DNA of 41,242 nt from a virus: the IMG/VR virus record IMGVR_UViG_3300047558_000146, positions 1 through 41,242 of that record; one strand, given 5' to 3'. Every line of letters begins with the position of its first letter. The stretch's first letter is position 1. Below the pieces are notes generated by a model, which ran no database searches, was not told where the DNA came from, and was given only the letters and a program-made list of their open reading frames with translations. Made by a program: the position numbers and the translations under genes. Positions 1 to 41,242 of the stretch are shown in pieces.

Positions 1-1
1 A

Positions 2-121
2 ATTGATATGAAGGAAATACTGGACGATCTTCAGATGACCTACGAAGAATATTTGACTAAACGTCATGAATTGCTAGAACGGTGCTGGCAAATACAACGA
101 GAAAAGAGACAACAATGTTAG
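2..121 (+). CDS. C-terminal end of a small unknown protein (5' partial)
   Basis: The frame is open from the window edge to TAG at 119-121. A possible internal start is ATG at 8, giving MKEILDDLQMTYEEYLTKRH and on to 37 residues. The peptide is charged and probably helical. Its last codons overlap the ATG at 115 of the next, broken gene, which is the coupling usual in phage operons. I do not recognise it. It could be a complete 37-residue protein or the tail of a longer one. Confidence 0.4.
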   Translation: MDMKEILDDLQMTYEEYLTKRHELLERCWQIQREKRQQC

Positions 122-198
122 AAACCCTAGTTACATTCGTTAAATCACTACCACTATGTTGTAATAAAACAACAACATGGTGGGTGACTTATAGGTAA
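115..198 (+). pseudogene. Truncated duplicate of the small membrane protein gene at 745
   Basis: ATG at 115 opens a 27-codon frame that starts MLETLVTFVKSLPL. The intact gene at 745 starts MLDVIITFIKGLPL. Eight of the first 14 residues are identical and four more are conservative. The DNA around both starts shares AATGTTAGA. After residue 14 the similarity stops and the frame runs into unrelated sequence and a TAA. I infer that this is the original gene start, cut off when the endonuclease cassette at 233-745 was inserted. It could still be translated as a short peptide. Confidence 0.6.
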
Positions 199-212
199 GT
201 ATGTGTTATAAT
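184..212 (+). promoter_or_regulatory. Sigma70-type promoter with extended -10 for the HNH gene
   Basis: GTGACT at 184-189, a 17-base spacer and TATAAT at 207-212, preceded by TG one base away (TGTTATAAT). It lies inside the inserted cassette, 20 bases before the endonuclease start, so the endonuclease probably has its own promoter. Confidence 0.5.
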
Positions 213-232
213 AAGTATTTTCAAGGAATTGT

Positions 233-745
233 ATGGTAACTCAAGATGAACTAAAACAATGGCTAAACTACGATAAAAATACTGGTATTTTTACTTGGAA
301 GGCTGAAAGAACAGGTGTAGGACATGGTCCAAAAAAAGTTATTGGGGCAGAGGCTGGCTGGGCCCAAGAGAGCGGCAGAAGACAAATTAGAATAAACAAG
401 AAAGATTACTATGCTCATAGATTAGCATGGTTATATGAGTACGGTTACATGCCTAGTGAGTTCTTGGACCACATTGATGGCGATCCATCCAATAATAGAA
501 TTAGTAATTTACGGGAGGCAACAGCCAGACAAAACGCTCAAAATACAAAATTATCGTCGATCAACACTTCTGGATATCGGGGTGTTTCTTGGCGAAAAAA
601 TAGAAATAAATGGACATCTGGGATTTATATCAAAAAGAAATATAAGTATCTTGGTTCCTATAATACTCCAGAAGAAGCATATCAAAGATATCTTGAAGAA
701 AGAAATAGATTAATGCCATTTCAGCCAATACCTAGAGATCAATAA
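233..745 (+). CDS. HNH homing endonuclease with AP2 DNA-binding domain
   Basis: The 170-residue protein has an HNH_3-type core around residues 60-105, with YYAHRLAWLYEYGY and then DHIDGDPSNNRISNLREA. This gives the His/Asn pattern of the nuclease. An AP2 domain follows (SGYRGVSWRKNRNKW, then the YLGSYNTPEEA motif), which in this family binds the DNA target. AAGGA lies just before the ATG. The stop TAA overlaps the ATG of the membrane gene at 745. Free-standing enzymes of this type cut phage genomes lacking them and are copied by repair. The truncated copy of the target gene upstream marks the insertion. Family assignment is firm; the cleavage site is unknown. Confidence 0.92.
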   Translation: MVTQDELKQWLNYDKNTGIFTWKAERTGVGHGPKKVIGAEAGWAQESGRRQIRINKKDYYAHRLAWLYEYGYMPSEFLDHIDGDPSNNRISNLREATARQNAQNTKLSSINTSGYRGVSWRKNRNKWTSGIYIKKKYKYLGSYNTPEEAYQRYLEERNRLMPFQPIPRDQ

Positions 746-954
746 TGTTAGACGTAATCATAACATTTATTAAGGGATTGCCTTTATATCTTTTTCATAT
801 CGTAGAGATTATGGTTGTTGGTGTCCTGTTTACTGCGGCTTGCTTATTCTTGTTTGGTCTGTTCGTTGGCATTCGCATCATCGGTCGCAGGGCAAACAAG
901 ATTGAGGAAATATCATTCCTACCGCCTAGAATCACATTTCGCTCAGATAAGTAA
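745..954 (+). CDS. Small membrane protein, unknown function
   Basis: The 69-residue protein has a hydrophobic stretch at about residues 18-46 (FHIVEIMVVGVLFTAACLFL) and then a basic segment (IRIIGRRANK). This suggests one or two membrane passes with a cytoplasmic C-terminal tail. Its start overlaps the stop of the HNH gene. It is the intact version of the gene whose 5' end remains at 115-198. A rho-independent terminator follows at 990. Small membrane proteins like this in phages may be holins or host-takeover factors, but nothing here decides between them. Confidence 0.65.
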   Translation: MLDVIITFIKGLPLYLFHIVEIMVVGVLFTAACLFLFGLFVGIRIIGRRANKIEEISFLPPRITFRSDK

Positions 955-989
955 TTGCGGGAGCCACCATTAAGAGTGGAGTTGGGAGT

Positions 990-1013
990 GGGAGTAATCC
1001 TGCTCCCCTTTTT
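990..1013 (+). terminator. Rho-independent terminator after the membrane gene
   Basis: GGGAG at 990-994 pairs with CTCCC at 1003-1007 and a T-rich tract follows (CTTTTTATT). The stem is short but well placed, 36 bases after the stop codon. Confidence 0.55.
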
Positions 1014-1024
1014 ATTGGGTAATA

Positions 1025-1093
1025 GGGACAACTCCAATGCTCTAAGAGTGTCCCACATACCAACGCACCAACCCTATGGCACGTGTCCCATAG
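1025..1093 (+). other. Gene-free stretch with two hairpins, possible structured RNA
   Basis: Between the terminator at 1013 and the sigma gene there is no convincing gene. GGGAC at 1025-1029 plus ACTC pairs with GAGTGTCCC ending at 1054, with one bulged A. CTATGG at 1074-1079 pairs with CCATAG at 1088-1093. No tRNA cloverleaf or GTTCRANNC arm is visible. It may be a leader or small RNA, or chance structure. Confidence 0.25.
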
Positions 1094-1156
1094 CACGACA
1101 TGGTCGGCATACAAAATGTGCTAACAGATGCTATTATTTATTTGGAAGTATCTAAG

Positions 1157-1185
1157 TTGAGTTGTTAGTTATTATTTGTTAAAAT
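1157..1185 (+). promoter_or_regulatory. Sigma70-type promoter for the late sigma gene
   Basis: TTGAGT at 1157-1162, a 17-base spacer and TAAAAT at 1180-1185, 22 bases before the ATG at 1208. It would let the host polymerase express the late sigma before late transcription begins. Confidence 0.5.
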
Positions 1186-1207
1186 GTGGTAGAGGTAAAT
1201 AACTATC

Positions 1208-2095
1208 ATGATACAAACCAAAAAACCAGTAAATTATTTAAGCAACAGTATTTTGCTACAGGAAATCCACAAATCCAAAGCAACATATTGTTCATATACA
1301 AAGCCAGAATATCACGACTATCACTACATTGTCGAATATCAGCCAACAGAGCCGTTGGAAAAGAGTCTTGAATACTTGTGTCGCCCTGAGACGATTCAAG
1401 CCGCTATAGCCGCTTATAGTGAATCTACGGGGGTACCAGTAGAAGAAGTTGATAAGACACAAATTGTTTTTCGGGTAATGACTTGGGAACATGTTCCTAA
1501 TTCCGATATTCAGTATACCCACTCTGTATCTACACGCAAGAGTTGGTTAAAGTCAAAGAAAAAGAAACAAATGGCAGAGGAAGGTTTGACTGAAGAAGAA
1601 ATTGAAGAAAAATCTTCAGAGGAAGATTTTGTCAAGGATGATGATTTACCCGCTGGAAAGATCACAATGCCATTCCCACCATTCCAGCACTTTGTTTTCG
1701 ACAATAATGGGTCACTTCAATGTGTTGGTAAATCGCACTGGAAGAATTTTAAAGAAGGTGGCGAATACAGCGATACTCATGGCAAGGTAACAAACAACTT
1801 AGGTAAAGCATTCTTGATGCTTGTTGAACGATACTCACTTAAGTGGAATTTTAGAAACTATTCATATCTCGAAGAACTTCGTGGAAATGCAGTAATCCAC
1901 CTATGTACAACAGGTCTCAGGTTCAACGAAAATAAATCACAAAACCCATTCGCATTTTACACACAGGTGGTTCACCATGCCTTTGTAAGAGTGCTAAATA
2001 TAGAAAAGCAACATCAACAAATCCGTGATGAATTGTTGATCGAAAGTGGCTACAACGCTTCTTTCTCATCACGGGAAAAATCTATTAACGACTAA
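1208..2095 (+). CDS. T4 gp55-like late-transcription sigma factor
   Basis: The 295-residue protein matches the gp55 family as I remember it. Residues 8-24 (VNYLSNSILLQEIHKSK) line up with the T4 gp55 N-terminus (YNYVNNKELLQAI). Residues 198-275 carry the sigma-2-like core, with WNFRNYSYLEELRGNAVIHL, then FNENKSQNPFAFYTQVVHHA, then FVRVLNIEKQ. Compare T4 gp55 [20 protein letters not shown]. T4 gp55 is about 185 residues; this one has roughly 100 extra between the two blocks, including a Lys-rich then Glu/Asp-rich stretch at 116-148. Known role: it binds RNA polymerase core and recognises TATAAATA late promoters, activated through the sliding clamp. AGAGG at 1191-1195 is a somewhat distant ribosome site. 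No gp33 or clamp gene is seen in this window. Confidence 0.85.
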   Translation: MIQTKKPVNYLSNSILLQEIHKSKATYCSYTKPEYHDYHYIVEYQPTEPLEKSLEYLCRPETIQAAIAAYSESTGVPVEEVDKTQIVFRVMTWEHVPNSDIQYTHSVSTRKSWLKSKKKKQMAEEGLTEEEIEEKSSEEDFVKDDDLPAGKITMPFPPFQHFVFDNNGSLQCVGKSHWKNFKEGGEYSDTHGKVTNNLGKAFLMLVERYSLKWNFRNYSYLEELRGNAVIHLCTTGLRFNENKSQNPFAFYTQVVHHAFVRVLNIEKQHQQIRDELLIESGYNASFSSREKSIND

Positions 2096-2099
2096 GTCG

Positions 2100-2107
2100 G
2101 ATAAATA
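2100..2107 (+). promoter_or_regulatory. Late promoter motif GATAAATA
   Basis: An 8-base match to the T4-type late element (one base from TATAAATA), just after the sigma gene stop. The terminator at 2147 follows after only about 40 bases, so a transcript from here would be about 65 bases. Confidence 0.45.
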
Positions 2108-2111
2108 GTGA

Positions 2112-2175
2112 TGACAAATGTAAGTTTGTTTCTTCTATTGAGGTTAGGGCAGAGATTTTAACCTCTGCCCTTTTT
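2112..2175 (+). ncRNA. Candidate short late RNA between a late promoter and a terminator
   Basis: A late promoter motif at 2100-2107 is followed by a strong terminator ending at 2175. Only a 16-codon frame from ATG 2111 lies between, and it runs into the terminator stem. A small RNA of about 60-65 bases is possible. The start point is inferred from T4 promoter geometry. Confidence 0.25.
2147..2175 (+). terminator. Strong rho-independent terminator after the late sigma gene
   Basis: GGGCAGAG at 2147-2154 pairs perfectly with CTCTGCCC at 2163-2170, followed by TTTTT. It separates the sigma gene from the next transcription unit. Confidence 0.85.
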
Positions 2176-2182
2176 CTTTGTC

Positions 2183-2190
2183 TATAAATA
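2183..2190 (+). promoter_or_regulatory. Consensus late promoter TATAAATA, five bases before a start codon
   Basis: An exact TATAAATA with the ATG at 2196 after the five bases GTTGT. In T4 the element covers about -13 to -6, which puts +1 on the A of this ATG. No Shine-Dalgarno can be drawn. Confidence 0.7.
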
Positions 2191-2195
2191 GTTGT

Positions 2196-2591
2196 ATGGA
2201 AGATTACGATTACAACGGCGACGAAATCAAACTTGATTTCACTATGTTCATTCACATGACTGATGATGAACTTGAACTACACTCAAATCTGTGTATGGTT
2301 AGATGCCAACTATTTGAAGATGTTGGAGATTCAAATAATCTAGCACGTGAAAGAACACACTTGCGATTGATGTCTATGGAACGTGTTCGTCGTGTCAAGA
2401 TGTATGCCGCACATATTGAACGCCATCCTTACTTTGATGAGTTCGTTATGGCTGGAGAGATTGAAGACCCTGTTATTAAATCCGAAATGTCTGGTTATTG
2501 GATGCGTGAAATGGATAGAGAGATCGACCGCCTAATGCTCTCAACTTACAACCCAAAGAACCCAGCTTCACGTAAAAAGTCTTTGCGCTGA
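2196..2591 (+). CDS. Unknown protein expressed from a leaderless late promoter
   Basis: The 131-residue protein begins MEDYDYNGDEIKLDFTMF. It is mostly charged and helical, with an acidic N-terminal third and a basic C-terminus (NPASRKKSLR). I recognise no family. ATG 2196 was chosen because the upstream in-frame TTG at 2178 lies before the late promoter itself. There is no ribosome site, consistent with a leaderless message. Its 3' end overlaps the opposite-strand GIY-YIG gene by 46 bases. It is probably a late gene. Confidence 0.65.
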   Translation: MEDYDYNGDEIKLDFTMFIHMTDDELELHSNLCMVRCQLFEDVGDSNNLARERTHLRLMSMERVRRVKMYAAHIERHPYFDEFVMAGEIEDPVIKSEMSGYWMREMDREIDRLMLSTYNPKNPASRKKSLR

Positions 2592-3238
2592 TCGCCTAAC
2601 CTATCAGCATACGCATCACTTAACAATAATCGAATCACATTCTTTTCTGATTGTGGCAGTCTGTTCTTGGTCATCTCTTGACTTAACTTCTTCTCACTAA
2701 ATCCACACGCAACACGCAACCTACCAGCAAGTTGATACATGGCACTCTTGGTGTCTAAGTCAGTCCATGTGTTTTGTTGCGCTTCTTTCTTGAGTTCATA
2801 AGATATACGGCGACGATTACGTGCCTCTTCCTTCTCTCTCTTTTCTTTCTCAATTCTGTAGTTCTTGACATCTTGCCATGTTGTGATCGATGGAATACGA
2901 ACCATCTCATCCAACACATCCCCCCGACGCATGTTGGTTAGCGGCATGTCATATGGCTTGAATACAATACCACGTGCTTGATTCTCTCGTGCCTTCTCCA
3001 ACACATAAGCATATTCACTGTCCTGTTCTTCTTTAACACCAAAGTGGATCAACTCAAGACGCCACTCAATACCCATTTCTTCTAAACCACGAATGAATAT
3101 ATACTTTGCGGTAGACCACTCTGGATGCGATAAGTTGACCGCATTACGCTTGTGCTCCAAATAACGACGCTCAACATCATTCGACCGCCCTACATAAAAA
3201 CAAATGTCATCTACATATAAACCATAAATTGAAATCAT
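2546..3238 (-). CDS. GIY-YIG family endonuclease
   Basis: The 230-residue protein opens with the GIY-YIG core: IYGLYVDDICFYVGRSNDVERRYLEH, split as the Gly-Leu-Tyr and Phe-Tyr-Val-Gly motifs followed by the catalytic-type Arg (GRSNDVERR) and the helix with His. A Glu/Lys/Arg-rich coiled segment lies at about residues 125-150, and the rest may bind DNA. GIY-YIG enzymes of phages are often homing endonucleases. It is on the opposite strand, between the late unit at 2196 and the replication operon. The start ATG is five bases after an AATAAATA on the minus strand, so it also looks leaderless and late. Confidence 0.8.
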   Translation of the reverse strand: MISIYGLYVDDICFYVGRSNDVERRYLEHKRNAVNLSHPEWSTAKYIFIRGLEEMGIEWRLELIHFGVKEEQDSEYAYVLEKARENQARGIVFKPYDMPLTNMRRGDVLDEMVRIPSITTWQDVKNYRIEKEKREKEEARNRRRISYELKKEAQQNTWTDLDTKSAMYQLAGRLRVACGFSEKKLSQEMTKNRLPQSEKNVIRLLLSDAYADRLGDQRKDFLREAGFFGL

Positions 3239-3243
3239 ACACC

Positions 3244-3251
3244 TATTTATT
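3244..3251 (-). promoter_or_regulatory. Late promoter motif AATAAATA on the minus strand
   Basis: Read on the minus strand this is AATAAATA, then GGTGT, then the ATG of the GIY-YIG gene. The five-base spacing equals that at 2183. The AGGTG inside the spacer is too close to the ATG to act as a normal ribosome site. Confidence 0.55.
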
Positions 3252-3316
3252 ACCGACCTATGGTTCCATTTTTTTGATTTTTACAACCACCAGTAAATTC
3301 AAAATTTGGATGTATC

Positions 3317-3324
3317 TATTTATC
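3317..3324 (-). promoter_or_regulatory. Second minus-strand late motif GATAAATA
   Basis: GATAAATA on the minus strand, 66 bases upstream of the first. It would give a leadered transcript of the GIY-YIG gene. There is no start codon at the matching distance, so it is weaker evidence. Confidence 0.3.
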
Positions 3325-3343
3325 TCTCCGCATATTTTGGTTA

Positions 3344-3373
3344 TTGACGTGGGCTTAGATAGTGTGTTAGAAT
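3344..3373 (+). promoter_or_regulatory. Sigma70-type promoter for the replication operon
   Basis: TTGACG at 3344-3349, an 18-base spacer and TAGAAT at 3368-3373 with an upstream TG (TGTTAGAAT). It lies 33 bases before the primase start and is divergent from the GIY-YIG gene. Confidence 0.6.
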
Positions 3374-3406
3374 GAGTTTTTTACTCTATAGAAGAAAGGC
3401 AAAAAA

Positions 3407-4441
3407 ATGACAAAAACCAAGCAAACCTATGGTTTGTCGGTGTTTAATAGTGTTGAGAAGGCATACGTTGCGGATCAATGCGATTGCACACTTGATGAAC
3501 TTGGCGACATACTAACCACATTCACTCAAGTATCGAGCAAAGACGAGGTTCCATTATTCAATTTGGCGAAGTTTAAGACACTTGAAGAAGGTGCTGAATG
3601 TGCTCGTAAATACGACTTTATTAACGGTGAACGACAAGAGACATATAAATTGTTGACTGACAAGGTTCGTCGTTGTAAATCCAACCTGATATCACTTGGT
3701 GGTATTGTTCTTGACGTTGATAACAATCATTCATTGGAAGACGTTGTCCTACTGTTGGATGGTGTTTATTACATTGTCTATACCACATTCAACCATACAT
3801 GGGACAAACACAAATTCCGTGTTGTGTTGCCGTTCTCAACTCCACTTATGGCAGAAGATATTGATGGTCGGATCGATTCAATCATAGATACATTCCCGGG
3901 TGTTGATCGTGCCTCATTTTCTGTATCTCAATCATTCTATTTCCATAGCGGTGCGGATAAGGAAAATTCATTTGCCAGGGTTGTTGAAGGTGAGTTGATC
4001 AACCCATATGACTTTGAGGTTCGTGTGGTTGAACAAGTAGAGGCTCCAGCGTTTGATTTCAATCCAATGAGCGACGATATGAGTGAACGCTATCGTGCCA
4101 ACGTTGTTGAGAGTTTGTTGACATGTAGCGGTCTACACTATGATAGTCAGAATGGTCACCGCAATGGCGGTGTGCTGACACTGGTATCTATTTGCCGCTC
4201 AGTAGGATTGTCCTACGAAGAGTTTGATGCTATCTGTCAAGCAATTTGCGACCCATCCAGTACTTTGGTAAAGCGAGAAATTCGTAAGGTTGCGTGGACA
4301 GGTTGGAAGTCTGATAAGATTACACGTGACAAACGTAATGACTTTATCAAGGCAAATGGTGGTAAACCACCACAAACACACACACCGTGGCAAGAAACAC
4401 GCCACACTTTATTTGAAAAATACAAAAAAAGTGCTTGTTAA
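3407..4441 (+). CDS. Archaeo-eukaryotic-type primase (prim-pol domain)
   Basis: The 344-residue protein has an AEP-like core. GGIVLDVDNNHS at residues 98-109 supplies a metal-binding Asp-x-Asp. YTTFNHTWDKHKFRVVLPF at 125-143 is the 'YTTFSHT...RFRVVLP' pattern of phage prim-pol proteins. DRASFSVSQSFYFHSG at 167-182 resembles the third motif. The C-terminal part (GGVLTLVSICRSVGLSYEEF and on to WTGWKSDK) looks like a helical PriCT-type domain. GAAAGG precedes the ATG. It is the first gene of a replication operon with two helicases. It probably lays primers at the origin. Specific activity is inferred. Confidence 0.75.
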   Translation: MTKTKQTYGLSVFNSVEKAYVADQCDCTLDELGDILTTFTQVSSKDEVPLFNLAKFKTLEEGAECARKYDFINGERQETYKLLTDKVRRCKSNLISLGGIVLDVDNNHSLEDVVLLLDGVYYIVYTTFNHTWDKHKFRVVLPFSTPLMAEDIDGRIDSIIDTFPGVDRASFSVSQSFYFHSGADKENSFARVVEGELINPYDFEVRVVEQVEAPAFDFNPMSDDMSERYRANVVESLLTCSGLHYDSQNGHRNGGVLTLVSICRSVGLSYEEFDAICQAICDPSSTLVKREIRKVAWTGWKSDKITRDKRNDFIKANGGKPPQTHTPWQETRHTLFEKYKKSAC

Positions 4442-4463
4442 GCACGACTCAATTAGTTATAAT
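4435..4463 (+). promoter_or_regulatory. Sigma70-type promoter before the SF1 helicase
   Basis: TTGTTA at 4435-4440, a 17-base spacer and TATAAT at 4458-4463. It overlaps the primase stop and a small hairpin (GTGCTT/AAGCAC). Confidence 0.6.
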
Positions 4464-4500
4464 AGTAGTTGGCGAAATGCCGCAAAAAGAAAGGAAAAAT

Positions 4501-5793
4501 ATGTTTTACAAAATAAATGGTTCTGCCGGTACTGGCAAAACTCACGCTATGATCGAAAAGATCAAAGAACTGGAGTCTACCAATACTCCATACATTCTAA
4601 TTACACCAACGAATAAAGCCGCAATGGTTCTAAATTCTAGATTAGACAATGCTGGACTGAACCCATGCGCAAGAACATTACATTCTACCATTTACAAATG
4701 GGTTCAAGGTGATGTAAAAACTACAAGCAAAAAAAGATACATTGACCCAACAACAAATAAGTTTGCTGTTGATGAGATCGGTAATCCACTGTATCGTGAA
4801 GAAGTAGAATACTACTGGAATAAAGAAATCACAGATGATATTCATAATAAGGTTGTGCTGATTGATGAGTCTAGTATGGTTCAATCTGATGTATGGTATG
4901 ATTTACTAAACTGTGAGGGTATTATTCAGATTTTTGCTTTTGGTGATGAAAAGCAGTTACCACCAGTTGAGAAGTATGATATCTTAGAAAGTCACATAAA
5001 ACCTTACTACAGATTTTGGCACAACTTCGATGCCCATAAAACGCTAACTAAGAATCATAGACAAGCTGGCGATTTAAAAACATTTGTAGATATCATTGAA
5101 CAAAGTTTATTCTCTGATAGAAGTAGTGCTATCCCCGTCCCATTATCTGTTGGTAACAACTTTACTATTCATGCGAGTTCTATCACAGAAGACATCCTAA
5201 AACAACTTATTATGAATAGTGATATCGTAATCACACCATATGTAAAAGTTCGTGATATCGTAAATACTATTCGTAGAAAAATCCAAGCAAATGAATCAGG
5301 GGTTAGATACAAAGATTATCCTGTTGTTGGTGATAAGGTAATCTTTATCGATTCTTTAAAAATCAAAGAAGGCAAATATCGCAAACTATTGATTGCTAAG
5401 AATACAACAGGCATCATAAAAAATATTCATGACACCGATTTATTCAACCAAATGATGCTAATTGATTTCGAAGATGAAACAGGGCTCTTACACCATAACG
5501 TTCAGATTAGTATTACTAAAGTGACAAACAGTCAACTCATAAATGGACTGCCAAGAATAGATTACTCATACGCAGTAACCGCACACAAGTCGCAGGGAGG
5601 TCAGTGGAAAGACGTATTATTCTTAGATAGCTTTTGGAAAGAAGATGCAGAAAAATTACGATATGTCGCCGTTACCAGAGCAACTAAATTTTTATCAGTA
5701 GTTACTGGCATAACTAACGCCAGTGAGGGTGAGAGTGCTAATAGGAGTATTCTTATTCGTTTAGCAAAGTTAGTACAACAGGAGTCAAAATGA
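4501..5793 (+). CDS. SF1 DNA helicase, RecD/Dda-like
   Basis: All main SF1B motifs are visible in this 430-residue protein. Walker A is GSAGTGKT at residues 7-14 and motif Ia is TPTNKAA. Walker B is VLIDESSMV, motif III is GDEKQLPP and KNHRQ follows. Motif V is YAVTAHKSQGGQW and motif VI is RYVAVTRATK. These enzymes move 5' to 3' on single-stranded DNA and help replication or recombination; T4 Dda is the well-known phage example. ATG 4501 was chosen because AAAGGAAA precedes it and Walker A then lies near the N-terminus as in Dda. The earlier in-frame ATG at 4435 overlaps the promoter. The stop overlaps the next gene. Confidence 0.9.
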   Translation: MFYKINGSAGTGKTHAMIEKIKELESTNTPYILITPTNKAAMVLNSRLDNAGLNPCARTLHSTIYKWVQGDVKTTSKKRYIDPTTNKFAVDEIGNPLYREEVEYYWNKEITDDIHNKVVLIDESSMVQSDVWYDLLNCEGIIQIFAFGDEKQLPPVEKYDILESHIKPYYRFWHNFDAHKTLTKNHRQAGDLKTFVDIIEQSLFSDRSSAIPVPLSVGNNFTIHASSITEDILKQLIMNSDIVITPYVKVRDIVNTIRRKIQANESGVRYKDYPVVGDKVIFIDSLKIKEGKYRKLLIAKNTTGIIKNIHDTDLFNQMMLIDFEDETGLLHHNVQISITKVTNSQLINGLPRIDYSYAVTAHKSQGGQWKDVLFLDSFWKEDAEKLRYVAVTRATKFLSVVTGITNASEGESANRSILIRLAKLVQQESK

Positions 5794-7661
5794 CAAAAAA
5801 TGAAAATGAGTTCAAAAAAGAACTATTAGAAGACCCAACAGCAGAGTTGGATCAAGCAAAACTAGAGATAAATCAACAATTATCCCAGCAAAAGTTATTA
5901 CTGAAGGCGGCGCAGAAAAAGTTGCGTCAGTTTGAAGCTTTAGATATCGAGATAGTTACAGATAAAAAAGAAAAGATTGAGGCTCAGACCACTGTTATAT
6001 TTCAACTAAATGATAAGATTACTGAACTAGAATCCGACCTAAAGAGCCTAACAAGAACCCGTGATGACGAGAATGAAGAAAAAATTCAGGGAGCATTATT
6101 CAAAGTGGCAGAATGGTGCAAGAAAGATGCCAGTGTAGCGTATGTTATCGAGCGTGGTGATTTCGTTTATGTAGACAACTACTCAACTACCGCAGAGAAA
6201 CCTAACGTTCTATTCAGAAATATCGAGCCTACTAAGTTCGTGCAAGAATTGGCAGTAGCATTAGGTATCAAGTCATGGCATCTACCAGTGCCACGTGTTA
6301 TTGACTTGTTTAACTCTATTGGTAGAACTTATCACATGAGTAGATACTCAGTAGACGAGCGCTTATGGAATAGCAATAAAATTTATCTACCTATCAAACA
6401 CATGGAGCCATACTTTATCAACAATGATATTGTTAGTGGTGATTACAGTGAATATTTCGATTGGCTGATGTACTCATTGAGCGGCGGCAAAGCAGAGAAT
6501 AAAGAGCATATCGAGCGCTGGTTGGTTCATAAAGTCATCAACTATCGTAAAGCAGTTACTACTCCAGATTTGGTGATCGTCGGTCACGTCGGTGGCAACG
6601 GCAAAGGTATTTTACAAGCAATCGTTAGATTAATGTTCCCTGCCAGTTTGAGCGGAAAAGCAACTACTAAAACGCTAAAAAGTCAGTTTACTGCCATCAT
6701 GATTGGCAAGTTGATTGTATTCTTCGATGACCAAGACAGTAAAGAAATCTCATTAGAAGTAGTCAAACAAATGGCTGGCGCTGATACAATGGTATTTGAA
6801 GAAAAAGGTCGTGATCAGTTTGAGGCAGAAAAGACCCATAGTAGTGCTTGGTTCAGTCAGAATCTACCATTCAAGTTGACTCCCGGTGGCAAAGAAGGTG
6901 GCGTTGACCGCAGATTCTCTATCATGCGCACCAACATTACATTCTTAGAAAGTATTCGCAAACACTACGTTACTGGAGCAGATACTCCAATGACCGTAGA
7001 AGAAAGCAAAGATGTAGCTGAGAATATCGTTAGAGACTTCCTAATAAACCGCATAGAAGTAGCTAAGTGGTTCAAACACCTACAAGCAAAGTATCCTGAA
7101 ATCGATGAAAACTACACTCTTAAAGCCCTACATGGCGACGACTACCAATATTTCTTAGAACAACAAAGTTCAAGTCTAGAGCGTATCTGGGACAAACTGG
7201 TTTTACCACAAATCAAAAAAGGCAGTTGTGTTCCGCTTTTTGTAGTAAAAGAACTTATCAGACACCTTGGAGACGGCAATATCGGAGACAAACGCTTGGC
7301 TACTCACGTAAAACAAATGATATCAGAGGGTAATATCGAGATGACACTTGAGCGTCACAGTATCGAAATCACACCAAGTCAGTTTAATAGTAAAAAGCAA
7401 TGTTTCGTCATTCGACCAAAACATGGCAAAGATTGGACAGACCAGAGTTTCGATTGGAACTTAGTCAGTAAAACACCATACAAAAGTGCTAGAGCATCGT
7501 ATGAAGATATCATTACCGAAGATGACTTATGTTTCGGTGAGATTCACGATGATGTTATAGTCGAAGACAATGACGCCATGCCCGAGTCAGAGACCAACCC
7601 AAAAGATAAACTGACTATGCTTATGAATCGCATGATGACCAACAGAAAAGATATCATCTAA
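5790..7661 (+). CDS. SF3-type replicative helicase (P4/DUF5906-like) with N-terminal coiled coil
   Basis: The 623-residue protein starts with a long Glu/Lys/Gln-rich coiled coil (about residues 15-95). An SF3 helicase core follows. Walker A is GHVGGNGKG at 265-273 and Walker B is IVFFDDQD at 309-316. A motif C-like AWFSQNLPF lies at 353-361 and the arginine-finger region is VDRRFSIM at 372-379. These helicases load at origins in phages and satellites, often with an AEP primase, here a separate gene upstream. AGGAG precedes the start, which overlaps the preceding stop. A terminator and the repeat-rich origin-like block follow directly. Confidence 0.85.
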   Translation: MTKNENEFKKELLEDPTAELDQAKLEINQQLSQQKLLLKAAQKKLRQFEALDIEIVTDKKEKIEAQTTVIFQLNDKITELESDLKSLTRTRDDENEEKIQGALFKVAEWCKKDASVAYVIERGDFVYVDNYSTTAEKPNVLFRNIEPTKFVQELAVALGIKSWHLPVPRVIDLFNSIGRTYHMSRYSVDERLWNSNKIYLPIKHMEPYFINNDIVSGDYSEYFDWLMYSLSGGKAENKEHIERWLVHKVINYRKAVTTPDLVIVGHVGGNGKGILQAIVRLMFPASLSGKATTKTLKSQFTAIMIGKLIVFFDDQDSKEISLEVVKQMAGADTMVFEEKGRDQFEAEKTHSSAWFSQNLPFKLTPGGKEGGVDRRFSIMRTNITFLESIRKHYVTGADTPMTVEESKDVAENIVRDFLINRIEVAKWFKHLQAKYPEIDENYTLKALHGDDYQYFLEQQSSSLERIWDKLVLPQIKKGSCVPLFVVKELIRHLGDGNIGDKRLATHVKQMISEGNIEMTLERHSIEITPSQFNSKKQCFVIRPKHGKDWTDQSFDWNLVSKTPYKSARASYEDIITEDDLCFGEIHDDVIVEDNDAMPESETNPKDKLTMLMNRMMTNRKDII

Positions 7662-7666
7662 TTAAT

Positions 7667-7695
7667 AAAATGCACCAAAATGGTGCATTTTATTT
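7667..7695 (+). terminator. Terminator of the replication operon
   Basis: AAAATGCACCA at 7667-7677 pairs perfectly (11 bp) with TGGTGCATTTT at 7681-7691 around an AAA loop, with T/A-rich sequence on both sides. It may work in both directions. Confidence 0.75.
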
Positions 7696-7714
7696 GTCGT
7701 CTCTTCATAGTTTC

Positions 7715-7848
7715 TTAGCACAATATCACAATATCACAATTATTTTAGTCGTAAGCTAAAAACAAGTCAAAAATAAAAAAAAAATAAAAAAAATATTTTC
7801 CTAACCTGAGTTTTCAAAAATAATTGTGATATTGTGATATTGTGCTAA
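7715..7848. repeat. Perfect 32-bp inverted repeat around an A-rich core
   Basis: The left arm is 7715-7746 and the right arm 7817-7848, exactly complementary over 32 bases. Each arm holds tandem copies of an 8-mer (CAATATCA on the left, its complement TGATATTG on the right). The 70-base centre is very AT-rich, with A8-A10 runs at about 7770-7792. Iterated arms plus an unwinding-prone centre directly after the helicase genes resemble a replication origin. It could also extrude as a cruciform. Confidence 0.7.
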
Positions 7849-7853
7849 AATTT

Positions 7854-7950
7854 CTGTAAACCCTTGATTTATAAGGGTTTTTTTGTAGCACGATTATTTT
7901 TGATCGTGCTAATCGTGCTAGAATCATGCTAAGAAACTTAGTTTCTTAGG
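7854..7950. repeat. Structured repeat element copy 1, with terminator and hairpins
   Basis: The 23-base sequence at 7854-7876 (CTGTAAACCCTTGATTTATA then AGG) recurs exactly at 17635-17657. Within it AACCCTT (7859-7865) pairs with AAGGGTT (7873-7879), followed by T residues, so it can terminate transcription. Then comes TGTAGCACGAT, a hairpin with ATCGTGCTA, three spaced copies of C(G/A)TGCTA, and a near-perfect palindrome CTAAGAAACT/AGTTTCTTAG. GCTAAGAAACT here is also the complement of 7709-7719, so this block and the 32-bp repeat are nested. Confidence 0.6.
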
Positions 7951-7954
7951 TATT

Positions 7955-7968
7955 AAGTAGTACTACTT
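7955..7968. repeat. 14-bp perfect palindrome
   Basis: AAGTAGTACTACTT is fully self-complementary. It lies between the origin-like block and the promoter at 8010, and is a possible dimer-protein binding site. Confidence 0.4.
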
Positions 7969-8009
7969 CAGCACTATGGACGCTTATTCGATGACCGACG
8001 TTATGATAC

Positions 8010-8052
8010 TAGGGTAAATCCCTACTCCCTAACACAAAAAACATGGTAAGAT
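8010..8052 (+). promoter_or_regulatory. Phage promoter copy 1: TAGGGTAAA box and -10 element
   Basis: TAGGGTAAA at 8010-8018, then 28 bases, then an extended -10 (TGG before TAAGAT at 8047-8052). The same box, at 27 bases from TATACT, precedes the related leader at 16843 on the other strand. No good -35 hexamer is seen, so the box may bind a phage activator. Confidence 0.45.
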
Positions 8053-8054
8053 AC

Positions 8055-8106
8055 ACACATCAACACAGCAATAGTGCTGTTAGATAAACCAAAAAGGAAA
8101 TTAATC
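8055..8106 (+). repeat. Duplicated 5' leader copy 1 with hairpin
   Basis: This leader is almost identical over about 50 bases to the one on the minus strand at 16783-16834. It contains ACAGCA (8065-8070), loop ATAG and TGCTGT (8075-8080), then TTAGATAAACC, and ends with the ribosome site AAAGGAAATTAATC before ATG. Confidence 0.75.
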
Positions 8107-8388
8107 ATGACTACCACAAACAACTCACTTCAAGCAGTCGTTCACGAAACTTATGACAACCTGCTCGATCTGGAAAACTTCGTAGATGAAGTTAAAACCA
8201 CCGACTTGGAATACGCTGATCAAGTCCACATCCCCTCTTGCTTCACACAGGCTTGCGACAACATGGAACTTGCTCTCGAACTACTCAACTCACCAAACAA
8301 TGATGACACTATCAAAACATTGCTTGATTCTGTTATCGATACAATCAACTTCATCAACGATTGTAAATTCCAATCTTCACTAACCTAA
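8107..8388 (+). CDS. Small acidic protein, unknown function
   Basis: The 93-residue protein starts MTTTNNSLQAVVHETYDN. It is acidic and looks helical throughout, with two Cys residues near the middle. I do not recognise it. ATG 8107 is favoured over 8074 because it follows AAAAAGGAAATTAATC at the normal distance, and because the same leader precedes the start at 16782. The promoter box and position just after the replication block suggest early or middle expression. Confidence 0.7.
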   Translation: MTTTNNSLQAVVHETYDNLLDLENFVDEVKTTDLEYADQVHIPSCFTQACDNMELALELLNSPNNDDTIKTLLDSVIDTINFINDCKFQSSLT

Positions 8389-8395
8389 AAACAAT

Positions 8396-8450
8396 GCCCT
8401 GACAGGGTTTTGATATGGTGGCTGTCAGGGCACCCTTTAACCACCATATC
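8396..8450 (+). other. Predicted H-type pseudoknot with two perfect 10-bp stems
   Basis: GCCCTGACAG (8396-8405) pairs with CTGTCAGGGC (8422-8431). GATATGGTGG (8412-8421) pairs with CCACCATATC (8441-8450). The order stem 1, stem 2, stem 1, stem 2 is that of an H-type pseudoknot, with loops of 6 and 9 bases and no bases between the stacked helices. No U run follows, so it is not a usual terminator. It lies 8 bases after the gene at 8107 and 15 bases before the next start. It might protect the 3' end, regulate the downstream gene or act as a protein-binding RNA. Confidence 0.65.
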
Positions 8451-8452
8451 AT

Positions 8453-8460
8453 CTTAAATA
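8453..8460 (+). promoter_or_regulatory. Late promoter-like CTTAAATA, five bases before a start codon
   Basis: It matches the TAAATA core of the late element, with T in place of A at position 2. Five bases (CCACC) separate it from ATG 8466, as at 2183, 9048 and 16956. There is no ribosome site. Confidence 0.4.
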
Positions 8461-8465
8461 CCACC

Positions 8466-8591
8466 ATGAACCAACAAGACATCAAAACAGCACTTCAACT
8501 CGCATACCAACTGTATGACGAAACACACGACCCAAAACTACACACCATCATCACCATCCTAGAAAATCTCCTCATTAATTCGAAGGGATAA
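8466..8591 (+). CDS. Short unknown protein (41 residues)
   Basis: ATG 8466 to TAA 8589-8591 gives MNQQDIKTALQLAYQLYDET and on to LENLLINSKG. It looks like a single amphipathic helical hairpin. There is no Shine-Dalgarno. The start is five bases after a late-promoter-like motif. The coding spacing and codon choice fit the neighbours, but the family is unknown. Confidence 0.5.
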   Translation: MNQQDIKTALQLAYQLYDETHDPKLHTIITILENLLINSKG

Positions 8592-8594
8592 ATA
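8587..8594 (+). promoter_or_regulatory. Late promoter motif GATAAATA before the gene at 8640
   Basis: The motif overlaps the stop of the preceding gene and is 45 bases before ATG 8640, which has its own ribosome site. This would be a leadered late unit. Confidence 0.4.
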
Positions 8595-8639
8595 CATACA
8601 ACTGAACTACTTTCAGTCACACTCAATAAGGATCAACAA

Positions 8640-8819
8640 ATGAACAAAAAATATTTCAACCCAATTACCAATGAACAACAAACTTTAACTGATGAAGAAC
8701 AAGCAAAATATCGTGACTTCGTATACGCTGAAGACATTAAAGACTACGCTACTGTTAACGACATCGTTGTTTGGTTCCGTCGCAACAACCCAGTGTTTTA
8801 CCTTCAAGAAATGAACTAA
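8640..8819 (+). CDS. Short unknown protein (59 residues)
   Basis: ATG 8640 to TAA 8817-8819. The protein begins MNKKYFNPITNEQQTLTDEE and ends with an aromatic, basic segment (VVWFRRNNPVFYLQEMN). AAGGA lies eight bases before the start. It is acidic in the middle and probably helical. The family is not recognised. Late motifs flank it on both sides. Confidence 0.6.
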   Translation: MNKKYFNPITNEQQTLTDEEQAKYRDFVYAEDIKDYATVNDIVVWFRRNNPVFYLQEMN

Positions 8820-8820
8820 C

Positions 8821-8828
8821 GATAAATA
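8821..8828 (+). promoter_or_regulatory. Late promoter motif GATAAATA
   Basis: It lies directly after the stop at 8819. The nearest ATG (8832) is only three bases on. A second in-frame ATG at 8853 has AAAGGA at 8839-8844. Confidence 0.4.
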
Positions 8829-8831
8829 CAC

Positions 8832-8936
8832 ATGGACAAAAGGATGCCTTCCATGTCCAGTTATAAAAAGTCCAGTTGCGACATTAAACAAACACACATC
8901 GACCTGTATTTTCAGCTGGCTTTGGTCGAGCACTAA
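8832..8936 (+). CDS. Very short possible protein (27-34 residues)
   Basis: The frame runs from ATG 8832, or more likely ATG 8853 with AAAGGA before it, to TAA 8934-8936. The shorter form starts MSSYKKSSCDIKQTHIDLYF. It sits between a late motif and a strong terminator, so a short transcript is expected. Coding status is uncertain; it could instead be a small RNA. Confidence 0.35.
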   Translation: MDKRMPSMSSYKKSSCDIKQTHIDLYFQLALVEH

Positions 8937-9000
8937 AACGACCTTCTAGATAATCAAATTTTTGTGAATAAATTGTCATTTTAATTGTCCGATGTGGATA

Positions 9001-9027
9001 AAGGGAACTACGGTTCCCTTTTTTTTT
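9001..9027 (+). terminator. Strong rho-independent terminator
   Basis: AAGGGAAC (9001-9008), loop TACG (UNCG type), GTTCCCTT (9013-9020), then a run of T. Confidence 0.9.
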
Positions 9028-9047
9028 ATGCCTATCTATTAGTCGCT

Positions 9048-9055
9048 GATAAATA
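9048..9055 (+). promoter_or_regulatory. Late promoter GATAAATA, five bases before a start codon
   Basis: GATAAATA, then CTTGC, then ATG 9061. It comes right after a terminator, so the gene needs a promoter here. No ribosome site is present. Confidence 0.65.
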
Positions 9056-9060
9056 CTTGC

Positions 9061-9393
9061 ATGAAACCGAAATTAACTCTTGACACAGATATTCTTCTCA
9101 CACTGTTGTTGAATGAATGTCGCATCACACGTAAACAGTTCACCGCCAACATGAACAAAAAATACAATCTCGCACGTGCAAACCATGTGACTGATCAAAA
9201 GTTCATGCTTGGTAAACCTAATCCAAAATCTGGTGAGGAAATGTATGTTGAAGAAAGTATCTACGACACTGGCAACTACTTGGTTAAGACAACCAAACAT
9301 GGTCGAGTAAAAGCTATTGAGCGTAAAGCACAAGTAGTTACAAAACCAAACGTCGTGATCAAGAAAAAGAAGGTTAGAAAGATCGAACGATGA
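9061..9393 (+). CDS. Basic unknown protein, leaderless late gene
   Basis: The 110-residue protein starts MKPKLTLDTDILLTLLLNEC. It becomes strongly basic toward the end (VVIKKKKVRKIER), which suggests nucleic-acid binding or a virion role, but I recognise no family. It starts five bases after a late motif and its stop overlaps the next start (ATGA). It heads the unit that leads into the terminase genes. Confidence 0.65.
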   Translation: MKPKLTLDTDILLTLLLNECRITRKQFTANMNKKYNLARANHVTDQKFMLGKPNPKSGEEMYVEESIYDTGNYLVKTTKHGRVKAIERKAQVVTKPNVVIKKKKVRKIER

Positions 9394-9929
9394 ACGACGA
9401 AAATAAGCCGTCTGGCAACCTGCCACACATAGATGATGGGTTGGTATTCACAGACAAAGAAAGCGTCTATAAATGGCGCTATAACCCAAAGACAAAGGTG
9501 TTTTCACAAGAGAACTACGCCAAAGCACCTGCCAGAGAATTTAAATGGTGGCACCGATATGACGCTGATGGCAATAAAGAAACAAGACGTGCCGCACAAA
9601 ACTCAAAACCCGTCGGCGAAGGCTGGATGATTGGAGTTGGAACACATACACCTGAGCACATTAAAAAAATCAGCGATGCGCAAGTAGGTGTTAAAAAATG
9701 CCAAGAAACCAAAGACAAAATGAGCGTCGCTAAATTAGGCATCAAAAAAAGCGACGAACATAAATTGTCAATGTCAAGAGCACATAAATTAAGATGGAAA
9801 AAAATCCACCTTATCAAAACATTCGACCCTAGCATCACCCTAAAACAAGCACAAGAAATCATCAAAGCACTAGCCGACTACTCAATCGACGATTACACAG
9901 CCGAGTTGATAAATAAACACAAGGACTAA
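9390..9929 (+). CDS. NUMOD3-containing protein, homing-endonuclease-like
   Basis: In this 179-residue protein, residues about 88-140 carry NUMOD3-like repeats. One is HTPEHIKKISDAQVGVKK, then ETKDKMSVAKLGIKK, then SDEHKLSMSRAHKLRWKK. In endonucleases these modules bind DNA beside a GIY-YIG or HNH nuclease. I see neither nuclease core here. The N-terminal part (WWHRYDADGNKETRR, then PVGEGWMIGVGTHTP) may be an unknown domain. It could be a degenerate homing enzyme or a phage DNA-binding protein that adopted the module. It overlaps the gene at 9061 by four bases. Confidence 0.6.
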   Translation: MNDENKPSGNLPHIDDGLVFTDKESVYKWRYNPKTKVFSQENYAKAPAREFKWWHRYDADGNKETRRAAQNSKPVGEGWMIGVGTHTPEHIKKISDAQVGVKKCQETKDKMSVAKLGIKKSDEHKLSMSRAHKLRWKKIHLIKTFDPSITLKQAQEIIKALADYSIDDYTAELINKHKD

Positions 9930-9931
9930 AT

Positions 9932-10180
9932 ATGACCCAACGATATAAATTAACCACTGGACCAGACGGCACAGTATGGTTGCCGCTACAACCAATGATC
10001 TTGGATTTACAAGAACAGATGGACAAGTTTTCAGAACAACAACATATTGTTGACAAGCTATATGCTGTCCGCACGTTTTTAGATGCCCTAGTGTTTGAAG
10101 CACAGCGTGATGCTATGTTTGCTGATAAGACATTGAAAGAATGCGAGAAAGAAGCATCGTATAAGGACACACTTGAATGA
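9932..10180 (+). CDS. Unknown small protein
   Basis: The 82-residue protein starts MTQRYKLTTGPDGTVWLPLQ. The first 25 residues look like strand and turn, and the rest is a charged helix (LQEQMDKFSEQQHIVDKLYA). AAGGA precedes the start, and a GATAAATA motif lies at 9908-9915 inside the previous gene. It overlaps the next gene by four bases. No family is recognised. Confidence 0.6.
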   Translation: MTQRYKLTTGPDGTVWLPLQPMILDLQEQMDKFSEQQHIVDKLYAVRTFLDALVFEAQRDAMFADKTLKECEKEASYKDTLE

Positions 10181-10536
10181 AAGCATGGATAGATCGACCA
10201 GATACAACCAAAATCAAAAACTTTGAAAAGATGGTTGCAGAATTGTCAAAGTATATGAACGACTTTGAAATCGACGCTTGTGTTGATTTCATGGAAAGTA
10301 TCTCTGACTCTAAGTGGGATATCAATCCATCAGTAGAAGATTGTGCCTCACAGTTGCGCATCATTCTAGGCAGTGAGCGTTATATGATGATCAAGGCAAA
10401 GTGGAGCGAAGCTAACCAACACTTGATGCAGAACTATGGCGAGAATGTCAAGTACATTCGATTAAGTGATGGCACTGTATGGGATGGACTTGATCCTACT
10501 GATAATCCACAAGATTACACAACAGTGAAGATGTAA
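10177..10536 (+). CDS. Unknown protein upstream of the packaging genes
   Basis: The 119-residue protein begins MKAWIDRPDTTKIKNFEKMV. It is helical and acidic and ends with a Trp/Asp-rich turn segment (DGTVWDGLDPTDNPQDY). DGTVW also occurs in the preceding protein (GPDGTVWLP), perhaps a shared short motif. It overlaps both neighbours by one to four bases, so the three genes are translationally coupled. No known family is seen. Confidence 0.6.
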   Translation: MKAWIDRPDTTKIKNFEKMVAELSKYMNDFEIDACVDFMESISDSKWDINPSVEDCASQLRIILGSERYMMIKAKWSEANQHLMQNYGENVKYIRLSDGTVWDGLDPTDNPQDYTTVKM

Positions 10537-10853
10537 TGTTAAGAGTTATTGCACGTCGTTATGGTGGAATGAGCACATCAACTCAACATAGAGTTATGGC
10601 AAAAGCCGTGATGAAAGATTTGAAACGTGTTACTCCAGTAGATACCAGAGCACTACAACGTGGATGGAGAATTACCAGCGTAAATGCTTTGGGGTTTGAA
10701 ATCACAGATGACGTGTACTATGGTTATTGGCAGGAGTACGGCAACACTCGTGGATTAAAGGGAAGATACTTTGTTACAAAAATGGTTGAGGTATTGAAAC
10801 GAGCATACCCAAACTACCGCTTCAAAATAGAAGCTAAAGAGGAGAAATATTAA
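10536..10853 (+). CDS. HK97 gp10-like protein, displaced copy
   Basis: The 105-residue protein has the gp10-like signature VTPVDTRALQRGWRIT (residues about 34-49) and YYGYWQEYGNTRGLKGRYFV (about 62-81). In HK97 the family acts at the head-tail joint or tail completion and its gene lies near the capsid genes. Here it precedes the terminase, and a second member is at 22168. It may be a neck or portal-associated component. TAATG couples it to both neighbours. Confidence 0.6.
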   Translation: MLRVIARRYGGMSTSTQHRVMAKAVMKDLKRVTPVDTRALQRGWRITSVNALGFEITDDVYYGYWQEYGNTRGLKGRYFVTKMVEVLKRAYPNYRFKIEAKEEKY

Positions 10854-11182
10854 TGGCAAAAAGCACATTAGGCGGCGCACGTAAAGGCGCAGGACGTAAA
10901 GCAGGTGGCACAAACAAACTCACCGCACAAGCACTGTTAGATGAAGTAAAACGTGTTGTTGGTAAACCATACGAAACACAAATCGCAGAGAACTATTTCA
11001 ATTGCATTAAAGCAAATGATAAACCAATGATCGCAACATACGACAAACTATTCTTGAGTAAAGTTATTGCTGATAAGAGTGCGGTAGATATCACAAGTGC
11101 TGGAGAAAAATTAGCAGCACAGTTCGCATTCATGCCAGTAGAACTACCTGAGTGGGCATCAAAGAAAACAGACGAAGAATAA
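10853..11182 (+). CDS. Terminase small subunit (probable)
   Basis: The 109-residue protein has a basic Gly-rich N-terminus (GGARKGAGRKAGGTNKLTAQ), typical of a family of phage small-terminase-like proteins. A helical region and an acidic tail follow (PEWASKKTDEE). It lies upstream of the large terminase, separated only by an endonuclease gene. The small subunit recognises the packaging site and hands DNA to the motor. The assignment rests on motif and position. Confidence 0.65.
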   Translation: MAKSTLGGARKGAGRKAGGTNKLTAQALLDEVKRVVGKPYETQIAENYFNCIKANDKPMIATYDKLFLSKVIADKSAVDITSAGEKLAAQFAFMPVELPEWASKKTDEE

Positions 11183-11196
11183 ATTAAAGTAATGTA

Positions 11197-11700
11197 ATGA
11201 CTAATCACCCATATTATAAAAAATTTCTACAGCATCGCCTAAATGCCAATCACCGTAAGATTCCATTCCTGTTTACTTTTGAAACATGGATTAAAATGTG
11301 GGAAGACTCGGGCAAACTTCATTTAAGGGGTCAAGGTAAAGATAGTTATTGTATGGCACGTCACAATGATGTTGGTCCTTATTCTCCAGACAACGTATCA
11401 ATAGAGACTAATCTAAAAAATAACACAGATGGTGGACTCAAAAGAAATCATGATATATGGTATGAACAAACTGTTAAGGTTAGAAAAAGCAACGAGTGGA
11501 GAGAATCGATATCTGGTAAAGGTAATGGATTTTTTAAGGGAGCAGTAGTGGGAACCAATAAAATAACTGGAGAGACAATAACTCTTGTTGGTAAAAATGC
11601 TATTAATGCTGCTGGATTTTATCATCAACACGTATATAAATGTTTGAATGGTAAGTTAAAGTCTCATGGAGGGTATACATGGGTGCGCCAACTACCATGA
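11197..11700 (+). CDS. HNH-type homing endonuclease inserted between terminase genes
   Basis: In the 167-residue protein, residues about 24-75 match a phage HNH pattern: TFETWIKMWEDSGKLHLRGQ, then SYCMARHNDVGPYSPDNVSI and ETNLKNN. The C-terminal 50 residues (VGTNKITGETITLVGKNAIN, then CLNGKLKSHGGYTWVRQ) form a NUMOD1-like DNA-binding module, also found at the end of the protein at 14756-15253. Free-standing HNH genes next to terminase genes are common in phages. Its end overlaps the large terminase start. No good ribosome site is seen. Confidence 0.8.
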   Translation: MTNHPYYKKFLQHRLNANHRKIPFLFTFETWIKMWEDSGKLHLRGQGKDSYCMARHNDVGPYSPDNVSIETNLKNNTDGGLKRNHDIWYEQTVKVRKSNEWRESISGKGNGFFKGAVVGTNKITGETITLVGKNAINAAGFYHQHVYKCLNGKLKSHGGYTWVRQLP

Positions 11701-13121
11701 AATTATATGGTGAGCAAACAACTCTGTTGAGAGATTGGCTTACCACAGAAAAACATGTGATGAATATCGTACCTGTTGGTAGCGGTAAGACATTCCTTGC
11801 TTCAATTGCATTACCAATCTTTGCCAGCGACGCAAAGTACCACAAAGGTAAAGATGTTATCTACTCAGCACCTACACGTGAAATGATTAAGACACTTATT
11901 TGGGAACCACTTAAAGAAAGTTGTCGCAACCTGTTTGGTGTGCCTGATAAAGATATCAACAACAGTGAACTAACTATTCGCTTTTCTAATGGCACATACA
12001 TTCGTTGCAAATCAGCAGAACAAAAAGAAAATCTACGTGGTATCAACGCTGGTATATGGGTAGCTGATGAGGCGGCGTTATATAGTGAAGAATCTTTACT
12101 CGAAATCACCAACCGTTTGAGACCGAAAGTAGGGTCGCCTGATAGTGAAGGTAGATTTATTGTTATCTCTACCCCTAACGGTGCCAACGCACTATTCACA
12201 CTTTACAACAATGCGCTAAAAATGCCAGACAAATGGATTGTTCATCACATGACATATGAACAAATGCGTAGCGGTAATAAGGCATTCATCGAACAACAAA
12301 AACAAATCCTATCACCACTCAAGTTTGCAAAAGATTATCAATGCGTTTGGGAATCGGTTGAAGATAAGTTCTTTATGGCATGGAACAGAACAATGTGTGT
12401 TGAAGAGATTAAAGATGTTGGTGGTGATCTTTATTCGTTCCACGACTTCAACTCAAAACGTATGTGTGCTGTTGTTGCTAGAGTAAAGAACCCAAACATG
12501 TTGAACGGAACTATTGAAGTGATAAGAAGCTATGCGATACCAAACTGTTCAACTGAAGGTATAGCACAAGCTATTCGTGAAGATTTCCCTGAACGAAATA
12601 TCTACGCCATCATCGACGCCACAGGCGCACACAATAACCGATCTACTACATCACAGTTCGGTATTACAGATAAGACTTTGTTGGAGAAGTATGGTTTCAC
12701 TGTTGTTACAAACATGAAATCAAACCCACGCATCAAAGATACTGACAACGCATCAAACGCATTTATCGCACGTGGTGGATTGAAAGTTGCCGCATCAGAT
12801 ACTCTGTTGCTTGAGGCACTAGACAACTACCACTACGAAGACGCATCAAGAATTAAATTAGTCAAATACCAAGAACAACAGTTCGCACACATGGACGCTC
12901 TTGGAGACTGTATCCGTTACGGCATCAATCATTTATTCCCAGTAACACACAACGAAACACCAGTACCAGATTACCAAACAACAACAAATATTGGTAACCA
13001 AATGCCCGGCGCAAAATACCGCAAACAAGGCATCTACGGCGCTGGTACACCTACCATTGAAGAACTACTCAACGGTGAGGCTATGGCTTCACAATACAGT
13101 GATTCTGTTGCGTGGGACTAA
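11679..13121 (+). CDS. terL: Terminase large subunit
   Basis: The 480-residue packaging motor has an ATPase with Walker A PVGSGKT at 32-38, Walker B IWVADEA at about 126-132 and coupling motif STPNG at 164-168. The RNase H-like nuclease follows: FHDFN (first Asp), IYAIIDATGAHNN (second) and HMDALGDCIRYGI (third). ATG 11679 has GGAGG eight bases before it, but ATG 11697, in a classic ATGA overlap with the endonuclease stop, would remove only six residues. It pumps DNA into the prohead and cuts concatemers. No frameshift or lost catalytic residue is seen. Confidence 0.93.
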   Translation: MGAPTTMKLYGEQTTLLRDWLTTEKHVMNIVPVGSGKTFLASIALPIFASDAKYHKGKDVIYSAPTREMIKTLIWEPLKESCRNLFGVPDKDINNSELTIRFSNGTYIRCKSAEQKENLRGINAGIWVADEAALYSEESLLEITNRLRPKVGSPDSEGRFIVISTPNGANALFTLYNNALKMPDKWIVHHMTYEQMRSGNKAFIEQQKQILSPLKFAKDYQCVWESVEDKFFMAWNRTMCVEEIKDVGGDLYSFHDFNSKRMCAVVARVKNPNMLNGTIEVIRSYAIPNCSTEGIAQAIREDFPERNIYAIIDATGAHNNRSTTSQFGITDKTLLEKYGFTVVTNMKSNPRIKDTDNASNAFIARGGLKVAASDTLLLEALDNYHYEDASRIKLVKYQEQQFAHMDALGDCIRYGINHLFPVTHNETPVPDYQTTTNIGNQMPGAKYRKQGIYGAGTPTIEELLNGEAMASQYSDSVAWD

Positions 13122-13142
13122 ATAACTAATAAGGATATTCCA

Positions 13143-14729
13143 ATGAAAGCATCTACGCTTCTACACAAAAACAATCTATATTCGGCAACATCGCATACCA
13201 TGATGATGTACGAATCAGCATATTACGCCAACGAACACTTCAAACGTATGTGTCGCAAAAAGCGTCCTAGCGAAGATGCGGCTATCTACAACGACTTGAT
13301 CAGCCACACAACAACAATGCCAATCTCTAGCTATGTTGTTAACACTCTTAACGATTGCGTATTCGAACAACCAATCAATCGTGAACTACACTTTGCAAAT
13401 GAGATGGGCGGTATGGTTAGTGATATTCAAGATTGGGCAGAACTATTCATGCTAGACGCAGACCTAACCAATACCTCATTGGACGGCGTAATGGAGAACA
13501 TTGGAGACCTTACAAGCATCTATGGCTACTGCTGGGTATTCGTAGACATGCCAACCGCTCAAACAGGCTATGAGACATCTCTACGCCCTTATGTCGTACC
13601 AGTATCACCAACCAACGTTTGGGATTGGGAATTTACAGAAGTGCGTGGTGTAATGATTCCTGAATACGTTAAAGTGTTAGAACGTGAAGAACCAGACTGC
13701 TACTACTTCAAATGCTACTACCTTGGAACAAAAACAACTCCATCATATTGGGAAACATATGAAGTAGAAAAAGGCAGTGAGAATAATGCTGATGGAGAAC
13801 TACAACCTATCGCCACAGGACAGTTCCCATTAGGTATGTCTATTCCGGGTTTTATGGCATACACAAAACGTGATCCACGTAGATTCGATCTTGGTATCAG
13901 TGATATCGCTGTTGCCGCTGATGTTCAAAAAGAAGTGTACAAGCTTGAGTGTGAGGCGTTCCAGAGTATCCAATTCGCAAGAACACTAATTCGTGCGGAA
14001 CCCGGGGTTAAAGTGCCAGCACAAGCAGGTAGTATTGTTCGTGCAACTATGGGTCAAATTGAAGCTATTCCAGTTGATCAACAAGATGTGTTGGTGCTGA
14101 TTGAGAAACAACAAGACTTGTTAACACAGTTCCAAACCTTAACTGGTTTTGGCGGTATCAACAAACAAAGCAAACAAGTTCAAAGCGGCGTGAGTATTGT
14201 TGAAGAGCGCAAACAACTACACCGCATGGCAAAAGCAAAAGCACGATTACTTGAAGTATGTGAAGAACAAATCTGGACATTCGCCAGTAGGTTCATGAAC
14301 GTGCGTTGGGCAGGTGAAGTATCATATGGCACCGACTATGATCGCACAGATAGTCAATACAGAATTGCACTACTGGAAAAAGCAAAACAAATGTTGCCAG
14401 AGAATCCAATCATCAATGGATTGGTATTGAAAGAGTTTGTTGGTATGTTAGTAGCACCACACGAACTACCAGAGTACCAAGAAGCTATTCTTGCCACACA
14501 AGATGAAACAATCAAGTTGTTGGACAGAGAACAAATTGGTGAGATTTATTCACGTGACGTTGGTGATCAAGTACCAGAAGATGGTGAAGAGGATGAAGAT
14601 AGCAAGTCTGATATGGAAGACAATGCTGAAGAGAGTTCTAGCTCTACCAATATTCTTCAAACAGGTCAATCAATGTATCCACAACAATCAGCGCAAAGCA
14701 TGTTGTTTGGACCTATGGCAGGTAGATAA
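13143..14729 (+). CDS. Portal protein
   Basis: The 528-residue protein lies directly after the large terminase, the usual portal position and size. Supporting features are a central region with PVSPTNVWDWEFT, a helical stem (DVQKEVYKLECEAFQSIQFA) and the segment SGVSIVEERKQLHRMAKAKA. A disordered acidic Ser-rich tail begins near residue 478 (EDGEEDEDSKSD). The ring of twelve forms the DNA channel and the terminase docking site. AAGGA precedes the ATG. Assignment is by context and overall pattern. Confidence 0.85.
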   Translation: MKASTLLHKNNLYSATSHTMMMYESAYYANEHFKRMCRKKRPSEDAAIYNDLISHTTTMPISSYVVNTLNDCVFEQPINRELHFANEMGGMVSDIQDWAELFMLDADLTNTSLDGVMENIGDLTSIYGYCWVFVDMPTAQTGYETSLRPYVVPVSPTNVWDWEFTEVRGVMIPEYVKVLEREEPDCYYFKCYYLGTKTTPSYWETYEVEKGSENNADGELQPIATGQFPLGMSIPGFMAYTKRDPRRFDLGISDIAVAADVQKEVYKLECEAFQSIQFARTLIRAEPGVKVPAQAGSIVRATMGQIEAIPVDQQDVLVLIEKQQDLLTQFQTLTGFGGINKQSKQVQSGVSIVEERKQLHRMAKAKARLLEVCEEQIWTFASRFMNVRWAGEVSYGTDYDRTDSQYRIALLEKAKQMLPENPIINGLVLKEFVGMLVAPHELPEYQEAILATQDETIKLLDREQIGEIYSRDVGDQVPEDGEEDEDSKSDMEDNAEESSSSTNILQTGQSMYPQQSAQSMLFGPMAGR

Positions 14730-14730
14730 C

Positions 14731-14757
14731 AAAAAAGGAGCCTTACGGCTCCTTTTT
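14731..14757. terminator. Bidirectional terminator between convergent units
   Basis: AAAAAAGGAGCC, loop TTAC, GGCTCCTTTTT. A run on one side and T run on the other let it stop both the portal transcript and the minus-strand cluster. Confidence 0.85.
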
Positions 14758-15253
14758 ACTTTGCTTCTCGTTTCCAAGTATAGCCTTTGTGCTGTATTCT
14801 TTTGCCATTGATACATTCACTTACTTTACTCTGTGAAAAACCAGCATCTTTAATCTCTTTGGCACCGTGAAGTATTATCACTTCACCAGTTTTAATATTT
14901 GTTCCTATACTTCCTCCAAGGTATCTTCCATTCCCACATGCTATCCTTTTCTTAGCTCCATCTTTGTGCCGCTTTACAAAGACTTCGTCCTTAAATTTTT
15001 GACGAACGCCACTTAGTCTCTTTAATTTAAATTCTTCCGTGTTACATATTTCTTTAATACGTTTACTATGTTGGTTTAAATACGCCGTATCCTCATACCT
15101 TGACTTAACTTTTTTAGACATGTTAGTAGAGTATTCTTCAGTAAACATTTTAGATGTTCTTATTGAATGCCCTGTATATTTTCGTAGTTCCTTATCAGTA
15201 GGAACATCAATCTCTGCTAATGCGTCTTCAATTTCCTTATTAAGATTACTCAT
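14756..15253 (-). CDS. NUMOD-type DNA-binding protein, homing-endonuclease remnant or relative
   Basis: In this 165-residue protein, the C-terminal 55 residues (GGSIGTNIKTGEVIILHGAK, then SECINGKRIQHKGYTWKRE) clearly resemble the end of the HNH protein at 11197. The middle has NUMOD3-like repeats (EEFKLKRLSGVRQKFKDEVF, then VKRHKDGAKKRI). No HNH or GIY-YIG residues are evident in the N-terminal half. AGGAG lies before the start. It is the last gene of the minus-strand cluster. It could be an endonuclease with an unrecognised nuclease fold or one that lost it. Confidence 0.6.
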   Translation of the reverse strand: MSNLNKEIEDALAEIDVPTDKELRKYTGHSIRTSKMFTEEYSTNMSKKVKSRYEDTAYLNQHSKRIKEICNTEEFKLKRLSGVRQKFKDEVFVKRHKDGAKKRIACGNGRYLGGSIGTNIKTGEVIILHGAKEIKDAGFSQSKVSECINGKRIQHKGYTWKREAK

Positions 15254-15265
15254 ATCGTTCTCCTA

Positions 15266-16156
15266 TTATTTGCGTTTCAAGGTGTCCGTCCATCTGTCCA
15301 AATAGTTATCTGGATCGTTAATCATATCAGCGGCAAAGTCTCGAACTTGGCGATAACTGGTACTTCTGAGTCTATCCCAATTGCTATACATCCAGTTCAA
15401 CAGCTCTTTCTTCTGATCATCTGTAAGTAAGAAACCCTTATTTTCAAATGGTTGTGTGATGCTAAGAACATGTGCCAGCCAACCCCATTGAATATCCCAG
15501 TTCATGTTAATGCGATTATATTTAAAGCGATCAAATACTGGCTCAAAAGCATTCTTCACATTGGTCTTACGCCCAAAGCACTTAGGGTCTTCTAAGTCAA
15601 GATTACACAAGATTACAAAACGCACACGATTCACTGGAATAGCCAATCCAATGCCGTTAGCAGGTGTAAACGCATTGATAGCTTCTACCATACGAGTGTT
15701 ACCAGCTTTTTCAAACTGTAACAACATGTTGTACATGTTTACATTATGATTGAAGTGAGGCACAAATCCTGTTTCTTCATTTTCTTCTGCTGTTGCCAGT
15801 TTCCACTTGTTCATAGTGTCAATATCACGGAATACTAGGTCGTCGGCATCATCTAAGATTACGATTAATTCTTCATCATCTTTTAGAGAATGAACTCCGC
15901 TAGCTAAACTTACCGCAACTACAACATCACTAGTACCCGGGGCAATAACGATGTTCTTAATATTAGCCTTATTACATTCGTCTAGAGTGCCGTGAGTTTT
16001 ACCAACGCCAGCTGGACCACTTAGAATACTATGGCGACGAGCAACAACTTTGAATCCAGTTACACCTACCGATTCACGAATGAATTTACGAGACTTGTCG
16101 TCTTCGAGTTTACCATGTTGTACCAACAAATTTTGGGTTGCTGAGTTGAATTTCAT
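15266..16156 (-). CDS. AAA-type ATPase
   Basis: The 296-residue protein has Walker A GPAGVGKT at residues 47-54 and Walker B LIVILDDADD at about 97-106. Arg-containing segments follow, such as NRVRFVILCNLD, whose Asn could be sensor 1. The start has AGAGGAAA before it and overlaps the upstream membrane-protein gene (ATGA). It is too short for a replicative helicase and lacks a visible DNA-binding domain. It may be a loader or remodelling ATPase. The opposite orientation and the small membrane partner suggest an accessory module placed among the late genes. Confidence 0.7.
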   Translation of the reverse strand: MKFNSATQNLLVQHGKLEDDKSRKFIRESVGVTGFKVVARRHSILSGPAGVGKTHGTLDECNKANIKNIVIAPGTSDVVVAVSLASGVHSLKDDEELIVILDDADDLVFRDIDTMNKWKLATAEENEETGFVPHFNHNVNMYNMLLQFEKAGNTRMVEAINAFTPANGIGLAIPVNRVRFVILCNLDLEDPKCFGRKTNVKNAFEPVFDRFKYNRINMNWDIQWGWLAHVLSITQPFENKGFLLTDDQKKELLNWMYSNWDRLRSTSYRQVRDFAADMINDPDNYLDRWTDTLKRK

Positions 16157-16371
16157 TTTTGATTTTCCTCTGAATTTTCATTTGATTTTAGATAACTGAT
16201 TACCAACCACAACACACCAATCACAACCAATGCTGGACCAAGTCCAGCTGATGATGGTGGTGCGGTAGGAGCGCATACCATGTTCGCTCCAACTGGTCTA
16301 CACGTCATTGATTGAGCACCAACATGTGTTATGGTGAACGCCAAGATGATTGAGATGATTGCGGATTTCAT
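16153..16371 (-). CDS. Small exported or membrane protein (72 residues)
   Basis: A signal peptide is visible at residues 1-19 (MKSAIISIILAFTITHVGA). A short extracytoplasmic part with two Cys follows (MTCRPVGANMVCAP), then a Pro/Ser linker and a membrane segment at about 46-64 (ALVVIGVLWLVISYL), with a charged tail. AGGAG precedes the start. Its position near the endolysin makes a holin or spanin role possible, but there is no lipobox and the gene is on the opposite strand, coupled to the ATPase. A membrane partner of that ATPase is the other option. Confidence 0.6.
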   Translation of the reverse strand: MKSAIISIILAFTITHVGAQSMTCRPVGANMVCAPTAPPSSAGLGPALVVIGVLWLVISYLKSNENSEENQK

Positions 16372-16409
16372 TTTGTTCTCCTGTTGTTGAAATATGAATT
16401 TACCATAAT

Positions 16410-16441
16410 ACTAGGGTTTGTGTATTAGGACAAACCCTAGT
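16410..16441 (-). other. Perfect 12-bp hairpin between minus-strand genes
   Basis: ACTAGGGTTTGT (16410-16421) and ACAAACCCTAGT (16430-16441) are exact complements around an 8-base loop. No U run follows on either strand, so it is more likely an RNA-processing or stabilising hairpin, or an operator, than a terminator. The arm includes CTAGGGT, close to the TAGGGTAAA promoter box. Confidence 0.5.
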
Positions 16442-16452
16442 AGAACAAAGTA

Positions 16453-16782
16453 TTACGCTTTCGCCGCCATGGACAGAGTGAAAGCATCAACGTGCTTTTC
16501 TGTGACAGAAACACAGAAACCCAGCGTTTTCAAGAGTTCCTCTTTATCGTTATCCGAGAACATAAGTGTAACTACCCCAGCTTTAGAAAGCACTGCCAGT
16601 AGAACCGTCGCATCTCCCACTTTTGTTGCGTCGCCACGCACGATCGGGTTTGAAACAAAGAACTCAAGAGCAATTCCGACCCGTTCACTTGTAGTATTGA
16701 TTGATACTACTCCAACTTCTTCCATAAATGCCAAAAGAAGAGAGTAATAGTTAAGCTCATTATTAAGAGTTGCGTTTTTCAT
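16453..16782 (-). CDS. Unknown protein, first gene of the minus-strand cluster
   Basis: The 109-residue protein starts MKNATLNNELNYYSLLLAFM. It has hydrophobic alternating segments (VLLAVLSKAGVVTLMFSD) and looks like a small alpha/beta fold. No family is recognised. The start is fixed by AAAGGAAATTAATC and by the promoter-leader unit shared with the gene at 8107, although the two proteins do not look alike. An antisense open frame over the same bases has no ribosome site and is not supported. Confidence 0.65.
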   Translation of the reverse strand: MKNATLNNELNYYSLLLAFMEEVGVVSINTTSERVGIALEFFVSNPIVRGDATKVGDATVLLAVLSKAGVVTLMFSDNDKEELLKTLGFCVSVTEKHVDAFTLSMAAKA

Positions 16783-16878
16783 GATTAATTTCCTTTAAGG
16801 TTTATCTAACAGCACTATTGCTGTGTCGATGTGAGAAGTATACATCAAAAACGACAAAAAAACTAAGTGTTTACCCTA
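16783..16878 (-). promoter_or_regulatory. Phage promoter and leader copy 2 (minus strand)
   Basis: Read on the minus strand: TAGGGTAAA (16878-16870), 27 bases, TATACT (16842-16837), then a leader with the ACAGCA/TGCTGT hairpin (16824-16809) and AAAGGAAA before ATG. The leader matches the one at 8055-8106 except for a few bases. Confidence 0.65.
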
Positions 16879-16955
16879 ATTTTTGAAAATATTTTTTGCT
16901 ATAACCTGTTTGTTTTCAAACACAAATTTACTAAGAAACAAAAGTATTACGTTTC

Positions 16956-16963
16956 AATAAATA
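16956..16963 (+). promoter_or_regulatory. Late promoter AATAAATA, five bases before the endolysin start
   Basis: AATAAATA, then AACAC, then ATG 16969. There is no ribosome site. The spacing supports this internal ATG as the true endolysin start. Confidence 0.65.
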
Positions 16964-16968
16964 AACAC

Positions 16969-17589
16969 ATGATAACCATAGAACTTTTAAGGGCATTATG
17001 TCCAAAAACCAAGGTTTCGGTGCTTGAAAAGTATGTTGAGCCGCTAAATGAGGTCTGTGAATACTACGAAATCAACACCAATCAGCGTGTTGCTGGGTTC
17101 TTAGCGCAGGTAGCACATGAAAGCGGTGACTTCAACTTTACCAAAGAGAACTTGAACTACTCAACTAAAGGGTTGATGACCACGTTCAAGAAGTATTTTC
17201 CAACTGAGGAGTCAACAAATGGATATTCGAAAAATCCTACCAAAATCGCCAACAAGGTCTACGCTAATCGTATGGGCAATGGCGCTGAATCTACTGGTGA
17301 TGGTGCCATGTTTTGCGGCAGAGGTCTCATTCAACTCACAGGCAAGCAGAATTACAGTCGTTTTGCCGCCGACTTGGAAATGTCTATTGAAGACTGCGTT
17401 AAGTACATGGAAACACCAGAAGGAGCAGTGTCGAGTGCTGGTTGGTTCTGGGACAACAACGACCTAAACAAGTACTGTGACAATGACGACTTCACAATGC
17501 TAACCAAACGCATCAATGGTGGAGTTTTGGGATTGGCTGATAGGCTAGAAAAGTACCATCATATGTTGGATATTTTAAGTCAATCCTAA
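16969..17589 (+). CDS. Endolysin, glycoside hydrolase family 19 (chitinase/lysozyme type)
   Basis: The 206-residue protein has the GH19 hallmarks: VAGFLAQVAHESGDF at residues 41-55, with Glu51 as the likely catalytic acid, and CGRGLIQLTGKQNYSRF at 116-132. GWFWDNNDLNKYCD and the ITKRINGG-like TKRINGGVLGLADR follow. Phage members cut peptidoglycan glycan strands at lysis. The open frame extends 34 codons further upstream, but the late promoter at 16956 and the family's usual start support ATG 16969. No signal peptide is seen, so a holin should release it. The element at 17601 follows. Confidence 0.88.
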   Translation: MITIELLRALCPKTKVSVLEKYVEPLNEVCEYYEINTNQRVAGFLAQVAHESGDFNFTKENLNYSTKGLMTTFKKYFPTEESTNGYSKNPTKIANKVYANRMGNGAESTGDGAMFCGRGLIQLTGKQNYSRFAADLEMSIEDCVKYMETPEGAVSSAGWFWDNNDLNKYCDNDDFTMLTKRINGGVLGLADRLEKYHHMLDILSQS

Positions 17590-17600
17590 AAACCCAAATC

Positions 17601-17715
17601 TATCTGCTTATCTGCTATAAAGCCCCACAACCACCTGTAAACCCTTGATTTATAAGGCTTTTTTCTGTAGCAGATAAAAAATGGGTATCTGCTACGACCT
17701 GCTACGACCTGCTAC
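17601..17715. repeat. Structured repeat element copy 2
   Basis: It starts with TATCTGCT twice in tandem (17601-17616). The 23-base core at 17635-17657 is identical to 7854-7876 and is followed by T residues (weak terminator). Then GTAGCAGATA (17667-17676) pairs with TATCTGCTAC (17686-17695), and GCTACGACCT is repeated (17691-17710) and ends with GCTAC. The order tandem 8-mers, core, TGTAGCA hairpin, direct repeats is the same as in copy 1 although the 8-mers differ. Confidence 0.65.
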
Positions 17716-17749
17716 AAATCAGTCTTTTTCTATGGTTTTGGTGCTACTC

Positions 17750-17757
17750 GATAAATA
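17750..17757 (+). promoter_or_regulatory. Late promoter GATAAATA of the scaffold gene
   Basis: GATAAATA, then GGTAC, then GTG 17763, again the five-base spacing. If the scaffold instead begins at ATG 17814, this promoter makes a leader of about 50 bases holding the TCGGTGGCACCGT element. Confidence 0.6.
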
Positions 17758-17780
17758 GGTACGTGAGAAATCACATAACT

Positions 17781-17793
17781 TCGGTGGCACCGT
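17781..17793 (+). repeat. 13-base leader element TCGGTGGCACCGT, copy 1
   Basis: It recurs exactly at 18714-18726. CGGTG and CACCG are complementary around one G. Both copies lie 23-29 bases after a GATAAATA late motif and before a major head gene. Confidence 0.5.
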
Positions 17794-17813
17794 TATCGCC
17801 AGAAAGCAAAACT

Positions 17814-18623
17814 ATGGACGAAAATATCGTTAACACAATCCAAGACAGCGCATCTAATGCTGTCACACAAAACATGGATGGTAATTCACAAGACCAAACA
17901 CAACAACAGGTCAACCCTGCCCAGATTCGTAAAAGCACACAACAATCAATGTTGAAAGCAGCTTCAAACGCTACTGGTATGGAATTCCAATCAATGGAAG
18001 AACTGCTATCAACCATGGCAAGAATGAACCAGCAAATTCAGCAACTTCAAGGTTCACAACAACAAACCCAACACCAGCCTCAAAACGACGCACAAGACAC
18101 TAAAAAGGGTCGGGTGTCAGGTAATGACCTACAAGACCAAATCTTGGCTATGAAGCAGGAAATGGAGTTGAAGGAAAAGCGTTTGCGTGAAAAGGAACTT
18201 GATGGTTCTATTCGCAACGCAATGGGCGACAAGTTTGATACTGAACTAACTGATTATGCTATGAGCAAAATCAAAGATAGTTTGGTTGAACAAGATGGTG
18301 AGTGGGTAGTAGTTGATAGCAAGAACCGCCAACGCTATACACAAGATGGCAATCCAATGACTGTAAATGATTTGATCGCTGAACTAGGTCGTCAGAACCC
18401 AAAACTATTGAAACAAGCACCAGCACAAGGTGGCAGTGGTCTACGTCCACAAAGCGGCGTATTTGATGGTAACCCGGGTGATGGTGAGTTTGTTCCAGAC
18501 TATACACGTGACCCAGCGGCTTTTAATGCTTGGGCACAAAAACGTGGTTTAGGTAAGAACAGTGGTTTGAAGGGCATGACAGCAGCTGTCTACAACTCTA
18601 CAAACGTTCGTAAGATGTTCTAA
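17814..18623 (+). CDS. Probable capsid scaffold protein
   Basis: The 269-residue protein directly precedes the major capsid. It is rich in Gln, Asn and Ser, with a coiled coil at about residues 95-140 (LQDQILAMKQEMELKEKRLR) and a basic C-terminus (GMTAAVYNSTNVRKMF). This composition and position are typical of scaffolds; sequence alone gives no family. ATG 17814 was chosen because the 13-base leader element upstream is non-coding in its other copy. GTG 17763 would add 17 residues and be leaderless. AGAAAG is a weak ribosome site for 17814. No protease motif is seen. Confidence 0.65.
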   Translation: MDENIVNTIQDSASNAVTQNMDGNSQDQTQQQVNPAQIRKSTQQSMLKAASNATGMEFQSMEELLSTMARMNQQIQQLQGSQQQTQHQPQNDAQDTKKGRVSGNDLQDQILAMKQEMELKEKRLREKELDGSIRNAMGDKFDTELTDYAMSKIKDSLVEQDGEWVVVDSKNRQRYTQDGNPMTVNDLIAELGRQNPKLLKQAPAQGGSGLRPQSGVFDGNPGDGEFVPDYTRDPAAFNAWAQKRGLGKNSGLKGMTAAVYNSTNVRKMF

Positions 18624-18630
18624 CACTAGG

Positions 18631-18677
18631 TGGTCTCTACGGAGACCATTTACCAAAGTCTTTTTAAGAGGACTTTG
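18631..18677 (+). terminator. Tandem hairpins after the scaffold gene
   Basis: TGGTCTC (18631-18637) pairs with GAGACCA (18642-18648) around TACG. CAAAGTC (18654-18660) pairs with GACTTTG (18671-18677). T runs are weak, so partial termination or RNA stabilisation is likely. Confidence 0.45.
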
Positions 18678-18684
18678 ATAAATA
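18677..18684 (+). promoter_or_regulatory. Late promoter GATAAATA of the major capsid gene
   Basis: It immediately follows the tandem hairpins and gives the capsid gene its own late promoter, with a leader of about 160 bases. Confidence 0.55.
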
Positions 18685-18713
18685 AACAAAGAGGGTCTAT
18701 CTCTCAACACATC

Positions 18714-18726
18714 TCGGTGGCACCGT
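18714..18726 (+). repeat. 13-base leader element TCGGTGGCACCGT, copy 2
   Basis: It is identical to 17781-17793, with a partial third form nearby (AGTGGCAAACGGTGCCC at about 18764-18782). Confidence 0.5.
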
Positions 18727-18796
18727 AAAGCCATTCTCGATGACAACGTAAAGTCAAACAAGTGTCAGTGGCAAACGGTGCCCATAACGACACATA

Positions 18797-18823
18797 GTGA
18801 ATTCAACATGGGGTTGTATTCAC
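18797..18823 (+). other. Hairpin just before the capsid gene
   Basis: GTGAATTCAAC (18797-18807) pairs with GTTGTATTCAC (18813-18823) with one mismatch, followed by AACTTTTTATCTTTT. It looks like a terminator or attenuator in the capsid leader. It could also protect the capsid mRNA. Confidence 0.45.
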
Positions 18824-18852
18824 AACTTTTTATCTTTTAAGGTTTTTTAATC

Positions 18853-19857
18853 ATGGCATATCTATTAAACGGTTCCAATGGTGAAAGCAACGGCTTTGAA
18901 AAAGCTATTGCTGGTTTCGCTATTAAAGCTACACACGAGTCTTCAGGTCTTGTAAACATGACTAACGTTGTTAGTCCAAATCAGGGCAATCAATTTGTTA
19001 TCCCTAACTTTGCACCAATCACATATCAGGACTATGATCCAAGTGCTAACACTGGTGATGTCTATGGTGATGCAAGTGCTCAAACTCCAGCGATCACACA
19101 AAACAGTATTCAAGCAACACCAACAGTTGCTACAACAGCGTTTGATATTTTCTACGGCTGGACTACTTCATTCGAACTAGCTGCTACTTTGGGTAGTGAG
19201 TTGGGTGAGTCTTTTGCTGAGAAGGTTGACCAACGTGTTGCTTTGGCATTCACAGGTTTCAAACCAACACCGGGTAATACTAACTACGCTGTAACTCCAG
19301 TTGACGGCTTTGCTCGTCCATCAGCACTAGGTGCTATGGAACTACGTGCTGTTGGTGCTAGTGGCGGTACAGCAACTGCTGGTTTCACATCTACTTCTGT
19401 TTTGGAATTGATTCGTAACGTCAAGCAAAACTGGAAGAAGGCACGTCTAAGTGGCAACCCAACAGTTGTTCTTGATGTTGATCAATCAATGACTCGTCTA
19501 TTGAGTGAATTGACTGGTGGTGCTGTATCACAAAGTGGTGGTTCAAACCTATCAGACTTGGGTAACGAATTGTTACGCAATGGTTCTATCTCTAACATCT
19601 ATGGTGTTACTGTTATGTTCACTACATTCTTGCCAACACGTTCACGTGCTATCGCAGGTGGTGCAGCTGAGAACGTATTAGTTGGTGCTTATTTCGGCGA
19701 CCAAGCTATCTATACTGTTTTAAAGAACGGTCTAGAGATCAAAACTGGTGAACAGCCAGGTGGTCTAGCTCAGTGGCTAACTGGTGTTGGCTACTTCGGT
19801 TCAGGTGTTGGTGATCAACGTCGTGGTGGTGCTATTAACGTAGAACTACAGGCATAA
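18853..19857 (+). CDS. Major capsid protein
   Basis: The 334-residue protein has the size and position expected after the scaffold. It contains DVDQSMTRLLSELTGGAV, then GSISNIYGVTVMFTTFLPTR, VLVGAYFGDQAIYTVLKNGL and QWLTGVGYFGSGVGDQRRGG. Together these look like the E-loop, P-domain and C-terminal pattern of HK97-fold capsids of this size. There is no N-terminal delta domain, so a separate scaffold is needed. AAGG lies before the ATG and a long structured leader precedes it. Codon choice is strongly biased to a few codons, consistent with high expression. Confidence 0.85.
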   Translation: MAYLLNGSNGESNGFEKAIAGFAIKATHESSGLVNMTNVVSPNQGNQFVIPNFAPITYQDYDPSANTGDVYGDASAQTPAITQNSIQATPTVATTAFDIFYGWTTSFELAATLGSELGESFAEKVDQRVALAFTGFKPTPGNTNYAVTPVDGFARPSALGAMELRAVGASGGTATAGFTSTSVLELIRNVKQNWKKARLSGNPTVVLDVDQSMTRLLSELTGGAVSQSGGSNLSDLGNELLRNGSISNIYGVTVMFTTFLPTRSRAIAGGAAENVLVGAYFGDQAIYTVLKNGLEIKTGEQPGGLAQWLTGVGYFGSGVGDQRRGGAINVELQA

Positions 19858-19877
19858 GAGTCAATAAATCGTTAATG

Positions 19878-19899
19878 ATGGAGGGAGAAATCCTTCCAT
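19878..19899 (+). other. Intergenic hairpin with GAAA tetraloop
   Basis: ATGGAGGGA (19878-19886), loop GAAA, TCCTTCCAT (19891-19899): nine pairs including one G-U. No T run follows, so it is probably a stabiliser or processing site between capsid and connector messages. Confidence 0.45.
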
Positions 19900-19919
19900 C
19901 TCTCAAATAGGAATCATAC

Positions 19920-20438
19920 ATGTCAATCGCATATACAAGAGTTAGCACAGCAAGTTCAACCGATATTGTTTTTTACGATCCAGCGGCGGAGCGTCGTGCC
20001 GAATCTCTTGATGTATCTTGGGATGATTATTTCAAAGTTGCTTCGCAAGAAGTTCTTTACATGTTGGAGTTTAGTTGGTATCCAAAATATGTTGAGCAGA
20101 CTATTGGTGCTTGGTATTTCAAAAACAATTCGAAAGGCAATATGATTAGCGCATTTGACCATGAGAAGTTGATGAAGAGCAACCAGTTGCTTGTTCAATT
20201 GGATACTTACAAGGCGATTGAATTGTTTTACCAAAGTTTGGTAACAGACATCTCAAACGTAAACGAAGTTGATTTGGCTAATTACAAATTTGCTCGTAAG
20301 CGTTTCGCAGACACTTGGGAAAAGGCAGTTCAACTATCTAACTTTTATGATATTAACCTTGATGGTGAGGTCACAAAATTGGAAGAGAATTATTTGCAAG
20401 ACTTGCAGTACTTAACTGGTGACAGGAGATATTTCTAA
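19920..20438 (+). CDS. Head-tail connector or head-completion protein (probable)
   Basis: The 172-residue protein is mainly helical and begins after strand-like residues (MSIAYTRVSTASSTDIVFYD). It contains WDDYFKVASQEVLYMLEFSW and an acidic helix pair near the end. Its position right after the major capsid is that of a head-tail adaptor. There is no named family match by eye. It overlaps the next gene by one base (TAATG). Confidence 0.6.
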   Translation: MSIAYTRVSTASSTDIVFYDPAAERRAESLDVSWDDYFKVASQEVLYMLEFSWYPKYVEQTIGAWYFKNNSKGNMISAFDHEKLMKSNQLLVQLDTYKAIELFYQSLVTDISNVNEVDLANYKFARKRFADTWEKAVQLSNFYDINLDGEVTKLEENYLQDLQYLTGDRRYF

Positions 20439-20836
20439 TGGCACGACCATTGGTTACATCTGCCGAAGTCACTGCTTGGTTAAAAGCCAAGAAGACTGGC
20501 TTTGAGGTCTTTGATGATTTTCCTACTGACATGAAGAATGTTAGACATGGAATTTATGTCAACGATCCATCAACATCTGACAGACAACCTTATCGTTTGG
20601 GGGTTCAAAATGGCGCACACATTTACACATGTGTTGATGCTATGAGAATCATCTTGATCACTTTTCAAGGTGACAAGAACCGTGACAAGGCGGTTGATGC
20701 CATTACAGGTATGGTATTCGACGATGAGTTTCTTGATGGTTATCATGAGAGAGACTGGTCTATGGATCAAGAATACTTGAACCGTGCGGAATATCGCACA
20801 TATGATTTCGAATTAAAACGAATAGAAACACAATAA
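20438..20836 (+). CDS. Probable tail terminator / minor tail protein
   Basis: The 132-residue protein lies between the connector and the tail tube, where lambda gpU-like terminators occur. It has an alpha/beta look, with HIYTCVDAMRIILITFQGDK, then DKAVDAITGMVF and a final strand YRTYDFELKRIE. Proteins of this type cap the tail and join it to the head. The assignment is by size, position and secondary-structure pattern. Confidence 0.5.
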   Translation: MARPLVTSAEVTAWLKAKKTGFEVFDDFPTDMKNVRHGIYVNDPSTSDRQPYRLGVQNGAHIYTCVDAMRIILITFQGDKNRDKAVDAITGMVFDDEFLDGYHERDWSMDQEYLNRAEYRTYDFELKRIETQ

Positions 20837-20859
20837 CGCCTAATACAAGGAGAACATTC

Positions 20860-21366
20860 ATGGCACGTATTACAACAAACACAACATCTACACAACCAGT
20901 TATCGTTATCAAGGTTGGTGAGCGCAATGCAGATTCCGCTACACCTATCTCTGCTGAAACTACTGGTTTGACAATTCCTTTCTTACAGGACTTGACAATC
21001 ACCAACTCAACTGGTGTCTATAGCTACACAACATTCACTGATATTGACACACGCAAGTTGTCAACACCAGCTGATAACGAAATCTCTACTAACATCGTTA
21101 TTGATGATTTAGCATATTTCGGCGATGCTACTGCTACTGCTGCTACAGCCGCTCGTTTGGGTCTAGCAACCTTGTCTACAGACAAGTATCCAATCGTGTT
21201 TACAATCTACTGGACAGGCAACACAAGTTCCACCACAGATCGTATCACTGTTGGTCAGGGCTTTATTAGCTCCTTAGCTCCAACAACATCACCAGATGCG
21301 CCAATTTGGGTAACACCATTGACCATCGCTGTTGACGGCGCTATGGCTACTTCAATCACTGGCTAA
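20860..21366 (+). CDS. Major tail tube protein (probable)
   Basis: The 168-residue protein is Thr/Ser/Ala-rich and mostly beta, with PVIVIKVGERNADSATPISA and PIWVTPLTIAVDGAMATSIT. CAAGGAGAAC provides a strong ribosome site, and a strong terminator follows, as expected of the most abundant tail gene. It sits just before the chaperone pair with the frameshift. No family name is given by sequence alone. Confidence 0.7.
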   Translation: MARITTNTTSTQPVIVIKVGERNADSATPISAETTGLTIPFLQDLTITNSTGVYSYTTFTDIDTRKLSTPADNEISTNIVIDDLAYFGDATATAATAARLGLATLSTDKYPIVFTIYWTGNTSSTTDRITVGQGFISSLAPTTSPDAPIWVTPLTIAVDGAMATSITG

Positions 21367-21389
21367 TCAAACACCGTGAAAGAGCAATT

Positions 21390-21421
21390 GGCGGGTTGCC
21401 CACAAGGTAATCCGCCTTTTT
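21390..21421 (+). terminator. Terminator after the tail tube gene
   Basis: GGCGGGTT (21390-21397) pairs with AATCCGCC (21409-21416) with one G-U, followed by TTTTT. It probably sets tube protein above the chaperones and tape measure. Confidence 0.8.
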
Positions 21422-21436
21422 AATAAGTGAATAAAT

Positions 21437-21637
21437 ATGAGTAAGCAATCGAAAGAATGGCTAACTGATGAGGGAGAAATACTTCAATCATTATTAGTCG
21501 ATGAAGCAAAAGCGAAAGCGATTTTGGTTGATTTGGAGAATTCGCTCCGTCAACTTAAAGCAAAGTCCAGTTTCAGGCTGGCATTAATCAACTCTCTAAT
21601 GGAGAGTAGAAATAAGTTAAACAAGGAAAACAAATGA
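21437..21637 (+). CDS. Small unknown protein between tail tube and chaperones
   Basis: The 66-residue protein starts MSKQSKEWLTDEGEILQSLL and is a charged, probably two-helix protein. The ATG overlaps an AATAAATATG sequence and no ribosome site is seen. Its stop overlaps the next start (ATGA). Function unknown; it may be a further tail-assembly factor. Confidence 0.6.
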   Translation: MSKQSKEWLTDEGEILQSLLVDEAKAKAILVDLENSLRQLKAKSSFRLALINSLMESRNKLNKENK

Positions 21638-21930
21638 AATTATCACAACTAACGGCTAAGCCACAACTCGTAGAATTCAAAATTGAAGACGAGGACACCA
21701 TTACCAAATATGGCGAAGCAATCACATTCCACACTTACGACAGACAACCACTAGATGTATTCATGCGTCTAGCATCTGCTACGGAAGGTAAGACACAAGA
21801 CATTATCTCAATCGTTAAAGACCTTATTCTTGACGAAGCAGGTAAACCAATTATCTCTGGTGAGAACATGCTACCAACTGATGTATTGATGAAGGCAATC
21901 GCACTCATCACTCAAAAGTTGGGGGGCTAA
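21634..21930 (+). CDS. Tail assembly chaperone (lambda gpG-like)
   Basis: The 98-residue protein begins MKLSQLTAKPQLVEFKIEDE and is helical at the end (MLPTDVLMKAIALITQKLGG). In lambda-like phages gpG and the frameshifted gpG-T guide assembly of tube subunits around the tape measure. Its last codons are TTG GGG GGC TAA, a slippery site in the correct frame, and the tape measure gene lies two genes on. Confidence 0.8.
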   Translation: MKLSQLTAKPQLVEFKIEDEDTITKYGEAITFHTYDRQPLDVFMRLASATEGKTQDIISIVKDLILDEAGKPIISGENMLPTDVLMKAIALITQKLGG

Positions 21931-22175
21931 CAGGGCAAGCACTAGTAGAGGGCAGTAGGGAGCTATCAATGATTCTAACATTAGACACACTTGGTGAACG
22001 ATACGGTAGACTCCCTAGTGAGGTGCTTGCTCAAGGCTCAACTCTCGATATCTATATTATGGATGCCGCAATTACTTACCGTGATTATGTTCAGAAGAAA
22101 AGTGAGGGTAAATATGCCGCTCAACATACTACTGACGAGTTACAACAAATCATGACAAAGGCAAAAAATGGCTAA
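21634..22175 (+). CDS. Tail assembly chaperone fusion (gpG-T-like) by -1 frameshift
   Basis: Slipping back one base at G GGG GGC (21921-21927) sends ribosomes into a frame beginning CTA at 21927. That frame is open through LTGQALVEGSRELS and joins the downstream frame (MILTLDTLGERYGRLPSEVL) without a stop to 22175. The product would be about 180 residues. The second part also has an ATG at 21969, but no good ribosome site precedes it. The arrangement is conserved in position across long-tailed phages. The frequency of slippage cannot be read from the sequence. Confidence 0.8.
21921..21927 (+). promoter_or_regulatory. Programmed -1 frameshift slippery heptamer GGGGGGC
   Basis: The heptamer fits X XXY YYZ in the zero frame of the gpG-like gene and lies directly before its TAA. 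The -1 frame continues into the next gene. Confidence 0.75.
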
Positions 22176-22473
22176 GTGGGTAGATGTCAAAGTCGCTTTT
22201 AACTTTGAGCCTAAAAGACAGGTTCTAAAGAATCAAATCAAAAAGGTAGAAGCATTACCAGCTAAAACAGCAGAGTATTTTAAATCTATTACTCCTGTTG
22301 ATACTGGTCGTGCTCGTCGCTCTACCAAGTTAGAAGGCGACAAAACAATTCATGCCGATTATCCTTATGCTCAACGGCTAGATGAAGGATATTCGAAACA
22401 AGCACCACAAGGTATGACTAAGCCTACTGAAAAGTGGCTACGTGGGCAATTTAAAAAGATATTCAAGAAATAA
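22168..22473 (+). CDS. HK97 gp10-like protein, second copy
   Basis: The 101-residue protein has YFKSITPVDTGRARRSTKLE (residues about 37-56), the family's core motif, and YPYAQRLDEGYSKQAPQGMT (about 65-84). The family covers head-tail joining or tail completion. The start overlaps the chaperone stop and has AAAGG. It lies between the chaperones and the tape measure, later than usual. The protein at 10536 is a distant relative. Confidence 0.75.
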   Translation: MAKWVDVKVAFNFEPKRQVLKNQIKKVEALPAKTAEYFKSITPVDTGRARRSTKLEGDKTIHADYPYAQRLDEGYSKQAPQGMTKPTEKWLRGQFKKIFKK

Positions 22474-22482
22474 GGATACGCA

Positions 22483-25248
22483 ATGGCAGATATTGAATTA
22501 ACCGCAGACGGCTCCCAAGCACTAGCAACACTTAAAAAGATTCAAGATAGTGTTGATAAGCTAGGTGGTGAATTTAAGAAGTTTGCCACCTCTACTACTA
22601 CAAGTTTAAACAAAACTTCTGCCGCCAGCGATGCTTTTGGCGATTCACTAAAGGCACTGATTAGTATTGCTGCGGCACAAAAATTGGTCTCCATCGCTGA
22701 TAGTGCTACCAACTTAAAAAATAAGTTACTACAACTTTCAAAATCACAAGCGGAAGCAAATGATAAGTTCAATCAAATCAAACAAATTGCTGATAACTCT
22801 CGCTCAAGTTTAGATGCCACTGGTACCTTATATTTCCGTATTGCTAAAAGTGCTGATGATTTGGGCATCAGTAGTGCTCAAGTAGCACAAATTACAGAAA
22901 CAATGGGCAAAGCTATTTCCGCTGCTGGTCTAACAACCGCAGAAGCAAGTGGCACAATGGTTCAATTCTCACAAGCATTACAAAGTGGTGTTGTTCAGGG
23001 TGATGAGCTTCGCAGTATGCTTGAAAGTATGCCTGATGTTGCTAGAGCACTTGCCAACGAATTGAACACTCCTATTGGCTCATTAAAGCGTTTAGGCAGT
23101 CAAGGCTTAATTACAAGTAGAGACTTAGCAAACGCTATGTTGAAAGCTAAAGAAAGCGTTGACGCATCTTTTGGCAAAACAAACATGACCGTTGCTCAAT
23201 CAATGACCGTACTACAAAATAGTATTACTTCTATGGTTGGTAAAGTTGATGAGGCTGGTGGCTATTCTAAGAAATTCTCTGATGGCATTCTAGGATTAGC
23301 AAACGCTATTTCTAGTATGGACCCTAAGAAAGTTGCGCAAGTAGCTGATGCGCTGATCAATATTGGCGCTCAAATAGCAGTTGTTGCTGGATTAGCTAAA
23401 TCTCTTGGAGTGTTGGCTTCTGCATTTGGTATTATTGCTGGATATGCTTTAAGAGCTAAGCTTGGATTAGATATGGCAGTGGGAGCAGTAAAGAATCTAG
23501 GGTCTATTATATCAGGGCTATCAGCAGGTACAAAGTTTTTCTTTGGAGCAATTATTGGTGGCATTGCTTCTGCTATATCTGGTATATCTGATATGTCAGA
23601 TAAGTTTATGGCATCAATTTTTGGCATGTCGGATACCGCAAGTGAATTAACATCTTCTTTTAGGAAAATTGCTTTAGCGATTGGAGTAATTGGAGGAGCA
23701 TTTGCTTTATTATACGCTGGCGCTGGCCCAGTACTAGTTGCTATTGGCGCTGGAATATTGAAAATGTTGCCCTTTATTGGTGCAGTTGTTGCTGGTATTC
23801 AATTACTAGATTTAGGCATAAAAGCCGCATTTGATGTTAGTATTATAGATGCTGCTACCGAGGCAGTAAAGAATTTCTTCGGCGCTTCTAAGAAGGAGCC
23901 TGTATTCAGTGGTAGAGGCGATGCTAAGTTACATCTACAAATGTATCAGGAGCTAAACAAAGAAGTAGAAAAGAAAACTGCTCTTGACCGTGAAACACTT
24001 AGTTTGATTGCCAAGCAACGTAATGAACTATCTGTTACTCTAAACGATTATAAACATGCTAATGACTTGGCATTTAAAAAGTTGGACTTTGAGAACTCAC
24101 TAATCGGCACAGCAGAGGCACAAAAGCGTATCAAAGAGCAGTTGTTTGCTACTGAGCAAAATGGATTAGAAAAACTAAATGAGCTTGAGAAAAAGCGCAT
24201 TGAGTTACAAAACGCAGTTAATGTTCTAAAGGAATCTGGGTTTGATGCTAAATCTATCGGCGATAGTGAAGAGCAAAAGAAATTAAATGCTTTCAACGCT
24301 GTTTACTTAGAAACTAAGAAACAAATCACTGCTGAAAACGCCAAACAGATTGCTAACGTAAAATCATTATTAGATACAGAGCAACAGTTGGTAATTGCTG
24401 AAAATGCTAGACAATTTGGCATTCAACAAACAACTGATACTCTTTCTAAGATGGCAGATATCACAAAACAGATCAATCAGCTTGGTATGAGTGATATACA
24501 AAAGCAAATTGATGATATTCGCCGAGGTTTCGAAGAAACTACTCGTCAAGCTATTCGCTTAGAAGAAATCAGATTAGGTAGAAATCTAACCGCTGATGAA
24601 ATGAAGAAATACAGTGATGCGGCAATAGAGTCAATGACTGAACTAATCGCAAAAACCGAAGAATTGCAGCAAAAATCTAGTGAGTTTGGTCCAGCGTGGA
24701 CACAGGCGTTCAACAACTATGCTAATAGTGCTACAAATGCCGCTAAGAAAGCTGGAGATGCTTTCAATGCGGTTACTCGTGGTATGGAAAGTGCTATCGA
24801 CCGTTTTGTTGATACTGGCAAGTTCTCATTCAGTGATATGGCTAGTTCAATCATTCGTGACTTAATCAAAATTGAGATGAAAGCACAAGCAATGGAACTA
24901 TGGAAAATGATAGGTGGTGCTTCATCAAGTGGCGGTATTGGTGGTGCTATCAGCAGCTTCTTTGGTGGCTTCTTTGCCGACGGTGGTCAGCCTCCAATGG
25001 GCAAAGCCTCTATCGTTGGTGAAAACGGTCCTGAATTGTTTGTGCCTCGTTCGGCTGGCACTGTTATTCCTAACAATCAATTAGGTGGTGGAGGCGGTCA
25101 AACAATTGTTAACAATTACAACAATTACATCACCAACACGGTTAGTGCCATGGATGCTAAATCAGTCGCCCAACTATTTTCAGAAAATAAGAAAACACTA
25201 TTTGGTGTTGTTGAATCGGCACGTCGTGAAGTGCCAATGAGAGGATAA
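22483..25248 (+). CDS. Tail tape measure protein
   Basis: The 921-residue protein has the conserved tape-measure domain at about residues 90-230, with TLYFRIAKSADDLGISSAQV, ASGTMVQFSQALQSGVVQGD, then ELRSMLESMPDVARALANEL. Several hydrophobic Gly/Ala-rich segments follow at about 280-460 and long coiled helices at about 500-700. The Gly-rich end has PELFVPRSAGTVIPNNQLGG, common in this family. The length would set a tail near 140 nm at the usual 1.5 Angstrom per residue. Tape measures also help open the membrane at DNA entry. AAGGA precedes the ATG. Confidence 0.93.
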   Translation: MADIELTADGSQALATLKKIQDSVDKLGGEFKKFATSTTTSLNKTSAASDAFGDSLKALISIAAAQKLVSIADSATNLKNKLLQLSKSQAEANDKFNQIKQIADNSRSSLDATGTLYFRIAKSADDLGISSAQVAQITETMGKAISAAGLTTAEASGTMVQFSQALQSGVVQGDELRSMLESMPDVARALANELNTPIGSLKRLGSQGLITSRDLANAMLKAKESVDASFGKTNMTVAQSMTVLQNSITSMVGKVDEAGGYSKKFSDGILGLANAISSMDPKKVAQVADALINIGAQIAVVAGLAKSLGVLASAFGIIAGYALRAKLGLDMAVGAVKNLGSIISGLSAGTKFFFGAIIGGIASAISGISDMSDKFMASIFGMSDTASELTSSFRKIALAIGVIGGAFALLYAGAGPVLVAIGAGILKMLPFIGAVVAGIQLLDLGIKAAFDVSIIDAATEAVKNFFGASKKEPVFSGRGDAKLHLQMYQELNKEVEKKTALDRETLSLIAKQRNELSVTLNDYKHANDLAFKKLDFENSLIGTAEAQKRIKEQLFATEQNGLEKLNELEKKRIELQNAVNVLKESGFDAKSIGDSEEQKKLNAFNAVYLETKKQITAENAKQIANVKSLLDTEQQLVIAENARQFGIQQTTDTLSKMADITKQINQLGMSDIQKQIDDIRRGFEETTRQAIRLEEIRLGRNLTADEMKKYSDAAIESMTELIAKTEELQQKSSEFGPAWTQAFNNYANSATNAAKKAGDAFNAVTRGMESAIDRFVDTGKFSFSDMASSIIRDLIKIEMKAQAMELWKMIGGASSSGGIGGAISSFFGGFFADGGQPPMGKASIVGENGPELFVPRSAGTVIPNNQLGGGGGQTIVNNYNNYITNTVSAMDAKSVAQLFSENKKTLFGVVESARREVPMRG

Positions 25249-25252
25249 ACAA

Positions 25253-25951
25253 ATGAGCTTACAAGCAATTATTGATTCGTGTGATAGTATTGAGATTGAT
25301 CGCCGCAGAATTATTGGTGTTCAATCAACACGAGCAGAGATTTACAAAACTGCCGAAACACCAACACGCAATCCATGGAAGTTTACTGTTCATCATGGTG
25401 GTGGATTACCATACTATAAGGGTAGAGCCATCATTGAACAACTTGATTACTTAGATAGAAGAACATCAGAAGTGATTACGTTTTCCAACAATAGTAAGTT
25501 AAGTTGGATGTTCCGTTATCAGGGAGTAATGAGCGAACAACAACAGAACGCTATTACCGTTCAATCATTTACTGGCAACCAGCTGGTTTTGACAAACTTA
25601 CCAACAGTTGATGGTACTATTATCACAGAAAGTAGTTTGATGTTTGGTGCTGGTGATATCATCCAGATTGGCACTTACTACTCACCATTCTCAGTAGTTA
25701 GTAATGTTTTGCGTGGAAGCGCATCAACAATCACACTAACAACCCATAGACCAAACTTCTTAGTAGGAGCGGACAACAACACAGTAAATATTGGGGCTCG
25801 TTGTAGATGGATGATGTTGTGTACAAATATGCCAGCATATAAGATAATTCCCGGCGCTACAACCTATGAAAATGGGTCATTGATAAATAATGGTATCGTA
25901 GAGTTTACCGACTCTTTCAAACTTGTAGAATATACTGATACAAGTTATTAA
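25253..25951 (+). CDS. Distal tail protein (minor tail, probable)
   Basis: The 232-residue beta-rich protein lies directly after the tape measure, where distal tail proteins lie. It has an N-terminal half with YKGRAIIEQLDYLDRRTSEV and a Thr/Asn-rich C-terminal half. No signature motif is recognised. AGAGGA before the ATG overlaps the tape-measure end, so expression is coupled. Confidence 0.6.
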   Translation: MSLQAIIDSCDSIEIDRRRIIGVQSTRAEIYKTAETPTRNPWKFTVHHGGGLPYYKGRAIIEQLDYLDRRTSEVITFSNNSKLSWMFRYQGVMSEQQQNAITVQSFTGNQLVLTNLPTVDGTIITESSLMFGAGDIIQIGTYYSPFSVVSNVLRGSASTITLTTHRPNFLVGADNNTVNIGARCRWMMLCTNMPAYKIIPGATTYENGSLINNGIVEFTDSFKLVEYTDTSY

Positions 25952-25971
25952 TAATTTAAGGCAACTAATAA

Positions 25972-26568
25972 ATGAGCACACTAATACCTGAAGTCAGCGG
26001 CGGAGATCAAAGTATCCGCACAGCTGAATTTGTTCGTTGGGTAAAATACGACAACGCAACAGATACTGCAACAACATATACATTCTCATCAGCATATAAA
26101 GACGAAACATGGACTATAGAGGGACAACAGGTTGTGTTTGAAGCAGTTGGTGGCTTACTATCAGTTGGCAGTCAACAACGAGATATATCAGTAAGTGGAT
26201 TTGATACTTCCGTCATCTTAATGGGTGTAGACCCTGATGAAGTGTGGAGAGTTGTTGATCGCTCTACTAAAGGCAGTGAAATTACAATATATCGTGGCTT
26301 CTATGATGAGCAATATAATTTAACAAATCTTTATTTGAGATTTACTGGTATTGTTACAAGTTACACAACTGATGAAACATATCAAGCAACTGAGAATACG
26401 ATCAACCTAGTGCTAAATTGTAGTGCTACAAAATATTCACTTGAGCGATTATACAGCGGTCGTAAAACAAACTCTGAGAGTTGGAAGCAATATGCTCCTA
26501 GTGACACATCAATGGACAAAATACCAAGTTTGATTGGTGTTCAATTTGACTTTGGTAAAAAGGTGTAA
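25972..26568 (+). CDS. Minor tail / baseplate hub protein (probable)
   Basis: The 198-residue protein is beta-rich. It contains GGLLSVGSQQRDISVSGFDT and RVVDRSTKGSEITIYRGFYD, with a C-terminal RLYSGRKTNSESWKQYAPSD followed by TSMDKIPSL, a pattern I associate with hub-like proteins placed before gpJ. It probably links the distal tail to the tip. No Cys cluster like lambda gpL is seen. Confidence 0.6.
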   Translation: MSTLIPEVSGGDQSIRTAEFVRWVKYDNATDTATTYTFSSAYKDETWTIEGQQVVFEAVGGLLSVGSQQRDISVSGFDTSVILMGVDPDEVWRVVDRSTKGSEITIYRGFYDEQYNLTNLYLRFTGIVTSYTTDETYQATENTINLVLNCSATKYSLERLYSGRKTNSESWKQYAPSDTSMDKIPSLIGVQFDFGKKV

Positions 26569-26571
26569 GAT

Positions 26572-29500
26572 ATGGGATGGTTATCAAAAGCGTGGAATGC
26601 CGTAACAGGCACAATCAAAGCAATCATTAGTAATCCAGTAACTGCTATTGCGGCTGTCGGTCTTGCAATCTATGCGCCCGCACTCGGACTACGAATGTTG
26701 GGCACTATGATGGTGAGTAATGTGCTTAATGCTATTACTGCCAAAGACAGTAAATCACCAACAGATGGAGCATCTACAAATCAACAAGGTAGCAGTCAAG
26801 TTCTACCGTTCTCAACTACCAATAAATTACCAATCGTGTACGGCAGTGCTTTCTTATCTGGGTTCTTAACTGATGCCAAGATTTCAACAGACAACCAAAC
26901 AATGTGGTATGTTATCTCTGTATGTGAGGCACCTGATAGTGGCGAAGCATCAGTTACGTTCGGTGATATGTATTGGAATGAACAAAAGATTACATTCTCA
27001 AGCAGTGAATATGGTCGTGTTACTAAACTAACAAACAACGCTGGGCAAGAAGATGGTAAGGTAGATGGCAATTTATGGATTTACCCATACAGCGGTAGTT
27101 CAACTCCATTACTATTAAATGGTCTAACATCAACTGTATCTGCTATCACTAGATTACAAGATACAGCGATCCCAGCTGATGCTCGTTGGACAGGAACACA
27201 AGCAATGACTGGCACTGTATTCTATATTGTTAAGTGTGTTTACTCAACTGACGACAACATGACTGGCTTAGGTGCTCTACTAGCACAAATCAACGTTGAG
27301 CAGACTGGTGTTACAGGTGGGTATCGCCCGGGTGCCGCTATGATTGACTACCTAACAAATGATCGTTATGGTGCTGGATTAGACGCCGACCGAGTATACG
27401 CTCAGAGTTTTGCTGATTTAGATAGCTACAGTGATGTACTGATCAACTTCACGCAGTTCGGTGGTGGTAGTACTAGCCAACCACGATATCGTTTTAATGG
27501 TGTAGTAGATACAACACAGACTGTTATGAGCAACTTAATGGCAATGGCAGACAGTTGTGATGCTTATATCCAATTCAATGAGGCTCGTGGGCAGTGGGCT
27601 GTCATCGCCAACAAGAGCGTACTACAATATCCAAACATCCAAACATATAATGATTTGTTTAGTTTAGATGATACAAACATAATTGGTGGTGTAAACATTA
27701 TTCCACTAGACTTGAACTCAACTCCGAATGAAGTTGAAAGTGGGTATAGTGATGGTGCTAACCGTGGTCGCATGAACTATGCCTACGCATCTACTCCAGA
27801 AAACTTAAAGAGTATCAACGAACCAGTCAACAAACTATCTATTACCTACAAGTTTGTAAATGATAGTGTTCGTGCTCAATACTTGAGTAACCGTAAACTA
27901 GAACAGTGTCGTGCGGATTATATTGTTCAACTAACTGCTGATTACTCTGCTATCCAGATTGATGCTGGTGATGTTGTCACATTAACTTATAAACCATATG
28001 GCAACAACTTAAATGGTTGGGGGGACAACAAACTATTCCGTGTAACACAAGTCACTGAGAATAGAGCAGACAATGGCGATCTAACGGTCAACTTAAGCTT
28101 AATGGAATACGCAGAGGCAGTATACGATGATCGAAACATTACTGAATTCGAACCACCAAGTGGCGGCGTGGTACTTGACCCAAGATTGTTGGCAAAACCC
28201 GGAACACCTACATTTCCGGGAGCAGACATAAAGCCAAGCGCAAACCCACCATCGTTTGTAGTTCAGAGTGAAATTCCAAGAAGTGGTATTACTGTTGGTA
28301 TGGAATTTTGGTATGGTCCAACTCAAGAGATCACCAATAACAATTACATTTTATACAATACAGAATACAACAGTGCTGGTAACCAATATCCAATAAGTGC
28401 GCAGGGTGCTGAGGTATATGAAAAAGAATTTGTCAGTGGATTACCTGAAGGTACTTTATACTGGAGAACAAGAGCTATTGGAACCACCCGTAAGAGTGAG
28501 TTCAGTGATCCCGCTGAAATTATTTGGGCACCAGTAACAACGGATTCAACTATTGGTGATGCTTCAGGAGCAATCAAGAAAAATAACCTGCCAGTCGCAT
28601 TCGTAGACAACCCTAACTGGCCAACAGGAACTCGTGGTATCGTTCCATCTGGTGGTGTGTTGTGTATGACTACAGCGAATCCGGGTAGTATCCGTATCGA
28701 CTTTTCTGTTGGTGTTTATGCCGAAGCAAACTCTGAATATAACTGCGTGGAAGTATGGAAACAAACTTCATCAGAAGTCCACACAACTAAGTTTTTAAGT
28801 GTCCGTCACTCATATGACTTCACTGATTCTACAAACTCATCTTTACATTCAGTACAATGTGTTGGTACTAATGGAGCAGATTATAAAAGTGATGATGGTG
28901 GGCAGACGTGGAATCAATCATATACAACAAGCTCTGTACACACATGGGAAGGGCAAATTCCGTATTACGCATCATTATTGTCAGGCAACTTATATTATCA
29001 GACCCTTGTAGTTGGTGATTTTTCATCATTCTATGGCAATACGATTTCATTATGTTCTGGGGCAAACCGCTCATGGTCTACGCCATCGTCTACTGGTACC
29101 ACATCTGCCGCAATCAACAATAGCGGCACTACTTCTGGTGCTAGTATTTTTACTACAGATACCGCAAATATTTCCCACTCATTTAATGACGTGACTATTG
29201 GTCCGGGTTCTGGTGGAGCAAGTGGTGGCGGCGTTGGTAAAAATTGTATCTTTGCCGTTGCAAGCAACGGAGAAGTGTACAAAAAAACAACCTCATCCAC
29301 AGCAAACCCAGATACACCTAGCAATACAACATCTAACTGGACTAAAGAGACTACTAACGGAACTCTACAACCACTTACATCAATATATTTTAATAATGGA
29401 TCAACCTATACTGGTTTGATTGTTGGTGGCTTCTCAACTATTCTTAGAAGTACAAGAACTGGCACTTCCACAGCATCATGGACTGGTAGAGATGTGTTGG

Positions 29501-30162
29501 ATTTTGATGGTTCTACTCTTGTAAGCCACTTATATTGTGTCGCTGGAGACAACTCTAATCAAAGCACAACAAGTGTATGGGTAGCTGTTGGAGAAAAGGG
29601 AACCATCATTTCAAGTCTAGATGACGGTCAAACATGGACAAGACGTGAATTTGTAGATGGTACAGGAGTTCAACAATACTCACACCTATACGGCGTCAGA
29701 TATGGTAATGGGAAATGGGTTGCGGTAGGTGCTGGTGGCACTATTGTTACTTCTACTGATGCTATTACATGGACGCTAATTCAACCAACATTGACTACTA
29801 GAAACTTGTATAGTGTTGATTGGTGCCCAACCAACGGTAGATTTAATGCCGCTGGGGATGGGATTGTAATCAATAGCGTTGATACAACAATATTGTTCGC
29901 AATTACACTTAACATACCACCCTCAGAAAACACCACGCTGGAAAGAATTTGGTACAAAGGAAGTAATCCAGATGTTAGAACATCAACAGTTGTTCCAGTC
30001 CAGAATAGACTGGTAAACGGACAAACATTGTCCTCAACTGTATATGATACTGATTATGTAAAGAGTGACGACCTAATTTATTACCTGATTGTGGGTAACC
30101 TGAATAAAAAGACTGTTTACGCAGACAATCCTGTAATCAGTGCGGTTGAGTATAAACGATAA
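26572..30162 (+). CDS. Tail tip / host-specificity protein, gpJ-like, with beta-propeller-type repeats
   Basis: The 1196-residue protein starts with an amphipathic N-terminal region and PIVYGSAFLSGFLTDAKIST, typical of gpJ-type tip proteins. The central part (to about 560) looks like the hub fold. An Ig or fibronectin-like part follows (PEGTLYWRTRAIGTTRKSEF). The last 350 residues hold repeats such as SVWVAVGEKGTIISSLDDGQTW, split as VAVGEKGTIISS and DDGQTW, and VAVGAGGTIVTSTDAITW, which resemble photosystem-assembly or BNR propeller repeats. These may bind a host surface ligand. AGGTG precedes the ATG. Confidence 0.8.
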   Translation: MGWLSKAWNAVTGTIKAIISNPVTAIAAVGLAIYAPALGLRMLGTMMVSNVLNAITAKDSKSPTDGASTNQQGSSQVLPFSTTNKLPIVYGSAFLSGFLTDAKISTDNQTMWYVISVCEAPDSGEASVTFGDMYWNEQKITFSSSEYGRVTKLTNNAGQEDGKVDGNLWIYPYSGSSTPLLLNGLTSTVSAITRLQDTAIPADARWTGTQAMTGTVFYIVKCVYSTDDNMTGLGALLAQINVEQTGVTGGYRPGAAMIDYLTNDRYGAGLDADRVYAQSFADLDSYSDVLINFTQFGGGSTSQPRYRFNGVVDTTQTVMSNLMAMADSCDAYIQFNEARGQWAVIANKSVLQYPNIQTYNDLFSLDDTNIIGGVNIIPLDLNSTPNEVESGYSDGANRGRMNYAYASTPENLKSINEPVNKLSITYKFVNDSVRAQYLSNRKLEQCRADYIVQLTADYSAIQIDAGDVVTLTYKPYGNNLNGWGDNKLFRVTQVTENRADNGDLTVNLSLMEYAEAVYDDRNITEFEPPSGGVVLDPRLLAKPGTPTFPGADIKPSANPPSFVVQSEIPRSGITVGMEFWYGPTQEITNNNYILYNTEYNSAGNQYPISAQGAEVYEKEFVSGLPEGTLYWRTRAIGTTRKSEFSDPAEIIWAPVTTDSTIGDASGAIKKNNLPVAFVDNPNWPTGTRGIVPSGGVLCMTTANPGSIRIDFSVGVYAEANSEYNCVEVWKQTSSEVHTTKFLSVRHSYDFTDSTNSSLHSVQCVGTNGADYKSDDGGQTWNQSYTTSSVHTWEGQIPYYASLLSGNLYYQTLVVGDFSSFYGNTISLCSGANRSWSTPSSTGTTSAAINNSGTTSGASIFTTDTANISHSFNDVTIGPGSGGASGGGVGKNCIFAVASNGEVYKKTTSSTANPDTPSNTTSNWTKETTNGTLQPLTSIYFNNGSTYTGLIVGGFSTILRSTRTGTSTASWTGRDVLDFDGSTLVSHLYCVAGDNSNQSTTSVWVAVGEKGTIISSLDDGQTWTRREFVDGTGVQQYSHLYGVRYGNGKWVAVGAGGTIVTSTDAITWTLIQPTLTTRNLYSVDWCPTNGRFNAAGDGIVINSVDTTILFAITLNIPPSENTTLERIWYKGSNPDVRTSTVVPVQNRLVNGQTLSSTVYDTDYVKSDDLIYYLIVGNLNKKTVYADNPVISAVEYKR

Positions 30163-30165
30163 ATA
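30158..30165 (+). promoter_or_regulatory. Late promoter motif GATAAATA before the fibre region
   Basis: It overlaps the gpJ-like stop. ATG 30181 follows with the ribosome site AGAGGTG, giving a short leadered late transcript of the fibre genes. Confidence 0.4.
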
Positions 30166-30180
30166 GAAAGAGGTGATTAA

Positions 30181-30654
30181 ATGTCTTTAAGATTAAGCGA
30201 TTTCGGTAATTGGCTTCAGGGTGGCGATAAGATCGACTTCCTTGAAACCCGCCAAGGTGAACAATATGTTATTCCGTTCACAATTAACAACAATGCAAGC
30301 ACTCCTGTTCCACAGGATTTAACAAGTTGGACTTTCAACGTTACCAGCGAGGTAATGAGTGCGACTTTTGCATATTCTGGAGACACATTGTCATCAGTAA
30401 CCAACATTACAAAAGTGGTGGCATCACGAACAATTCCGGGTTTGGAAGTTGTGGATATCATTCCAGCAAGTGGAGTTGGCACATTAAAAATTCCAGCGGC
30501 GGCAACACCTAATCCATCAACATTGATCACACCAGACGACGCAAATACCCTTGTAAACATCATCACAATCACCTGTACATATCCATCCTCAGTTGCTGGT
30601 TTCTCAAGTATCCGTAAGTTGATGCTTGGATTGATTGTTCGCTACGGTAATTAA
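30181..30654 (+). CDS. Fibre-associated beta-sandwich protein, cassette 1
   Basis: The 157-residue protein has an N-terminal motif GEQYVIPFTINNNASTPVPQ and DLTSWTFNV, similar to BppU-like Ig-type domains (the 'DLTxW' step). The protein at 37678 has the same layout (PLDLTNWL). Each is directly followed by a long repeat fibre, so these may be adaptor proteins for fibre attachment. AGAGGTG precedes the ATG. Confidence 0.55.
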   Translation: MSLRLSDFGNWLQGGDKIDFLETRQGEQYVIPFTINNNASTPVPQDLTSWTFNVTSEVMSATFAYSGDTLSSVTNITKVVASRTIPGLEVVDIIPASGVGTLKIPAAATPNPSTLITPDDANTLVNIITITCTYPSSVAGFSSIRKLMLGLIVRYGN

Positions 30655-30663
30655 GGATAAACA

Positions 30664-33555
30664 ATGAGTACATTTTCAATCGATCTAACAACACAAGAAA
30701 TCACAGCAAACTTCTTTATCGAAGGCACAACAGGTGGAGCAGTAACAGGCACCGTTGGTGTTTTGAACCTTGACGGCAACGTTTCTAACGTCCTTCGTGG
30801 CGATGGTACATGGGGTCAGGGTGGTTCTGGCGGCGGTACAGCAAACGTTGCTGGTACTACTGGTCAAATTCAATACAACAATGCTGGTCAACTAGGCGCT
30901 ATTACTGGTGCAAGTACAGATGGCACCAACCTAACAATCAGTTCTTCAAACCTAAAGTTGACTGGTGGAGCAAATGGTCAGTTCTTGATTACTGATGGAC
31001 AAGGCAACCTATCATTCGATACTGTTCCGGGTTATGTAAATATTCCTCGAATTGAGTTGGTTGGTCCATCCGCAGCTACTCTAAACCCAACATTCACAAA
31101 TCCACAATTTGCCTATTACGACAATGATTCAACTAAAATGAACATCTTTGTAAGCGGTGTTCTAACAGATAAAGATAGTTGGACATTAAGCGGCACAACA
31201 TTGACATTTAATGGTTGGATGGGCAACGAACAACAAATCGACATCTTACCAATGACTATTGCAACATCAACTGCAAGTATCATTGGTGATATTGTTGTTA
31301 CTAGTGTTACTTCTGGAAACGTTACTGGTACAAATATTAGAGGCACATCAGCCAATATCACAGGCACAGCAACTGCAACATACTTTAAAGGCGACGGTTC
31401 AAACCTAACCAATATTCCTGGTGGTGCTTTCATTTCAAATTCAACCACATCAGTATCCACACTGGCTACTGGTCGTGTAGAAACAAAGGTCGCTGGAACC
31501 ACAGCTATGGCAGTAGATGCCGCTGGTATTGAAGTGTTTAATCATGTTCTACCATCCGCAAACATTGTTTATGATCTTGGCTCACCTACACGCAGATTCC
31601 GTGACTTATATTTAAGTAACAACTCTATCGTCCTTGGAGATACAACTCTAAGCGCACCAACTGGTGGTGGCATGAGCATCGATGGCTCAGATATTGTCAC
31701 AGCGCAAAACGACACATTGACTATCGGCAACGTTGTTGCGAATTATGTCAGTGGTAATGGTAGTGCCTTATCTTCAATCACTGGTGCAAATATTGTAGGC
31801 AACGTTTCTACTGCCACACTAGCATATGCTGTTGATGGTGCAAATGTTATTGGTAACGTCTCAACAGCATTAGAAGCATTCAGAGTAGATGGAGCAAACG
31901 TTATTGGTAACGTCTCAGTAGCAGAAGTTGCACTTGGCGTAGAAGGTGCGAATGTAATTGGTAATGTTGCAACAGCATTGGAAGCGTTCTCTGTAGACTC
32001 ATCAAACGTTGTGGGTTTAGACACAACAATCAACACAGCTATTCAATCTGTTGTTGGTGCGGCACCAAGTGCATTAAACACATTAAAAGAACTAGCAGAT
32101 TCATTAGACAACGACGCATCATTTGCATCTACTGTCACTAATGCTTTAGCAAATAAGGTATCTACTTCTACATATACCGCTTATGTAGATGGAACAGCTA
32201 ATGTAATTGCTAATTTAGCTACATCAACACAACTGTCCAACGGGCTTGGTAATAAGGTTGAATCAAGTGTCTACAATACATTCGTAACAGATACAAATAA
32301 CACACTAGCAAACCTATCACAGAACGTTGGTAACGCCAATTTAGCAAACTTTGCAACTGTTGCTTTCTCTGTTGATGGCGCTAACGTCACTGGTTCCGTC
32401 GCAAACGCTACGGTTGCCGCAACTGTAACTGTAGATGGTAGTGCTAAAACTCTTGGTAATGTCGCCGTTAAGTCGTTCAGCAATAATTCAACTCAATGGT
32501 TGAATGGAAATGGCACATGGGCTAATATTGCGGTAGATAATGCCGCTGGTAATACTAGTGAGATTCAATTCAATGCTAATGGTGTATTGAGTTCAAACGC
32601 ATTCATGACCTTTACTGATGGTATTAGTTTAAAGCGTTATACAGGTTCTAATGCTGGTTTAACAATCTCATCTATCGACTCAACAACAGTAAACGGCACA
32701 CAACGAGATATCGTAATCAACAGAAGTGGCGGCAACTTAACAAACCCTACCCCTATCGCCAACGCTGGTCCGCTTGGTGCAATTATTTTCCAAAACTACT
32801 CTAACGCAAAAGCCAACTATGTTCAAACAGGTGCTATTGGGTTTGCTGTGAATTCTCCTAACGACAGTGCAAACACTGTCATTCAAAGTGGTGATATGTC
32901 TATTAGAGTTGGTTCTAGATCAAACAATGGAACAGAGACTGTTGAGAACCGCACAGAATCAGTATCATTTGGTTCAGTTAATGGTAATACTACAGCTGTT
33001 CAATTGTTTGCTCATACAGGAAGACATTATCAAAGTGTGTTCTCACACGCCAACAACTTAGCGGCTACAACACAAATCCCAGACTACAAGACAACTAAGG
33101 CACGTGGGTTCAGTACATTAGAGAAACAGCAAGACGGAACATATCTAACCTCTACAACAAAAACATATCCATTACAGGTTGGCGATTATGCTTTTGCGCA
33201 TTTGAATGCAGGTTATACTGGTAATGGCGTTGTGGTTGATATGAACTCAGCATCTGGATACAAAGATACTGGTTATCAACGTTGGAGAGTTACTGCTTTA
33301 CCAACTGGTGCTAATAGTTACTTCTCTACAGACTACACTTTGGGCGTCACAAATGCCACAACAAATGCCGTTGTTGAGTTGAAGTTTTCTAATGCTGGCT
33401 TATTGGACGTTCCAGCTTTGAGAGTAAATACACCAAATACTCCAGCAAGCGCAACAGCTACTGGAACAACAGGTGAAATAAGATATGACACCCAATTCAT
33501 TTATGTATGTGTTGCAACAAACACATGGATGCGCTCAGCACTCAGCACATGGTAA
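30664..33555 (+). CDS. Tail fibre protein, cassette 1
   Basis: The 963-residue protein is Asn/Ser/Thr/Gly-rich. It contains VLRGDGTW and ITDGQGNLSFDTVPG motifs, VLPSANIVYDLGSPTRRFRD near residue 300, and repeated ANVIGNVSTALEAFR-type units at about 375-450. GAAPSALNTLKELADSLDND then marks the aquatic-phage fibre module. The C-terminus has the GEIRYD...YVCVATNTWMR ending of many fibres and no obvious chaperone domain. Its modules recur in the fibre at 38186. It probably binds the host surface. Confidence 0.8.
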   Translation: MSTFSIDLTTQEITANFFIEGTTGGAVTGTVGVLNLDGNVSNVLRGDGTWGQGGSGGGTANVAGTTGQIQYNNAGQLGAITGASTDGTNLTISSSNLKLTGGANGQFLITDGQGNLSFDTVPGYVNIPRIELVGPSAATLNPTFTNPQFAYYDNDSTKMNIFVSGVLTDKDSWTLSGTTLTFNGWMGNEQQIDILPMTIATSTASIIGDIVVTSVTSGNVTGTNIRGTSANITGTATATYFKGDGSNLTNIPGGAFISNSTTSVSTLATGRVETKVAGTTAMAVDAAGIEVFNHVLPSANIVYDLGSPTRRFRDLYLSNNSIVLGDTTLSAPTGGGMSIDGSDIVTAQNDTLTIGNVVANYVSGNGSALSSITGANIVGNVSTATLAYAVDGANVIGNVSTALEAFRVDGANVIGNVSVAEVALGVEGANVIGNVATALEAFSVDSSNVVGLDTTINTAIQSVVGAAPSALNTLKELADSLDNDASFASTVTNALANKVSTSTYTAYVDGTANVIANLATSTQLSNGLGNKVESSVYNTFVTDTNNTLANLSQNVGNANLANFATVAFSVDGANVTGSVANATVAATVTVDGSAKTLGNVAVKSFSNNSTQWLNGNGTWANIAVDNAAGNTSEIQFNANGVLSSNAFMTFTDGISLKRYTGSNAGLTISSIDSTTVNGTQRDIVINRSGGNLTNPTPIANAGPLGAIIFQNYSNAKANYVQTGAIGFAVNSPNDSANTVIQSGDMSIRVGSRSNNGTETVENRTESVSFGSVNGNTTAVQLFAHTGRHYQSVFSHANNLAATTQIPDYKTTKARGFSTLEKQQDGTYLTSTTKTYPLQVGDYAFAHLNAGYTGNGVVVDMNSASGYKDTGYQRWRVTALPTGANSYFSTDYTLGVTNATTNAVVELKFSNAGLLDVPALRVNTPNTPASATATGTTGEIRYDTQFIYVCVATNTWMRSALSTW

Positions 33556-33570
33556 TCAAGGAATAATTAA

Positions 33571-35169
33571 ATGCCAACACAACAACAATTACAAGTCAAC
33601 GGTCTGTTTTACCAAGTAGCAGAAACCGACACATCAAGATTAAACATTACAGGCTTGAGAGTACCTAACCTAACAGTTACTGGTAGATCAACCTATTCCA
33701 ATATCGCAAACCTAAGTATTGCTGGTGGTACTTCTGGACAAGTACTATCCACAAACGGTAGTGGTGTGTTGAGTTGGTCTACGGTAGCAACATCAGCAAC
33801 TGGTGTTACTTCTGTTTCAGGTACAGGTAGTGGTCTTGGTTTCTCTCTTGGTGGCACAGTTACTTCATCTGGTAGTTTAACTCTTACAACACCATCAGCC
33901 ACATCACTTAGAACATCATTAGGTATTGCCAACGTTTCAGACTTGTCTTTAAACGGTTCCACAACGCAATATCTACGTGGCGATGGTACTTGGACAACTA
34001 TTTCTACTGGTGCTAATGTACCTAACTTAAACGGCTCTACTACACAGTTCTTGCGTGGTGATGGTACTTGGACTGCTATTTCATCTAGTAGCGGAACAGT
34101 TACTTCCGTAACTGGTGCTGGTAGTGGTCTTGGGTTTTCTCTTGGTGGAACAGTAACCTCTTCTGGTTCTATTACGCTGTCTACACCTACCGCAGACTCA
34201 TTACGCTCATCACTAAATCTTGGCACTATCGCCAACCTTAACCCAACTGGATTAACAACACAATATCTACGTGGTGATGGTACTTGGCAAACACTACCTT
34301 CAGCAACAACGGTTGGTAATATCGCTGTGCTCAATTTAGCATCATCAAGCGCAACATCAGTATTTTTACGTGGCGATGGACAGTGGACTCCAGTATCCTC
34401 AACTGGTGGAGGTACAGTTACCTCTGTTTCAGGTACTGGTAGTGGTCTTGGTTTCTCTTTAAGCGGAACAGTTAGTGGTTCTGGTAGTTTGACGTTGACT
34501 ACACCTACCACTACCGCATTGAAGACCTCATTAGGTATCGGCAACATCTCTGCACTAAACCTTAACGGTGATGGCACAAAAGTGTTGCTAGGAAATGGTG
34601 CTTGGGGTACTGTTTCTGGTGGCGGAAGTACCGTGGCTGTTGCTGGTAGCAACACTCAAGTTCAATTTAATGATGTTGGTGTATTGGGAGCATCTGCTGG
34701 ATTTACATTCGATAAGACATCAAACACATTATCTGTCGGTAATGTTACAACAACAAACACCGTTACAGACACATTAAAAGCGTTGAAGTTTACTACCGAA
34801 AAAGTAAACGTTGGTTCTGTTGCGGCATCATACAATATAGACGCACTATCAAGCAGTATCTTATTAGTTCAGTCAAGCGCCACTACACCACCTACTATTA
34901 ACATTCGTGGTAATGCCAGTACAACACTGTCTAGCTTGATGCTTGATGGAGAAACAACAACAGTAACAGTTATTTTACGTATGGACTCTACTGCTTATGC
35001 ACCATCAACATTTAGTGTTGATGGTGTTGTAAAGACTGTTAATTGGAGTGGTGGTTTTTCACCATCATATTTCGCAACTGCCAGTTCATATATTGTCTGT
35101 TCATTGAACATCATTAAGGTAAATTCAACTACCACAATCGTTCTTGGTAGTGCTGGCGCATATAAGTAA
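33571..35169 (+). CDS. Tail fibre-like protein with LRGDGTW repeats
   Basis: The 532-residue protein has three copies of a GSGLGFSLGGTVTSSGSLTL-type unit and five of a TQYLRGDGTWTTIS-type unit, at about residues 40-340. A beta-rich C-terminal domain follows (ITTEKV-like KFTTEKVNVGSVAASYNIDA and TTTIVLGSAGAYK). The LRGDGTW unit is common in phage fibres that trimerise. AAGGAATAATTAA precedes the ATG. Its C-terminus differs from the neighbouring fibres, so it may recognise another receptor or be a short fibre. Confidence 0.75.
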   Translation: MPTQQQLQVNGLFYQVAETDTSRLNITGLRVPNLTVTGRSTYSNIANLSIAGGTSGQVLSTNGSGVLSWSTVATSATGVTSVSGTGSGLGFSLGGTVTSSGSLTLTTPSATSLRTSLGIANVSDLSLNGSTTQYLRGDGTWTTISTGANVPNLNGSTTQFLRGDGTWTAISSSSGTVTSVTGAGSGLGFSLGGTVTSSGSITLSTPTADSLRSSLNLGTIANLNPTGLTTQYLRGDGTWQTLPSATTVGNIAVLNLASSSATSVFLRGDGQWTPVSSTGGGTVTSVSGTGSGLGFSLSGTVSGSGSLTLTTPTTTALKTSLGIGNISALNLNGDGTKVLLGNGAWGTVSGGGSTVAVAGSNTQVQFNDVGVLGASAGFTFDKTSNTLSVGNVTTTNTVTDTLKALKFTTEKVNVGSVAASYNIDALSSSILLVQSSATTPPTINIRGNASTTLSSLMLDGETTTVTVILRMDSTAYAPSTFSVDGVVKTVNWSGGFSPSYFATASSYIVCSLNIIKVNSTTTIVLGSAGAYK

Positions 35170-35182
35170 TCCGAGGTATTAG

Positions 35183-37585
35183 ATGAGCTTTTTTTCAACA
35201 TTAAACGCAACTGTTGTTAGTGATGCAAACCAACGTGTTGGTGGTATTGGGTCATTTGTGTATCCATTGACAAACACATTAGCAGACCCTACTAGCACCG
35301 TGTTTAAGCAAAACAACCCAACAGCAAGTTTTGTATCTGGTATAGGTATCGTATCACAGCAACCTATAACAAATATGTCTTCAATGTTTGTAAATAGTTC
35401 TTCTTTTAATGATCCTGATATCTCTACTTGGGATGTATCAAAGACTACAAGTATGGCAAATATGTTTAGTGGATGTTCTAATTTTAACCAGCCATTAACT
35501 GCTTGGGATACATCTAAAGTAATCGACATGTCAAGTATGTTTAAAGGATGTTCTAAATTCAATTCTGATATTAGTGGATTCAATACTTCTTCTGTTACTA
35601 ATATGAATGCTATGTTTAGTGGTTGTTCTTTATTCGACAAGAATATTTCATCTTGGAATGTTAGTAATGTAGTTAATTTTGCTGATTGTTTTTTTAACTG
35701 TGTAAAATTTAATCAACCATTAAATTCATGGAACGTATCGTCTGCCACAAGTATGAGTGGAATGTTTAGTGGATGTTCATTGTTTAACCAGCCATTAGCA
35801 TCTTGGGATGTCAGTAAAGTTTCATCGATGAATGGCATGTTTTATAAGTGTTTGGTATTCGATCAAGATATCAGTAAGTGGAATGTTCCACTTATTAAAG
35901 TTAAGCCTAACAATTTTGATTTTTCGTGTACCGCATCATGGGTAGATAATGAAAAACCATTATGGGTGTATAAATCATTTTACCCTCTTTCGAATTGCGG
36001 TACTGATCCTACTAGTAAATTTTGGAGAAACAACTACAAATACGATTATACTTTTGTTCCGTATAATGGAATATATTCAAAAACAGAAATAACTAATATG
36101 GGTTGGATGTTTTTGGAAATTAATCTGAGTGATACTGCATTTAATGATATCGGTAATTGGAATGTCAGTAATGTAACTAATATGAGGTGTATGTTTGAAG
36201 GTGCGACCCAATTTAACCAACCTATTGGTAATTGGAATGTCAGTAATGTAACTAATATGTCAAATATGTTTACTAGTGCAACTTCATTTAACCAACCTAT
36301 TGGTAATTGGAATGTCAGTAATGTAACTAATATGTCAAATATGTTTACTAGTGCAACTTCATTTAACCAACCTATTGGTAATTGGAATGTCGGTAACACA
36401 TATGACATGACATATATGTTCCATAATGCGACACAATTTAACCAACCTATTGGTAATTGGAATGTTGGTAAAGTAACTGATATGTTATTTATGTTCCGCA
36501 GTGCGACCCAATTTAACCAACCTATTGGTAATTGGAATGTCGGTAATGTAATTAATATGGGAGGTATGTTCCAAAGTGCGACCCAATTTAACCAACCTAT
36601 TGGTAATTGGAATGTCGGTAATGTATTTACTATGGAAGGTATGTTTGAAGGTGCGACCAAATTTAACCAACCTATTGGTAATTGGAATGTTAGCAACGTG
36701 CAATATATGCCATATATGTTTAGTAATACATCTTCATTTAACCAACCAATAGGGAATTGGAACGTCAGTAATGTAACTATTATGAGGGGTATGTTTAATA
36801 GTGCAACTTCATTTAACCAACAAATAGGGAATTGGAATGTCGGTGGTAACACATATGACATGCAATATATGTTCCAAAGTGCGACCCAATTTAACCAACC
36901 TATTGGTAATTGGAATGTCGGTAAAGTACGTACTATGAAGGGTATGTTTAGGAATTCAACTAAATTTAACCAACCTATTGGTAATTGGAATGTTGCTATA
37001 GTAGATGATATGAGTTTAATGTTTGATGGTTGTTCTTTATTCGACCAGAATATTTCATCTTGGAATGTCAGTAAAGTAACTGATATGTCAAATATGTTTA
37101 CTAGTGCAACTTCATTTAACCAACCTATTGGTAATTGGAATGTCAGTAATGTAACTAATATGACAAATATGTTTACTAGTGCAACTTCATTTAACCAACC
37201 AATAGGGAATTGGAATGTCAGTAAAGTAACTGATATGTCATATATGTTTAATGATACATCTTCATTTAACCAACCAATAGGGAATTGGAACGTCAGTAAT
37301 GTAATTAATATGAAGGGTATGTTTAGTAGTGCAACTTCATTTAACCAACCTATTGGTAATTGGAATGTCAGTAATGTTGGTAAATACGGTACATGGAATA
37401 ATATTGATTGGATGTTTTATAAGGCAACATCATTTAACCAAGATATATCCAAAATGCAATTCAATCTAGTTTCATCCCAACCGAATATTTTCTCTACCAA
37501 CGCAAATACCACATGGGTAGCTTCCAGAAACTCAAAATTCCCTAAAATTTCAATCAATGGCTCTTATGTGACTATTTCGACATAA
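35183..37585 (+). CDS. DUF285 / BspA-like surface-repeat protein in the fibre locus
   Basis: The 800-residue protein consists mainly of about 24 copies of a 25-residue unit of the DUF285 family (PF03382), known from Mycoplasma and other bacterial surface proteins. One typical unit is FNQPIGNWNVSNVTNMSNMF. An older block of about seven diverged copies covers residues 70-240. A spacer of about 60 residues without repeats follows, then about 17 copies that are nearly identical in DNA. A short cap ends the protein. It has no signal peptide. It is probably a virion adhesin or an alternative fibre, as it lies between fibre genes and has a ribosome site (GAGGT). The repeat DNA makes length change by recombination likely. 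Confidence 0.85.
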   Translation: MSFFSTLNATVVSDANQRVGGIGSFVYPLTNTLADPTSTVFKQNNPTASFVSGIGIVSQQPITNMSSMFVNSSSFNDPDISTWDVSKTTSMANMFSGCSNFNQPLTAWDTSKVIDMSSMFKGCSKFNSDISGFNTSSVTNMNAMFSGCSLFDKNISSWNVSNVVNFADCFFNCVKFNQPLNSWNVSSATSMSGMFSGCSLFNQPLASWDVSKVSSMNGMFYKCLVFDQDISKWNVPLIKVKPNNFDFSCTASWVDNEKPLWVYKSFYPLSNCGTDPTSKFWRNNYKYDYTFVPYNGIYSKTEITNMGWMFLEINLSDTAFNDIGNWNVSNVTNMRCMFEGATQFNQPIGNWNVSNVTNMSNMFTSATSFNQPIGNWNVSNVTNMSNMFTSATSFNQPIGNWNVGNTYDMTYMFHNATQFNQPIGNWNVGKVTDMLFMFRSATQFNQPIGNWNVGNVINMGGMFQSATQFNQPIGNWNVGNVFTMEGMFEGATKFNQPIGNWNVSNVQYMPYMFSNTSSFNQPIGNWNVSNVTIMRGMFNSATSFNQQIGNWNVGGNTYDMQYMFQSATQFNQPIGNWNVGKVRTMKGMFRNSTKFNQPIGNWNVAIVDDMSLMFDGCSLFDQNISSWNVSKVTDMSNMFTSATSFNQPIGNWNVSNVTNMTNMFTSATSFNQPIGNWNVSKVTDMSYMFNDTSSFNQPIGNWNVSNVINMKGMFSSATSFNQPIGNWNVSNVGKYGTWNNIDWMFYKATSFNQDISKMQFNLVSSQPNIFSTNANTTWVASRNSKFPKISINGSYVTIST
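36150..37380 (+). repeat. Tandem 75-base repeats inside the DUF285 gene
   Basis: Roughly 17 head-to-tail units of about 75 bases, sharing AACCAACCTATTGGTAATTG in most copies. The units stay in frame, so unequal recombination would lengthen or shorten the protein by 25 residues at a time. Confidence 0.85.
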
Positions 37586-37587
37586 TA

Positions 37588-37595
37588 GATAAATA
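37588..37595 (+). promoter_or_regulatory. Late promoter motif GATAAATA of fibre cassette 2
   Basis: It is followed by an 82-base leader with a small hairpin (AAAGCG at 37600-37605 with CGCTTT at 37618-37623) and then ATG 37678. It gives the second fibre cassette its own late unit. Confidence 0.45.
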
Positions 37596-37677
37596 CATTA
37601 AAGCGTCGAGCGCACTCCGCTTTGTTGTTGCCTAACCAGCACCTACAGCCGTGCGCCTTCATATTCAAAGGACAGAC

Positions 37678-38175
37678 ATGGCTAGATTTACAAAGCAGAC
37701 GATTTCCAAAATAGGTGGGTTCTCAGATTCTGTAATCGCAGAAGAACTACTATACGGAACAAACCAATACTGGGATATCACCATCACCGATGATGCCACA
37801 GGATTACCACTAGACTTAACAAACTGGTTAGGTGAATCCAAAGTCATCAAACGCAATATTACTGGTATTGAAGAGACCAGAAACGGTTTAGATATCACTG
37901 GTATGACACCAGACCCATTGGCGACAGAGATTGACCTATCAGCATCTATTAATTTCTACGACAGAACCAACGGCAAAGTTCGTTTTGTTATTGACGATAC
38001 TTTGTTCACAGATACATCAGTCGTCGATTCAGAAACACCTCCAGTATATACAGGTTACCTACAACTTCAACTACCTCAAGTTGGGTTGTCTATATACGAC
38101 CCTGATTACATCCCACCACTAAAGAAGAAGATTCTTCTAATGTTCATCATCCGCAGTGATGGATTCTCAATTTAA
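37678..38175 (+). CDS. Fibre-associated beta-sandwich protein, cassette 2
   Basis: The 165-residue protein starts MARFTKQTISKIGGFSDSVI. It has YWDITITDDATGLPLDLTNW at about residues 30-49, then KVIKRNITGIEETRNGLDIT, YLQLQLPQVGLSIYDPDYIP and a final hydrophobic strand KKKILLMFIIRSDG. The layout parallels the protein at 30181, and both precede a long fibre. ATG 37678 was chosen for AAAGGA before it over GTG 37651. It may be an adaptor for the fibre at 38186. Confidence 0.6.
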   Translation: MARFTKQTISKIGGFSDSVIAEELLYGTNQYWDITITDDATGLPLDLTNWLGESKVIKRNITGIEETRNGLDITGMTPDPLATEIDLSASINFYDRTNGKVRFVIDDTLFTDTSVVDSETPPVYTGYLQLQLPQVGLSIYDPDYIPPLKKKILLMFIIRSDGFSI

Positions 38176-38185
38176 AGGAAAATAG

Positions 38186-41100
38186 ATGCCACAAATTAAT
38201 TTAGAACAAGGCGCTAACATCAAAGTTGCTATCAACAGAGGACCACTGTCTGGTGGAACTCCAACTGGCAATATTGGAGAACTACAGTTCAATAAAGACG
38301 GTCAGCGTTTTGGTACAGTAGCAACTGCTACATATGACGCTACCAATAACCAACTAAAAGTAACAAACCTACAAGTATCAGGTGGTTCTCAAGGAGAATA
38401 CCTAATAAACACTGGTGGCGGCAACGTTGGTTGGGGACCAGTCAATGCTATCGGTTCCCTAACTGGAGTATCAGCATCAAATGATGCGGTAGATACTACT
38501 GTTAATGGTGTAATTATTTCCCAAGCCAGTCCTACTGGTCTTGAAGTAACAGGTAACATCCTACCAACAGCAAACATTACATATGACCTAGGATCGCCTA
38601 CACAACGCTGGCGTGATATCTACCTATCAAATTCAACTATCGACTTGAATGGTGTTCGCTTATCAGCGGATGGAACTGACTTTGTTGTTCAAGGTGGTAT
38701 GCTTCTACAAGGAGGCATTGTTGCTCGTGAATTCTATGGAAACATTTCTGGTGACTACCTATCAGGTGATGGTTCACGTATCACAAACATTTCAGCCAAC
38801 GCTGTTGTTGGCTCTGTCGCAACATCTATCGTTTCTGGTGTTGCTGATACTGTTCGTGAATCAGCACAACCAAACATTACTTCTGTAGGTAATCTAACTT
38901 CACTAGTTGTGTCTGGTAAAACCAACCTAGGTCCAATCGCCAATCTTAAACTAACTGGTGGACACCAGAATGATGTTGTATTGACTGATGGTCAAGGCAA
39001 CCTGTCATTTGGTCAATTAACTGTTTCAACAATCGCCAATAGTGGTACACACGTTGATGCGAAAATCTTATCAGCAAACATCACAGTAGCCAACGTTGCT
39101 GTGGCTGGATTCAATACAACCAAAGCAACATTCAATGTTCCAGTGGATGTTACTGGTAATATCAATGCCACAGGTAATTTAACAGCCAATAAAGCAACTG
39201 TTAACGCAATCTCTACTGCCAACCTTACCGCTACTGGTAAAACGTCTCTAGGCGTTGTTTCTAACGTTTCTATCACAGGTGGTTCATCAGATCAATTCTT
39301 AATGACTGATGGTTTGGGTAATATCAATTTCAGCGATCCATACAAGTTAGTATCTGGTGGCACATCAGTTATTGCTCAGTCAAACAACTGGGTAAACTTT
39401 ACAATCGCAGGTATCGCCAACGTTCTACAAGTTCGTGAGACTGGGTTGCAAATGTCCAATGATGCAAACAGCAACATGGGCAACGTTGTAAGAGCAAATT
39501 ACTTTATCGGTGAATATATCACTGGTGATAAGTTTGATTTGGGACATGTCAGCGACATTACTGTTGATGGCGGTGCTCCACACCAATTCTTACGTGCCAG
39601 CAATACAGCAGGTAAGTTGGAGTTCTACTCATTAGACGAAACTAAGATTTCAAATGGTAGTAGCAATGTCGCTACGTACCAAACTAAAGTTGAAGTATCT
39701 GCAAACAACGTAGCAAATATCTTATATGTGACAAGTAATGGCACAAATGGTGTTGTTGGTGTTGTAGGCAACTTAGAGGTTGGTGGTTTGGCGCACATGA
39801 ACTCAGCCAACATCAACGGTGCTATGGAAGTTGTTGGTGATCTATCAGCATTCGCAAACGTCAACTTGGGTTCAATTGCAAATCTACGTATCCTAGGTGG
39901 TACAAACGAGTTTGTATTGACAACTGATGGCAACGCAAACTTATCATGGACTTCAAAAGTTCCATCAAGTGTATCAGCAGAGACTGCAAACATCGCTAAT
40001 GTGGCATACAGTGTAGATGCCGCCAATGTTGTTGGGCTAGACCTTGTTGTTGGCAATGCTATCAGCGCACTAGTTGATGGTGCTCCAGACGCTCTCAATA
40101 CTCTAAGCGAACTAGCAAACGCCCTAGCAAATGACGCTAGTTACTCAACAACTATTGTAAACTCTCTTGCAAACAAAGTAGAGTTCACTACATTTCAAGA
40201 TTACACCGTTATCACAGATGCTACGATTGCTAACTTAGCAACAAGTGCTAATCTACAAACTCTTGCTGATTCTACTGCTAATGCTCTTGCTAACAAAGTA
40301 GAAACTACCGACTTCCAAAGTTATGTAGATACCACAGCAAATACAATCGCTAACCTAGTTACCACAGATACGTTCACGACATATCAAGGTGATACAGCAA
40401 ATACTATCGCAAACTTAGCGACCATTTCCTACGTTGATACAACAGTTTCAAACGCTGTTGCTAACGTTCTAGGTGGTGCTCCTGAAGTTTTAGATACGCT
40501 AAGTGAACTAGCAAACGCTCTAGGCAATGACGCATCATTCATTACTACTATCACAAGTGGCTTAGCAAACAAAGTTGATACAACTACATACGATCTATTC
40601 GTAAGCGACACTGGCAACACTATCGCTAACTTAGTTACAACAGATACGTTCACGACATACCAAAGTGACCTAGCAAACGTGATTGCTAATACAGCATCAT
40701 GGCAAGAACTAGAAGATGGTCTTGCCAACAAGGTCTACTCAAACGTATTCAACGATACCGTTGCTAACTTGGTAGGCATCACTACATTCAACGATACAGT
40801 TGCTAACTTAGCGACGATTACCTATGTAGATGATAGTATCGCTAACATCCCACCAACAGACCTATCTGCTTACTCTACCACAACAGAAGTAAATGGCTTA
40901 ATCTCTACTGCTCTAAGTGGACATGGCAACATTGTTAGTGTAAACTTGAGTGGAAATACTTCACAACTACTTGCTGGCGACGGCACTTGGATTGATCGCA
41001 TTACATTGAGTGGTGCTAACGCTGTTAGTATCTCAGTAACCGCTAACGGTGCTGGACAATCATTCCAAGATAACGAGTTCATTCACTACACTGGTAACGT

Positions 41101-41242
41101 AAAGCCAATGTTGTTTAAGAACGGTGTATTCGTTGACTTAGGTGAATACTCTATTGCTTCTAATAGTATCACATTCACTAACAATCTAACTGTTGGCGAT
41201 CAGATTGACGTTATGCCTACACAGATTGCTGTTGTAAGCGGT
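38186..41242 (+). CDS. Tail fibre protein, cassette 2 (3' partial)
   Basis: ATG 38186, with AAAGGAAAATAG before it, opens a frame with no stop to the window end (1019 codons). The start is MPQINLEQGANIKVAINRGP. ILPTANITYDLGSPTQRWRD near residue 130 and ITGGSSDQFLMTDGLGNINF occur in the fibre of cassette 1 in similar form. The module GAPDALNTLSELANALANDA is present twice (also GAPEVLDTLSELANALGNDA). Short repeated units follow, such as NTIANLVTTDTFTTYQ. The C-terminal receptor-binding end lies beyond the window. Confidence 0.85.
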   Translation, partial: MPQINLEQGANIKVAINRGPLSGGTPTGNIGELQFNKDGQRFGTVATATYDATNNQLKVTNLQVSGGSQGEYLINTGGGNVGWGPVNAIGSLTGVSASNDAVDTTVNGVIISQASPTGLEVTGNILPTANITYDLGSPTQRWRDIYLSNSTIDLNGVRLSADGTDFVVQGGMLLQGGIVAREFYGNISGDYLSGDGSRITNISANAVVGSVATSIVSGVADTVRESAQPNITSVGNLTSLVVSGKTNLGPIANLKLTGGHQNDVVLTDGQGNLSFGQLTVSTIANSGTHVDAKILSANITVANVAVAGFNTTKATFNVPVDVTGNINATGNLTANKATVNAISTANLTATGKTSLGVVSNVSITGGSSDQFLMTDGLGNINFSDPYKLVSGGTSVIAQSNNWVNFTIAGIANVLQVRETGLQMSNDANSNMGNVVRANYFIGEYITGDKFDLGHVSDITVDGGAPHQFLRASNTAGKLEFYSLDETKISNGSSNVATYQTKVEVSANNVANILYVTSNGTNGVVGVVGNLEVGGLAHMNSANINGAMEVVGDLSAFANVNLGSIANLRILGGTNEFVLTTDGNANLSWTSKVPSSVSAETANIANVAYSVDAANVVGLDLVVGNAISALVDGAPDALNTLSELANALANDASYSTTIVNSLANKVEFTTFQDYTVITDATIANLATSANLQTLADSTANALANKVETTDFQSYVDTTANTIANLVTTDTFTTYQGDTANTIANLATISYVDTTVSNAVANVLGGAPEVLDTLSELANALGNDASFITTITSGLANKVDTTTYDLFVSDTGNTIANLVTTDTFTTYQSDLANVIANTASWQELEDGLANKVYSNVFNDTVANLVGITTFNDTVANLATITYVDDSIANIPPTDLSAYSTTTEVNGLISTALSGHGNIVSVNLSGNTSQLLAGDGTWIDRITLSGANAVSISVTANGAGQSFQDNEFIHYTGNVKPMLFKNGVFVDLGEYSIASNSITFTNNLTVGDQIDVMPTQIAVVSG

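Follow-up and report, generated by a model that had tools for sequence, protein, structure and literature searches.

Can the late promoters of a virus be placed so close to start codons that the transcripts carry no leader? The question is raised by virus record IMGVR_UViG_3300047558_000146, probably a fragment, whose whole 41,242 bases were analysed and are called the window here. From its letters it had been predicted that late-promoter motifs end exactly five bases before several starts that have no usable ribosome site, and that other late genes, with other spacings, carry Shine-Dalgarno (SD) sites. The late regulon with two translation classes that was proposed from this is supported by what we found, with the same box standing before starts without SD at spacings of 4-5 bases and before SD-led starts at 15-30.

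The window and its relatives

The late sigma factor that the original prediction placed at 1208 is real, as its product matches phrog_12791, annotated as sigma factor for late transcription (E 6.8e-63), and phrog_234 (E 2.9e-26). PA5oct, HTVC008M and T4 have homologues of it, and so do G008 and the relative G013. Besides this gp55-type sigma the window encodes primase-like and helicase-like proteins, the large terminase, portal, scaffold, major capsid protein and an endolysin. HNH and homing-endonuclease-like genes are dispersed among the phage genes, at 233-745, 9390-9929 and 14756-15253. The closest relatives are other environmental contigs, and among cultured phages the portal has weak matches, chiefly to Pelagibacter phages such as HTVC026P. 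Since the 1208 sigma as sole query on viral contigs gave only three distant loci, the portal, major capsid and large terminase proteins were used as family queries, and these gave a set of about 185 related loci (2.0 Mb).

Predicted late promoter boxes joined to start codons

The sequence ATAAATA-N5-ATG occurs four times in the window, against 0.22 expected from dinucleotide shuffling, and none of 100 shuffles reaches four; the genome scan that had been suggested as a check thus speaks for the proposal. These are the boxes predicted before 2196, 3238, 9061 and 16969, all of them present, and each opens a frame that is 110 codons long or longer (Table 1). The anti-SD duplex energies are -0.9 at 2196, -2.3 at 9061 and -0.3 at 16969. 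At 3238 the energy is -6.3; however, this SD is not usable because its AGGTG runs into the five-base spacer, one base from the AUG. The lack of a usable ribosome site therefore holds at all four starts. At 8466 the variant CTTAAATA-N5-ATG is present as described, and it is plausible as a fifth site because the TTAAATA variant keeps the N5 peak in the family (see below), but its place in the leaderless class is less certain.

The boxes, of the form NATAAATA, are found ahead of late genes for virion and lysis proteins, and in both the window and the family they precede SD-led genes as well as genes without SD. All four genes singled out for their other spacing do carry SD matches: AAGGA at 8640, TAAGG at 18853, GAGGTGA at 30181 and AAGGA at 37678.

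Table 1. Predicted late promoters and associated features of the window, and N5 starts of HTVC008M
Feature	Genome	Position	Strand	Remark
gp55-type late sigma gene	window	1208..2095	+	phrog_12791 and phrog_234
Late promoter TATAAATA-N5-ATG	window	2183..2198	+	box at 2184; predicted +1 = A2196
Predicted leaderless ORF	window	2196-2591	+	131 aa; no homologue found
Late promoter AATAAATA-N5-ATG	window	3236..3251	-	box at 3250; predicted +1 = A3238
Predicted leaderless ORF	window	3238-2546	-	first minus-strand gene past strand switch
Variant late promoter CTTAAATA-N5-ATG	window	8453..8468	+	41-aa ORF 8466-8591; less certain
Late promoter GATAAATA-N5-ATG	window	9048..9063	+	box at 9049; predicted +1 = A9061; predicted leaderless ORF 9061-9393
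SD-led late promoter GATAAATA-N16-ATG	window	9908..9934	+	ATG 9932; AAGGA
Late promoter AATAAATA-N5-ATG	window	16956..16971	+	box at 16957; predicted +1 = A16969
Predicted leaderless endolysin	window	16969-17589	+	phrog_181, E 3e-70
Late promoter GATAAATA of scaffold gene	window	17750-17757	+	not leaderless; scaffold leader 17750..17816
5'-terminal hairpin GTGAGAAATCAC	window	17763-17774	+	GNRA-type loop, GTGA-GAAA-TCAC
Pseudoknot element	window	17782-17800	+	scaffold leader
Late promoter GATAAATA, 168-base structured leader and SD	window	18677..18855	+	major capsid gene 18853
Pseudoknot element	window	18715-18732	+	major capsid leader
Box overlapping ATG (AATAAATATG)	window	21430..21439	+	gene 21437; directly 3' of terminator-like sequence
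SD-led late promoter GATAAATA-N15-ATG	window	30158..30183	+	ATG 30181; GAGGTGA
N5 start, 2OG oxygenase	HTVC008M	6280		
N5 start, CsgF	HTVC008M	7562		
N5 start on minus strand, tape measure	HTVC008M	16007		
N5 start on minus strand, DNA end protector	HTVC008M	18916		
N5 start, head closure	HTVC008M	18943		
N5 start, tail tube cap	HTVC008M	19456		
N5 start, baseplate wedge	HTVC008M	31132		
N5 start, baseplate	HTVC008M	49760		
N5 start, hypothetical	HTVC008M	75559		
N5 start, tail completion	HTVC008M	75830		
N5 start, transcriptional regulator	HTVC008M	142360		

Spacing across the related loci

In the family set, offsets (d) were counted between ATAAATA and any ATG at the head of an ORF of at least 35 codons, with twenty anagrams of the box as control. 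This comparison among related phages, also suggested beforehand, favours the proposed reading: 26 ATGs lie at d=4-5 in the approximately 185 loci, where 5.6 are expected. There are none at d=3, 13 each at d=4 and d=5, three at d=6 and about 1-4 at each offset from 7 to 14, followed by a second hump at d=15-30 in which the starts have an SD; the anagrams give about 2-4 per position. After deduplication by protein there are 15 at each of d=4 and d=5, and the genes at d=4-6 make up 24 protein clusters. Single-base variants of the box lose the peak or have it much reduced, except at the first position, where TTAAATA gives seven at d=5 over a background of about 1.1. The claim that the spacing is exactly five is borne out by the d=5 peak but is too narrow, as the window's relatives use 4 as well, so that +1 must be slightly flexible.

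The two classes of start differ in more than spacing. The median SD energy is -1.5 at d=4-5, with 3% at or below -5, versus -5.8 and 76% at d=15-30. A pyrimidine stands just before the ATG in 29/30 cases at d=4-5 compared to 44/100 in the SD class, a bias that would be predicted if transcription began at Y(-1)A(+1). The start codons at d=4-5 are ATG (30), GTG (2) and TTG (1).

Orthologues alternate between the classes, having either a spacing of 4-6 without SD or a spacing of 15-26 with SD. Members of the 9061 family have a spacing of 4 or 5 and no SD in two genomes; in others the spacing is 20-24 and an SD, or a sequence resembling one, is present. Most orthologues of 30181 lie at 15-19 with SD, and a single one (L049) is at spacing 6 with none. 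The endolysin has its N5 promoter in the window, and the relatives' copy sits directly 3' of the portal gene with no such promoter. Pairs of orthologues with and without a leader amount to a natural experiment on leader function.

HTVC008M and other phages

HTVC008M, a cultured phage of Pelagibacter, uses the same architecture as the window, with the same box at the same N5 spacing before virion genes, although it is a T4-like myovirus of 147 kb and keeps to spacing 5, not 4. Nine of its ATAAATA boxes are at d=5, against an expectation of 0.14, and d=4 and d=6 are empty. Allowing [ACT]TAAATA gives 12 N5 sites, and at all 11 of these that were looked up the ATG is the deposited CDS start, mostly of virion genes. 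The twelfth site has its ATG at 11972. About 20 environmental relatives of HTVC008M retain N5 ahead of gp48 and gp2, even at 45-55% protein identity, with the exception of one group that has a 3-base insertion downstream of the predicted +1. At HTVC008M 59714 and at gp2 of L330-L336 the spacing is 8, with three bases past the predicted +1 and then the ATG, which looks as though one codon of leader had been added to a leaderless start.

In HTVC008M (NC_020484) the divergent virion genes 18916 and 18943 are separated by a 26-bp spacer at 18917-18942, which consists almost wholly of two back-to-back late-promoter boxes, each five bases from its own ATG. About 20 loci keep this arrangement, with a spacer of 26-29 bp. 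A spacer of this length filled by two boxes has no room for an SD, and because the genes are divergent both need a promoter there. Late promoters have been reported to be unpredictable in pelagimyophages by existing methods (PMC7029224). If our reading is right, the fusion of promoter and start may help to explain why those methods missed them.

T4 itself shares with the window the NATAAATA box, the gp55-type sigma and the late virion genes, but its boxes lie at least 12 bases before SD starts and no ORF of at least 35 codons begins 4-6 bases from an ATAAATA. The ATAAATA class thus counts zero in T4; it counts zero in Syn9, one in S-PM2 and 0-1 sites in the first 400 kb of Atu_ph07. With [ACT]TAAATA there are four sequence-only matches in T4, with ORFs of 41, 62, 174 and 335 codons at the cut-off of at least 35. 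Pseudomonas phage PA5oct resembles the window in having a gp55-type sigma and an excess of sites, which is confined to spacing 5: five ORF sites against 0.47 expected, two of which match annotated starts exactly. These counts point, more weakly, to a leaderless-type class in that phage also.

A probable late regulon with two translation classes

These observations fit best with two classes, leaderless and SD-led, within one late regulon of the gp55 type, and we hold this explanation to be probable. We infer that the NTAAATA motif serves the phages considered here as their gp55-type promoter. The phage's late sigma would guide RNA polymerase to such boxes, most often GATAAATA or AATAAATA. Most late promoters would have the box at least 15 bases upstream of an SD-equipped start and yield a leadered mRNA, and in a second set the box would end 4-5 bases before the ATG. 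The T4 late promoter is a TATA box of 8 bp that precedes the transcription start by about one helical turn and covers about -13 to -6, its first positions being numbered -13/-12 (PMC2988020). If this geometry is transferred, a five-base spacer makes the A of the ATG +1 and the mRNA would be leaderless; a spacer of four would fit if the polymerase, favouring a purine after a pyrimidine, begins one base earlier. Ribosomes would then have to initiate on a 5'-terminal AUG, and presumably they do. The joining of promoter and start codon is strongly supported by the sequence data. The leaderlessness of the N5 mRNAs is supported indirectly, with +1 taken by analogy from T4. For some N5 genes in co-directional runs, read-through transcripts could serve as templates for translation as well.

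It is unlikely, in our view, that the AT-rich element is instead a translational signal, S1-binding or Kozak-like, for operon starts without SD. Upstream bases do tune non-SD initiation in other bacteria (PMC6847099), and some N5 genes do lie in co-directional runs. However, the same 7-mer is also found 15-30 bases before SD starts, outside the start context, and 3238, 16969 and the HTVC008M pair 18916/18943 follow a strand switch, so a promoter is needed there. A loose AT-rich signal would also permit ATGs at a spacing of 3 and at 7-14, where there are none and few, respectively.

We also give little credence to real promoters whose +1 lies one to several bases away, which would leave tiny leaders or transcripts missing the AUG, with translation from a later codon or from a read-through message. 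The sharp cut-off at 3 and at 6-7, the pyrimidine at -1 and the conservation of the proteins from their first residue, as in the lysin, which aligns to its relatives from residue 1, argue against such a shift, although the window's family uses two spacings, 4 and 5, and spacing 8 implies 3-base leaders at HTVC008M 59714 and at gp2 of several relatives. The 21437 family favours the shift as well and counts against the explanation that we prefer: its motif (ATAAATATG) fits neither the leaderless nor the SD-led class, the spacing is -1 to 2 in close relatives, distant relatives have an SD and a spacing of 30, and a fixed +1 cannot explain the overlap of box and ATG. In the window a terminator-like GGCGGGTT...AATCCGCCTTTTT lies within 21390-21439, followed immediately by AATAAATATG.

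An artefact of chance or composition in AT-rich intergenic DNA has next to no probability left and is already refuted by the controls, since, for all that the genome is 60% A+T and a single window holds few sites, neither the anagrams nor the single-base variants nor other codons give a comparable peak, and the Poisson p is about 3e-10 for the family set and about 5e-14 for HTVC008M.

Under the two-class regulon, the leadered class includes the capsid gene in the window and the sheath gene in HTVC008M, and the predicted leaderless class is made up chiefly of genes for low-copy virion parts, for lysis and for accessory functions. This distribution suggests a role in dosage, in which leaderless starts would serve low-copy tail, baseplate and lysis genes and leaders the sheath and capsid operons. 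A more speculative extension, which we regard as possible but doubtful, is that several gp55-type lineages separately built a regulon-wide leaderless class, with promoter and start codon as one element, that sets low-copy late translation or sustains translation when SD-dependent initiation is limited late. If so, a translational programme would be encoded in promoter spacing.

Single phage genes with leaderless mRNAs, lambda cI and others, are known. Leaderless mRNAs have also been described in mycobacteria (PMC4633059). Like these, the class predicted here has an AUG at or next to the (predicted) 5' end, no SD and a preference for AUG; unlike them, it joins the promoter of a phage sigma to many late start codons, beside a leadered class. 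In phage AR9 the 5' UTRs are 26-491 nt (PMC5312081). The open-access literature searched, on T4-like phages, cyanophages and pelagiphages, contained no account of leaderless late transcripts in a gp55-type phage, and novelty is provisional since that search took in few subscription papers; HTVC008M is not among the phages covered by a recent transcriptome paper on pelagiphages. If the reading is correct, phages that are abundant in the environment, Pelagibacter phages among them, have many late mRNAs with neither leader nor SD, which changes gene prediction and the view of late expression in such phages. The predicted +1 is exact to the base, and HTVC008M is available in culture.

Structured leaders of the scaffold and capsid genes

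One further start, GTG 17763, had been assigned to the N5 set. Its spacing from the box is as claimed, but we rejected it as a leaderless start: in the relative G001 an in-frame stop separates it from the scaffold gene, and a 5' hairpin and a conserved pseudoknot lie in the leader. The GTG is probably no start codon and opens the 5'-terminal hairpin of a structured leader, with ATG 17814 the likely start of the scaffold gene. A match to Rfam near 7643 in the window was below the gathering score and was taken as chance.

The scaffold mRNA is predicted to begin with the hairpin GTGAGAAATCAC, which may stabilise this message. An H-type pseudoknot of the form CGGT-NNN-NCCGTNNN(N)-N'N'N' is conserved in both the scaffold and the major capsid leaders, 3' of the late promoter; it matched no Rfam family in an Rfam search of the window and is possibly the binding site of a late protein. 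The element is present in the relatives L006, L007, L008, L009, L010, L012, L065, L066, L069, L071, L085, L091, L109, L117 and L172. Loop and partner covary (GGC:GCC, GAC:GTC, AGC:GCT, GAT:ATC, TGC:GCA and GAA:TTC), with a covariation score of 0.444 versus 0.188 in shuffles, and 97% of the cells are paired versus at most 42% when slid.
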